64,000 bases of DNA from Colius striatus. Lineage: Eukaryota; Chordata; Aves; Coliiformes; Coliidae. The notes beneath the pieces were generated by a model. That model worked only from the letters and a program-made list of their open reading frames with translations. It had not been told where the DNA came from and did not search any database. Shown piece by piece: positions 1-64,000 of this stretch. The position numbers and the translations under genes were made by a program. Numbering within the stretch: position 1 is the stretch's first letter; each line of letters starts with the position of its first letter. The stretch is from NCBI RefSeq assembly GCF_028858725.1, contig NC_084768.1:30286664-30350663 (forward strand). The letters are read 5' to 3'.

Positions 1-1330
1 CCAGCACCCGGCGGGCACAGGAGGGTGCAGAGCGGGGTCACCCGCGTCGTGCTGCTAATCGCTGGAGCGGCGATGCCCACTCTGGTCTCGGCCAAGGAGG
101 ACTGGCCTCCCCCGCCGACACCCACCAGAAAGGGGCTGGGCAGGGCAGGCTGGCACTTCTATGCAAGCTGTGTGCAGGTCACGCCGTGCCCAAGTGTGCC
201 CCACCTGGGGCTGTGCCGATGGTGCCACATCCCCTCACCCAGGGTTTGGGGTTACACTGCTCCGGGCTTGTCGCCTCCTCCCAGAAATGGAAGCACTAAC
301 CCCCTCACCCCCTCTGTTTCTGGAGCTGCTGGCAAGGTGGGCTTGGTGCCCTGCCAGCTCCCTACCTGCGGGGTCACTGCCTGTCCCCCCACACCTCCTC
401 CTGGGACAACCCCCACCCGGGCCATGATCTGGGGTGCCCCAACAGGGTGCCTTAATGCCCCCCCATCCCAATAAGGGGGCCGCCCCAGAGCCACCTATGC
501 CCTGGGATGCCGTGGGCAAGGCCTGGGGCAGGCAACCTCCTTCCCCCTTTATTTATTGCAAAGGGAAACTATCTATAGAGAGATATATATTTTTAAGCTT
601 ATTTTAAAAGATTTATTTCTCAGCCTATGGCCTCACCCGCTGCCCAGGGTGCAGGCAGGGAGGGGGCAGACCCTTTGCCGCTGCAGGGCTGCCTGCCAGA
701 GGCAGTGGGGAGCCTGGGGTGGGGGCACAGACCCCCAGGTTCATGCCCCTGCTTCACAGGGTGCTGGGTGGCCACGGGCAGCTCACCCCTTCTGACAGCT
801 GCTCCCTGCCTCAGTTTCCCCACTGGTGAACACAGGAGGGCTGGAGATCAAGGACGTGCCGCGGCAGAGTTAGGGAGCCTGTTGCTCCCGCTACACAGGC
901 AGGGTTTTTGTGGGGGGGAGGGGGGTCGTTTGTCGCGGCCCCTTGTGCCACACGTGTTGCTCTGCCCTGGTGACGGCACGTGCTGGTGCACAGGGCAGTG
1001 CTCACTCACACAGGTGAGCTGCTGGGCACATCTCACCGGGAAAGCGTCTTTCTCCCCATGTCCCCATGCAACGGGGCTGCCCTTGAGGCCAAGCCCTGTC
1101 CCCCAGCCCCATCCCCGGCCCCATCCCGGGCACTGGCCGTGCCCTTACCCAGCACTTTAACTCCAGCCGTGTTCGCCGTGCCCGCAGCCCCGGCTCCCCC
1201 CAGACACTGCCGCTGAGCTGGGGTGGCCCCGGGGACCCCTGTCCCCATGCCAGGCGTGGGCACGGCGGGCAGGTCCCCTCCCCCACCCCCAACACGCCAT
1301 CTAAGTTATTTATATCAAAGAGAGCAAAGG
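1..1330. other. Non-coding stretch, probably 3' flank of a neighbouring gene
   Basis: GC-rich sequence with several overlapping open frames but no codon pattern or homology I recognise. An AT-rich block at about 541-625 looks like a 3'-UTR tail. In mammals PTCH2 lies next to BTBD19, so the 3' end of PTCH2 is a candidate on synteny only. I could not recognise any Patched sequence here. Confidence 0.3.
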
Positions 1331-1372
1331 TTTATTTTTGTAGTTTGTACAGGTGGTAGTGGGGACCGAAGG

Positions 1373-1378
1373 TTTATT
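1373..1378 (-). terminator. Candidate poly(A) signal of BTBD19
   Basis: TTTATT on the plus strand reads AATAAA on the minus strand, about 620 bp after the BTBD19 stop and inside an AT-rich block. A second AATAAA lies at 1331-1336. Either could end the BTBD19 3' UTR. Confidence 0.5.
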
Positions 1379-1993
1379 TTTAAAGAGTAAATATATATAT
1401 TATATATAAATTACCTGCCGTGTCCAGCCCTTTCTCCTGGGGGGCACAGCTGGGGTGGGAGGGAATGCTTTGAGACAGACCCAGCTGTGCGTGCACATAC
1501 AGTGGATGGTGAGAGGGGGGAAAACACGCTGTGGAGAGAGGTCTAAGAGTGCACACGGGGCTATGAGGGCTTGGGAGGCTGTCCCTGGCGTCGGTGCAGG
1601 GATGCCGGGGTCGCCCATCCTCAGCCCCTTCCCCATCGCGGCGGCGGGGCGGCTGTGCCGCTGTCCCGGCCGCTGCTGCAGCACGGCCCCGCTGCCGGGG
1701 GAGGGCAGCACGGCCCCGGCGCAGGGCCTCGGCACGGCGCCCGGCGGCGCGATTGGAAGGGGAAGCTCGCCCCGTGTCCCTGTCCCGCAGGGAGCGCGGC
1801 AGCCGGGCTGCGTGCGGGACCGCGGTGCCCGGGTGTCCTCGCACCCAGCTCCACGCACCAGCCCGCTCCCCATCACCACTTGGGCATCTTGCCCCGACCC
1901 CAAAGCTGCGGCGTGGGCACTTTGTTGATGCTCTTGCCGCAGCAGCCCCGCAGCCAGCCCTGCGTTGAGGGGCACCAGCGCTACCCGGGCTCC

Positions 1994-4900
1994 CTACTTG
2001 GTGTTTGGGTCCAGGAGCCGGTGGTGGTCGCGGGGCCGTGTCCCGCGCCGGGGCTGGCACAGGCGGGAGGGCACCCCGCTGCCCTTCCTCAGGGCGTGGG
2101 CCCGCCAAGCTGCCGCGATGCTCTCCACCTGTGGGCATGGGGAGAGGGATGGGGGTATCAGTAGCGTGGTTCCCCCCCCAGCAAAGCCGGCCTTGCAGCA
2201 TCCTCCAGCCCCAGAGGTGAGGCCGGGCACCCTGCGAGGAGGCAGCGGCTCACCGGGATAAGCAGATCCCGCTGGTTGTGGCTCTCCAGTGTCACCAGCT
2301 CACTGGGTGCCAGCAAGGGCAGGCGCAGCTCCTGCACGGGCAGGGAGGCCACCTCGGGCACCGGGCGCTCCAGGACGGCCTGTGGGCCAGGGGGATAGGA
2401 GGGATGGGGCTGGCGATGGCCTGGGCACCAGGGGATGTTTGGGGCAGTGAAGCAGCCTCTGTGCCCATCACACTGCTCAGGGACGGGGCACCTGGGTTCC
2501 CTGCCTGGGCTGGTGGGAATCCAAGCACCCCTGCGTGGCTGTGCCAGGGGGACCAGCCGGGACCCCCGCTCCCTGTCACCGCGTGTTGCACTCACGGAGC
2601 TGACGTGTGCCCACTCCCGCACAGCCTGCACCAGGTCCGGCTCGTCCACGGTCAGGCGGTCGCTGCGCAGCACCCGCGCCAGTACCACGTCAGACAGCTC
2701 GTGGAAGCCCCGTGTCTGCACCACTGCCTGCCAGCACACCGCAGCACCGGGGGGCTGGCACCAGCACCCCACACCAGCCCCTCACCTCCCACCTGCGTGA
2801 GCCATTGAACCCATCCTGACACCGTCCCTGCCTCGCACTCCAGCATGCCCTCACCCAGACACCCCATGCCCTGGCACCCCAGTACTCCCCAGCCATCTTC
2901 TCCCCCAAAATACATTTGTTCCCTTTCCAGCCCCCAGCCACCCCATTCTTAGGTGCCCTGCTCCCCTGCCTCATGATGCTGTGGCCCCCAGCCACGTGCC
3001 CCAGTGCTGCCCATGCCCTGGGGTACCCCGTGTGCCATCCCTGCCCATCGCCCGCAGTCCGTACCGCAGTGCAGTCCTCGATGAAGGCCAGGCAGTGCTG
3101 CTGGAGGTCTGCTTGTCTGTAGGTCACCGCAGCCTGTTGCAGAGCACAGACATCTGTGAGGGGGCTGGGATAGAAGGGATCTTCCCCCGTCAAAGCCCAG
3201 CAGAGACAGGGGCACTCTCAGGACCCAGGTGAGGCAAGCATCCGTGTGTGTGCGTGCCACGGTGTGAGTGTAGGGAATGGGCACCAAAGTCCCCTCCGTT
3301 CTTAGCCTGTCCCACTGCAAAAGGTCTCACAGCTCTACCACCCAGCCAGGCCACCCAGCCCTTGTCGCCAGCAGGAAGCACCTGATTTCCCACTGCTGTT
3401 CGGGATGTCACCCAGCCCAGGGGGGTGAGGAGCCTCAGTGTTGCTCTCACAAGGCCTCAGGGACATGGGGCCACTTGTCCCCAGTGCTCCTTGTGTGGGC
3501 ACAGAGTCAGCTTGAAGCACCCCCGCTACGTGTGCTCCAGACTGCCGGTGGTGCTCTCATCATACTCAGTGATGCTGGTCTTGCTGTCCATCTGAGCACA
3601 AAGGGGACAGGTTCCTGCCCTTCCCCAAACACAGCCCCTACCCGGAGGGGTACTTAGGACCAGCACAGACGGGGTGACCATCACCTCCCCTCCACCACAG
3701 CAGGAGACTGGCCTTGACGCAAGCCGGGAGGGAAGGCGAGATGTTTTCTTCAGGTTTGTTTTGTTCTGGGGTTTTAGGGTTTTCTGTTTGTTTCCTCCAC
3801 TTTTAGCTCTGTTTATGCTGCAGTGGTCTGGCACCAAGTCCGGCAAGAGCTTCTGTGCTCTAGGGCCATCATCTTGCCCCAAAAGCTCCACTTCAGCTTG
3901 TAGGAGATGGAACAATTTCCCTTCTCCAGGGAGCAACCTTGGTCCCACCAAGCAGTGTGGCAGGGCCACTGGGATTTCCCCAAGGCTATTTTTAGGTTTC
4001 CTAACCTCAGCAGGGTTTCCAGGATTGGCCTCAAAACCACGTGAGCTGCAAGAAACCCAGTGCCTCCCAGTTTCCTGCAGATGACAGCAAGGTCCTGGCA
4101 CTGGGGAGCTCTGGTCAGTCCTGCTCAGGATAGCCTGAGGGTACTTCCCTGCCAGGCTGTGGTGACTTTGCTGTCCCTTGCAGCCTTAGTACAATGTGCC
4201 CAGGAACTCTCAGGGTGGGCAGGGGCCAGAATTAAGTTGGAAAACCTGCCTCATCTTAGAGCTGAGAGCAGGAAGGTCAGGCCAGCTCCTGCACCAAAAT
4301 CAGATGGATAATTTTTAACCCTCTGTGACTCCACTGAGGTCACACTCACCTGCAGGGCCTCACAGACCTGTTCCACACTTAGCGTGTCCTTGATGAACTT
4401 GACGCAGAGCTGGAAGACAGATTGGGAGAGGGTGGGCAAAGCGAGATCCCAGCCCTGCCATCCTGCCCTGCCACTCTCAGCATCCCCTGGCCTCCAGAAC
4501 ATGGGATATGGAACTTGGGGCATGGGGTGGAGGCATCTCCATCCCCTAAGGAGTGATGGGCTGTGGGATCAGGCCTTGCAGCCCAGGCAAAGATTCAGCC
4601 AAGGACTGAGCTTGCTGTGACAAAGCTCATAGCCCTAGGTGTGTCACCTAACCCTGGCCACAGCCACCAGCCATGTCCTGCCCTGGGGACAGCCCCGGGG
4701 GACGTCACACACAGGCGATGCAGGCGGGATGCAGCCAGGTGGGCTCGTCTGTTAAGGAGCAGGACATCCCTCCTGCCCATCTCATCTGCCTCCCACACAA
4801 AGGGGTCAGAGACCGCAGCAAACCCAAGGGGATGTGATGTTCAGGGAGAAGCTGTCAGCTGGAGCAGAAGGGCCGTGAGTCACTGGCAGGAGGGATGTGA

Positions 4901-7900
4901 GGTCACCCTGCAGCTGGGGACAGAGCCGCGGGCTTCCCCGGCTGTCCTTGGTCAGCCCCCTTCCCCTCCTATCCCTATGGCTCTCTCCACTGCAAGCCCC
5001 TGAGGGGGAATTTGCGAATCGTGTGACCGGGTCACCACGTTCCCCCTTTTTTGCAACACCCCTTTATGCCTCTTCCCTTCCCAGCCAGCTGTTTGACAGC
5101 CCCGCGCCACATCTGGGGCCAGAGCAGGTCCTGCACCAGCACACACGAACCACCGCCTCACCCAGCGCGGTGCGAGGCACGGGGCGAGCGAGGGAGGGAC
5201 GGAGGGAGGAGAGGAGGGAGGGACGGAGGGAGGGGAAGTCCGGGGGCATGAGGTGGTGGGTCACGCCATCACCCGGCTGTAATTCAGGAATCGCTCTGAT
5301 GACGTGGCCCACGTGCCTTCCCCAACGCTGCGCCAGTCCAGCTGCCTGCTGCCTCCTCGTGCAGCTCCTGTCTCCTCTTTTTGCTCCCTGCTGCTTTCCC
5401 AAACCCTTCCTGCCTGAAGCAGCCCCTCACCTTGGCAGCACCGTGACTTAGGGTGCTGTGCTTTCCCCATGGCACCATCCTGCCCTGCTGCCTGGGGTGC
5501 TGTTCTTTCCCATGGCACCATCCTGCCGGGCAACTGAAGGGGTGATGGCATAGGGGCTTTCCTGCTGCCCTTTGCTGTGTGGGAGATGTGAGGCCTCATG
5601 CTCTTCCCTGGGATTCCCCAGCACATGTGGGGCTCCCCGATGGTGTTGCACCCCCTTCAAGGGGGATCCCACCAGAGAGATCCTCCAGGATCAAGCAGCA
5701 GGGGCTGCGTCTCTGATGGACCTGGGTGATGCACCACAGTGCCGTCCTTGGAGCCACCTCTAGTCGCTAGCCATGCAGGGACCATCTTGAGGTGCCCCTC
5801 AGCAGAGGGGCACTCAGAGACCCCTAGCCTCAGTCTAAGCAGGGCCATACCTCGCACAGGTCTTGCAGGCCGTACTCCACTGATGAGGTCAGCACCTCCA
5901 GCGCCTGCAGACAAGAAAGACCTTGTGAACATGAGCAGGCAAGGCCATGGCAGCCCAGGGGCAAAGGACACGTGTCCCGCCTCTGTGGGAGCTCTCAGGT
6001 GGGGCATGGGGGGGAAGGAGCTGTCAGGTAGGAGAATATGAAGGTTTTCTGGAGGTTTCCAAACCCTTCTGGACACGTTGTGTGGCCTGATTGAGGGGAA
6101 CCTGCTTTAGCAGGGGGTTGGACTGGATAAGCTCTAGATCTCTATGATTCTGTGAAGGTGTCCTGCTCTGGTGTCCCCATTCCCAGCATCCAACGTGTGC
6201 ATAGCCAGCTGTCCCAAGGCTGGGACAGACACAAGTGGGACAGGGTGCTCTAGACACACATGCAGAGCATCCCTTCCACTCCAGCACCCCAGGAGCTGCA
6301 AAACACTCCCTAGTCCTACAACCCCCTCGCCTTGTCCTTCCCATGGCCCCACCAGCCCCAATCCCCACTCACGATGTGGCTGTTGAGGGTGACGCTGTTG
6401 GTGTAGAGGAACTCAATGACAGCCAGGAAGACCTCGGGTTGCACGTTGCCCAGGACGAAGGGGCCCTGTGGTGGGTCGCTGTTGGGGGGGTCCTCGGTGC
6501 CCGCTGGCGCCCGGCAGAGCATGCCCCGGAAAGCCTGGCAGCGGCAGGCCAGCACACAGCGGTGCGCAAACACCCGCCGCTGCTCCCGGCCCACCACGAA
6601 CGTCACGTCACTGCGGAGCAGAGTGGGCCCTGAGGGATGGGGCATGACGGGCCCTGGGGCTGGCACAGGGCACACTGGCTGGGTGCACATCCCAGAGAGG
6701 CAGTGCCCTTTAGTTTTAATCCAGGGGCTTTTCCCAGCAGAAGCACAGAGGGGTCTTGCTGGTGGCTCCTTGCACCTGTCTGAACAACACGGGCAGGGCG
6801 AGCAAGATGGGGCCTCTGGAAAGCACAGCCGTGGGTTCTGGCACAGAGCAGGGCAGAGAAAGGCCAGGGACAGCTGGAGAAAGTGGCTTTCTCTTTTGTT
6901 ACAATAGAGACAGGGAAGGTATGGCAGCCATCAGGCCTGGCCTCCCTGACTCACGGGAACTGACTCAGAGGCTCAGGGATGTGAAGCCTCCAGTATCGCT
7001 GCTGGTGGGGCTGGCACTGGCCCTCCCCAGGCCTGTCCCCAGGCTCAGTGGAGCACAGGCTCCACCCCACAGCCTCCCAGCACAATTCCCCAACCCCAAG
7101 ACCTCAGGAAAAGGAAGTAAGATCAGGGAAAGAGGAGCAAGCAAAGGGCAGGGAGTCTCCAGCCTGTGTGCACCATACAGCCATAGCCCATCCATCCCCT
7201 CTTCCTCCATCTCAGCAGGGGAAAGAGCAGATGACATGCCACCAAAACTCAAGCTGCCATAAGGCTGTGCACAAATCCATGGCCCAACCCTCAGTGTGTC
7301 CTATGGAGATGGATGTGCCCACCAGAGATAAGAGCAGGATTCAGGATGGGTGCAGGATGAAGGCTGCAGGATGGGAGATGCAGAAGGAAGGATGTAGCAT
7401 GTGAGGTGCAGGTTGTAGAAGGAAAGGTGCAGGATAAAGGATGCAGGCTGAAGGTGATGGATGCAAAGTGCGGATTTCAGGTTGCAGGGTGCAGAATGAA
7501 GGCTGCAGGGTCTGCGGGATGCAAGCTGTGAGTAGCAGGATAAGGTCTGGGGATGGCCTGGCACTGGCAGCCACTTCTCCACTGTGGTTGGGGAGTTTTC
7601 ACTGGGATTTCTCTTCTGAGTGACCAGAATTTCTTGAGGGACAGGGATTTCCTTGGATAGCACTGGCATTTGTGTCATGCCTGGAAAGCACACAGCCAGC
7701 CAGCTGCCAGGCAGGGAGGTGCTAGGTAGGGGGTGGCCGAGCCAGCAGCTCTCTGTCTCCAGTTCCTGCTTGGGGACGAGGTGGCAAGGATGCCAGGGGC
7801 TGCAGGGGTGCATCTGGGCTGCCACCCATCTGCCAGGGGCTGGTGTCAGTCACCACATGGTTGGAGATGTTGAAGGAAAGCCCCAGTGAAGCTGCACTGG

Positions 7901-8376
7901 AAGAAAGGAGCCAAGCAGTGGGGGATGGCAGCAGTACCCCCACTCCTGCCAAGGGCAGAAGTCCCAGCACACAGTTTAGCTTGGGTGCCTTGCCCCACTG
8001 GCACCATGCCTGGGGATGGAGCAGGTCTGGGTGCACCCAGGGACCATCCTTCCCGAGGAGAGGCAGCGGCTGCCCCAGGAGGATGTCCCTGGGGTCCTGC
8101 TGCGGTGGAGAAAAGCCGTGCACGATGCCCCAGGGCACGCACAAGCCGTGCCTTCCCCAGCCCGGGGCTCCCCACATCGCACTGCGACCCACACCCCCGC
8201 GGCAGGGCTCGGCGCTGCGGGAAGGCAACACGGACCAGGCGCTGGGGGCTTCAGCACGGCTGGGCGGAAGCCCCCCCGGCCCCTCACCTGAACTGGGGGT
8301 TGTTGACCAGGGTGCGGAGGGCGGAGGTGAAGGCGGCCGCCTCGCCCTGCAGCCGCGCTGCGCAGGGTCCGGCCAT
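1994..8376 (-). CDS. BTBD19: BTB domain-containing protein 19, complete, 8 exons
   Basis: BTBD19 is a BTB/BACK protein of little-known function; such proteins usually dimerise and often bind CUL3. I traced eight exons with GT/AG ends and matching phases: 8288-8376, 6373-6610, 5851-5904, 4350-4409, 3065-3133, 2596-2727, 2254-2379 and 1994-2128. They total 903 nt and 300 aa, against about 291 aa in human. Exons 1-2 hold the BTB fold (SDVTFVVG at residues 30-37, FAHRCVLACR, then IEFLYTNSV). Exons 3-7 hold the BACK-like helices (CEALQ, LAFIED, RGFHELSDVVLARVLRSD, LRLPLLAPSEL). The last exon ends in DHHRLLDPNTK, like the human C-terminus. The start ATG lies in a CpG-rich first exon and gives the expected N-terminus. 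The exon 2 segment between the BTB strands has a Pro/Asp-rich stretch that looks longer than in mammals. No breaks were seen. Confidence 0.93.
5183..5237 (+). repeat. G-rich purine tract in BTBD19 intron
   Basis: Repeated GGGAGGGA/GGAGGGAGG runs in the intron between exons 3 and 4 of BTBD19. On the plus strand the runs are dense enough to form a G-quadruplex. The gene is on the other strand, so its transcript carries the C-rich version. Confidence 0.6.
5456..5530 (+). repeat. Short direct repeat in BTBD19 intron
   Basis: Two neighbouring copies of a motif containing CCATGGCACCATCCTGCC, joined by a TGCTGCCTGGGGTGCTGT spacer. A simple local duplication with no sign of function. Confidence 0.6.
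6045..6156 (+). mobile_element. CR1 LINE 3' tail
   Basis: Typical avian CR1 3' end: a run around GGGGGTTGGACTGGATAAGC, then the terminal TCTATGATTCTGTGA. It lies in a BTBD19 intron, in the opposite orientation to the gene. It is a short 5'-truncated copy. Confidence 0.8.
7335..7520 (+). repeat. Degenerate minisatellite in BTBD19 intron 1
   Basis: About a dozen imperfect repeats of a 12-16 bp unit like GCAGGATGAAGGCT, on a purine-rich strand. Copies vary in length and sequence, so the tract is old or interrupted. It lies in intron 1 of BTBD19. Confidence 0.7.
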
Positions 8377-8520
8377 GGGCTGGCGGCGAGAGGGCGGTGG
8401 CGGCGGCGGGACGGAGGCGGGTGGGAGGCGGGACGAACGCGGGAGGCCGGGGCCAGGCAGGCCGGTCTGGAGAGGCTGCAGGGAGGAAGCTGTGCTGTAC
8501 GACGTGACACGGCTCATTGC
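8377..8520 (-). promoter_or_regulatory. CpG-rich promoter region of BTBD19
   Basis: GGCGG-rich sequence with many CpGs lies directly upstream of the BTBD19 start codon. It contains GC-box-like runs and no TATA box, as expected for a CpG-island promoter. The TSS cannot be placed from sequence. Confidence 0.6.
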
Positions 8521-9086
8521 TAGGGAAACCTGGCACGCAGCACTGGGTTGAAGAAGCCGGGGAGGCAGCGGGAGGGAGAGGTGGGGCTACAAGCGGTGAA
8601 GCGCACCCTGGGTGCCAAAGCGGTCTGCGGGCTGGGAACAGAGCTGGGCGGCCCGGCTGCATCTGCCTTCATGTGGCGTCCCTTGCTGCAGGTCGTGGCA
8701 CGGCCCCAGTACCCCTGGCACGGGGACTCGCTTCCCCCACCAGCCCGTGGCTTTGCTACAGGGGATGGGCAGATGGAGGTGAAGGGAACGGGCAGCTGGC
8801 CTTTCGGAAAATGCAACAAATGCACAAATATCACCCCTGCCTGCACATGCATGGCCTCAGGGGAAAGCCTCTGGGTGTGGATGGGTCCCCAGCACCAGCA
8901 GTGCGACAGACTCCAGCCCAGCAGAGAGATCTGCCTCCTGAAACAGCAAAAGCTGCTTCACCTGCCAATGCTCCCTGCAGCTCTCACGTCTGCTCAGGAC
9001 ACAAGTGATCACAGGCAGAAAAAAGCATAACCAGCTTCACTCAAGCCCAACCCAAGTGCTGTGCCATCCCCTTTGTCCTCTTTATG
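8521..9086. other. Intergenic, nothing recognised
   Basis: No coding pattern, RNA gene or repeat that I recognise. Open frames here are short and lack splice or start context. Confidence 0.5.
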
Positions 9087-9620
9087 TTAAGCCTGTCTAA
9101 CTCCAAGTGTCCCTGGATGGGGATGCTGGAGGAGTCCCCACAGAGAGACCCATCTTAACAGGGAGAGGGAGGAGCAAGGCCCACAGCCAACAGTACCCTG
9201 AAGGAGAGCGGTCCAGCTGCCAGCACTAGATAGTGATAGGCTATAAACAGAAACACAAAAGCTGTCTCCACTTTCCTCAAATAGCTCAACAGCCAAACCA
9301 GACAAAGACACATTGACATGACAGCCCAGGCTTACCAAACCCAGCAGTGCCTGTAGCTCCATACTGGAATGGGGAAGTTTACGTCCGTTGAAGGAAAAGT
9401 GGAAGGAACCTTCTTAGTCCTTACAGACCACTCCGTAGCTGTGGAATCCTTGATACACTACCCTCACGTGAAGAAAGCCCTGCAGGAGTAGAAGATCTGG
9501 CATTCTGTGGAATTGCACATTAGGCTTGGCTGTATGCAAACCCTTGCTGCTTTAAGAATGCTTCTCATACTTCTGCTGGGATATTAGTGTAAATACACAC
9601 ATTTTACAGTAAGAAAGGAA
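9087..9620 (+). pseudogene. Array-type segment: 3' part of a D-type member and its flank
   Basis: The part from about 9310 matches, in opposite orientation, the sequence after the D-type frames at 13021-13365 and 30970-31315. Shared features are the QTQQCL-stop ending, the CTCCATACTGGAATGGGG join, a 40-codon open frame (9369-9491) and the terminal stretch around GTGTAAATACACACATTTTA. It lies outside the array, on its BTBD19 side, so family sequence once reached this far or was inverted here. It is more diverged than copies inside the array. Confidence 0.6.
9369..9491 (+). other. Short open frame (40 aa) repeated near D-type copies
   Basis: The frame starts MGKFTSVEGK and ends YPHVKKALQE. Copies on the minus strand at 13198-13323 and 31147-31272 encode 41 residues with only a few substitutions (MGKFMSIEGK start). 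All three follow the same stop codon of a D-type frame by a dozen bases. A further weak echo (LVLTDHS) lies on the minus strand near 9700. I do not recognise the peptide. It may be a coding remnant rather than a real small protein. Confidence 0.35.
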
Positions 9621-9721
9621 GGAACTAAGGGAGGCTGTTTCCAAGTCTCGCGTGACTTGGCACATGGGCAGCTCAGACAACAGAGCCACCGCTGGAGAGA
9701 CCACTAGGGAGTGGTCTGTAA

Positions 9722-10085
9722 GGACCAAGGGTGGCCCCTTCAGCCGCAGCGGCGCGGCGGGTGCTGAGGGAGCACCAACGGCCAGCGGTGCCGCCGGCCC
9801 GTAACGGCCCCTCGCGGCGACGGAGGGACGACGGCGGCCGCGACATCCGGGGCCCGTCCAGCTCACCCCTGAGCGCCGAGTCCGCCTCCGGGCGGGCCCG
9901 CGGCACTCCCGCCCCCCCTTCCCCACCTCACCGCGGTGCTGAGCTGGGCCGTGACGGCGCTGTGCTCCCCGTTGCGGTGATCGGCTCGTCCATGGGCTCC
10001 CCGCGGCCCCCGCCATCGCCTCCAGATCAACTCCACCGTGGGGCCGCCGGGGAGCCCCCTCCACGTGCCCCCCTGCCGACAGCAC
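9722..10085. promoter_or_regulatory. Isolated CpG-rich block, possible promoter or first exon
   Basis: Dense CpG with GCGGCG, CGCGG and CCGCGG runs, not linked to any recognised gene start. On the minus strand an ATG near 9993 runs to a good splice donor (CACCGCG|GTGAGG) near 9929, like a short first exon. No downstream exon was found. It could be an unannotated promoter between BTBD19 and the array, or the relic of a duplicated first exon. Confidence 0.4.
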
Positions 10086-10124
10086 AGGGCTACCAAGGTG
10101 ATCAAAGCACTGGAAAGTCATTCT

Positions 10125-10990
10125 TAAGATGGAAGGCTGCAGCACCTGGGGCTGCTCAGCCTGGAGAAGACTTCTTTCAGCCAGTGTTCCCATTGCTTGC
10201 ATGGTCCTCTGACCTTAGCCCCCTCAAGAGCCAGTGAACTATAAGGGGGGGCTTTTCAGACAGCGCCCAGTTACTACATTTAGATTTCAGAAGCAGCATT
10301 TTGTTCAAGTTCTGTCCGTGATGCCAGTGAATGCTTTGCCAAATGAGGTCGGGCAACCGAGAGGACACAGATGCCAATGCAAAGGTTAATTTTATTTCAC
10401 TATCTACTTGAAAACATTACAGAAAAGAAGATAATGCTTTCAGTTACAACTCTAAGCCTATAACACTATTTCTAAGCAGCAAAGAGCATAAGCAAGGTCA
10501 TGCAGCTCATCATTACTACATGAGAACAGAAGGATACATCACCAGTTGTCCTAATTGCCGTAATCCAGACCCACAGTTGCTGGGGAGCCCCTGTTGCAGC
10601 AAGGCTTTGGAGAGCCTGTCTGTCCCAGCAGTTGGGAGCATCCTACGCAGTGCATCCATTCCAGGGTGGGGTCTCCAAAGCTGCTGCAAGAGGGCCCAGC
10701 TTTTTGTATGGTTGAATAAACGATCTTACCTAACTTCACCTGCGGAAACATCTGGTTTCACTCTCCATTGAGATGCCACCTGAAGCTTGGCCAAGGCTCA
10801 AGGAGGAACCAAGGGGGATACATCAAAGCAATAAATGCATTCTCACACACACCTTGAGCTAATAATGCAAAACGTTATCCTGGCTAACAATTCTGTTGTA
10901 TCTAAGCTCCATCTTTCACTAAGGCATGCATCTCACATTGATTATCAGCTACTAATTCTAGGTAACGTTGGGGAGGGGCTTGAGGCTCTG
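10125..10990. repeat. Duplicated flank (copy 1; copy 2 at 36445-37285)
   Basis: About 860 bp nearly identical to 36445-37285. Both lie next to an A-type copy on its 3' side. The left end contains a CR1 interior piece (GACCTGGGGCTGCTCAGCCTGG type). The minus strand has an AATAAA (plus 10391-10396). No gene recognised. Confidence 0.75.
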
Positions 10991-11094
10991 AGAATTGTCC
11001 TGCTGGGCTTCAGTCCCTTGACAAGTCCTTCTCGCTAGCAGGACTGCTCCAGGCAGCACGTTGGACTGAAGGAACCCCTGGCAGGCCAGCTTCC

Positions 11095-11787
11095 TCAGGG
11101 CTTCAGCCCTGCAGCTTGGCACGTGCCTGAGGAAGAGGCAGAGGAACTCTCGGAGCCTGCTGCATCTTCCTCGCCCACACTGTCTTCGCTTCTTTCATCG
11201 CCAGGCTTCTCGCCTTCGGTCACTGTGGTTCCCTGCTCCCCACAAGGAGATTCGTTCCTGTGGGACTGATCCTTGCGTGCTCCTCCCTTGACTCTTCTCC
11301 AGAGGACACGTGCAAGCCAAATAAAGCAGTGCAGCCCCATGATCCCGTCAAGCAGCTGGGTCCCGTCCACCTGGTCAAGGAAGTCCCGAAGCAGGCTCAG
11401 ACGAGAGGCCCTGTCTGAGGCCGTGATGTTGAAAAGAGAGAAAAGTTGACTACCGAAGTTTGCCCTGGATCCGCCCAGACCATTGCTCCCGGGCCTCTTC
11501 ATGACAATACTGTCAACATCAGCGGGCGACTTCTCCAGGAACTCAGGATTGATTGTTGTCTTGTACCCAAACAATCGGAGGGGTCTGAGAAGGCCAATGC
11601 TTCCAGGTGCTTCAGCAGCCTTGCTCTCTGCTGGATGGAGTTGCTGATTGGGGCCTTCAGGAAGGAAGAACTTGTCTGTGTCCGTGTCAGGTTGGATGAA
11701 ACCGTTAAACTTCGTGTAGATATTAATGGTGAACAGAGGGAATGTGATGAAACTGAAGGTGAGGGGGAAAAATGAGATGAGTACCAT
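11095..11787 (-). CDS. A-type array membrane protein, copy A1 (230 aa)
   Basis: I do not recognise this family. What can be seen: one uninterrupted 230-codon frame; a hydrophobic N-terminus (MVLISFFPLTFSFITF..., residues 1-24) that reads as a signal peptide or anchor; a Pro/Asp motif (IQPDTDTDKF, 31-40); an N-glycosylation sequon NIT at 120-122; a hydrophobic segment at 145-163 (LLDGIMGLHCFIWLARVLW) followed by basic residues; and an acidic Ser-rich tail (about 187-222). The start was chosen because the ATG follows the shared leader at the same place as in all paralogs. It aligns along its whole length with B-type (same length, 230 aa) and more weakly with C-type. The promoter lies just upstream at about 11905-12000. 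A small single-pass or hairpin membrane protein is the likely product; function unknown. Confidence 0.7.
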   Translation of the reverse strand: MVLISFFPLTFSFITFPLFTINIYTKFNGFIQPDTDTDKFFLPEGPNQQLHPAESKAAEAPGSIGLLRPLRLFGYKTTINPEFLEKSPADVDSIVMKRPGSNGLGGSRANFGSQLFSLFNITASDRASRLSLLRDFLDQVDGTQLLDGIMGLHCFIWLARVLWRRVKGGARKDQSHRNESPCGEQGTTVTEGEKPGDERSEDSVGEEDAAGSESSSASSSGTCQAAGLKP

Positions 11788-11904
11788 TGTGGTCTCTCCC
11801 GAGGTAAAATGTCTGGAGGAGCGAGGTTGGGCTGTCCCTCTGAGCAGAGCTCAGGCAGCGACCACCAGGCCCGAGCGGTGGCTCTGGCGTCTGAGCTGCC
11901 CAGA

Positions 11905-11995
11905 GCTGCTTATATGCCAAGTCCCGGGCTGGTGTCAGGAGAGAATCAGTGATGTCACAAAGCCTTTCCCCACCCGCCCAACCGGCGCTGGAGGC
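11905..11995 (-). promoter_or_regulatory. Shared A-type core promoter (A1)
   Basis: Read on the minus strand: a GC-box-like GGGCGGGTGGGG, a CRE-like TGACATCA (plus 11950-11957), and about 36 bp later a CATATAAGC TATA box (plus 11909-11916). The ATG follows about 125 bp after the TATA box. The same block stands before A2 (14905-14995), A3 (19888-19978), A4 (24871-24961), A5 (29854-29944) and A6 (about 32846-32936), with hardly a change. Confidence 0.7.
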
Positions 11996-12073
11996 TGAGT
12001 TGGGGAGGGGAGGGCGCATCGAGCCGGATTTTGAAGCCTGCCACGGGCTTTGGGCTGTGCCCTGAAATCTCTG

Positions 12074-12772
12074 TCAGGCCCGCTTCTTCCCCCGGTGCCT
12101 GCTGGAGGGTTTCAGCCGTGCAGCTTGGCGCTTGCCTGAGGAAGAGGCAGAGAAACTCTCATGGTGTGCCGAGGCCATTGTGCTTCCCTGCTCCCCACAA
12201 CACGCTTCGTTCCTGTGGGACTGATCTTCATTGCTCCCTTGTCCCATCCTTCTCTTCAGTCTTCCCAAGAGGTCAAGTGCAATCCAAATCAAGCAGATCA
12301 GCCACATGATTTGCAAGGCCCTATAAAGCAGATAGATCCTGTCCTCCTGGGCAAGGGAGTCCCAAAGCAGACCCTAAAGCAGAGAAAAGGACCTATTGGA
12401 GTCCACACTGTTGAAAACAGTGAACAGTAGTTTCAGGCCCTCACAAATGATGTTCTTCCTGGATCCACACAGACCAGTGCTGCCTGTGGAATTGGTGGTA
12501 ATGCTCTCAATATCAAAGGGTGGCTTGTCCAAGAACACAATTAGCCTGTATCCAAACCAGCAGAAGGGATTGCGAAGGCCAATGATTCCAGGCTCGTTGG
12601 CAGCCTCGCTCTCTCCTCGAACAAGATGCTGTTTCAGCTCTTCAGGAAGGTTGAACTTGCCTAGGTCCGTGTCAGGTAGGATGAAAATGTGGAAATGAAG
12701 AGGGAACAGAGTCACTCTGAATAAAAATAAGCCGAGAGGGAGAAATGAGAAGAGATTCCACACAAGTTTCAT
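12074..12772 (-). pseudogene. B-type array copy B1, disrupted
   Basis: Head (MKLVWNLFSF...) and tail (...SSRHRGKKRA) of the B-type protein are both present, but the frame is broken. The TATA position in its promoter also differs from the working type (reads CTGATGTGC on the plus strand instead of CTTATATGC). An almost identical copy is B5 at 30023-30721. Confidence 0.7.
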
Positions 12773-13197
12773 GGTGGTCTCCCCTGAGGGAAAAAGCCTG
12801 GATACACGAGGTAGCTTGGGCTGTCCCTCTGAGCAGAGCTCAGGCAGCGACCACCAGGCCTGAGCTCTGGCTCTGGCATCTGAGCTGCCCAGGGCTGCTG
12901 ATGTGCAACGACCTGTGCTGATGTCAGGAGACAATCAATGATACCAGAAAGCCTTTCTTCACTGCAACCCGCTCTCCCTGTTACCAAGCAAAACTGCTCC
13001 TTGCTAAACCAGGACACTTTCTTATTCTAAAATGTGTGTATTTACACTAATATCCCTGCAAAAGTGTGAGGACTATTCTTAAAAGTACCAAGGTACCAGG
13101 CTTTGTATGCAGCCCAGCCTAATGTGCAGTTCCTCAGAATCCCAGTTCCAGTTCACTGAAAGAGTTTCAATGTCAATGATGCCGCTTCTGCAGAGAT

Positions 13198-13323
13198 CTA
13201 CTCCTCCTGCAGGGCTTTCTTCACGTGAGGGTAGTGTATCAAGGATTCTACAGCTATGGAGTGGTCTGTAAGGACTAAGAAGGTTCCTTCCACTTTTCCT
13301 TCAATGGACATAAACTTCCCCAT
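13198..13323 (-). other. Short open frame (41 aa), second copy
   Basis: Starts MGKFMSIEGK and ends VKKALQEE. It lies a dozen bases after the D1 stop, on the same strand. See the 9369-9491 entry for the comparison. Confidence 0.35.
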
Positions 13324-13335
13324 TCCAGTATGGAG

Positions 13336-13574
13336 CTACAGGCACTGCTGGGTTTGGGCTTGTAATGTCTGGGAGCCTGGTTGCTTCCTCTGGGATTTAT
13401 CTTGATTGCTCACCAGTCCCTGGGGTCTCTTCACACCTCTCCAGAAGCTAGGTGCCCTCCGAGTCACGCAGAGCAGCCACGAGGTTTGCAGGGCCCTGCA
13501 AGGCAGCCAGGTCCTGTGCACCTGGGCTAGCGAGTAAGTCCCAGAGCTGGCCCAGAGGCCACACTCTTAAAAAC
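13336..13574 (-). pseudogene. D-type fragment D1 (C-terminal part of a family member)
   Basis: Encodes the conserved membrane-proximal part (TWLPCRALQTSWLLCVTRRA) and a polar tail ending QTQQCL. It lacks the N-terminal half. On its upstream side it abuts the U5 end of an LTR-like piece, so transcription, if any, would start in or beyond the LTR. Confidence 0.6.
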
Positions 13575-13812
13575 TGTGGTATGGTGGTTTAAATCCATCT
13601 GGCAGCAACCAAACCAAGAGAATGCAGAGGAAAAGGCAGAACTTTGCAGGTTGAGATCAGGACAATTTAATAGAACAACACGACGAGACAATCGAAAGCC
13701 ATAACAACAGCAAAGGAATACAGAAAACAACCTTATATACTTACTGATCATGCCATCAGCGTGGTATGGAGTAGCCTGGCCATTGCCCCAGGGCAACTGC
13801 TGAATATTAACA
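13575..13812 (-). mobile_element. Solo-LTR-like piece of an endogenous retrovirus
   Basis: The minus strand has LTR organisation: a U3 stretch, a TATATAAG TATA box, an ATTAAA poly(A) signal followed by TGTCCTGATCTCAACC, and an end reading GGTTTAAACCACCATACCACA. From memory this resembles a common avian ERV LTR. It is a fossil with no internal region beside it. It sits between D1 and the A2 3' flank. Confidence 0.55.
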
Positions 13813-14094
13813 TCAAAGCAATAAATACATTCTCACACACCTTGAGCTACATCCCTCGCTAATGATGTGAAACTTTATCCTGGCTAACAATTCTCTTGTA
13901 TCTAAGCTCCATCTTTCACTAACACATGCATGTCACACTGATGATCAGCTACTAATTCTAGGTAATGTTGGGGAGGGGCTTGAGGCTCTGAGAATTGTCC
14001 TGCTGGGCTTCAGTCCCTTGACAAGTCCTTCTCGCTAGCAGGACTGCTCCAGGCAGCACGTTGGACTGAAGGAACCCCTGGCAGGCCAGCTTCC

Positions 14095-14787
14095 TCAGGG
14101 CTTCAGCCCTGCAGCTTGGCACGTGCCTGAGGAAGAGGCAGAGGAACTCTCGGAGCCTGCTGCATCTTCCTCGCCCACACTGTCTTCGCTTCTTTCATCG
14201 CCAGGCTTCTCGCCTTCGGTCACTGTGGTTCCCTGCTCCCCACAAGGAGATTCGTTCCTGTGGGACTGATCCTTGCGTGCTCCTCCCTTGACTCTTCTCC
14301 AGAGGACACGTGCAAGCCAAATAAAGCAGTGCAGCCCCATGGTCCCGTCAAGCAGCTGGGTCCCGTCCACCTGGTCAAGGAAGTCCCGAAGCAGGCTCAG
14401 ACGAGAGGCCCTGTCTGAGGCCGTGATGTTGAAAAGAGAGAAAAGTTGACTACCGAAGTTTGCCCTGGATCCGCCCAGACCATTGCTCCCGGGCCTCTTC
14501 ATGACAATACTGTCAACATCAGCGGGCGACTTCTCCAGGAACTCAGGATTGATTGTTGTCTTGTACCCAAACAATCGGAGGGGTCTGAGAAGGCCAATGC
14601 TTCCAGGTGCTTCAGCAGCCTTGCTCTCTGCTGGATGGAGTTGCTGATTGGGGCCTTCAGGAAGGAAGAACTTGTCTGTGTCCGTGTCAGGTTGGATGAA
14701 ACCGTTAAACTTCGTGTAGATATTAATGGTGAACAGAGGGAATGTGATGAAACTGAAGATGAGGGGGAAAAATGAGATGAGTACCAT
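14095..14787 (-). CDS. A-type array membrane protein, copy A2 (230 aa)
   Basis: Intact 230-codon frame, nearly identical to A1. Visible differences are PLIFSF for PLTFSF near residue 10 and GTMG for GIMG near residue 150. The shared promoter is present. Confidence 0.7.
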   Translation of the reverse strand: MVLISFFPLIFSFITFPLFTINIYTKFNGFIQPDTDTDKFFLPEGPNQQLHPAESKAAEAPGSIGLLRPLRLFGYKTTINPEFLEKSPADVDSIVMKRPGSNGLGGSRANFGSQLFSLFNITASDRASRLSLLRDFLDQVDGTQLLDGTMGLHCFIWLARVLWRRVKGGARKDQSHRNESPCGEQGTTVTEGEKPGDERSEDSVGEEDAAGSESSSASSSGTCQAAGLKP

Positions 14788-15073
14788 TGTGGTCTCTCCC
14801 GAGGTAAAATGTCTGGAGGAGCGAGGTTGGGCTGTCCCTCTGAGCAGAGCTCAGGCAGCGACCACCAGGCCCGAGCGGTGGCTCTGGCGTCTGAGCTGCC
14901 CAGAGCTGCTTATATGCCAAGTCCCGGGCTGGTGTCAGGAGAGAATCAGTGATGTCACAAAGCCTTTCCCCACCCGCCCAACCGGCGCTGGAGGCTGAGT
15001 TGGGGAGGGGAGGGCGCATCGAGCCGGATTTTGAAGCCTGCCACGGGCTTTGGGCTGTGCCCTGAAATCTCTG

Positions 15074-15787
15074 TCAGGCCCGCTTCTTCCCCCGGTGCCT
15101 GCTGGAGGGTTTCAGCCGTGCAGCTTGGCGCTTGCCTGAGGAAGAGGCAGAGAAACTCTCATGGTGTGCCGAGGCCATTGTGCTTCCCTGCTCCCCACAA
15201 CACGCTTCGTTCCTGTGGGACTGATCTTCATTGCTCCCTTGTCCCATCCTTCTCTTCAGTCTTCCCAAGAGGTCAAGTGCAATCCAAATCAAGCAGATCA
15301 GCCACATGATTTGCAAGGCCCTATAAAGCAGATAGATCCTGTCCTCCTGGGCAAGGGAATCCCAAAGGAGCCCCAGAGAAAAGGACCTATTGGAGTCCAC
15401 ACTGTTGAAAACAGTGAACAGTAGTTTCAGGCCCTCACAAATGATGTTCTTCCTGGATCCACACAGACCAGTGCTGCCTGTGGAATTGGTGGTAATGCTC
15501 TCAATATCAAAGGGTGGCTTCTCCAAGAACACAATTAGCCTGTATCCAAACCAGCGGAAGGGATTGAGAAGGCCAATGATTCCCTCACCAGATCTCAGGC
15601 AGCGACCACCAGGCCCAAGCTCTGGCTCTGGCTTTCTCTCCAGAAGCCAGGTGCCCTCCGAGTCAAGCAGAGCAGCCACGACGTTTGCAGGGCCCTGCAA
15701 GGCAGCCAGGTCCTGTGCACCTGGGCTAGCGAGTCCCAGAGCTGGCCCAGAGGACAGGGTGGCTCAGAGGCCACACTCTCAAGAACT
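15074..15787 (-). pseudogene. B-type copy B2, chimeric head
   Basis: The B-type part (from GIIGLLNPFRWFGYRL to SSRHRGKKRA) is open. Its normal N-terminal hydrophobic head is replaced by a D-type fragment (about 15596-15787) that abuts an LTR piece. The 208-codon frame as it stands starts MQGPANVVAA and has no signal-like head. The same chimera recurs in units 2 and 3. Confidence 0.6.
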
Positions 15788-15956
15788 GTGGTGTGGTGGT
15801 TTAAACCCAGCTGGCAGCAACCAGACTAGGAGAATGCAGAAGAAAAGGCAGAACTTTGCAGGTTGAGATCAGGACAATTTAATAGATCAACACGATGAGA
15901 CAACCAAAAGCCATAACAACAGCAAAGGAATACAGAAAACAACCTTATATACCGAG
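15788..15956 (-). mobile_element. LTR piece (TATA to U5 end)
   Basis: Same LTR family as at 13575, but only the part from the TATA box to the U5 end is present. It is joined directly to the E1 fragment on the U3 side and to the D-type part of B2 on the U5 side. Fossil. Confidence 0.55.
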
Positions 15957-16150
15957 GATCCTTCTGGAGCGTTCCGAAGCAATGCTCTCTGCTGGAACGG
16001 GCTGCTGCTTCAGGTCCTCACGATGATGTGTCTTGAGTATGTCCCTGTCAGGTTGGATGTAAATGCAGACATTAATGGGGCAAGAAAACAACAAGTACAG
16101 GCCCATAGTGAGGGAGAGAACAGGGAAGAGGTTCAGCGTAGTCACTTCTG
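15957..16150 (-). pseudogene. E-type fragment E1 (N-terminal part of a family member)
   Basis: Encodes a hydrophobic head (LNLFPVLSLTMGLYLLFSCP), then the family motif IYIQPDRDILKTHH and PVPAESIASE, equivalent to residues 5-58 of A-type. It then runs into LTR sequence. It lacks the family promoter; a CR1 tail lies upstream instead. With the D-type piece across the LTR it looks like the remains of one member split by the LTR. Confidence 0.6.
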
Positions 16151-16159
16151 CAGGTAGTC

Positions 16160-16240
16160 CTGCATGGAACAAGGAATTGGACTGGATAATCCTTCTGTGT
16201 CTCTTGTAACTTGAGAGAACTCTCTGATCCTGGGATTCTG
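16160..16240 (+). mobile_element. CR1 LINE tail fragment
   Basis: GTTGGACTGGATAATCC-type CR1 3' end with TGATCCTGGGATTCTGTGG, between E1 and C1. Copies at the same place in every unit: about 21143-21223, 26126-26206, 38599-38679, and inverted at about 46228-46308. Confidence 0.65.
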
Positions 16241-16429
16241 TGGGCTGGCACTGGCTGCTGCCACCGTACAGGGACATGGGGAGCAACCAGCATGCACATC
16301 ACGGGGCTGTGGGTACCCTGCCAGCACGTGGGACCCTCCTCTTGGGACGTGGGCACCCGTGGGGCACCTCATAGCCATTGATGCCAGTTCTCTCCTGCCT
16401 CAGCTCCCTCCCCACAGGGACAGCACTAC

Positions 16430-17242
16430 TCACTTGCTCCGGATAGTGAAGGACATTGTGAACTTTTTCGATCCCTTCTTCCTCATGTGCTGATCCGGGA
16501 GATGTTTCCGGTGCAGGCGGCAGATCTGCCTCAGGTACCTGAGCATCCAGCAGCAAAATGTGCAGCGTGAGGAGAAGTGGCCCCTTCCCCCACAGAACGT
16601 GGCCATGGCAGATCTGTCCTTCTTGCCCCTTCCATGGAAGTGACAGGACCGAGGCCACAGTGTCCTTGGCAGGGCCTGGTGGGCCTGAGAAGTGTCCTGC
16701 TGGGCTTCTCTTCCTTGACGAGTCCTCTTGCCTCGCAGCACTGTTCCGCGCAGCACGTTGGGCTGAGGAATCCTCTGGCCGCACCGAGCACAAGGGCGTT
16801 TCTGCCCTGCAGCTTGGGACTGACCTTGATTGCTCTCTTGTCCCTTCCTTCTCTTCATATCTCTCCAGAGTACAAATATAACCCAGGTCACGCAGATCAG
16901 CCACGTGGTTTTCAAGGCACTGAAAAGAAGCCAGGTCCCGTCCACCTGGGCAAGGTAGTCCCAAATCTGGCCCACAGGATGGTACAGGTCAGAGGTCACA
17001 TCCTCAAAAGTAGTGGACAGTTGTTCCAGGCTCTCCGAAGCGACGTTCATCATGGATCTGACCCAGCTGCAGAGGCTGGAAATGCCAAAGCTTCCGGGCC
17101 ATTCGTCAGCTGCACTGTCTGCAGGGTCAGGTTGCTGCTTCACGTGTTCAGGAAGGTTAAACTTTTTAATGTAGAGATTTATCGGAAACAGACATGCCAT
17201 GAAGAGACCCACACTGAAGGGGAAAAATGGGATGAGTGTCAT
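16430..17242 (-). CDS. C-type array membrane protein, copy C1 (270 aa)
   Basis: Unrecognised family. The ATG at 17242 follows the shared leader in a strong context (ACCACCATGA). Hydrophobic head 1-20 (MTLIPFFPFSVGLFMACLFP); middle lacking the N-glycosylation sites of A and B; conserved core GQIWDYLAQVDGTWLLFSAL; hydrophobic segment 108-127 (SALKTTWLICVTWVIFVLW) followed by RDMKRRK. The long basic tail is rich in Cys and His (C151, C154, C200, H201, H203, C217, H222, C227, C230, C231, C241, H244), which could bind metal. A frame upstream of the ATG is open for 26 more codons but lies in the leader shared by the paralogs, so it is probably not used. A second minus-strand frame (16299-16964) and a plus-strand frame (16577-17257) are also open across the tail. 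Function unknown. Confidence 0.7.
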   Translation of the reverse strand: MTLIPFFPFSVGLFMACLFPINLYIKKFNLPEHVKQQPDPADSAADEWPGSFGISSLCSWVRSMMNVASESLEQLSTTFEDVTSDLYHPVGQIWDYLAQVDGTWLLFSALKTTWLICVTWVIFVLWRDMKRRKGQESNQGQSQAAGQKRPCARCGQRIPQPNVLRGTVLRGKRTRQGREAQQDTSQAHQALPRTLWPRSCHFHGRGKKDRSAMATFCGGRGHFSSRCTFCCWMLRYLRQICRLHRKHLPDQHMRKKGSKKFTMSFTIRSK

Positions 17243-17359
17243 GGTGGTCTCTCCTGAGGGAAAAAGCCTGGATACACAAGGTGGCTTGGGCTGTCCCTCT
17301 GAGCAGAGCTCAGGCAGCAATCACCAGACCCGAGCTCTGGCTCTGGCGTCTGAGCTGCT

Positions 17360-17450
17360 CAGGGCTGCTTATATGCCAAGTTGTAGGCTGGTGTCAGGAG
17401 AGAATCAGTGATGTCACAAAGCCTTTCCCCACCCACCCAATAGGCGATGG
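17360..17450 (-). promoter_or_regulatory. C-type core promoter (C1)
   Basis: Same layout as the A-type promoter: TGACATCA, then CATATAAGC. Upstream is ATTGGGTGGGTGG, which adds an inverted CCAAT box that A-type lacks. Repeated before C2, C3, C4 and C5. Confidence 0.65.
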
Positions 17451-17599
17451 AGGCTGAGACAGGCAGGGGAGAAACTGTCCTGGCCCCATTCTCAGCACCG
17501 TCTCAGCACCAGGTACCCAGGAATGCAAACCCCACTCGTGCCCTCCTGCTGCAGCTCCAGATGGACAGGACCTGGCTGCTTTGCAGGGCCTTGCAAATC

Positions 17600-18110
17600 A
17601 TGTGGCTGATCTGCTTGATTTAGATTGCACTTGACCCCTGGAGAATAGTGAAGGAAGGAACAGGGGAGCAATCAAGATCAGTCCCACAGAAAAGTTCACT
17701 TTTTGGGTAGCAGTGAAGCACAGCGGCCTTGGCTGAGAAGCCTTGCCCTGTGGCCACAGCAAAGAGGGAAGCATTGGAGAAGGTGACAGAGGCAAAGCTG
17801 TCGCTCTCGGGGTCCCACAGTGCTTGGCTGGCCACCAGTAGACTCTGCTGGCCCCGCTGGCCCAGCAGCACGTGGCAGAGCAGCTTGTCGTGGGGTGGCA
17901 CCACCTCCTTGGCCTGGCCCTGCAGCAGCTCGGCCAGGTCTGGGCCAGATGGGCACTGTTCTGCTTCAGCCTTCCTGAAGAGCTGAAGCAGAACTTGTTC
18001 CAGCAGAAAGCGAGGCTGCTGAGGAGCCTGGAAGCGTTGGGCTTCTCAGTTCCATATGATAGTTCAGGTTCAGGATGAAAATCAATCCTGAGTTCCCAAG
18101 GAAGCTGCCC
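17600..18110 (-). pseudogene. F-type family remnant carrying an embedded DYNLT4 fragment
   Basis: Flanking parts (about 17600-17746 and 17963-18110) match the inverted region at 44640-44900, where they are continuous. Between them, 17747-17962 is about 215 bp of DYNLT4 C-terminal coding sequence (VPPHDKLLCHVLLGQRGQQS, then ALWDPESDSFAS), diverged from the intact gene. So DYNLT4 sequence was inserted into a family member. Not a working DYNLT4: no start region, no PP1 motif, no proper end. Confidence 0.7.
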
Positions 18111-18318
18111 AGTGACCCTGAGAACATTGGTAACGGCCCAGGAGCCCAGGCTGGGGGCTGGAGTGGACATCAGAGCAGTCACGTGCAGCCACACCTTGCT
18201 CCCTGCACACACCATGGCCAAAGACTTTGGGTGTAAGGCACAGCTTTATTGCTTGCTTGTTTTGTTTCAGCTGCTCTACAAGCAGTTCTCCAGGGCTGGC
18301 TGGAGGGAGAGGCAGGCG

Positions 18319-18567
18319 TTACTCAAAGTAGACCCAATGCACTGTGGCCACAGCAAAGAGGGAAGCATTGGAGAAGGTGGCGGAGGCAAAGCTGTCGCTC
18401 TTGGGGTCCCACAGTGCCCGGCTGGCCACCAGCAGACTCTGCTGGCCCCGCTGGCCCAGCAGCACATGGCAGACCAGCTTGTAGCGGGGTGGCACCACCT
18501 CCTTGGCCTGGCCCTGCAGCAGCTCGGCCAGGCTCTGGGCCAGATGAGCACTGCCCTGGGGACTGTA
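18319..18567 (-). pseudogene. DYNLT4 3' fragment at the unit boundary (unit 1)
   Basis: Matches residues 144-225 of the intact DYNLT4 at 40758-41435 (YSPQGSAHLAQ to VATVHWVYFE) plus its 3' UTR and AATAAA (plus tttatt near 18243). The break is at the GGGACTGTA point, where LTR sequence begins. A frame running in from the LTR stays open through it (91 codons). It lacks the N-terminal RRSS repeats and the RVSF PP1 site. Confidence 0.8.
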
Positions 18568-18797
18568 TGGTGGTTTAAACCCAGCTGGCAGCAACCAGAC
18601 TAGGAGAATCCAGAAGAAAAGGCAGAACTTTGCAGGTTGAGATCAGGACAATTTAATAGAACTAACACGACGAGACAACCAAAAGCCATAACAACAGCAA
18701 AGGAATACAGAAAACAACCTTATATACTGATCATGCCATCAGCGTGGTATGGAGTAGCCTGGCCATTGCCCCAGGGCAACTGCTGAATATTAACATC
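18568..18797 (-). mobile_element. Solo-LTR-like piece (unit 1/2 boundary)
   Basis: Same LTR family as 13575-13812, including the U3 part. Its U5 end is fused to the DYNLT4 fragment. Fossil. Confidence 0.55.
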
Positions 18798-19077
18798 AAA
18801 GCAATAAATACATTCTCACACACCTTGAGCTACATCCCTTGCTAATGATGTGAAACTTTATCATGGCTAACAATTCTCTTGTATCTAAGCTCCATCTTTC
18901 ACTAAGGCATGCATCTCACATTGATTATCAGCTACTAATTCTAGGTAACGTTGGGGAGGGGCTTGAGGCTCTGAGAATTGTCCTGCTGGGCTTCAGTCCC
19001 TTGACAAGTCCTTCTCGCTAGCAGGACTGCTCCAGGCAGCACGTTGGACTGAAGGAACCCCTGGCAGGCCAGCTTCC

Positions 19078-19770
19078 TCAGGGCTTCAGCCCTGCAGCTT
19101 GACACGTGCCTGAGGAAGAGGCAGAGGAACTCTCGGAGCCTGCTGCATCTTCCTCGCCCACACTGTCTTCGCTTCTTTCATCGCCAGGCTTCTCGCCTTC
19201 GGTCACTGTGGTTCCCTGCTCCCCACAAGGAGATTCGTTCCTGTGGGACTGATCCTTGCGTGCTCCTCCCTTGACTCTTCTCCAGAGGACACGTGCAAGC
19301 CAAATAAAGCAGTGCAGCCCCATGATCCCGTCAAGCAGCTGGGTCCCGTCCACCTGGTCAAGGAAGTCCCGAAGCAGGCTCAGACGAGAGGCCCTGTCTG
19401 AGGCCGTGATGTTGAAAAGAGAGAAAAGTTGACTACCGAAGTTTGCCCTGGATCCGCCCAGACCATTGCTCCCGGGCCTCTTCATGACAATACTGTCAAC
19501 ATCAGCGGGCGACTTCTCCAGGAACTCAGGATTGATTGTTGTCTTGTACCCAAACAATCGGAGGGGTCTGAGAAGGCCAATGCTTCCAGGTGCTTCAGCA
19601 GCCTTGCTCTCTGCTGGATGGAGTTGCTGATTGGGGCCTTCAGGAAGGAAGAACTTGTCTGTGTCCGTGTCAGGTTGGATGAAACCGTTAAACTTCGTGT
19701 AGATATTAATGGTGAACAGAGGGAATGTGATGAAACTGAAGGTGAGGGGGAAAAATGAGATGAGTACCAT
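19078..19770 (-). CDS. A-type array membrane protein, copy A3 (230 aa)
   Basis: Intact; encoded protein matches A1 in every residue I compared. Promoter present. Confidence 0.7.
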   Translation of the reverse strand: MVLISFFPLTFSFITFPLFTINIYTKFNGFIQPDTDTDKFFLPEGPNQQLHPAESKAAEAPGSIGLLRPLRLFGYKTTINPEFLEKSPADVDSIVMKRPGSNGLGGSRANFGSQLFSLFNITASDRASRLSLLRDFLDQVDGTQLLDGIMGLHCFIWLARVLWRRVKGGARKDQSHRNESPCGEQGTTVTEGEKPGDERSEDSVGEEDAAGSESSSASSSGTCQAAGLKP

Positions 19771-20056
19771 TGTGGTCTCTCCCGAGGTAAAATGTCTGGA
19801 GGAGCGAGGTTGGGCTGTCCCTCTGAGCAGAGCTCAGGCAGCGACCACCAGGCCCGAGCGGTGGCTCTGGCGTCTGAGCTGCCCAGAGCTGCTTATATGC
19901 CAAGTCCCGGGCTGGTGTCAGGAGAGAATCAGTGATGTCACAAAGCCTTTCCCCACCCGCCCAACCGGCGCTGGAGGCTGAGTTGGGGAGGGGAGGGCGC
20001 ATCGAGCCGGATTTTGAAGCCTGCCACGGGCTTTGGGCTGTGCCCTGAAATCTCTG

Positions 20057-20770
20057 TCAGGCCCGCTTCTTCCCCCGGTGCCTGCTGGAGGGTTTCAGCC
20101 GTGCAGCTTGGCGCTTGCCTGAGGAAGAGGCAGAGAAACTCTCATGGTGTGCCGAGGCCATTGTGCTTCCCTGCTCCCCACAACACGCTTCGTTCCTGTG
20201 GGACTGATCTTCATTGCTCCCTTGTCCCATCCTTCTCTTCAGTCTTCCCAAGAGGTCAAGTGCAATCCAAATCAAGCAGATCGGCCACATGATTTGCAAG
20301 GCCCTATAAAGCAGATAGATCCTGTCCTCCTGGGCAAGGGAGTCCCAAAGGAGCCCCAGAGAAAAGGACCTATTGGAGTCCACACTGTTGAAAACAGTGA
20401 ACAGTAGTTTCAGGCCCTCACAAATGATGTTCTTCCTGGATCCACACAGACCAGTGCTGCCTGTGGAATTGGTGGTAATGCTCTCAATATCAAAGGGTGG
20501 CTTCTCCAAGAACACAATTAGCCTGTATCCAAACCAGCGGAAGGGATTGAGAAGGCCAATGATTCCCTCACCAGATCTCAGGCAGCGACCACCAGGCCCA
20601 AGCTCTGGCTCTGGCTTTCTCTCCAGAAGCCAGGTGCCCTCCGAGTCAAGCAGAGCAGCCACGACGTTTGCAGGGCCCTGCAAGGCAGCCAGGTCCTGTG
20701 CACCTGGGCTAGCGAGTCCCAGAGCTGGCCCAGAGGACAGGGTGGCTCAGAGGCCACACTCTCAAGAACT
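20057..20770 (-). pseudogene. B-type copy B3, chimeric head
   Basis: Same D/B chimera as B2. One visible substitution near the hydrophobic segment (IMWPICLIW for IMWLICLIW), which puts a proline into the membrane stretch. Confidence 0.6.
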
Positions 20771-20939
20771 GTGGTGTGGTGGTTTAAACCCAGCTGGCAG
20801 CAACCAGACTAGGAGAATGCAGAAGAAAAGGCAGAACTTTGCAGGTTGAGATCAGGACAATTTAATAGATCAACACGATGAGACAACCAAAAGCCATAAC
20901 AACAGCAAAGGAATACAGAAAACAACCTTATATACCGAG
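20771..20939 (-). mobile_element. LTR piece (TATA to U5 end)
   Basis: Unit 2 equivalent of 15788-15956. Fossil. Confidence 0.55.
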
Positions 20940-21133
20940 GATCCTTCTGGAGCGTTCCGAAGCAATGCTCTCTGCTGGAACGGGCTGCTGCTTCAGGTCC
21001 TCACGATGATGTGTCTTGAGTATGTCCCTGTCAGGTTGGATGTAAATGCAGACATTAATGGGGCAAGAAAACAACAAGTACAGGCCCATAGTGAGGGAGA
21101 GAACAGGGAAGAGGTTCAGCGTAGTCACTTCTG
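20940..21133 (-). pseudogene. E-type fragment E2
   Basis: Unit 2 equivalent of E1. Confidence 0.6.
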
Positions 21134-21412
21134 CAGGTAGTCCTGCATGGAACAAGGAGTTGGACTGGATAATCCTTCTGTGTCTCTTGTAACTTGAGAG
21201 AACTCTCTGATCCTGGGATTCTGTGGGCTGGCACTGGCTGCTGCCACCGTACAGGGACATGGGGAGCAACCAGCATGCACATCACGGGGCTGTGGGTACC
21301 CTGCCAGCACGTGGGACCCTCCTCTTGGGACGTGGGCACCCGTGGGGCACCTCACGGCCATTGATGCCTGTTCTCTCCTGCCTCAGCTCCCTCCCCGCAG
21401 GGACAGCACTAC

Positions 21413-22225
21413 TCACTTGCTCCGGATAGTGAAGGACATTGTGAACTTTTTCGATCCCTTCTTCCTCATGTGCTGATCCGGGAGATGTTTCCGGTGCAGG
21501 CGGCAGATCTGCCTCAGGTACCTGAGCATCCAGCAGCAAAATGTGCAGCGTGAGGAGAAGTGGCCCCTTCCCCCACAGAACGTGGCCATGGCAGATCTGT
21601 CCTTCTTGCCCCTTCCATGGAAGTGACAGGACCGAGGCCACAGTGTCCTTGGCAGGGCCTGGTGGGCCTGAGAAGTGTCCTGCTGGGCTTCTCTTCCTTG
21701 ACGAGTCCTCTTGCCTCGCAGCACTGTTCCGCGCAGCACGTTGGGCTGAGGAATCCTCTGGCCGCACCGAGCACAAGGGCGTTTCTGCCCTGCAGCTTGG
21801 GACTGACCTTGATTGCTCTCTTGTCCCTTCCTTCTCTTCATATCTCTCCAGAGTACAAATATAACCCAGGTCACGCAGATCAGCCACGTGGTTTTCAAGG
21901 CACTGAAAAGAAGCCAGGTCCCGTCCACCTGGGCAAGGTAGTCCCAAATCTGGCCCACAGGATGGTACAGGTCAGAGGTCACATCCTCAAAAGTAGTGGA
22001 CAGTTGTTCCAGGCTCTCCGAAGCGACGTTCATCATGGATCTGACCCAGCTGCAGAGGCTGGAAATGCCAAAGCTTCCGGGCCATTCGTCAGCTGCACTG
22101 TCTGCAGGGTCAGGTTGCTGCTTCACGTGTTCAGGAAGGTTAAACTTTTTAATGTAGAGATTTATCGGAAACAGACATGCCATGAAGAGACCCACACTGA
22201 AGGGGAAAAATGGGATGAGTGTCAT
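21413..22225 (-). CDS. C-type array membrane protein, copy C2 (270 aa)
   Basis: Intact 270-codon frame with the same protein as C1 as far as I can see. Promoter at about 22343-22433. Confidence 0.7.
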   Translation of the reverse strand: MTLIPFFPFSVGLFMACLFPINLYIKKFNLPEHVKQQPDPADSAADEWPGSFGISSLCSWVRSMMNVASESLEQLSTTFEDVTSDLYHPVGQIWDYLAQVDGTWLLFSALKTTWLICVTWVIFVLWRDMKRRKGQESNQGQSQAAGQKRPCARCGQRIPQPNVLRGTVLRGKRTRQGREAQQDTSQAHQALPRTLWPRSCHFHGRGKKDRSAMATFCGGRGHFSSRCTFCCWMLRYLRQICRLHRKHLPDQHMRKKGSKKFTMSFTIRSK

Positions 22226-22582
22226 GGTGGTCTCTCCTGAGGGAAAAAGCCTGGATACACAAGGTGGCTTGGGCTGTCCCTCTGAGCAGAGCTCAGGCAG
22301 CAATCACCAGACCCGAGCTCTGGCTCTGGCGTCTGAGCTGCTCAGGGCTGCTTATATGCCAAGTTGTAGGCTGGTGTCAGGAGAGAATCAGTGATGTCAC
22401 AAAGCCTTTCCCCACCCACCCAATAGGCGATGGAGGCTGAGACAGGCAGGGGAGAAACTGTCCTGGCCCCATTCTCAGCACCGTCTCAGCACCAGGTACC
22501 CAGGAATGCAAACCCCACTCGTGCCCTCCTGCTGCAGCTCCAGATGGACAGGACCTGGCTGCTTTGCAGGGCCTTGCAAATC

Positions 22583-23093
22583 ATGTGGCTGATCTGCTTG
22601 ATTTAGATTGCACTTGACCCCTGGAGAATAGTGAAGGAAGGAACAGGGGAGCAATCAAGATCAGTCCCACAGAAAAGTTCACTTTTTGGGTAGCAGTGAA
22701 GCACAGCGGCCTTGGCTGAGAAGCCTTGCCCTGTGGCCACAGCAAAGAGGGAAGCATTGGAGAAGGTGACAGAGGCAAAGCTGTCGCTCTCGGGGTCCCA
22801 CAGTGCTTGGCTGGCCACCAGTAGACTCTGCTGGCCCCGCTGGCCCAGCAGCACGTGGCAGAGCAGCTTGTCGTGGGGTGGCACCACCTCCTTGGCCTGG
22901 CCCTGCAGCAGCTCGGCCAGGTCTGGGCCAGATGGGCACTGTTCTGCTTCAGCCTTCCTGAAGAGCTGAAGCAGAACTTGTTCCAGCAGAAAGCGAGGCT
23001 GCTGAGGAGCCTGGAAGCGTTGGGCTTCTCAGTTCCATATGATAGTTCAGGTTCAGGATGAAAATCAATCCTGAGTTCCCAAGGAAGCTGCCC
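22583..23093 (-). pseudogene. F-type remnant with embedded DYNLT4 fragment (unit 2)
   Basis: Same as 17600-18110. DYNLT4-derived part 22730-22945. Confidence 0.7.
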
Positions 23094-23301
23094 AGTGACC
23101 CTGAGAACATTGGTAACGGCCCAGGAGCCCAGGCTGGGGGCTGGAGTGGACATCAGAGCAGTCACGTGCAGCCACACCTTGCTCCCTGCACACACCATGG
23201 CCAAAGACTTTGGGTGTAAGGCACAGCTTTATTGCTTGCTTGTTTTGTTTCAGCTGCTCTACAAGCAGTTCTCCAGGGCTGGCTGGAGGGAGAGGCAGGC
23301 G

Positions 23302-23550
23302 TTACTCAAAGTAGACCCAATGCACTGTGGCCACAGCAAAGAGGGAAGCATTGGAGAAAGTGGCGGAGGCAAAGCTGTCGCTCTTGGGGTCCCACAGTGC
23401 CCGGCTGGCCACCAGCAGACTCTGCTGGCCCCGCTGGCCCAGCAGCACATGGCAGACCAGCTTGTAGCGGGGTGGCACCACCTCCTTGGCCTGGCCCTGC
23501 AGCAGCTCGGCCAGGCTCTGGGCCAGATGAGCACTGCCCTGGGGACTGTA
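23302..23550 (-). pseudogene. DYNLT4 3' fragment at the unit boundary (unit 2)
   Basis: Same break and extent as the unit 1 fragment at 18319-18567. Confidence 0.8.
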
Positions 23551-23780
23551 TGGTGGTTTAAACCCAGCTGGCAGCAACCAGACTAGGAGAATCCAGAAGA
23601 AAAGGCAGAACTTTGCAGGTTGAGATCAGGACAATTTAATAGAACTAACACGACGAGACAACCAAAAGCCATAACAACAGCAAAGGAATACAGAAAACAA
23701 CCTTATATACTGATCATGCCATCAGCGTGGTATGGAGTAGCCTGGCCATTGCCCCAGGGCAACTGCTGAATATTAACATC
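23551..23780 (-). mobile_element. Solo-LTR-like piece (unit 2/3 boundary)
   Basis: Same LTR family and join as at 18568-18797. Fossil. Confidence 0.55.
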
Positions 23781-24060
23781 AAAGCAATAAATACATTCTC
23801 ACACACCTTGAGCTACATCCCTTGCTAATGATGTGAAACTTTATCATGGCTAACAATTCTCTTGTATCTAAGCTCCATCTTTCACTAAGGCATGCATCTC
23901 ACATTGATTATCAGCTACTAATTCTAGGTAACGTTGGGGAGGGGCTTGAGGCTCTGAGAATTGTCCTGCTGGGCTTCAGTCCCTTGACAAGTCCTTCTCG
24001 CTAGCAGGACTGCTCCAGGCAGCACGTTGGACTGAAGGAACCCCTGGCAGGCCAGCTTCC

Positions 24061-24753
24061 TCAGGGCTTCAGCCCTGCAGCTTGACACGTGCCTGAGGAA
24101 GAGGCAGAGGAACTCTCGGAGCCTGCTGCATCTTCCTCGCCCACACTGTCTTCGCTTCTTTCATCGCCAGGCTTCTCGCCTTCGGTCACTGTGGTTCCCT
24201 GCTCCCCACAAGGAGATTCGTTCCTGTGGGACTGATCCTTGCGTGCTCCTCCCTTGACTCTTCTCCAGAGGACACGTGCAAGCCAAATAAAGCAGTGCAG
24301 CCCCATGATCCCGTCAAGCAGCTGGGTCCCGTCCACCTGGTCAAGGAAGTCCCGAAGCAGGCTCAGACGAGAGGCCCTGTCTGAGGCCGTGATGTTGAAA
24401 AGAGAGAAAAGTTGACTACCGAAGTTTGCCCTGGATCCGCCCAGACCATTGCTCCCGGGCCTCTTCATGACAATACTGTCAACATCAGCGGGCGACTTCT
24501 CCAGGAACTCAGGATTGATTGTTGTCTTGTACCCAAACAATCGGAGGGGTCTGAGAAGGCCAATGCTTCCAGGTGCTTCAGCAGCCTTGCTCTCTGCTGG
24601 ATGGAGTTGCTGATTCTGGCCTTCAGGAAGGAAGAACTTGTCTGTGTCCGTGTCAGGTTGGATGAAACCGTTAAACTTCGTGTAGATATTAATGGTGAAC
24701 AGAGGGAATGTGATGAAACTGAAGGTGAGGGGGAAAAATGAGATGAGTACCAT
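24061..24753 (-). CDS. A-type array membrane protein, copy A4 (230 aa)
   Basis: Intact; differs from A1 by GQN for GPN at about residue 46. Promoter present. Confidence 0.7.
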   Translation of the reverse strand: MVLISFFPLTFSFITFPLFTINIYTKFNGFIQPDTDTDKFFLPEGQNQQLHPAESKAAEAPGSIGLLRPLRLFGYKTTINPEFLEKSPADVDSIVMKRPGSNGLGGSRANFGSQLFSLFNITASDRASRLSLLRDFLDQVDGTQLLDGIMGLHCFIWLARVLWRRVKGGARKDQSHRNESPCGEQGTTVTEGEKPGDERSEDSVGEEDAAGSESSSASSSGTCQAAGLKP

Positions 24754-25039
24754 TGTGGTCTCTCCCGAGGTAAAATGTCTGGAGGAGCGAGGTTGGGCTG
24801 TCCCTCTGAGCAGAGCTCAGGCAGCGACCACCAGGCCCGAGCGGTGGCTCTGGCGTCTGAGCTGCCCAGAGCTGCTTATATGCCAAGTCCCGGGCTGGTG
24901 TCAGGAGAGAATCAGTGATGTCACAAAGCCTTTCCCCACCCGCCCAACCGGCGCTGGAGGCTGAGTTGGGGAGGGGAGGGCGCATCGAGATGGATTTTGA
25001 AGCCTGCCACGGGCTTTGGGCTGTGCCCTGAAATCTCTG

Positions 25040-25753
25040 TCAGGCCCGCTTCTTCCCCCGGTGCCTGCTGGAGGGTTTCAGCCGTGCAGCTTGGCGCTTG
25101 CCTGAGGAAGAGGCAGAGAAACTCTCATGGTGTGCCGAGGCCATTGTGCTTCCCTGCTCCCCACAACACGCTTCGTTCCTGTGGGACTGATCTTCATTGC
25201 TCCCTTGTCCCATCCTTCTCTTCAGTCTTCCCAAGAGGTCAAGTGCAATCCAAATCAAGCAGATCGGCCACATGATTTGCAAGGCCCTATAAAGCAGATA
25301 GATCCTGTCCTCCTGGGCAAGGGAGTCCCAAAGGAGCCCCAGAGAAAAGGACCTATTGGAGTCCACACTGTTGAAAACAGTGAACAGTAGTTTCAGGCCC
25401 TCACAAATGATGTTCTTCCTGGATCCACACAGACCAGTGCTGCCTGTGGAATTGGTGGTAATGCTCTCAATATCAAAGGGTGGCTTCTCCAAGAACACAA
25501 TTAGCCTGTATCCAAACCAGCGGAAGGGATTGAGAAGGCCAATGATTCCCTCACCAGATCTCAGGCAGCGACCACCAGGCCCAAGCTCTGGCTCTGGCTT
25601 TCTCTCCAGAAGCCAGGTGCCCTCCGAGTCAAGCAGAGCAGCCACGACGTTTGCAGGGCCCTGCAAGGCAGCCAGGTCCTGTGCACCTGGGCTAGCGAGT
25701 CCCAGAGCTGGCCCAGAGGACAGGGTGGCTCAGAGGCCACACTCTCAAGAACT
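25040..25753 (-). pseudogene. B-type copy B4, chimeric head
   Basis: Same D/B chimera as B2 and B3, with the IMWPICLIW variant. Confidence 0.6.
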
Positions 25754-25922
25754 GTGGTGTGGTGGTTTAAACCCAGCTGGCAGCAACCAGACTAGGAGAA
25801 TGCAGAAGAAAAGGCAGAACTTTGCAGGTTGAGATCAGGACAATTTAATAGATCAACACGATGAGACAACCAAAAGCCATAACAACAGCAAAGGAATACA
25901 GAAAACAACCTTATATACCGAG
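25754..25922 (-). mobile_element. LTR piece (TATA to U5 end)
   Basis: Unit 3 equivalent of 15788-15956. Fossil. Confidence 0.55.
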
Positions 25923-26116
25923 GATCCTTCTGGAGCGTTCCGAAGCAATGCTCTCTGCTGGAACGGGCTGCTGCTTCAGGTCCTCACGATGATGTGTCTT
26001 GAGTATGTCCCTGTCAGGTTGGATGTAAATGCAGACATTAATGGGGCAAGAAAACAACAAGTACAGGCCCATAGTGAGGGAGAGAACAGGGAAGAGGTTC
26101 AGCGTAGTCACTTCTG
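25923..26116 (-). pseudogene. E-type fragment E3
   Basis: Unit 3 equivalent of E1. Confidence 0.6.
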
Positions 26117-26395
26117 CAGGTAGTCCTGCATGGAACAAGGAATTGGACTGGATAATCCTTCTGTGTCTCTTGTAACTTGAGAGAACTCTCTGATCCTGGG
26201 ATTCTGTGGGCTGGCACTGGCTGCTGCCACCGTACAGGGACATGGGGAGCAACCAGCATGCACATCACGGGGCTGTGGGTACCCTGCCAGCACGTGGGAC
26301 CCTCCTCTTGGGACGTGGGCACCCGTGGGGCACCTCATAGCCATTGATGCCTGTTCTCTCCTGCCTCAGCTCCCTCCCCGCAGGGACAGCACTAC

Positions 26396-27208
26396 TCACT
26401 TGCTCCGGATAGTGAAGGACATTGTGAACTTTTTCGATCCCTTCTTCCTCATGTGCTGATCCGGGAGATGTTTCCGGTGCAGGCGGCAGATCTGCCTCAG
26501 GTACCTGAGCATCCAGCAGCAAAATGTGCAGCGTGAGGAGAAGTGGCCCCTTCCCCCACAGAACGTGGCCATGGCAGATCTGTCCTTCTTGCCCCTTCCA
26601 TGGAAGTGACAGGACCGAGGCCACAGTGTCCTTGGCAGGGCCTGGTGGGCCTGAGAAGTGTCCTGCTGGGCTTCTCTTCCTTGACGAGTCCTCTTGCCTC
26701 GCAGCACTGTTCCGCGCAGCACGTTGGGCTGAGGAATCCTCTGGCCGCACCGAGCACAAGGGCGTTTCTGCCCTGCAGCTTGGGACTGACCTTGATTGCT
26801 CTCTTGTCCCTTCCTTCTCTTCATATCTCTCCAGAGTACAAATATAACCCAGGTCACGCAGATCAGCCACGTGGTTTTCAAGGCACTGGAAAGAAGCCAG
26901 GTCCCGTCCACCTGGGCAAGGTAGTCCCAAATCTGGCCCACAGGATGGTACAGGTCAGAGGTCACATCCTCAAAAGTAGTGGACAGTTGTTCCAGGCTCT
27001 CCGAAGCGACGTTCATCATGGATCTGACCCAGCTGCAGAGGCTGGAAATGCCAAAGCTTCCGGGCCATTCGTCAGCTGCACTGTCTGCAGGGTCAGGTTG
27101 CTGCTTCACGTGTTCAGGAAGGTTAAACTTTTTAATGTAGAGATTTATCGGAAACAGACATGCCATGAAGAGACCCACACTGAAGGGGAAAAATGGGATG
27201 AGTGTCAT
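26396..27208 (-). CDS. C-type array membrane protein, copy C3 (270 aa)
   Basis: Intact; one visible change from C1 (LLSSAL for LLFSAL just before the hydrophobic segment). Promoter at about 27326-27416. Confidence 0.7.
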   Translation of the reverse strand: MTLIPFFPFSVGLFMACLFPINLYIKKFNLPEHVKQQPDPADSAADEWPGSFGISSLCSWVRSMMNVASESLEQLSTTFEDVTSDLYHPVGQIWDYLAQVDGTWLLSSALKTTWLICVTWVIFVLWRDMKRRKGQESNQGQSQAAGQKRPCARCGQRIPQPNVLRGTVLRGKRTRQGREAQQDTSQAHQALPRTLWPRSCHFHGRGKKDRSAMATFCGGRGHFSSRCTFCCWMLRYLRQICRLHRKHLPDQHMRKKGSKKFTMSFTIRSK

Positions 27209-27565
27209 GGTGGTCTCTCCTGAGGGAAAAAGCCTGGATACACAAGGTGGCTTGGGCTGTCCCTCTGAGCAGAGCTCAGGCAGCAATCACCAGACCCGAG
27301 CTCTGGCTCTGGCGTCTGAGCTGCTCAGGGCTGCTTATATGCCAAGTTGTAGGCTGGTGTCAGGAGAGAATCAGTGATGTCACAAAGCCTTTCCCCACCC
27401 ACCCAATAGGCGATGGAGGCTGAGACAGGCAGGGGAGAAACTGTCCTGGCCCCATTCTCAGCACCGTCTCAGCACCAGGTACCCAGGAATGCAAACCCCA
27501 CTCGTGCCCTCCTGCTGCAGCTCCAGATGGACAGGACCTGGCTGCTTTGCAGGGCCTTGCAAATC

Positions 27566-28076
27566 ATGTGGCTGATCTGCTTGATTTAGATTGCACTTGA
27601 CCCCTGGAGAATAGTGAAGGAAGGAACAGGGGAGCAATCAAGATCAGTCCCACAGAAAAGTTCACTTTTTGGGTAGCAGTGAAGCACAGCGGCCTTGGCT
27701 GAGAAGCCTTGCCCTGTGGCCACAGCAAAGAGGGAAGCATTGGAGAAGGTGACAGAGGCAAAGCTGTCGCTCTCGGGGTCCCACAGTGCTTGGCTGGCCA
27801 CCAGCAGACTCTGCTGGCCCCGCTGGCCCAGCAGCACGTGGCAGAGCAGCTTGTCGTGGGGTGGCACCACCTCCTTGGCCTGGCCCTGCAGCAGCTCGAC
27901 CAGGTCTGGGCCAGATGGGCACTGTTCTGCTTCAGCCTTCCTGAAGAGCTGAAGCAGAACTTGTTCCAGCAGAAAGCGAGGCTGCTGAGGAGCCTGGAAG
28001 CGTTGGGCTTCTCAGTTCCATATGATAGTTCAGGTTCAGGATGAAAATCAATCCTGAGTTCCCAAGGAAGCTGCCC
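27566..28076 (-). pseudogene. F-type remnant with embedded DYNLT4 fragment (unit 3)
   Basis: Same as 17600-18110. DYNLT4-derived part 27713-27928. Confidence 0.7.
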
Positions 28077-28284
28077 AGTGACCCTGAGAACATTGGTAAC
28101 GGCCCAGGAGCCCAGGCTGGGGGCTGGAGTGGACATCAGAGCAGTCACGTGCAGCCACACCTTGCTCCCTGCACACACCATGGCCAAAGACTTTGGGTGT
28201 AAGGCACAGCTTTATTGCTTGCTTGTTTTGTTTCAGCTGCTCTACAAGCAGTTCTCCAGGGCTGGCTGGAGGGAGAGGCAGGCG

Positions 28285-28533
28285 TTACTCAAAGTAGACC
28301 CAATGCACTGTGGCCACAGCAAAGAGGGAAGCATTGGAGAAGGTGGCGGAGGCAAAGCTGTCGCTCTTGGGGTCCCACAGTGCCCGGCTGGCCACCAGCA
28401 GACTCTGCTGGCCCCGCTGGCCCAGCAGCATATGGCAGACCAGCTTGTAGCGGGGTGGCACCACCTCCTTGGCCTGGCCCTGCAGCAGCTCGGCCAGGCT
28501 CTGGGCCAGATGAGCACTGCCCTGGGGACTGTA
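28285..28533 (-). pseudogene. DYNLT4 3' fragment at the unit boundary (unit 3)
   Basis: Same break and extent as the unit 1 fragment at 18319-18567. Confidence 0.8.
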
Positions 28534-28763
28534 TGGTGGTTTAAACCCAGCTGGCAGCAACCAGACTAGGAGAATCCAGAAGAAAAGGCAGAACTTTGCA
28601 GGTTGAGATCAGGACAATTTAATAGAACTAACACGACGAGACAACCAAAAGCCATAACAACAGCAAAGGAATACAGAAAACAACCTTATATACTGATCAT
28701 GCCATCAGCGTGGTATGGAGTAGCCTGGCCATTGCCCCAGGGCAACTGCTGAATATTAACATC
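28534..28763 (-). mobile_element. Solo-LTR-like piece (after unit 3)
   Basis: Same LTR family and join as at 18568-18797. Fossil. Confidence 0.55.
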
Positions 28764-29043
28764 AAAGCAATAAATACATTCTCACACACCTTGAGCTACA
28801 TCCCTTGCTAATGATGTGAAACTTTATCATGGCTAACAATTCTCTTGTATCTAAGCTCCATCTTTCACTAAGGCATGCATCTCACATTGATTATCAGCTA
28901 CTAATTCTAGGTAACGTTGGGGAGGGGCTTGAGGCTCTGAGAATTGTCCTGCTGGGCTTCAGTCCCTTGACAAGTCCTTCTCGCTAGCAGGACTGCTCCA
29001 GGCAGCACGTTGGACTGAAGGAACCCCTGGCAGGCCAGCTTCC

Positions 29044-29736
29044 TCAGGGCTTCAGCCCTGCAGCTTGACACGTGCCTGAGGAAGAGGCAGAGGAACTCTC
29101 GGAGCCTGCTGCATCTTCCTCGCCCACACTGTCTTCGCTTCTTTCATCGCCAGGCTTCTCGCCTTCGGTCACTGTGGTTCCCTGCTCCCCACAAGGAGAT
29201 TCGTTCCTGTGGGACTGATCCTTGCGTGCTCCTCCCTTGACTCTTCTCCAGAGGACACGTGCAAGCCAAATAAAGCAGTGCAGCCCCATGATCCCGTCAA
29301 GCAGCTGGGTCCCGTCCACCTGGTCAAGGAAGTCCCGAAGCAGGCTCAGACGAGAGGCCCTGTCTGAGGCCGTGATGTTGAAAAGAGAGAAAAGTTGACT
29401 ACCGAAGTTTGCCCTGGATCCGCCCAGACCATTGCTCCCGGGCCTCTTCATGACAATACTGTCAACATCAGCGGGCGACTTCTCCAGGAACTCAGGATTG
29501 ATTGTTGTCTTGTACCCAAACAATCGGAGGGGTCTGAGAAGGCCAATGCTTCCAGGTGCTTCAGCAGCCTTGCTCTCTGCTGGATGGAGTTGCTGATTCT
29601 GGCCTTCAGGAAGGAAGAACTTGTCTGTGTCCGTGTCAGGTTGGATGAAACCGTTAAACTTCGTGTAGATATTAATGGTGAACAGAGGGAATGTGATGAA
29701 ACTGAAGGTGAGGGGGAAAAATGAGATGAGTACCAT
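29044..29736 (-). CDS. A-type array membrane protein, copy A5 (230 aa)
   Basis: Intact; same as A4 in the residues I compared (GQN variant). Promoter present. Confidence 0.7.
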   Translation of the reverse strand: MVLISFFPLTFSFITFPLFTINIYTKFNGFIQPDTDTDKFFLPEGQNQQLHPAESKAAEAPGSIGLLRPLRLFGYKTTINPEFLEKSPADVDSIVMKRPGSNGLGGSRANFGSQLFSLFNITASDRASRLSLLRDFLDQVDGTQLLDGIMGLHCFIWLARVLWRRVKGGARKDQSHRNESPCGEQGTTVTEGEKPGDERSEDSVGEEDAAGSESSSASSSGTCQAAGLKP

Positions 29737-30022
29737 TGTGGTCTCTCCCGAGGTAAAATGTCTGGAGGAGCGAGGTTGGGCTGTCCCTCTGAGCAGAGCT
29801 CAGGCAGCGACCACCAGGCCCGAGCGGTGGCTCTGGCGTCTGAGCTGCCCAGAGCTGCTTATATGCCAAGTCCCGGGCTGGTGTCAGGAGAGAATCAGTG
29901 ATGTCACAAAGCCTTTCCCCACCCGCCCAACCGGCGCTGGAGGCTGAGTTGGGGAGGGGAGGGCGCATCGAGACGGATTTTGAAGCCTGCCACGGGCTTT
30001 GGGCTGTGCCCTGAAATCTCTG

Positions 30023-30721
30023 TCAGGCCCGCTTCTTCCCCCGGTGCCTGCTGGAGGGTTTCCGCCGTGCAGCTTGGCGCTTGCCTGAGGAAGAGGCAGA
30101 GAAACTCTCATGGTGTGCCGAGGCCATTGTGCTTCCCTGCTCCCCACAACACGCTTCGTTCCTGTGGGATTGATCTTCATTGCTCCCTTGTCCCATCCTT
30201 CTCTTCAGTCTTCCCAAGAGGTCAAGTGCAATCCAAATCAAGCAGATCAGCCACATGATTTGCAAGGCCCTATAAAGCAGATAGATCCTGTCCTCCTGGG
30301 CAAGGGAGTCCCAAAGCAGACCCTAAAGCAGAGAAAAGGACCTATTGGAGTCCACACTGTTGAAAACAGTGAACAGTAGTTTCAGGCCCTCACAAATGAT
30401 GTTCTTCCTGGATCCACACAGACCAGTGCTGCCTGTGGAATTGGTGGTAATGCTCTCAATATCAAAGGGTGGCTTCTCCAAGAACACAATTAGCCTGTAT
30501 CCAAACCAGCAGAAGGGATTGCGAAGGCCAATGATTCCAGGCTCGTTGGCAGCCTCGCTCTCTCCTCGAACAAGATGCTGTTTCAGCTCTTCAGGAAGGT
30601 TGAACTTGCCTAGGTCCGTGTCAGGTAGGATGAAAATGTGGAAATGAAGAGGGAACAGAGTCACTCTGAATAAAAATAAGCCGAGAGGGAGAAATGAGAA
30701 GAGATTCCACACAAGTTTCAT
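30023..30721 (-). pseudogene. B-type array copy B5, disrupted
   Basis: Counterpart of B1: full head and tail present but the frame is broken, and the TATA position is altered in the same way. Confidence 0.7.
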
Positions 30722-31146
30722 GGTGGTCTCCCCTGAGGGAAAAAGCCTGGATACACGAGGTAGCTTGGGCTGTCCCTCTGAGCAGAGCTCAGGCAGCGAC
30801 CACCAGGCCTGAGCTCTGGCTCTGGCATCTGAGCTGCCCAGGGCTGCTGATGTGCAACGACCTGTGCTGATGTCAGGAGACAATCAATGATACCAGAAAG
30901 CCTTTCTTCACTGCAACCCGCTCTCCCTGTTACCAAGCAAAACTGCTCCTTGCTAAACCAGGACACTTTCTTATTCTAAAATGTGTGTATTTACACTAAT
31001 ATCCCTGCAAAAGTGTGAGGACTATTCTTAAAAGTACCAAGGTACCAGGCTTTGTATGCAGCCCAGCCTAATGTGCAGTTCCTCAGAATCCCAGTTCCAG
31101 TTCACTGAAAGAGTTTCAATGTCAATGATGCCGCTTCTGCAGAGAT

Positions 31147-31272
31147 CTACTCCTCCTGCAGGGCTTTCTTCACGTGAGGGTAGTGTATCAAGGATTCTAC
31201 AGCTATGGAGTGGTCTGTAAGGACTAAGAAGGTTCCTTCCACTTTTCCTTCAATGGACATAAACTTCCCCAT
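31147..31272 (-). other. Short open frame (41 aa), third copy
   Basis: Same as 13198-13323, following the D2 stop. Confidence 0.35.
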
Positions 31273-31284
31273 TCCAGTATGGAG

Positions 31285-31523
31285 CTACAGGCACTGCTGG
31301 GTTTGGGCTTGTAATGTCTGGGAGCCTGGTTGCTTCCTCTGGGATTTATCTTGATTGCTCACCAGTCCCTGGGGTCTCTTCACACCTCTCCAGAAGCCAG
31401 GTGCCCTCCGAGTCACGCAGAGCAGCCACGAGGTTTGCAGGGCCCTGCAAGGCAGCCAGGTCCTGTGCACCTGGGCTAGCGAGTCAGTCCCAGAGCTGGC
31501 CCAGAGGCCACACTCTTAAAAAC
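31285..31523 (-). pseudogene. D-type fragment D2
   Basis: Counterpart of D1, with RRAPGFWRG where D1 has RRAPSFWRG. It abuts an LTR piece upstream. Confidence 0.6.
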
Positions 31524-31761
31524 TGTGGTATGGTGGTTTAAATCCATCTGGCAGCAACCAAACCAAGAGAATGCAGAGGAAAAGGCAGAACTTTGCAGGT
31601 TGAGATCAGGAAAATTTAATAGAACAACACGACGAGACAATCGAAAGCCATAACAACAGCAAAGGAATACAGAAAACAACCTTATATACTTACTGATCAT
31701 GCCATCAGCGTGGTATGGAGTAGCCTGGCCATTGCCCCAGGGCAACTGCTGAATATTAACA
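31524..31761 (-). mobile_element. Solo-LTR-like piece
   Basis: Counterpart of 13575-13812. Fossil. Confidence 0.55.
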
Positions 31762-32035
31762 TCAAAGCAATAAATACATTCTCACAACACACCTTGAGCT
31801 ACATCCCTCGCTAATGATGTGAAACTTTATCCTGGCTAACAATTCTGTTGTGTCTAAGCTCCATCTTTCACTAAGGCATGCATCTCACATTGATTATCAG
31901 CTACTAATTCTAGGAGGGGCTTGAGGCTCTGAGAATTGTCCTGCTGGGCTTCAGTCCCTTGACAAGTCCTTCTCGCTAGCAGGACTGCTCCAGGCAGCAC
32001 GTTGGACTGAAGGAACCCCTGGCAGGCCAGCTTCC

Positions 32036-32728
32036 TCAGGGCTTCAGCCCTGCAGCTTGACACGTGCCTGAGGAAGAGGCAGAGGAACTCTCGGAGCCTG
32101 CTGCATCTTCCTCGCCCACACTGTCTTCGCTTCTTTCATCGCCAGGCTTCTCGCCTTCGGTCACTGTGGTTCCCTGCTCCCCACAAGGAGATTCGTTCCT
32201 GTGGGACTGATCCTTGCGTGCTCCTCCCTTGACTCCTCTCCAGAGGACACGTGCAAGCCAAATAAAGCAGTGCAGCCACATGATCCCGTCAAGTAGCTGG
32301 GTCCCGTCCACCTGGTCAAGGAAGTCCCGAAGCAGGCTCAGACGAGAGGCCCTGTCTGAGGCCGTGATGTTGAAAAGAGAGAAAAGTTGACTACCGAAGT
32401 TTGCCCTGGATCCGCCCAGACCATTGCTCCTGGGCCTCTTCATGACAATACTGTCAACATCAGCGGGCGACTTCTCCAGGAACTCAGGATAGATTGTTAT
32501 CTTGTACCCAAACAATCGGAGGGGTCTGAGAAGGCCAATGCTTCCAGGTGCTTCAGCAGCCTTGCTCTCTGCTGGATGGAGTTGCTGATTCTGGCCTTCA
32601 GGAAGGAAGAACTTGTCTGTGTCCGTGTCAGGTTGGATGAAAATGTTAAACTTCACGTATATATTAATGGTGAACAGAGGGAATGTGATGAAACTGAAGG
32701 TGAGGGGGAAAAATGAGATGAGTACCAT
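32036..32728 (-). CDS. A-type array membrane protein, copy A6 (230 aa)
   Basis: Intact but the most diverged open A copy: IYVKFNIFIQPD for IYTKFNGFIQPD, YKITIYPEF for YKTTINPEF, KRPRSNG for KRPGSNG, GIMWLHC for GIMGLHC. The hydrophobic segment, NIT sequon and acidic tail are kept. The promoter is intact. Upstream it does not join a B copy but the 33007-33300 segment also found upstream of B6, so it marks an array boundary. Confidence 0.7.
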   Translation of the reverse strand: MVLISFFPLTFSFITFPLFTINIYVKFNIFIQPDTDTDKFFLPEGQNQQLHPAESKAAEAPGSIGLLRPLRLFGYKITIYPEFLEKSPADVDSIVMKRPRSNGLGGSRANFGSQLFSLFNITASDRASRLSLLRDFLDQVDGTQLLDGIMWLHCFIWLARVLWRGVKGGARKDQSHRNESPCGEQGTTVTEGEKPGDERSEDSVGEEDAAGSESSSASSSGTCQAAGLKP

Positions 32729-33006
32729 TGTGGTCTCTCCCGAGGTAAAATGTCTGGAGGAGCGAGGTTGGGCTGTCCCTCTGAGCAGAGCTCAGGCAGC
32801 GACCACCAGGCCCGAGCGGTGGCTCTGGCGTCTGAGCTGCCCAGAGCTGCTTATATGCCAAGTCCCGGGCTGGTGTCAGGAGAGAATCAGTGATGTCACA
32901 AAGCCTTTCCCCACCCGCCCAACCGGCGCTGGAGGCTGAGTTGGGGAGGGGAGGGCGCATCGAGCCGGATTTTGAAGCCTGCCACGGGCTTTGGGCTGTG
33001 CCCTGA

Positions 33007-33300
33007 ACTCAGCAGCCAGAAGGAGCTGTGCCCAGAGCTCCAGCCAAGCTGTGTGTGGCAGGCAGGACACGGCTCTGCTCAAAATCCTCATGAGGGCAAA
33101 GTGGCAGCCCACGTTAAGAGGACAGCCAAAAATGCACTCATGGTTTGGACACAAAGCTTAGCCCTGCCTGGGCCGAGGCTTGGACACACTGACCTGCAGA
33201 GATGCCTTCACACCTCAGCCCCTGAGGTTATTGTAAACAATGCTTGGCACTAGGAAATGCAAAGACCCTCCTGCTGTCGGCCACCTTAGTCGTAAGCGTG
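33007..33300. repeat. Duplicated upstream flank (copy 1; copy 2 at 44248-44540)
   Basis: About 290 bp nearly identical to 44248-44540, starting GAACTCAGCAGCCAGAAGG. One copy lies upstream of A6, the other upstream of B6. Probably the ancestral 5' flank of a family gene. Confidence 0.8.
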
Positions 33301-33810
33301 ACCCTTGGGTGCCTCCACCGGGCTCCTGAAGGCCTCAGTAGATGTTTACTGGTGGGCCACTGTGCTCCAAGTTCAGCTGGGAGCTGAATTGGAGAAGTGA
33401 GAAAGCTGACACCGATGACCCTGATCTTGGCTGTGGGAAGTGTTGCTGCCCTTATTCTCGAGAACTTTGAGTACAGCTGCCTGTGAATTTTCATCTGACC
33501 AGAGGCTTGAACTAGGTAAAGTGGTAATTAAAGAGCAGTAAGCATGGAGTAGGGCTGGGGTTGGGGGCAGAGGTTGATGCTGATCAAATGCACTATGGGT
33601 CCCAGATGTTGAAAGCTTTTCCAGTGGCATTATAGACCAGAGCAGTCACATGTGCTTTCACAAGAGACTACTATGGCCTTCCCTCAAGCTAAGCAGAGCA
33701 ACAGTTGTCCCAGGCTGAGCGCAGCTCCTTTTCTCAAATCTATAGCCGCAGTTACTTCTGTTTAAAAGAGGGAATTGCACAAGCCAAAGCTTATAAGAAC
33801 CTTACGGGGC
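33301..33810. other. Intergenic, nothing recognised
   Basis: AT-richer sequence with no coding pattern and no repeat I can name. Confidence 0.45.
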
Positions 33811-33819
33811 TGTGGGTAC

Positions 33820-34122
33820 CCTGTCAGCACGTGGGACCCTCCTCTTGGGACGTGGGGCACCCGTGGGGCACCTCACAGCCACGGATGCCTGTTCTCTCCT
33901 GCCTCAGCTCCCTCCCCGCAGGGACAGCACTACTCACTTGCTCCGGATAGTGAAGGACATTGTGAACTTTTTCGATCCCTTCTTCCTCATGTGCTGATCC
34001 GGGAGATGTTTCCGGTGCAGGCGGCAGATCTGCCTCAGGTACCTGAGCATCCAGCAGCAAAATGTGCAGCGTGACAAGGAGCCCCTTCCCCCACAGACCG
34101 TGGCCATGGCAGCTCTGTCCAT
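33820..34122 (-). pseudogene. C-type fragment (end of the tail and 3' flank)
   Basis: Matches the last part of C-type (CRLHRKHLPDQHMRKKGSKK and the 3' flank) and stops abruptly near 34122. There it meets sequence resembling the region upstream of DYNLT4 (34127-34170 against about 41510-41555). A rearrangement scar. Confidence 0.65.
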
Positions 34123-34556
34123 CCCACCATCTTGATGTACCTTATAGAATAGAATTTTCCTTGAAGCATGTACTTTTCTTTAAGAGTGGCCAGGTAGATT
34201 TTAAACCTTAAGTTGGAATTTAAGTGCTAAATGAGAAGAAGAGTAAAAATAAAAGGCTGTATTGCAATTAATGCTGTTTTGTGTGTCAGAAGACTGTCCA
34301 GCACTTAAAGGAGCAAGAGTAAACCTTTATAACACGAAAATCCTTAACGCATGAGTTTTTCGTATCTAATGGAATAAATAGACATAAAATGGCCAGAAAA
34401 GAGATGCTCAAGATCGAATATGAAAATGTCAAGGAAGAATTTTAGCTGCAGTAATTGTAATTGAACTGAAGGTTCTTGCAGAGCCAATCTCTGCACCACC
34501 TTCTCCTCTGCTGTCCTTACTGTTTTTACAGCCAATGTGCGCCTGGGTGAAATATT

Positions 34557-34745
34557 TTCACAGAATCTTAAGAATTAGAAAGGACCTCAAAAGACCATCC
34601 AGTCCAACCCCCCTGCCAGAGCAGGACCATCTAGAGCAGATCACACAGGAACTTGTCCAGGTGGGTTTTGAATGTCTCCAGAGAAAGAGACTCTACAAAT
34701 CCATCTGGGCAGCCTGTTCCAGTGCTTTGTCACCCTTGCAGTGAA
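34557..34745 (-). mobile_element. CR1 LINE 3' end
   Basis: Reads CACAGAATCTTAAGAATTAG, then AAGGACCTC, CCATCCAGTCCAACCCCCC and GTCCAGGTGGGTTTTGAATG. This is the reverse complement of a CR1 3' end, so the element is on the minus strand. Confidence 0.85.
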
Positions 34746-34959
34746 GAAACACGCTTACAGCAAGTGTGTGAGTGCATATGAAACGTTTTAACCCCCACTT
34801 CTACTGTTAAATGTGTAAGGAAACCAGTGTCCAAGGTACGGAAAAGATGAGTCATGTGTGTCATTATTTTTGAATGTTTAGGATACAAACTTGCCTCGGT
34901 GCTAACCATCCAGAGAGAAAGATAACTGCAAGCATTAACCCTATAGACAGGGGGAAATG

Positions 34960-35930
34960 GGACTGTGTGGCCTCAAGCTGATTCTCACTGGGATTACTAC
35001 AAACAGACAGAGATAATTTGTCAAACCGCAGTTAGAAATCTGATATGTGTGATTAAAGTTTGCAAAGAGAGAAATGGAACTAAAGTACAGAAATTGAGAG
35101 AGAAGCTAGAGGAACACCCCAGCAACTACTGGGGGAGATTGCAACAGGCTTTGTGGAGGTATGGAGGAACAACCCTTCAGAATGTTGATAATGACTTGGC
35201 AGCAGATGCAGTTGGACATCGGACACTTTTGTCTCCAAACATCCAACTGCCAGTACTGTCTGAGTTCACCTGGGAACTCTGGAGATAGGAGGTGCTGACC
35301 TGTTCTATACTGTAGACAATCAAACAAAGATTGCTTAGGAGAAACCATTCATTTATGTAGTGCTTTAGCAGGAAAAGGCTCACGGTAAATCTCCTTCTAA
35401 ACTTCATCTGATTTTGATCCAGAGGATGATGCCAACACAAACTGTTTCATATGCTGTTTTCTAGAAGGATGGACAAGCGGGATGGGGTTGTGGATGTTGA
35501 TTTACTTTATGCTTCTGGAACACAGAAAGTGTTAAAGGGAAAAGAAAGAAAAATGATTGCTCCACAGAATGTGAAAAAAATGGGTTAAGGATGGTGGGAA
35601 GGTTGAGAATGTTAACTTCTGAACCGTACCCTTGGGGGTCCTAATCGATGTTTGCAGGAAAGGACACTGGAAATATGAATGCATACAGAAAGAAAAGTTA
35701 TTTGCTGAATCTTCAGGACAAGAGGGGCCAGGATCAGATGATAACCTGGTTGTGCAGGGACATCTGACACCAAATGAAAGGGACCAGAGAAGAATATCAG
35801 CATATCCCCATCTGATCCCCCTGTTCCTGTAAAGCTGGGGACCACAGGTATAGATTTCTTAGTAGATGTCAGGACTACCCATCTGTTAGTAAGTTTTAAA
35901 GGGCTATTAAGTAAAACATGTATGTCAATT
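34960..35930 (+). mobile_element. Endogenous retrovirus fossil, gag to protease region (gammaretrovirus-like)
   Basis: Frames in this stretch resemble class I retroviral Gag (EEHPSNYWGRLQQALWRYGG), a nucleocapsid-like knuckle (CRKGHWKYEC) and a protease start (IDFLVDVRTTHLLV). It is broken in several places, has no pol or env beside it here, and is old. It lies between the C-type fragment and E5. Confidence 0.65.
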
Positions 35931-35989
35931 GTTGGGGTCAGGAGAACGCGAGCCCCCAGGACGTGCATCCTGGGTCAATGAAGGGCACT

Positions 35990-36175
35990 ACTTCTGGAGC
36001 GTTCCATAGCAATGCTCTCTGCTGGAATGGGCTGCTGCTTCAGGTCTTCAGGAAGATGTGTCTTGACTATGTCTCTGTCAGGTTGGATGTAAATGCAGAC
36101 ATTACTGAGGCAAGAAAACAACAAGTACAGGCCCATGGTGAGGGAGAGAACAGGGAAGAGATTCAGCCATAGTCA
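35990..36175 (-). pseudogene. E-type fragment E5
   Basis: Same head and motif as E1 but more diverged, and not joined to an LTR piece. A CR1 tail and a diverged piece of C-type 3' flank (about 36245-36380) follow on the plus strand. Confidence 0.55.
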
Positions 36176-36444
36176 CTTCTGCAAGTGGTTCTGCATGGAA
36201 CAAGGAGTTGGACTGGATAATCCTTCTGTGTCTCTTGTAACTTGAGAGAATTCTCCCAGCACGTGGGATCCTCCTCTTGGGATGTGGGCACCCATGGGGC
36301 ACCTCACAGCCACGATGCTTGTTCTCTCCTGCCTCAGCTCCCTCCCTGCAGGGACAGCACTACTCACTTGCTCCACATAGTGAAGGATCCTCTCAACATT
36401 TTTCGATGTCTGGAACTGGAAGATCTTTCTTACAATGAAAGGCT

Positions 36445-37285
36445 GTGGGACCTGGGGCTGCTCAGCCTGGAGAAGACTTCTTTCAGCCAGTGTTCCCATT
36501 GCTTGCATGGTCCTCTGACCTTAGCCCCCTCAAGAGCCAGTGAACTATAAGGGGGGGCTTTTCAGACAGCGCCCAGTTACTACATTTAGATTTCAGAAGC
36601 AGCATTTTGTTCAAGTTCTGTTCGTGATGCCAGTGAATGCTTTGCCAAATGAGGTCGGGCAACCGAGAGGACACAGATGCCAATGCAAAGGTTAATTTTA
36701 TTTCACTATCTACTTGAAAACGTTACAGAAAAGAAGATAATGCTTTCAGTTACAACTCTAAGCCTATAACACTATTTCTAAGCAGCAAAGAGCATAAGCA
36801 AGGTCATGCAGCTCATCATTACTACATGAGAACAGAAGGATACATCACCAGTTGTCCTAATTGCCGTAATCCAGACCCACAGTTGCTGGGGAGCCCCTGT
36901 TGCAGCAAGGCTTTGGAGAGCCTGTCCCAGCAGTTGGGAGCTTCCTATGCAGTGCATCCATTCCAGGGTGGGGTCTCCAAAGCTGCTGCAAGAGGGCCCA
37001 GCTTTTTGTATGGTTGAATAAATGATCTTACCTAACTTCACCTGCGGAAACATCTGGTTTCACTCTCCATTGAGATGCCACCTGAAGCTTGGCCAAGGCT
37101 CAAGGAGGAACCAAGGGGGATACATCAAAGCAATAAATACATTCTCACACACACCTTGAGCTAATAATGCGAAACTTTATCCTGGCTAACAATTCTGTTG
37201 TATCTAAGCTCCATCTTCCACTAATGCATGCATCTCACACTGATGATCAGCTACTAATTCTAGGTAACGTCGGGGAGGGGCTGGA
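36445..37285. repeat. Duplicated flank (copy 2)
   Basis: Near-identical partner of 10125-10990, next to the A7 hybrid. It differs by scattered substitutions and a few small gaps. Confidence 0.75.
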
Positions 37286-37396
37286 GGCTCTGAGAATTGT
37301 CCTGCTGGGCTTCAGTCCCTTGACAAGTCCTTCTCGCTAGCAGGACTGCTCCAGGCAGCACGTTGGACTGAAGGAACCCCTGGCAGGCCAGCTTCC

Positions 37397-38052
37397 TCAG
37401 GGCTTCAGCCCTGCAGCTTGGCACGTGCCTGAGGAAGAGGCAGAGGAACTCTCGGAGCCTGCTGCATCTTCCTCGCCCACACTGTCTTCGCTTCTTTCAT
37501 CGCCAGGCTTCTCGCCTTCGGTCACTGTGGTTCCCTGCTCCCCACAAGGAGATTCGTTCCTGTGGGACTGATCCTTGCGTGCTCCTCCCTTGACTCTTCT
37601 CCAGAGGACACGTGCAAGCCAAATAAAGCAGTGCAGCCACATGATCCCGTTAAGTAGCTGGGTCCCGTCCACCTGGTCAAGGAAGTCCCGAAGCAGGCTC
37701 AGACGAGAGGCCCTGTCTGAGGCCGTGATGTTGAAAAGAGAGAAAAGTTGACTACCGAAGTTTGCCCTGGATCTGCACAGACCATTGCTCCCGGGCCTCT
37801 TGATGACAATACTGTCAACATCAGCGGGCGACTTCTCCAGGAACTCAGGATAGATTGTTATCTTGTACCCAAACAATCGGAGGGGTCTGAGAAGGCCAAT
37901 GCTTCCAGGTGCTTCAGCTCTTCAGGAAGGTTGAACTTGTCTGTGTCCGTGTCAGGTAGGATGAAAATGTGGAAATGAAGAGGGAACAGAGTCACTCTGA
38001 ATAAAAATAAGCCGAGAGGGAGAAATGAGAAGAGATTCCACACAAGTTTCAT
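37397..38052 (-). pseudogene. Hybrid copy: B-type head joined to A-type body (A7)
   Basis: The first part is B-type (MKLVWNLFSFLPLG...FNLPEEL). From about 37915 the sequence is A-type through to the A-type stop. The join lies in a short stretch common to both types (GCTGAAGCA), a likely point of unequal exchange. The result looks broken. The D-type fragment lies directly upstream, so the usual promoter is missing. Confidence 0.65.
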
Positions 38053-38074
38053 GGTGGTCTCCCCATGCTCTGGT

Positions 38075-38225
38075 GCTCTGGCTCTGGCTTTCTCTCCAGA
38101 AGCCAGGTGCCCTCCGAGTCACGCAGAGCAGCCATGAGGTTTGCAGGGCCCTGCAAGGCAGCCAGGTCCTGTGCACCTGGGCTAGCAAGTCCCAGAGCTG
38201 GCCCAGAGGCCAAACTCTCAAAAAC
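38075..38225 (-). pseudogene. D-type fragment D3
   Basis: QLWDLLAQVHRTWLPCRALQ core, joined upstream to an LTR piece and downstream to the hybrid A7. Confidence 0.55.
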
Positions 38226-38395
38226 TGTGGTGTGGTGGTTTAAATCCATCTGGCAGCAACCAAACCAAGAGATTGCAGAGGAAAAGGCAGAACTTTGCAG
38301 GTTGAGATCAGGACAATTTAATAGATCAACACGATGAGACAACCAAAAGCCATAACAACAGCAAAGGAATACAGAAAACAACCTTATATACCGAG
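38226..38395 (-). mobile_element. LTR piece (TATA to U5 end)
   Basis: Equivalent of 15788-15956 at the DYNLT4-proximal copy. Fossil. Confidence 0.55.
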
Positions 38396-38589
38396 GATCC
38401 TTCTGGAGCGTTCCGAAGCAATGCTCTCTGCTGGAACGGGCTGCTGCTTCAGGTCCTCACGATGATGTGTCTTGAGTATGTCCCTGTCAGGTTGGATGTA
38501 AATGCAGACATTAATGGGGCAAGAAAACAACAAGTACAGGCCCATAGTGAGGGAGAGAACAGGGAAGAGGTTCAGCGTAGTCACTTCTG
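38396..38589 (-). pseudogene. E-type fragment E4
   Basis: Equivalent of E1. Confidence 0.6.
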
Positions 38590-38868
38590 CAGGTAGTCCT
38601 GCATGGAACAAGGGGTTGGACTGGATAATCCTTCTGTGTCTCTTGTAACTTGAGAGAACTCTCTGATCCTGGGATTCTGTGGGCTGGCACTGGCTGCTGC
38701 CACCGTACAGGGACATGGGGAGCAACCAGCATGCACATCACGGGGCTGTGGGTACCCTGCCAGCACGTGGGACCCTCCTCTTGGGACGTGGGCACCCGTG
38801 GGGCACCTCACGGCCATTGATGCCTGTTCTCTCCTGCCTCAGCTCCCTCCCCGCAGGGACAGCACTAC

Positions 38869-39681
38869 TCACTTGCTCCGAATAGTGAAGGACATTGTGA
38901 ACTTTTTCGATCCCTTCTTCCTCATGTGCTGATCCGGGAGATGTTTCCGGTGCAGGCGGCAGATCTGCCTCAGGTACCTGAGCATCCAGCAGCAAAATGT
39001 GCAGCGTGAGGAGAAGTGGCCCCTTCCCCCACAGAACGTGGCCATGGCAGATCTGTCCTTCTTGCCCCTTCCATGGAAGTGACAGGACCGAGGCCACAGT
39101 GTCCTTGGCAGGGCCTGGTGGGCCTGAGAAGTGTCCTGCTGGGCTTCTCTTCCTTGACGAGTCCTCTTGCCTCGCAGCACTGTTCCGCGCAGCACGTTGG
39201 GCTGAGGAATCCTCTGGCCGCACCGAGCACAAGGGCGTTTCTGCCCTGCAGCTTGGGACTGACCTTGATTGCTCTCTTGTCCCTTCCTTCTCTTCATATC
39301 TCTCCAGAGTACAAATATAACCCAGGTCACGCAGATCAGCCACGTGGTTTTCAAGGCACTGAAAAGAAGCCAGGTCCCGTCCACCTGGGCAAGGTAGTCC
39401 CAAATCTGGCCCACAGGATGGTACAGGTCAGAGGTCACATCCTCAAAAGTAGTGGACAGTTGTTCCAGGCTCTCCGAAGCGACGTTCATCATGGATCTGA
39501 CCCAGCTGCAGAGGCTGGAAATGCCAAAGCTTCCGGGCCATTCGTCAGCTGCACTGTCTGCAGGGTCAGGTTGCTGCTTCACGTGTTCAGGAAGGTTAAA
39601 CTTTTTAATGTAGAGATTTATCGGAAACAGACATGCCATGAAGAGACCCACACTGAAGGGGAAAAATGGGATGAGTGTCAT
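38869..39681 (-). CDS. C-type array membrane protein, copy C4 (270 aa)
   Basis: Intact; same protein as C1 in the parts compared. It lies next to the intact DYNLT4 and probably represents the source arrangement from which the long units were copied. Promoter at about 39799-39889. Confidence 0.7.
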   Translation of the reverse strand: MTLIPFFPFSVGLFMACLFPINLYIKKFNLPEHVKQQPDPADSAADEWPGSFGISSLCSWVRSMMNVASESLEQLSTTFEDVTSDLYHPVGQIWDYLAQVDGTWLLFSALKTTWLICVTWVIFVLWRDMKRRKGQESNQGQSQAAGQKRPCARCGQRIPQPNVLRGTVLRGKRTRQGREAQQDTSQAHQALPRTLWPRSCHFHGRGKKDRSAMATFCGGRGHFSSRCTFCCWMLRYLRQICRLHRKHLPDQHMRKKGSKKFTMSFTIRSK

Positions 39682-40038
39682 GGTGGTCTCTCCTGAGGGA
39701 AAAAGCCTGGATACACAAGGTGGCTTGGGCTGTCCCTCTGAGCAGAGCTCAGGCAGCAATCACCAGACCCGAGCTCTGGCTCTGGCGTCTGAGCTGCTCA
39801 GGGCTGCTTATATGCCAAGTTGTAGGCTGGTGTCAGGAGAGAATCAGTGATGTCACAAAGCCTTTCCCCACCCACCCAATAGGCGATGGAGGCTGAGACA
39901 GGCAGGGGAGAAACTGTCCTGGCCCCATTCTCAGCACCGTCTCAGCACCAGGTACCCAGGAATGCAAACCCCACTCGTGCCCTCCTGCTGCAGCTCCAGA
40001 TGGACAGGACCTGGCTGCTTTGCAGGGCCTTGCAAATC

Positions 40039-40549
40039 ATGTGGCTGATCTGCTTGATTTAGATTGCACTTGACCCCTGGAGAATAGTGAAGGAAGGAAC
40101 AGGGGAGCAATCAAGATCAGTCCCACAGAAAAGTTCACTTTTTGGGTAGCAGTGAAGCACAGCGGCCTTGGCTGAGAAGCCTTGCCCTGTGGCCACAGCA
40201 AAGAGGGAAGCATTGGAGAAGGTGACAGAGGCAAAGCTGTCGCTCTCGGGGTCCCACAGTGCTTGGCTGGCCACCAGCAGACTCTGCTGGCCCCGCTGGC
40301 CCAGCAGCACGTGGCAGAGCAGCTTGTCGTGGGGTGGCACCACCTCCTTGGCCTGGCCCTGCAGCAGCTCGGCCAGGTCTGGGCCAGATGGGCACTGTTC
40401 TGCTTCAGCCTTCCTGAAGAGCTGAAGCAGAACTTGTTCCAGCAGAAAGCGAGGCTGCTGAGGAGCCTGGAAGCGTTGGGCTTCTCAGTTCCATATGATA
40501 GTTCAGGTTCAGGATGAAAATCAATCCTGAGTTCCCAAGGAAGCTGCCC
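40039..40549 (-). pseudogene. F-type remnant with embedded DYNLT4 fragment (beside intact DYNLT4)
   Basis: Same structure as 17600-18110. DYNLT4-derived part 40186-40401. The embedded insertion therefore predates the tandem amplification. Confidence 0.7.
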
Positions 40550-40683
40550 AGTGACCCTGAGAACATTGGTAACGGCCCAGGAGCCCAGGCTGGGGGCTGG
40601 AGTGGACATCAGAGCAGTCACGTGCAGCCACACCTTGCTCCCTGCACACACCATGGCCAAAGACTTTGGGTGTAAGGCACAGC

Positions 40684-40689
40684 TTTATT
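40684..40689 (-). terminator. Poly(A) signal of DYNLT4
   Basis: TTTATT on the plus strand reads AATAAA on the minus strand, about 70 bp after the DYNLT4 stop. Confidence 0.7.
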
Positions 40690-40757
40690 GCTTGCTTGTT
40701 TTGTTTCAGCTGCTCTACAAGCAGTTCTCCAGGGCTGGCTGGAGGGAGAGGCAGGTG

Positions 40758-41435
40758 CTACTCAAAGTAGACCCAATGCACTGTGGCCACAGCAAAGAGG
40801 GAAGCACTGGAGAAGGTGGCGGAGGCAAAGCTGTCGCTCTTGGGGTCCCACAGTGCCCGGCTGGCCACCAGCAGACTCTGCTGGCCCCGCTGGCCCAGCA
40901 GCACATGGCAGACCAGCTTGTAGCGGGGTGGCACCACCTCCTTGGCCTGGCCCTGCAGCAGCTCGGCCAGGCTCTGGGCCAGACGGGCACTGCCCTGGGG
41001 ACTGTAGACCGTGCTCTCCAGAGCACTGGCCAGGGCCTCCTCCAGCACCCGCTGCACCTGCCCCACTTTGAACTTGCAGCCTGTGTCCGGCCCCATCCTA
41101 TAAGTGTTTTCAAGGCGGGTTTTGAGGATGGGCTGGAAAAGGGGGAGCCCGGAGAAGCTCACGCGGCTGTGGAGCATCCACGGCCCGATGGAGGAGCGCC
41201 TGCCCCCTGGGGCTGCCCCGAGCGAGCTGCGGCGGCTGGGCAAGGGCGCGGGCAGCGTGCTGAGGATGGAGCTGCGGCGCGAGGGCAGGAGTAGGGGTTT
41301 GCCCTCCTCAGTGCCCCGTGCCGCGGCTGGAGGCTGGGAGCTGCGGCGGGTGGACTGGTGTGGAAGGCCTTCAGTGTTGTCTGCAGCCATCACCTTGGCT
41401 GGCAGGGCCATGTCTGAGAGTTGCTCCTCGGCCAT
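40758..41435 (-). CDS. DYNLT4: Dynein light chain Tctex-type 4, intact single coding exon (225 aa)
   Basis: DYNLT4 (TCTEX1D4) is a Tctex1-type dynein light chain that binds PP1 and is prominent in testis and sperm (family knowledge). The 225-residue frame has an N-terminal low-complexity part with four basic-Ser motifs (RRSS at 30, 53, 68 and 79), which are possible basophilic kinase sites. The PP1-docking motif RVSF is at 91-94. The Tctex1 fold follows from about 107 (ENTYRMGPDTGCKFKVGQV, RYKLVCHVLLGQRGQQS, SRALWDPKSDSFASATF) to the C-terminus VATVHWVYFE. Length fits the human protein (221 aa). The ATG at 41435 gives the expected N-terminus. It is the only complete copy here; seven partial copies lie in the array. 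The array units break within this gene at residue 144 (about 41006). Confidence 0.9.
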   Translation of the reverse strand: MAEEQLSDMALPAKVMAADNTEGLPHQSTRRSSQPPAAARGTEEGKPLLLPSRRSSILSTLPAPLPSRRSSLGAAPGGRRSSIGPWMLHSRVSFSGLPLFQPILKTRLENTYRMGPDTGCKFKVGQVQRVLEEALASALESTVYSPQGSARLAQSLAELLQGQAKEVVPPRYKLVCHVLLGQRGQQSLLVASRALWDPKSDSFASATFSSASLFAVATVHWVYFE

Positions 41436-41930
41436 ATGGATGGTCTGAAAGGAGTGGTGGCTCGTAGCTCTGAGTGTCGAGAGGTGCTGAGGTGTCCTCC
41501 AGCTTCTCTATCCCACCACCGTGACGTACCTTATGGAATGAAATTTTCCTTTAAGCAAGGACAAGGATCCAAGTGTCTTTGCAAATAGGCTCTGGCAGTT
41601 AGAAGAGGGGGATGTGGTAGTACTATTTAGGTTGGGATGGGCATAAGTCAGTATCTTCACGGAACTGATAGCTGAGTCAATGGCTGACTGCTCTGTATCC
41701 TTCAGGAGTATATTGTTCAAGAGGATAGAGCCTGATAGGGATGGAACCTCCTGCCTCAGAAGTTCCAAAAGCTGGATGGTGCCCAATTAGCATGAAATCA
41801 TCAAACATCCTCAGTAACTGGGGGAAAGGCAAAGGTGGTGGGGAGATTGCGACCACTGACTCACCGCCCACCTGCTCAATTCATACCCTAGACACACAAC
41901 AAGGCGGTGGAAGAAATGAACGGAGCAATG
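41436..41930. other. Upstream region of DYNLT4, nothing further recognised
   Basis: No coding pattern. A short part (about 41510-41555) resembles 34127-34170, where a rearranged C-type fragment ends. Confidence 0.4.
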
Positions 41931-42230
41931 TACCCATTTACATGCCAGGCAAAGGACTGCTAACCAATCCCTAAATAGAATAACAATGCATATGGATTAG
42001 AATACAGAGTATGCTAATGCTTTGCTGTATAAATACAGCACAAGAGGTACTGTTGGTGTGCCAGCTTTGTGGGCTACCACCTCAAACCCACCTCTGCACA
42101 GATATGCACTAGAGCCATACGTTGACTCTGTGTGTAGACTGGCTTATGCACACTGGGTATTGAACCCTGCTTTGTGGGACAAAATCCTCTCTGCTTTGCT
42201 TTTCCCCACCCCCTACAAATCCCAGGCCTC
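41930..42230 (+). mobile_element. Possible solo-LTR-like segment
   Basis: AT-rich stretch with a TATAAATA box at 42028-42035 and the look of an avian LTR U3-R. I could not define both ends or name a family. Weak call. Confidence 0.25.
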
Positions 42231-42830
42231 CTAGCACATGGATCCCTGCAGGGCTGGATGCAGACGACTGGGGGGACCTTGGCAGCCGCCTTCCATTCTC
42301 CAGCACCTCGTCCCCAACAGCCTCGGCCAGCTGGGGCTGATGCAGGACAGCCCCAGATAGTGCATCCAGCTCTCTGCTCTCCCATCCCCAGCCTTTCTCT
42401 GGCACGGTCAAGTGGCTCCTTCTCCTCCAGCCTCCCCAGCCCTCCTGCCTGCATCTGGGCCCACACTTACCCCTAGCCTCACTGCTGCCCTACCCGGGTA
42501 AATCCAGGGGACTTCTCTGTGCTCTGCATTGCCCAGGCCCAACCCTAGTCCTGCAAGTTGAAAGTCTGCAGTGAGCAGGGCCAAACCCATTGTGCTCCTG
42601 GAGTGTGAGGTGTTGCTATGTGACACTGCAGCACTCCGGGGCTGATCTGTGCCACAGTGTCTGTAACCCCTTGTTTCCCAGGCCCTGGACAGCCCCTTTC
42701 ACTCCTGCTCTGTCTGCTTTTCCAGCTAAGCCAGCACAGGGATATGGTGTGAAAGACCCTGTGTCAGGGGCAGTAATTGTGGCCAGAGGAGGCCCGTGGG
42801 AGGGACCCATAGTCACAGAAGCAGAGTCAT
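42231..42830. other. Intergenic, nothing recognised
   Basis: GC-rich single-copy-looking sequence without splice or coding signals that I can support. Confidence 0.45.
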
Positions 42831-42837
42831 GCAGCTC

Positions 42838-42955
42838 AGCCACAAGGTTTGCAGGGCCCTGCAAGGCAGCCAGGTCCTGTGCACCTGGGCTAGCGAGTCA
42901 GTCCCAGAGCTGGCCCAGAGGACAGGGTGGCTCAGAGGCCACACTCTCAAAAACT
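42838..42955 (-). pseudogene. D-type fragment D4
   Basis: Short copy of the D-type core, joined to an LTR piece at its upstream side. Confidence 0.5.
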
Positions 42956-43066
42956 GTGGTGTGGTGGTTTAAATCCATCTGGCAGCAACCAAACCAAGAG
43001 ATTGCAGAGGAAAAGGCAGAACTTTGCAGATTGAGACCAGGACAATTTAATACAACTAACACGAAC
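42956..43066 (-). mobile_element. LTR piece (U5 end)
   Basis: Short U5-side piece of the same LTR family, joined directly to a family promoter at about 43067. Fossil. Confidence 0.5.
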
Positions 43067-43220
43067 ATGCCCGAGCGGTGGCTCTGGCGTCTGAGCTGCC
43101 CAGAGCTGCTTATATGCCAAGTCCCGGGCTGGTGTCAGGAGAGAATCAGTGATGTTACAAAGCCTTTCCCCACCCACCCAACCGGCGCTGGAGGCTGAGA
43201 CGGGGAGGGGAGGGCGCATC
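43067..43220 (-). promoter_or_regulatory. Orphan A-type promoter without its gene
   Basis: CRE-like element and CATATAAGC TATA box are intact, but the A-type coding region that should follow on the minus strand is replaced by LTR and D-type sequence. It lies just downstream of B6, where other units have a complete A gene. Confidence 0.65.
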
Positions 43221-43273
43221 GAGGTGGATTTTGAAGCCTGCCACGGGCTTTGGGCTGTGCCCTGAAATCTCTG

Positions 43274-43966
43274 TCAGGCCCGCTTCTTCCCCCGGTGCCT
43301 GCTGGAGGGTTTCCGCCGTGCAGCTTGGCGCTTGCCTGAGGAAGAGGCAGAGAAACTCTCATGGTGTGCCGAGGCCATTGTGCTTCCCTGCTCCCCACAA
43401 CACGCTTCGTTCCTGTGGGACTGATCTTCATTGCTCCCTTGTCCCATCCTTCTCTTCAGTCTTCCCAAGAGGTCAAGTGCAATCCAAATCAAGCAGATCA
43501 GCCACATGATTTGCAAGGCCCTATAAAGCAGATTGATCCTGTCCTCCTGGGCAAGGGAGTCCCAAAGGAGCCCCAGAGAAAAGGACCTATTGGAGTCCAC
43601 ACTGTTGAAAACAGTGAACAGTAGTTTCAGGCCCTCACAAATGATGTTCTTCCTGGATCCACACAGACCAGTGCTGCCTGTGGAATTGGTGGTAAAGCTC
43701 TCAATATCAAAGGGTGGCTTGTCCAAGAACACAATTAGCCTGTATCCAAACCAGCGGAAGGGATTGAGAAGGCCAATGATTCCAGGCTCGTTGGCAGCCT
43801 CGCTCTCTCCTCGAACAAGATGCTGTTTCAGCTCTTCAGGAAGGTTGAACTTGTCTAGGTCCGTGTCAGGTAGGATGAAAATGTGGAAATCAAGAGGGAA
43901 CAGAGTCACTCTGAATAAAAATAAGCCGAGAGGGAAAAATGAGAAGAGACTCCACACAAGTTTCAT
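43274..43966 (-). CDS. B-type array membrane protein, copy B6, the only full-length open B (230 aa)
   Basis: A 230-codon frame with the same layout as A-type: hydrophobic head 1-24 (MKLVWSLFSFFPLGLFLF), FILPDTDLDKFNLPEE at 30-45, sequons NST (94) and NRS (126), core LLWDSLAQEDR, hydrophobic segment 153-167 (IMWLICLIWIALDLL) followed by GRLKRRM, and a basic Ser-rich tail ending SSRHRGKKRA where A has an acidic tail. The ATG sits at the family position after the shared leader. The promoter upstream is intact. The conserved length and core between A and B, with changed tails, suggest past selection on coding. Function unknown. Confidence 0.7.
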   Translation of the reverse strand: MKLVWSLFSFFPLGLFLFRVTLFPLDFHIFILPDTDLDKFNLPEELKQHLVRGESEAANEPGIIGLLNPFRWFGYRLIVFLDKPPFDIESFTTNSTGSTGLCGSRKNIICEGLKLLFTVFNSVDSNRSFSLGLLWDSLAQEDRINLLYRALQIMWLICLIWIALDLLGRLKRRMGQGSNEDQSHRNEACCGEQGSTMASAHHESFSASSSGKRQAARRKPSSRHRGKKRA

Positions 43967-44089
43967 GGTGGTCTCCCCTGAGGGAAAAAGCCTGGATACA
44001 TGAGGTAGCTTGGGCTGTCCCTCTGAGCAGAGCTCAGGCAGCGACCACCAGGCCCGAGCGGTGGCTCTGGCGTCTGAGCTGCCCAGAGC

Positions 44090-44180
44090 TGCTTATATGC
44101 CAAGTCCTGGGCTGGTGTCAGGAGAGAATCAGTGATGTCACAAAGCCTTTCCCCACCCGCCCAACCCGCGCTGGAGGCTG
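44090..44180 (-). promoter_or_regulatory. B-type core promoter (B6)
   Basis: Intact TGACATCA and CATATAAGC in the family spacing, unlike the altered TATA of B1 and B5. Confidence 0.65.
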
Positions 44181-44247
44181 AGACGGGGAGGGGAGGGCGC
44201 ATCGAGGTGGATTTTGAAGCCTGCCACAGGCTTTGGGCTGTGCCCTG

Positions 44248-44540
44248 AACTCAGCAGCCAGAAGGAGCTGTGCCCAGAGCTCCAGCCAAGCTGTGTGTGG
44301 CAGGCAGGACACGGCTCTGCTCAAAATCCTCACGAGGGCAAAGTGGCAGCCCACGTTAAGAGGACAGCCAAAAATGCACTCATGGTTTGGACACAAAGCT
44401 TAGCCCTGCCTGGGCCGAGGCTTGGACACACTGACCTGCAGAGATGCCTTCACACCTCAGCCCCTGAGGTTATTGTAAACAATGCTTGGCACTAGGAAAT
44501 GCAAAGACCCTCCTGCTGTCAGCCACCTTAGTTGTAAGCG
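44248..44540. repeat. Duplicated upstream flank (copy 2)
   Basis: Partner of 33007-33300. Confidence 0.8.
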
Positions 44541-44639
44541 TGTCCCATTTCTCCAGCTCAGCCTGCATTTCTGCAGTGTCTGTTCCCTCTTAACATCCAC
44601 ATGTTTATGGTAATGGGAGCCACTGGCTTAAAGTTCCAC

Positions 44640-44900
44640 ATTGACATGACACACAAATAAACAAGTTCAACCTTCCTCAAGAGCTGAAACAGCTACTCAT
44701 TCCAGCAGAGAGCGTGTCTGCCAAAGGGAATGGGGGATGTGGTCCGCTGTGCTTCACTGCTACCTAAAAGGGAACTTTTCTGTGGGACTGATCTTGATTG
44801 CTCCCCTGTTCCTTCCTTCACTATTCTCCAGGGGTCAAGTGCAATCTAAATCAAGCAGATCAGCCACATGATTTGCAAGGCCCTGCAAAGCAGCCAGGTC
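44640..44900 (+). pseudogene. F-type remnant without DYNLT4 insertion, inverted
   Basis: Plus-strand counterpart of the F-type flanks in the long units. Here the two flanks are continuous and no DYNLT4 sequence lies between them, so this looks like the pre-insertion state. Confidence 0.6.
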
Positions 44901-45027
44901 CTGTCCATCTGGAGCTGCAGCAGGAGGGCACGAGTGGGGTTTGCATTCCTGGGTACCTGGTGCTGAGACGGTGCTGAGAATGGGGCCAGGACAGTTTCTC
45001 CCCTGCCCATCTCAGCCTCCATCGCCT

Positions 45028-45100
45028 ATTGGGTGGGTGGGGAAAGGCTTTGTGACATCACTGATTCTCTCCTGACACCAGCCTACAACTTGGCATATAA
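45028..45100 (+). promoter_or_regulatory. C-type core promoter (C5)
   Basis: Inverted CCAAT (ATTGG, 45028-45032), CRE-like TGACATCA (45053-45060) and TATA box CATATAAG (TATAA at 45096-45100). The ATG is at 45227, giving a leader of about 100 nt. Confidence 0.7.
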
Positions 45101-45226
45101 GCAGCCCTGAGCAGCTCAGTCGCCAGAGCCAGAGCTCGGGTCTGGTGATTGCTGCCTGAGCTCTGCTCAGAGGGACAGCCCAAGCCACCTTGTGTATCCA
45201 GGCTTTTTCCCTCAGGAGAGACCACC

Positions 45227-46039
45227 ATGACACTCATCCCATTTTTCCCCTTCAGTGTGGGTCTCTTCATGGCATGTCTGTTTCCGATAAATCTCTACAT
45301 TAAAAAGTTTAACCTTCCTGAACACGTGAAGCAGGAACCTGACCCTGCAGACAGTGCAGCTGACAAATGGCCCGGAAGCTTTGGCATTTCCAGCCTCTGC
45401 AGCTGGGTCAGATCCATGATGAACGTCGCTTCGGAGAGCCTGGAACAACTGTCCACTACTTTTGAGGATGTGACCTCTGACCTGTACCATCCTGTGGGCC
45501 AGATTTGGGACTACCTTGCCCAGGTGGACGGGACCTGGCTTCTTTTCAGTGCCTTGAAAACCACGTGGCTGATCTGCGTGACCTGGGTTATATTTGTACT
45601 CTGGAGAGATATGAAGAGAAGGAAGGGACAAGAGAGCAATCAAGGTCAGTCCCAAGCTGCAGGGCAGAAACGCCCTTGTGCTCGGTGCGGCCAGAGGATT
45701 CCTCAGCCCAACGTGCTGCGCGGAACAGTGCTGCGAGGCAAGAGGACTCGTCAAGAAAGAGAAGCCCAGCAGGACACTTCTCAGGCCCACCAGGCCCTGC
45801 CAAGGACACTGTGGCCTCGGTCCTGTCACTTCCATGGAAGGGGAAAGAAGGACAGATCTGCCATGGCCACATTCTGTGGGGGAAGGGGCCACTTCTCCTC
45901 ACGCTGCACATTTTGCTGCTGGATGCTCAGGTACCTGAGGCAGATCTGCCGCCTGCACCGGAAACATCTCCCGGATCAGCACATGAGGAAGAAGGGATCG
46001 AAAAAGTTCACAATGTCCTTCACTATTCGGAGCAAGTGA
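45227..46039 (+). CDS. C-type array membrane protein, copy C5, inverted (270 aa)
   Basis: Intact frame despite inversion and its more distant relationship. Changes from C1 include KQEPDP for KQQPDP, ADKWPGS for ADEWPGS and RQERE for RQGRE. The Cys/His pattern of the tail and the hydrophobic segment are kept. Its persistence as an open frame outside the recently copied units is the best hint here that C-type is a real gene. The stop codon overlaps a splice-donor-like AAGTGAGT, so a spliced 3' end is possible. Confidence 0.7.
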   Translation: MTLIPFFPFSVGLFMACLFPINLYIKKFNLPEHVKQEPDPADSAADKWPGSFGISSLCSWVRSMMNVASESLEQLSTTFEDVTSDLYHPVGQIWDYLAQVDGTWLLFSALKTTWLICVTWVIFVLWRDMKRRKGQESNQGQSQAAGQKRPCARCGQRIPQPNVLRGTVLRGKRTRQEREAQQDTSQAHQALPRTLWPRSCHFHGRGKKDRSAMATFCGGRGHFSSRCTFCCWMLRYLRQICRLHRKHLPDQHMRKKGSKKFTMSFTIRSK

Positions 46040-46317
46040 GTAGTGCTGTCCCTGCGGGGAGGGAGCTGAGGCAGGAGAGAACAGGCATCAATGGCTATGA
46101 GGTGCCCCACGGGTGCCCACGTCCCAAGAGGAGGGTCCCACGTGCTGGCAGGGTACCCACAGCCCCGTGATGTGCATGCTGGTTGCTCCCCATGTCCCTG
46201 TACGGTGGCAGCAGCCAGTGACAGCCCACAGAATCCCAGGATCAGAGAGTTCTCTCAAGTTACAAGAGACACAGAAGGACTATCCAGTCCAACCCCTTGT
46301 TCCATGCAGGACTACCT

Positions 46318-46510
46318 GCAGAAGTGACTACGCTGAACCTCTTCCCTGTTCTCTCCCTCACTATGGGCCTGTACTTGTTGTTTTCTTGCCCCATTAATGT
46401 CTGCATTTACATCCAACCTGACAGGGACATACTCAAGACACATCATCCTGAGGACCTGAAGCAGCAGCCCGTTCCAGCAGAGAGCATTGCTTCGGAACGC
46501 TCCAGAAGGA
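46318..46510 (+). pseudogene. E-type fragment E6, inverted
   Basis: Plus-strand counterpart of E1, running into LTR sequence at about 46511. Confidence 0.6.
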
Positions 46511-46684
46511 TCCTCGGTATATAAGGTTGTTTTCTGTATTCCTTTGCTGTTGTTATGGCTTTTGGTTGTCTCATCATGTTGTTCTATTAAATTGTCCTGA
46601 TCTCAACCTGCAAAGTTCTGCCTTTTCTTCTGGATTCTCCTAGTCTGGTTGCTGCCAGCTGGGTTTAAACCACCACACCACAGT
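46511..46684 (+). mobile_element. LTR piece, inverted
   Basis: TATATAAGG, ATTAAATTGTCCTGATCTC and the U5 end GGTTTAAACCACCACACC are readable on the plus strand. Fossil. Confidence 0.55.
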
Positions 46685-46786
46685 TCTTGAGAGTGTGGCC
46701 TCTGAGCCACCCTGTCCTCTGGGCCAGCTCTGGGACTCGCTAGCCCAGGTGCACAGGACCTGGCTGCCTTGCAGGGCCTTGCATCT
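46685..46786 (+). pseudogene. D-type fragment D5, inverted
   Basis: QLWDSLAQVHRTWLPCRA core only, cut off at the array edge. Confidence 0.55.
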
Positions 46787-46973
46787 TGCATTTCCTCACT
46801 CGCATCTTGCCTCCCTGACTTGGTCCACCAGCAACAGCCAGGGTGAAGGGCAGGGAGAGTCATGCCTGGTAGGCAGGACAGTCTTGGATCAAGGATGATG
46901 GGGAAGCTGAAGCCCTTTTGTGACCCCAGCTCCAAGCTAGGGAGACACAAGTTTGCCCTTACACAAATAAGTT

Positions 46974-46979
46974 TTTATT
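46974..46979 (-). terminator. Poly(A) signal of PLK3
   Basis: TTTATT on the plus strand reads AATAAA on the minus strand, about 830 bp after the PLK3 stop. The sequence between is non-coding and fits a 3' UTR. Confidence 0.7.
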
Positions 46980-47807
46980 GAGGTGACTCAGGGACAGGGC
47001 AGCTGCACATGGATAGATCTACAGGAAAATAAATAATTCCATATAAATAAGACATATAAATAGTCCCACATGGCAGAGACTGCCTTGAAACAGGAAACCT
47101 CCCTGGGTCCCAACAAGCTGAGGGCTTCCCCAAGCAAGTCCTCAGATCCCATCCCCTCCCTTTATCAAACCTCAACTTGTACCAGACAATTCACAATTTG
47201 GGAGCAAATGGCATAGTTGGGCCCAGCACAGCCCCCACCTTAGTGTAGCAGTTGTGGAATGGCACACACCAGACTACACAGCTCCTGGCAGGGCAGGCAG
47301 CACCCTTCACCCCTGTCCACTCTGGGGAAGTTTCCCTTGCCCCACAGCAGCCAAGTCTTGAAATCAAAGCTATGCTGGTCACCTCCAGGCCATGCAGAGG
47401 CTCTGTGCATCACCTTGGGGAGGACAATCCAAGGTCCCATTGCAGGCAGCTGCCAGCCAGGGCAGGCTGGAGCACCAGGCCATGTACAAGGCACAGCTGG
47501 CCCCAAACTTGGCTGCAGGGCACTCACCCACCACCTCCCACTCCACCAAGACCAGTCCACTCCACCAAGACCAGCATAACCAGAGCAGGAGCTGCCAGCA
47601 GGAAGATAGCAATTGCCCAGAGCCAGAGAGCAGCAGGGATATCCAGATCTGCTGCTGTAACCCCATCCACAGCTCAGTCCAAAGTCTAACTGAGCACCAG
47701 CATACAAGATGCCCAGATGGGCAATCAGCACCACAACGTGCCTCCCATCCCATGGGAGGGGCACAGGGAAGTCTCTACATCCAGAGAGGGGTCCTCGAGG
47801 TTCCACA

Positions 47808-54646
<6,839 letters not shown>

Positions 54647-54781
54647 GGCGGGCGCGGGAGGAGGATGATGAAGAGAAGAAAGGCTGTTCGGGGCCGCCCG
54701 GGGCCGATCCGCCGAGCGCCGGCCCCGCGCACGTGGCCCCCGCGCCGCGCGCCGCCGCTGGCGCCGCGGGAATCCCGCCGC

Positions 54782-54807
54782 CTTTATCCGCGGCCGCGCT
54801 GACGTCA
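54782..54807 (-). promoter_or_regulatory. PLK3 core promoter with perfect CRE
   Basis: A full palindromic CRE, TGACGTCA, lies at 54800-54807, with a GATAAAGG TATA-like motif at about 54781-54788 on the PLK3 side, within a CpG island. This fits PLK3 as an immediate-early, cAMP/stress-responsive gene. Confidence 0.7.
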
Positions 54808-54809
54808 CC

Positions 54810-56340
54810 CGCCGAGCCCCGCCCCCGGGCGGCCCTTAAAGCGACCGCAGCACGGAACAGCAGCGCGCGGGGCGCCCCTCTGCCGGTCGCGAGCCGCAGG
54901 GAGCCCAGCCGAGGGTCTGCTGCCTCCATCGCACAGAGCCCGCTCGGACACACAGCCCGGCGCTGGGCTTGCCCCGAAGGTGCGTGTTCCTCCTACACAC
55001 CGAAACGCCCAGAGGCGGGCAGGGACCCCCCACAGACACACCGAGACCACGCACACACTCCTGCGCAGCTCCCTTCCCTCTCTCCCGGGACGCGCAGAGC
55101 TCCCTCTCCGAGCGCACCCGTAGCTCTCCTGGAGCGGCAGCACTGTGAGAGGCCCTGAAACGCAGATCCTGCTGCCCTTCCCCTGCTGCACGCAGCGTGA
55201 CTGTGCGCACATTCCGTGCCTCAGTTTCCCCACTTTGCATTCCACCTCTGCTTCCCCTGGGCAGCTCGGAGCTCTGGTCACTGATGCTTAGGCTCCTCCT
55301 AAATATGTTGAAGCTTTTTCACGAGTACTCCCAGCCAAACAGCCCTGCGCTTCACAGCACATCCCCCGTGGGGGGAATTAACCCCCCTTTTCTTTCTGCA
55401 GGAAAGTTGAGCAAACCCTCCTGCAGGGAGGAAGGAAACGAGCCGGATCCGCCTGGTTTTTTTCAGGTTTACAGCTTTTGAAGAGGAAAATATGTGCAAA
55501 CACGCCCCATGAGGAGGCGGGGAGGCTTCTGGCCCTTGAGGGAATGCTGCGTGTTTGCGCCGGGGCTCCGCGGGGTGCGGGAGGCATCACGGGGCAGCGC
55601 TGGTTTTCCGATGGAGGCCCCGGCTCGAAGCTGCCGGGAGCTCCCCGGGCAGAGCTGAGTCAGCGTCTGGAGGCAACGCGGGGGTGGAGGCACTCAGGGG
55701 TGCGGGGAGGTCCCGGGGACCTGCCGGGGGCGGGGCGGGACACAGGACGGCCGACAATGGGGTTTGCTCTCGGATGCCCCGAAGAGGCACAGCTAGGGCT
55801 GAGAGCAAGCAGCTCTGCTCCCGCTTCCCGCTGGCTCTGGGCTTGGAGGCACAGCCAGACCACATCTGCACCTCCTTTCCAAGAGGGCTGGAGCCCGGGA
55901 GCAGCTCCCCCGCCACCTGCAGCTCGGGTCCAGGGTGATGCAGAGCATCGATGCGGAGCATCGCAGCCGGGGGTTTCCCGTCGCCGGGCTGGGGCGGCCG
56001 GAGGAAACGAGGTTGAACAGCAACGATCTGCCCGGCTTGGGGAAAGGGACCCTCTGGGGTGAGCCCCGGCTGCCTGCAGCTATTTAGATGGACCTACAGG
56101 AAAAGAGAGGCAGGCTTTTTGGGGAGGTGTCCAGCAAAACCAGGACAGGCACCCGATATAAGTTACATCAAGGGAAATTCCATTCAGATCTTAGGAAACT
56201 TTCGGTTTGTTGATGGGGTTTTTTTCCCCTGTGAGCATGGTAAAATATTCGAGGAGCCCAGAGAGGCTGTGGGATCTCAGTCCTCCACGATACTCAAACC
56301 TGGCCTGGTCTTCCCCAGGGTCTTCCCACCCTCACAGTAT
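54810..56340. other. Intergenic, GC-rich, nothing recognised
   Basis: The tail of the PLK3 CpG island, then mixed sequence. No gene supported; long open frames follow from high GC. Confidence 0.5.
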
Positions 56341-56343
56341 TTG

Positions 56344-56840
56344 GAATCATAGAATGGAATCACAGAATGGTAGGGGTTGAAAGGGACCTTTAGAAATCAT
56401 CTAGACCAACCCCCCTGCAGAAGCAGGGTCACCTAGATCAGGTCACACAGGAACATGTCCAGGTGGGTCTTGAAGACCTTCAAGGAAGGAGCCTCCACAA
56501 CCCCTCTGGGCAGCCTGTGCCAGGGCTCCCTCACCTGAACAGGGAAAGAGTTTCTTCTTATATTGAAGTGGAACTTTTTGTGTTCCAGCTTCATCCCATC
56601 ACCCCTTGTCCCTGTTGCTGGCTACTATAGAAAAAAGGGATGTCCCAACCTCCTGACACCCACCCTTTAGATATTTGTAAATGTCAATAAGATCTCGCCT
56701 CAGTCTCCTCCAGACTAAACAGCCCCAGGTCCCACAGCCTTTCCTCGTATGAAAGATGTTCCAGTCCCCTGATCGTCTTGGTGGCCCTGTGCTGGGCTCT
56801 CTGCAGAATCCAACCCTCCCCAGGTGTGTGTGCTGGCTGG
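56344..56840 (-). mobile_element. CR1 LINE
   Basis: ATCATAGAATGGAATCACAG, GTTGAAAGGGACC and GGTCACACAGGAACATGTCC, read as the reverse complement of a CR1 3' end. About 500 bp, between PLK3 and the LRR gene. Confidence 0.9.
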
Positions 56841-58430
56841 GGATGTGCAGAAGGGAAGTTGCAGGTCTGGGCAAGGCTGTCTGGAGGGAGAGATAAAAGG
56901 ACAAGGATCCCTTTGGATTAAGGAAGCACTTGGATGTGGGGTGGTATGTAAACTGCCGGGGCTGGAAGGTACCCTCTGAGAGGCAGGAACTGGACCTGGG
57001 AGACTCAGGGAGCCCTCTGAAATTTCCTGCACTGAGACTTATGGCTCAGCTGCTGCCCCAGAGTGGGGTGGCTTTAACCCAAGCAGGGGGTCAGCAAGCT
57101 CTGGCCCTTGGGTGCCAGCTTGGGGCTGCGTGATGGTGTCCAGGGCACCCCAGGAGACAACTCTTATCCCCCCAGGCCAGTGCACTTCCAACACCTCCCT
57201 TCCCATGATGGGCCCTTTCCTGCGTCCCAACCCTGGCCCTTTTTCCCTTCCTACTCCATCCTCTCCCATCCCTGCTCTCCATCAGAAATCCCTGACACAG
57301 GGCTTGTTGCTGCTATGAGCTGCCAGCACCCCAAACCCGCTGCTCAGGAGACAATGCCCACAGCAGGATGGGGCAGGTCCCACTGTCAAAACCTCCTTTG
57401 TAGACAATAGGTTGTGCAAAGGGGAGCTGCTGCTCTCCCACTGTGGGCTGGAGTGTCCCTGAGCAGCATGACATGAGAGCAGCACCCGAGGTGTCAGTGA
57501 GAGGAGAAATCAAGGGAAGAAATCCTGGTGCCTTCTCAAAGGCATCTCTCAGGACAGCACAGGCAGCCCAAGGAAGCCTGAAACAGCCCAGCACTTTAAT
57601 TACTGTGTTGCTGAGCTGCCAGGCCTCTGAGGCACCCCAGGTACACATCACGTAGAGAGGTCCCAGCACTCTGCCTCCCAAGCCGGGCTGAAGAGCAGCT
57701 GCCAGAGCTTTCCCCGTGCCATCACCCCCCAGGGCCCCAGCACTGAACACACACTCAGGCTGGGGCCCATCTCACCCACCTCCCACCAGCACCAAAGCAC
57801 AGCACTGCGGGTACCTCACTGTGTGCCCCGGTTTACCCGGTTCCTGCTGCAGTGGGCGCACATGTGCTCTGAGGGTGTGGAAACAGCTCCCATCTCCAGC
57901 ACTGCTGCTTCTGTGGGCTGTAGTGCTCCTGTCTGACTCTGCTCCTCCTTCCTAGCCTGGGATGTGTGTGGGATGGAAGGAAGCTGTATGGGGTCCAGTG
58001 ATGGAGGAGCTGGCCCTTTTGTTCCTGATCCTACAAGCATGCCCACTCAGCATCCTCTCCCCAGTGGGGCTGGGAGCAGCACCGCGCATGGAGGCGGGGA
58101 CCGCCTGGGCAGAGTCCTTTCCTCATGCCAGGAAGGAGCAGAGCACAGCCTGGCCCATCTCCAGGGGCTGATGCTGGAGTATGGAGGGGGCTGGAGGGGT
58201 ATATGACTTGTGGGGGGACAAAGCAGGTGCATGCTGGGGGGAGCTGGGAAGGGATATTGCTGCTGAGAGGTGAAGGACGAGGAGAGGATGCAAGGCTGGA
58301 GGGGACATGGTTTTTTGGGGAGATCACGCAGAGGAGGGTGGATTGAAGTGGGGGGACTGGGAAAAAGCGTGTTTTGGGGGGTGACACAGCGTGGCCGGAG
58401 GGCTCGCGGCTGACGGGGCACAGCAGGGAG
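56841..58430. other. Intergenic, nothing recognised
   Basis: No gene, RNA or named repeat supported. Confidence 0.5.
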
Positions 58431-58541
58431 CACGTCCCGCGGGAGGGGTGCAGCGGGCGCGGGGCGGGTCGCGGCCGGGGCCGGGGCCGGGGCGGCGGCG
58501 GCGGGGCGGAGCCGGCGGGGAGCGCGGAGCGGCCCCGGAGG
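58431..58541 (+). promoter_or_regulatory. CpG/GC-box promoter of the LRR gene
   Basis: GGGGCGG/GGGGCCGGGGCC runs lead up to the start codon; G-quadruplex-prone, with no TATA box. PLK3 and this gene are divergent but about 3.7 kb apart, so they do not share one core promoter. Confidence 0.6.
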
Positions 58542-60007
58542 ATGGGGCGTGCGGACGGAGGTGAGGCCGGGCGCGGCAGCTCGGGGGCGGAGGGGGGAGC
58601 TTGGGGGGTGCAGAGCGCGGCCCCGGGGGTCGCTCGGTGCCCGCGGGCACTCGGCGAGACCGTCGGGTGTGAGACAGCCCGCGGCGGGTCCGAGGGGGCG
58701 GCGGGGCGCGGGTGCGTTCCCTGAGCCGGGATGGAGCGTAGGGAGGGCGAGAGTTGTTCACGCGGGGGTGTCACCGTCCCCTCTGCTCTCCCGCAGGCGC
58801 TGGGCTGGGGACCGTGCCCCTCTGGGGCTGCCTTCTGCTCTCTGCCGGCCTTGCCATCGACCCAGCGCTGCAAAGCTGCAACTGCACTGAGCCCATGGAC
58901 TTCCAGGCCTTCCGTGAGGCTCCGCTCCCCGAGAGCTGCTGCCTCAACTTCACCAGCTCCAACATCACCCACCTGGACTGGGGCACACTGGTAGGGGTGC
59001 GGGGGCTGCGGGAGCTCTACCTCTCACACTGCAGCATCACGGATATCAGCAATGCACAGGGAGCCCCCCCTGCCTTGGAGATCTTGCACTTGAGTCACAA
59101 CCTGCTGGAAAGTCTTCCTGGAAGCTTTCTAGAAGATGCTCCTAATTTGAGGGTCCTTTACCTGGACAGCAACCAGCTCCAGGAGCTGCCCAAGTCCTTC
59201 CTGAAAGCATCGACCCAAGTCCAGGAGGTCTACCTGGGCTTCAATGCCCTGACCATCCTTCCCGCCAGCCTCCTGAAGCCATCTCTGCTGCAGCTCCAGC
59301 TCTCCAACAACAGTTGGGACTGCAGCTGCTCTTTGCTTAGCAACCTGGAGGGTTGGCCCAGCGTGGCTGCTGAGGTTATCTGCCACACACCGGAGCGATA
59401 CCGCGGCGTGGACCTCCAGAGCATCCCCCGGGATGAGCTGTGCCACTCGCACAGCCTCACTGCCCTCTTCATCTGCCTGCCCCCTCTCCTCATCCTCGCC
59501 AGCATCACTTGGTGCTTCTGCAGGCAGAAGAGAAAGACCAACTACAGCCTTCAGAGCAGGTCCCAGAGCCACCCTGCCGTGGCGGAGAGGGGCAACGTGC
59601 CAGCGCCTGCGGAGCCCCACCACTATGTCCCCTACGAGCTGCCTGCCATCCCTTCTGATACCGAGAAGAAAGTGCTGATGGGGAGCCAGGTCCTGCTCCA
59701 GCCCTCCACGGACCTGCTGGAGAGTGGCAGGGACCTCTATGAGGAGGTGGAGATCCAAGTGGGATCCCCCAGCAGTTCGCAGTTGCCAACCCATGACGGG
59801 CAGCAGGACACCCTGGCACTGAGGGCAGAGGAGCCGGGTGGCAGCGAGCCAGAGGTGGACACCGTCAGCGTGAGCCAAGTCCTGAAGGACTCTGCTGACC
59901 GGGAGAAGATCTACATGAGTCAATCAACCAACTATTACAACTTGGTTCCTGGCATCGAGCTGGAGGACTCTGACAACCTGGAGTATGAGAACATTGACCT
60001 GCACTGA
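58542..60007 (+). CDS. Leucine-rich-repeat type I membrane receptor with Tyr-motif tail (409 aa)
   Basis: Two coding exons: 58542-58560 (MGRADG plus one base) and 58797-60007, joined by a good donor and acceptor in phase. Signal peptide about 1-26 (VPLWGCLLLSAGLA). Then a Cys cap (CNC...CCLNF), about five LRRs (LRELYLSHCSI, LEILHLSHNLLESLP, LRVLYLDSNQLQELP, VQEVYLGFNALTILP, LLQLQLSNN), an LRRCT cap (WDCSC...C...C), one membrane span (ALFICLPPLLILASITW) and a cytoplasmic tail of about 165 aa. The tail carries tyrosine motifs: YVPYEL, DLYEEVEI, YYNLV and LEYENI near the end. LEYENI fits an ITIM; YYNL and YENI fit pYxN SH2 (Grb2-type) sites. The architecture resembles LRRC25-type leukocyte receptors, but I cannot name the orthologue. 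No breaks seen. Confidence 0.85.
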
Positions 60008-60745
60008 TGGCAGGACTCTGGCTGTGCCTGGGACACACCACAAAGGTGGCAGGGACCAGGCAGTAGCAAAAGCTGTCCGAGCAGGAGGGGCACAAGCTGT
60101 CCTGCCATGGCTTACAGTGCCTGTTTGCAAAGCTACACCCCCAAAGTCCCATCCCTTCCCTTGAGCTGCCACCTGCACCCCTCGCTTGCCACATGCTGCA
60201 GGAGGTGGAAGGGTGCTGCAGGCACTGGGGACTCTGCCGCATGCTGGTGGTGTTGGGGGATATCTGGGCTGGCAGTGCCCAAGGAAGGACATGGAGAGGA
60301 GGTGAGGGCTGATTTTGGGCTCTAGGTGACAACACTGTGTGTGCCAGACCCATCAGCCAGACCCACCACCCTTCCATTCTCCCTGGCATCTGGCACAGAC
60401 CTGCTGCTCCCCAGCCCACACAGAACAGGGTCTGGGGATGTGAAACGGGGCTGGAGCTGCCTGTGTGATATGTGGAGTGTGCCATGTGCACATGATGTGC
60501 TCTGGACTTGGAGGGGGAGCTTGGGGTGCCCCTGCCTGCTGCCTGCCCTACATCCTGCCATGTCCTACAGGCTTGAAACAGCTGGTGCACAAGTGTGTGT
60601 GCAAACGTGTGTGCAGGGGCTCTGGGGGTGGGTGTGAGTGGGTGTGTGAGGTGCACAGGCACACAGGAAGGCACTGGAGGGGCCCCTGGCAGCCTTCCCT
60701 GCCCCATGTGCTGCCAGGCCTTGTAGGAATCAGCTCTCAGGAAGA

Positions 60746-60751
60746 AATAAA
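60746..60751 (+). terminator. Poly(A) signal of the LRR gene
   Basis: AATAAA about 740 bp after the stop codon. The sequence between is non-coding and fits a single 3' UTR. Confidence 0.75.
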
Positions 60752-61194
60752 TCATTTTACTCCTGGCAGTGTGGCTCCAACCCTGCGTGTGTGTGGTTTG
60801 GGGTGGTGAGGAGTCGACTGATGTGATGTTGGGGAGTACTGGGATGGGGGAGGTTCTCTCCTACCCCAGCTCCCCTCCCATGCCCTTGGTGATGCCCCGC
60901 CATCAGTCTCACCAGCAGCCCCGAGGCCGCTGTGCCAGCCTGGCAGAGCAGAGCTGGGCACTAGCTGGGGGCGAGCACAGCCTCTGCCCTGCACCATGGT
61001 TTACAGCCCAGCCAGGAAAGCTGTCAACCTGCTGTAAACACTGCCCTGGGAGATGGTTCCCAGGCTGGAAGCCCCAGCAGCCGCCCCGCTGTGGGCCTAG
61101 AGCGGGCGCTGTGCCTGGGCAGGAAGGGAGGGAGCCGGGCAGGGCAGGACGCGGGGCTCCGGCGGCGAAGGAAGCGCCGCTTCCTGCTCCAGCA

Positions 61195-61362
61195 GCCCAG
61201 TCCCAGCAGCACTCAGCCCGGTCCCAGCAGCGCTCAGCCCAGCCCCAGCCCCAGCCCCACTCAGCCCGGTCCCAGCAGCACTCAGCCCAGCCCCAGCCCC
61301 AGCCCCACTCAGCCCGGTCCCAGCAGCACTCAGCCCAGCCCCAGCCCCAGCCGCGCTCGGTC
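61195..61362 (+). repeat. 48-bp minisatellite
   Basis: About 3.5 copies of a C-rich 48-bp unit, with TCAGCCCGGTCCCAGCAGC at 61213, 61261 and 61309, each followed by CAGCCCCAGCCCCAGCC. Confidence 0.85.
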
Positions 61363-63375
61363 CGGGTCCCAGCGTTGGTCAAGGACAAGGATGGGATGAT
61401 CTCCCTGCATGCCTGTCACTCACAGACTTTTCCCACTGGTTTATGTCCTGCTGGAATTTGTCCCTTCCCGCCCTCTCCCAGGCCCTGGGAACGTGGCCCA
61501 GTGCCAGCCTTTAATATCCCTCCTTCACCCCCTGCCAGGGCACCCCGGCGTGACCCAGCTCATGCCATCCTCAGGTTCTCCCTGGGAACACGGAGCTGCC
61601 AGAATCCTGAGGCAGGACAGGCAGGGCCCCAGCAGCCATCCCCAGGGGCTGCAGCTCTGCTGGCAGCAAGGACCTGGACAGCAACCAGCATTATTTTTCA
61701 CCCATGCTCCAGAAATATCCCCCAGCCCTCCGTGGGTGCTGGCTCTGCCCGTGCAGCTTGGGATGTCATTCCCATGGCTGCCAGGAGCAATGCCATCCTC
61801 CATCCTTTCCCTTCCCTCTCATGGAGCCTTAATTCAGCTTCTGTGACTACAAAGGGAAACAACCCAAACCATTCCCTGTGTCCCTGGCTCTGGCACCTGC
61901 AATCTCTGGTTGCAGGAAGGTGTGGTGGGCCCGGAGTTCCCTGCCTCTGACAGCCCCCAGTCCATCACAGGGAGGGCTTGGCTGCACAGACCTTGGCTGC
62001 AGGGTGCACAAGTGCTTCTCCAGCATGGACCATGTGGTGGAAGCAGGTGGGGAGCTGAGCCCTGGGGGCAATGGCTTGAGAGTTGGGGGTCACACGTGTC
62101 CCCATCACCAGGTGGGGTGCACTGGGGGCTGGGGATCCTTGTAATTATCCCTGCTCCAAACTGCCCCACATTGCATAGACGTTCACCCCCAAAAAGCCCC
62201 ACACCCCCCTGCTCAGAGCTCACCTCCAGAGGCTGTAGTTTCGCCTGGAGAGCCTTGCATTCCCACTGAGACAGCCAAGGGCTGTGGCACTGAGACCAAC
62301 AAGCTGATAGACAGGAACCTGCAGGTGGGTCCTGCGCTGGGCTGACATGGGGTGAGGGTGCTGCAATTGGGGCACAGAGACATCCCTGCCCCGACAGTGG
62401 GACCTGTGTCCTTCCTGCCAGCCCCCAGCCCTGCTCCTGGCCACACAGGCTCTTGTCCAAAACAGATTCCCACACAAGGATGCAGGGCTGCACCTTGGCC
62501 CACCAGCCCTGTCTCTCCGTGTGTCTGCTCCCCATGGCAGGATCAGCAGCCTCCACAAGCAGCCTGGCGTCACTGCTCAGTGTCTCACCTCTGAGAAAGG
62601 ACACATCCCCCTGGCCAGCTGCCACTGCTCCATTCCCACGTCACACCTTCAGTGTGGCTCCAGTGGGCAGGAGCTGCCACTGCCATTCCCACGGGCTTTT
62701 ATTTCAGAGGAGTAACTTTATAAGCAGCGTGTGTTGATGATAATCCTGCTCATCAGGGGCTGCTCTTACAGCTCCTGCTCTGACACCAGGCTGCCACTTG
62801 CTCTGTAGGCCTCAGATTCTCCATCTGGACAAAGGAAACACCCCAAATCCTGTTTGCATTCTGTGGAGGGTGACGGGAGAGAACCCCCTCAGAGGAAGCG
62901 GCCATGACGCATCCCTTCCCTCCCAAGGGCCATTTATCACCGCAGCCCCACCCCTCTGGAAAGCAGGAGCTGCTGCAGAGCAGGGAAAGTTTACCCCAGA
63001 TCACTATGGAGATGGAATGTGCTTGTGTCAACGTCCTGCCCAGCCCGGGTGCTTCTGCCAGCCATGCCAGAAGCCACCTGTACCCAGCTGGGCATGGCTG
63101 TCGGCAGACTCAAACTGCGAGGCAGCACCAACACTGCTCACCATGGCACAACTGCCCTGCTGCAGCCATCCAGGTAACAGGAACTGATTTCTGAGTCTCT
63201 GCATCTGCAGCACAGACAGACCCTCAGCTCCCTCCCAGGGAGGCTGGATGAACCTACACTGCCCAAGGCACCCAAGCCCACTGGCACCTTCTGCTGCCAC
63301 ACACAGGAGCTGGGCCAGGGCACTAGAGACAAAAATTAGCAAAACCACCCTGCACAGGTCTTTGTGGGGCAGTGA
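61363..63375. other. Intergenic, nothing recognised
   Basis: No conserved coding pattern or RNA gene supported. Open frames here lack splice or start context. Confidence 0.5.
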
Positions 63376-63382
63376 CATCTTC

Positions 63383-64000
63383 ATAGAACCTGAGAATCAT
63401 GGGGGTTGGAAGGGATCTCTAGAGCTCATCCAGCCCAAGCCCCTTCTACAGCAGGTTCCTCTCCATCAGGTCACACAGGAACATGTCCAGGTGGGTTTGG
63501 AAACCTCCCGAGAAGGAGCCTCCACACCCTCCCTGGGCAGCCTGGGCCAGGGCTCCCTCACCTCAACAGCAAAGGAGTTTTCCCTTGTGTTTTTGTGTTC
63601 CAGCTCATGTCCATAATCCCCAGACCTGTCACTGGGCACCACAGAAAAAAAAGTGCCACTCCACTCCCTAACATCGACCTTTTCAACACTTGTGTTAACG
63701 AGTTCCCCCCTCAGTCTTCTTCACAATGGACAGCCCCAGGTCCTGCAGCCTTTCCTCATAAGATGCTCCTGTCCCTTCACTGACCTCTCTCCAGCAGTTC
63801 TCTCTTGAGCAGGGGAGCCCAGAACTAGACATAGGACTCCAGGTGAGGCCTCACTAGGGCAGAGCAGAGGGGAGGGAGAACCTCCCTCAACCTGCTGCAC
63901 CCCAGGATGCCATTGGCCTTGGCCACAAGGGCACACTGCTGGCTCATGTTTAGTCTGCTACCAACCAGGACTCCCAGGTCCTTCTCCACAGAGTTGAAGT
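63383..64000 (-). mobile_element. CR1 LINE, running off the window
   Basis: TCATAGAACCTGAGAATCAT, GGTTGGAAGGGATC and GGTCACACAGGAACATGTCC, then interior sequence (CTCAGTCTTCTTCACAATGG). Minus orientation. At least 600 bp, its 5' part beyond the window end. Confidence 0.9.

Follow-up and report, generated by a model that had tools for sequence, protein, structure and literature searches.

A candidate orphan family of single-exon membrane-protein genes behind a shared promoter element in two arrays of a mousebird chromosome

The window, a stretch of 64,000 nucleotides of the mousebird Colius striatus, contains an array on a contig (C12) of the 1.21-Gb genome. A small single-exon gene, whose product is predicted to be a membrane protein, is present on this one chromosome in at least 20 open copies: six of type A, one of type B, five of type C and eight of a fourth type, F, which forms a second array. 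An earlier note on this DNA had counted twelve full open copies in the window, and the ORF listing confirms this number. The proteins of A and B have 230 aa and those of C 270 aa, counted from the ATG. The open frames, with the DYNLT4 frame situated inside the array region, are as follows.

11095..11787, minus strand: A1, intact ORF, 230 aa
14095..14787, minus strand: A2, intact ORF, 230 aa
16430..17242, minus strand: C1, intact ORF, 270 aa
19078..19770, minus strand: A3, intact ORF, 230 aa
21413..22225, minus strand: C2, intact ORF, 270 aa
24061..24753, minus strand: A4, intact ORF, 230 aa
26396..27208, minus strand: C3, intact ORF, 270 aa
29044..29736, minus strand: A5, intact ORF, 230 aa
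32036..32728, minus strand: A6, intact ORF, 230 aa, the most diverged A (97% to A1)
38869..39681, minus strand: C4, intact ORF, 270 aa
40758..41435, minus strand: DYNLT4 (Tctex-type 4) ORF, 225 aa
43274..43966, minus strand: B6, ORF of 230 aa, the sole B that has a head, an open frame and an intact promoter
45227..46039, plus strand: C5, intact ORF, 270 aa, within an inverted 2.0-kb segment

Within each type the copies are near-identical recent duplicates, spaced 4983 or about 3000 bp apart, the products of recent tandem amplification. Thus, the window ORFs represent three independent lineages, not twelve. Partial copies of DYNLT4 also sit in the array units (e.g. 17744-18567), and the DYNLT4 of the window groups with Urocolius (support 100/99).

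The second array is located about 9.8 Mb from that of the window, and 8/8 of its F copies are open. Each F copy has a tail with 4-23 repeats of 25 residues, and the repeat units (n=89) give a ratio of 0.94, i.e., no constraint. A1 and F1 have homologous poly(A)-signal regions, with the hexamers about 5 nt apart. The gene adjoining the F array is, from its sequence, presumably KIAA0040; as a relative of the orphan family it is not supported, with an hhalign probability of 0.3%. Between the F copies there are CR1-like ORFs.

A 26-bp promoter element, consisting of a CACCC-like box and a CRE-like TGACATCA, is found in the window at the following positions.

11949..11974, minus strand: element of A1, ending 161 bp upstream of the ATG, with a TATA-like site at 11905-11921
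14949..14974, minus strand: element of A2
17408..17433, minus strand: element of C1, ending 165 bp upstream of the ATG
19932..19957, minus strand: element of A3
22391..22416, minus strand: element of C2
24915..24940, minus strand: element of A4
27374..27399, minus strand: element of C3
29898..29923, minus strand: element of A5
32890..32915, minus strand: element of A6
39847..39872, minus strand: element of C4
43149..43174, minus strand: orphan element, one mismatch in the TGACATCA core
44132..44157, minus strand: element of B6
45036..45061, plus strand: element of C5

The promoters of A, B6 and C also contain a TATA-like site. In the 1.21-Gb genome the perfect element was found 20 times, one match standing ahead of every intact ORF, and one further site was found, the mismatched one, which precedes no ORF; its TATA-like site is intact and its promoter runs into an LTR-like repeat. 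Perfect or mismatched, the element was found only at the two arrays, and the reversed element, used as a control, has 0 matches; counts of repeats in this search are lower bounds. None of the listed sites lies upstream of a broken copy. The element ends 161 or 165 bp before the ATG in the window and 173 bp before it at F1. Around the element, 36/37 positions are identical across A1, B6, C1 and F1, while about 15 to 19 changes in its 26 bp would be predicted if it changed at the rate of the ORFs. Promoters and gene bodies have recombined: the promoter region of B6 is 93% identical to that of A1, whereas in B1 and B5, the two broken B copies in which the head remains, the CRE-like and TATA-like sites are mutated.

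The broken copies of the window and the repeat are the following.

12077..12772, minus strand: B1, broken by one in-frame TAG
15074..15583, minus strand: B2, without head and promoter, fused to LTR-like and D-type sequence, residual frame stop-free
15783..15955, minus strand: LTR-like interspersed repeat inside a D-type relic
20057-20566: B3, like B2
25040-25549: B4, like B2
30026..30721, minus strand: B5, broken by one in-frame TAG
37397..38052, minus strand: A7, chimeric, the head being that of a B and the body that of an A in another frame, with no listed promoter element

Other broken pieces are D-type relics, core fragments and a relic at C12:18358283-18358523.

The LTR-like repeat has further copies in the window array, between the gene copies, and several gene copies have a downstream ATTAAA that the repeat provides. 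Together with the CR1-like ORFs between the F copies, this could be taken to mean that the genes belong to a retroelement, the array being part of an endogenous retrovirus or retrotransposon. We consider this highly improbable. Since the repeat splits a D-type relic, the family predates the insertion. The repeat also occurs on C1, C4, C6, C7, C39 and C40, whereas the genome matches with A and C as queries are all on C12 and include no family ORF inside a full element elsewhere. When the genome was searched with A, C and the promoter element, only C12 matched, which gives no interspersed distribution. That the element was found only at the two arrays argues against a retroelement as well, as do the viral and Pfam searches described below.

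Structurally, the anatomy described in the earlier note, i.e., a hydrophobic head, an LPE motif, a second hydrophobic segment and tails that are unlike each other, is present in the sequences. The sequons it had seen in all types are found in A and B, but none was found by eye in C. Its picture of several diverged open types gains a further member with F, but the tails are not conserved domains, because F, from about nt 575 on, uses another frame of DNA that is homologous to the A/B tails. The C tail is weak coding evidence, for it is in part homologous to the 3'UTR of A and is open in other frames as well. Two AlphaFold models have mean pLDDT of 38.3 and 42.7, i.e., poor confidence. A fold search with the first gave 3 matches at E <= 10 and none at E <= 0.001, which means little as the pLDDT is low.

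Between types, dN/dS (calculated with the C tail and the F repeats left out) is 0.77-1.14 in all six pairs, and every bootstrap interval spans 1. Over longer stretches it is 1.05 for A-B, 0.75 for A-C and 0.86 for B-C. A codon model agrees: with omega free, the fit is 0.52 log units better than with omega = 1, which is not rejected. A dN/dS near 1 between types was half of what the earlier note had named as speaking against the family, and this half was found. Within types the values are 0.93 (A1-A6), 0.29 (C1-C5) and 0.31 (A1-A5), from only 3 to 14 differences, too few to weigh. Of 122 amino-acid columns 29 are invariant, against 18 expected neutrally. However, these are mostly wholly unchanged codons, 6 having silent changes where 9 are expected; with silent changes rarer than expected, the invariant columns do not resemble the outcome of purifying selection on the amino acids.

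These values would fit decaying duplicates of a once functional gene, recently copied by local unequal exchange, with the open frames being survivors among many copies, picked by looking; the many broken pieces listed above, from B1-B5 and A7 to the relics and core fragments, and the unconstrained F tails point the same way. We find this unlikely, as decay would not keep an element unchanged across types, nor does it fit that the perfect element stands before exactly the copies with intact ORFs.

The frames have stayed open beyond neutral expectation, with P = 0.051 in the weakest variant, which is A alone under GC-biased mutation. For A over the A-B distance, neutral simulation gives a probability of no stop of 0.0115, and of 0.0026 with AT-biased mutation. 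For four lineages the product of the chances, with stop mutations only, is 7e-7 to 3e-5, and all four were open in 0/10,000 neutral runs per root; the intact copies behind these numbers are few independent lineages, noticed for being open. Between A and B the length differences amount to 12, 12, 9, 12, 9, net 12, net 54 and 30 nt, each of them a net multiple of three. That A and B are equally long, which had been taken as conserved, looks coincidental, since these differences happen to offset each other. Hydrophobicity of the head alone is within neutral drift (P 0.054-0.26), and the retention of head and transmembrane hydrophobicity together varies with the direction of the simulation and was given no weight.

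It can also be speculated that the loci are transcribed but non-coding, as a long RNA or a small-RNA precursor, and that selection keeps the promoter while the frames are left over from an older gene. The promoter has indeed changed far less than the ORF, and no departure of dN/dS from 1 was found. However, four old lineages kept their frames open where the neutral simulation expects stops, and the A-B length differences preserve the frame; we give this explanation the same low probability as decay.

No convincing relative was found in Pfam, NCBIfam, PDB or a protein database containing bird DYNLT4, in agreement with the earlier note, which recognised no known family. The other outcome that it had held against the family, a clear match to a protein of a virus or transposon, was not seen in Pfam or IMG/VR: A, B, C and F have no significant Pfam match, and scans of IMG/VR viral contigs with A/B/C, C and F gave no relative. 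Rfam gave 0 matches at gathering scores. The weak matches DUF4834, zf-CCHC and Benyvirus_14KDa, those of F to DUF3151 and GlfT2_domain3, and ribosomal protein S26 (E = 0.062 and weaker) were set aside, and the bacterial families PP0621 (E = 0.0006, 2/5 members), TIGR04222 and SepX_GlpR were taken for chance. Among the matches listed, no open-licence PMC paper is about the orphan family by its title or the start of its abstract; PMC4377847 deals with songbirds.

The closest likeness in layout is to bird ITPRIP and ITPRIP-like proteins, which also have a long uninterrupted ORF, a hydrophobic head, a short ectodomain, a transmembrane helix followed by basic residues, and many similar copies in this same genome. 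The family could then be truncated ITPRIP-like proteins minus the Mab-21 domain, and the same genome has 39 Mab-21 matches, 25 of them on C166, C167 and C181. This origin has next to no probability in our estimate. In contrast to these proteins, the orphan family is on another chromosome, has another tail and lacks Mab-21 (PF20266), which is absent from the Pfam matches of A, B, C and F. Similarity does not exceed chance: the best BLAST E is 0.57 (in a set of 11 proteins), and for the head, ectodomain and transmembrane segment of the family, with five ITPRIP-like N-termini taken from the same genome, the hhalign probability is 1.1% and the shuffle P is 0.49.

We suggest that the arrays hold a lineage-restricted orphan family of protein-coding single-exon genes, each behind its own short promoter and encoding membrane proteins, so far from one mousebird genome; we judge this somewhat probable. 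The results suggest a fast-changing family overlooked by annotation. They support the earlier note in its reading of a family of small membrane proteins in several open types, which are old, with no matching family in the databases searched. Each copy would be driven by its own CACCC-like box and CRE-like site, with the TATA-like site added in A, B6 and C. The loci would then be transcribed and translated into proteins with the following putative topology: (i) a hydrophobic N-terminal head acting as signal peptide or signal anchor, (ii) a short, fast-changing luminal or extracellular part, (iii) one transmembrane helix followed by basic residues and (iv) an unconstrained cytosolic tail. Such proteins may act at the cell surface, with selection on them weak or diversifying.

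Orphan gene families that are lineage-specific and tandemly amplified are known in general, and the mousebird genes share with them the absence of detectable relatives, recent local duplication, exchange of promoters and bodies, and high protein change. They differ in having arrays about 9.8 Mb apart with one unchanged promoter element, and in having four kinds of tail, one of them a coding minisatellite. Expression in male germ cells is our preferred guess, tentative and perhaps a little short of even, because the ORF is single-exon and the core promoter is CRE-like. In mouse, 62/246 testis-specific genes have uninterrupted ORFs (PMC3428356), and a one-mismatch CRE is found in 30.8% of the promoters of CREM-bound genes (PMC3285179). 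An intronless ORF together with a one-mismatch CRE in the core promoter is common to such mouse genes and to 20/20 intact ORFs here; the resemblance is one of gene anatomy only and no homology is claimed.

A wider reading, which we regard as possible but doubtful, is that the family is unknown to databases and older than the split of its types, that selection preserves both the one promoter cassette and the membrane-anchored frame, leaving the exposed part and the tail free to change or driving them to do so, the cytosolic tail being able to grow by whole 25-residue repeats, and that the proteins serve surface recognition in mousebird germ or immune cells. Homology-based annotation misses fast-changing single-exon families, and here the members are recognised by their promoter rather than their protein. 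If transcribed, the arrays would be a system for studying how orphan membrane proteins persist at dN/dS near 1, how promoter exchange sustains copies, as in B6 with its A-like promoter compared to the mutated B1 and B5, and how coding minisatellites vary between near-identical neighbours.

The earlier note had claimed twelve open ORFs in the window, and all twelve were found: six of type A (A1-A6), one of type B (B6) and five of type C (C1-C5). The A copies are near-identical, with repeat spacings of 3000, 4983 and 2992 bp, and C5 lies within an inverted 2.0-kb segment (97.7-98.9% identity to the others); the twelve ORFs represent few lineages. Among the broken or chimeric copies, B1 and B5 each carry a single in-frame TAG, B2-B4 have no head and no promoter while their residual frame is stop-free, and A7 is a B head fused to an A body in a different frame. 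An LTR-like repeat interrupts the D-type relics. It is interspersed in the genome: of 241 candidates 40 were scored, 11 in the array and 29 elsewhere. Contig C39, by a guess perhaps the W chromosome, has 18 of the 29 listed copies outside the array.

A whole-genome search (1.21 Gb) with A as query found 25 matches, every one on contig C12: 17 in the window, which spans C12:30286664-30350663, and eight at 20418803-20456780. The latter form a second array, of a fourth type, F, whose frames are open in 8/8 copies (348-823 aa). A 25-residue repeat occurs 4, 9, 8, 13, 23, 11, 13 and 8 times in the F tails; the 75-bp unit is homologous to single-copy DNA of the C tail and the A 3'UTR. The nonsynonymous/synonymous ratio across 89 units is 0.94, thus open F repeat units are no evidence of coding. 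Array F lies near a region with a Pfam Siah-Interact_N match (E 3.3e-15), a gene we take to be CACYBP, and near an ORF that is presumably KIAA0040. With C as query there were 36 matches, all on C12, one of them a broken relic at 18358283-18358523 (4287-4642 of the extracted locus, L020), which has stops and frameshifts and lies about 2 Mb from array F.

The window array surrounds DYNLT4 on both sides, and the neighbouring features are:

2.2-2.8 kb of the window: BACK domain (Pfam), presumably BTBD19
40758-41435: DYNLT4 ORF, with a Tctex-1 domain
53.1-53.7 kb of the window: kinase fragment (Pfam, just under cut-off), presumably PLK3
58754-60007 (+): LRR open frame, 417 aa (Pfam LRR_8, 1.5e-16), with a transmembrane segment by eye

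The BTBD19 and PLK3 assignments accord with the human gene order. The DYNLT4 ORF has 257 protein-database matches; the named ones among the best 120 of 257 are birds and turtles. In a tree of 34 proteins that we chose from these 120, it groups with that of the mousebird Urocolius indicus (support 100/99). Pieces of the DYNLT4 3'-end are copied within array units (17744-18567; equivalents at 22.7-23.5k, 27.7-28.5k and 40.2-41.0k), and on reading the sequence an AATAAA lies near 18.25k in the first. Each unit has two such pieces, with about 6% divergence between them, so at least two partial duplications of DYNLT4 took place.

In a database of about 5.8 billion proteins, with candidates limited to 0.55-1.75 times the query length and to shared short words, no relatives were found for A (E <= 0.01) or for the A/B/C alignment (E <= 1); bird DYNLT4, including the window's own, was retrieved from the same database. 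The PDB gave no significant match, and viral, bacterial and archaeal contigs gave none. The note's statement that no known family is recognisable is borne out within these searches, and the viral match that would have refuted it was not found in viral contigs. Because the length limit left out longer proteins, ITPRIP-like proteins were tested as a look-alike; comparison with ITPRIP-like sequences of the same genome did not support a relationship. Mab-21/ITPRIP-like open frames of 300-580 aa (e.g. L029, L030) are amplified on contigs C166, C167 and C181 (6, 17 and 2 of 39 Mab-21 matches), which may, as a guess, belong to a sex chromosome or a microchromosome.

The proteins start with a hydrophobic stretch at the N-terminus; next come a loop, which carries sequons in A and B, and another hydrophobic stretch, then basic residues and a tail. 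The positive-inside rule predicts that the loop faces outward. From about nt 575, F reads the homologous tail DNA in a different frame than A/B. AATAAA lies 699 bp past the stop in A1 and the F1 poly(A) signal 273 bp past it; these regions are homologous, and aligning them places the hexamers about 5 nt from one another. In the seven other window copies surveyed (A2, A3, A6, B6, C1, C4 and C5), the first signal is ATTAAA, by position inside the LTR-like repeat. B6 and F1 have ATGs upstream of the start; in A1 and C1 none was seen by eye after the TATA-like site. Pyrimidine-rich stretches ending in CTCTTCCTCAG (B6, about 43334-43358, and equivalents) in the A/B tails resemble splice acceptors, as does CTTTTTCCCTCAG immediately upstream of the ATG in B and C (B6, about 43978-43990), which is lost in A. 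Judged from such sequences, a spliced transcript form may exist.

Is the frame coding? In a neutral simulation of stop mutations alone, with three root choices, a single lineage keeps its frame open with a probability of 0.015-0.21, and the probabilities of the four lineages multiply to 7e-7 to 3e-5. For A to stay open over the A-B distance the probability is 0.0115; AT-biased mutation lowers it to 0.0026 and GC-biased mutation raises it to 0.051. Gaps in the A-B alignment measure 12, 12, 9, 12, 9, net 12, a split gap netting 54, and 30 nt. In pairs with C or F, some local gaps are not multiples of three, partly through alignment uncertainty, and the frames on either side agree until the tail. 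From head to early tail, dN/dS is 1.03 (A-B), 0.95 (A-C), 1.14 (A-F), 1.07 (B-C), 0.99 (B-F) and 0.77 (C-F), and the bootstrap interval spans 1 in all six pairs; over longer stretches it is 1.05 (A-B), 0.75 (A-C) and 0.86 (B-C). Between-type values near 1 (0.77-1.14) are half of one of the two outcomes that the earlier note had set against its reading. Its description of types diverged yet open holds for the frames, open beyond the neutral simulation; dN/dS does not differ from 1. A codon model (six sequences, 188 codon columns) gives log-likelihoods of -2214.81 with omega free vs -2215.33 with omega = 1. Invariant residues number 29/122 vs 18 expected under neutrality (P = 0.007); this excess is at the DNA level, since silent changes among them are rarer than expected (6 vs 9). 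Head and TM together retain more hydrophobicity than under neutrality in four of the five directions simulated (P 0.0006-0.014; fifth P = 0.11); the head by itself does so in no direction (P 0.054-0.26). The frame is kept while residues are mostly free, which is compatible with weak constraint or with constraint mixed with diversification.

Around GGTGGGGAAAGGCTTTGTGACATCAC, A1, B6, C1 and F1 agree at 36/37 positions. Allowing up to three mismatches, the 26-bp element, a CACCC-like box plus a CRE-like core, was found at 21 sites genome-wide, and its reversed control at none. Twenty are perfect and lie upstream of the 20 intact ORFs. The other is an orphan promoter at 43149-43174 (-), with one mismatch within the TGACATCA core; TGACATCA is itself a CRE one mismatch from the consensus. 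The element is absent from L020 around the relic (best site, 11 mismatches). A nearby TATA-like site is intact upstream of 12/12 window ORFs and in the orphan promoter; F has lost it. In B1 and B5, each with a stop, the CRE-like and TATA-like sites are mutated. In protein, B6 and the B1 reading share 95% identity, yet the B6 promoter is 93% identical to A1 vs 74% to B1; this A-like promoter was presumably acquired through recombination. At the ORF-tree rate about 15 changes per 26 bp are expected for C vs F alone, a figure whose rate comes from ORFs and for which copies within a type are non-independent. Gene conversion of very short tracts may account for the promoter conservation.

Each copy would most likely be its own transcription unit and encode a membrane protein that is either signal-anchored or of type I. 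B6, A7 and the orphan promoter suggest that copy number and type turn over through unequal exchange and exchange of promoters. Single-exon ORFs resemble the uninterrupted ORFs of 62/246 mouse testis-specific genes (PMC3428356), and TGACATCA resembles the one-mismatch CRE in promoters of 496 CREM-bound mouse genes (30.8%; PMC3285179). By these mouse precedents, a likeness alone, the testis is suggested as the first candidate site of expression.
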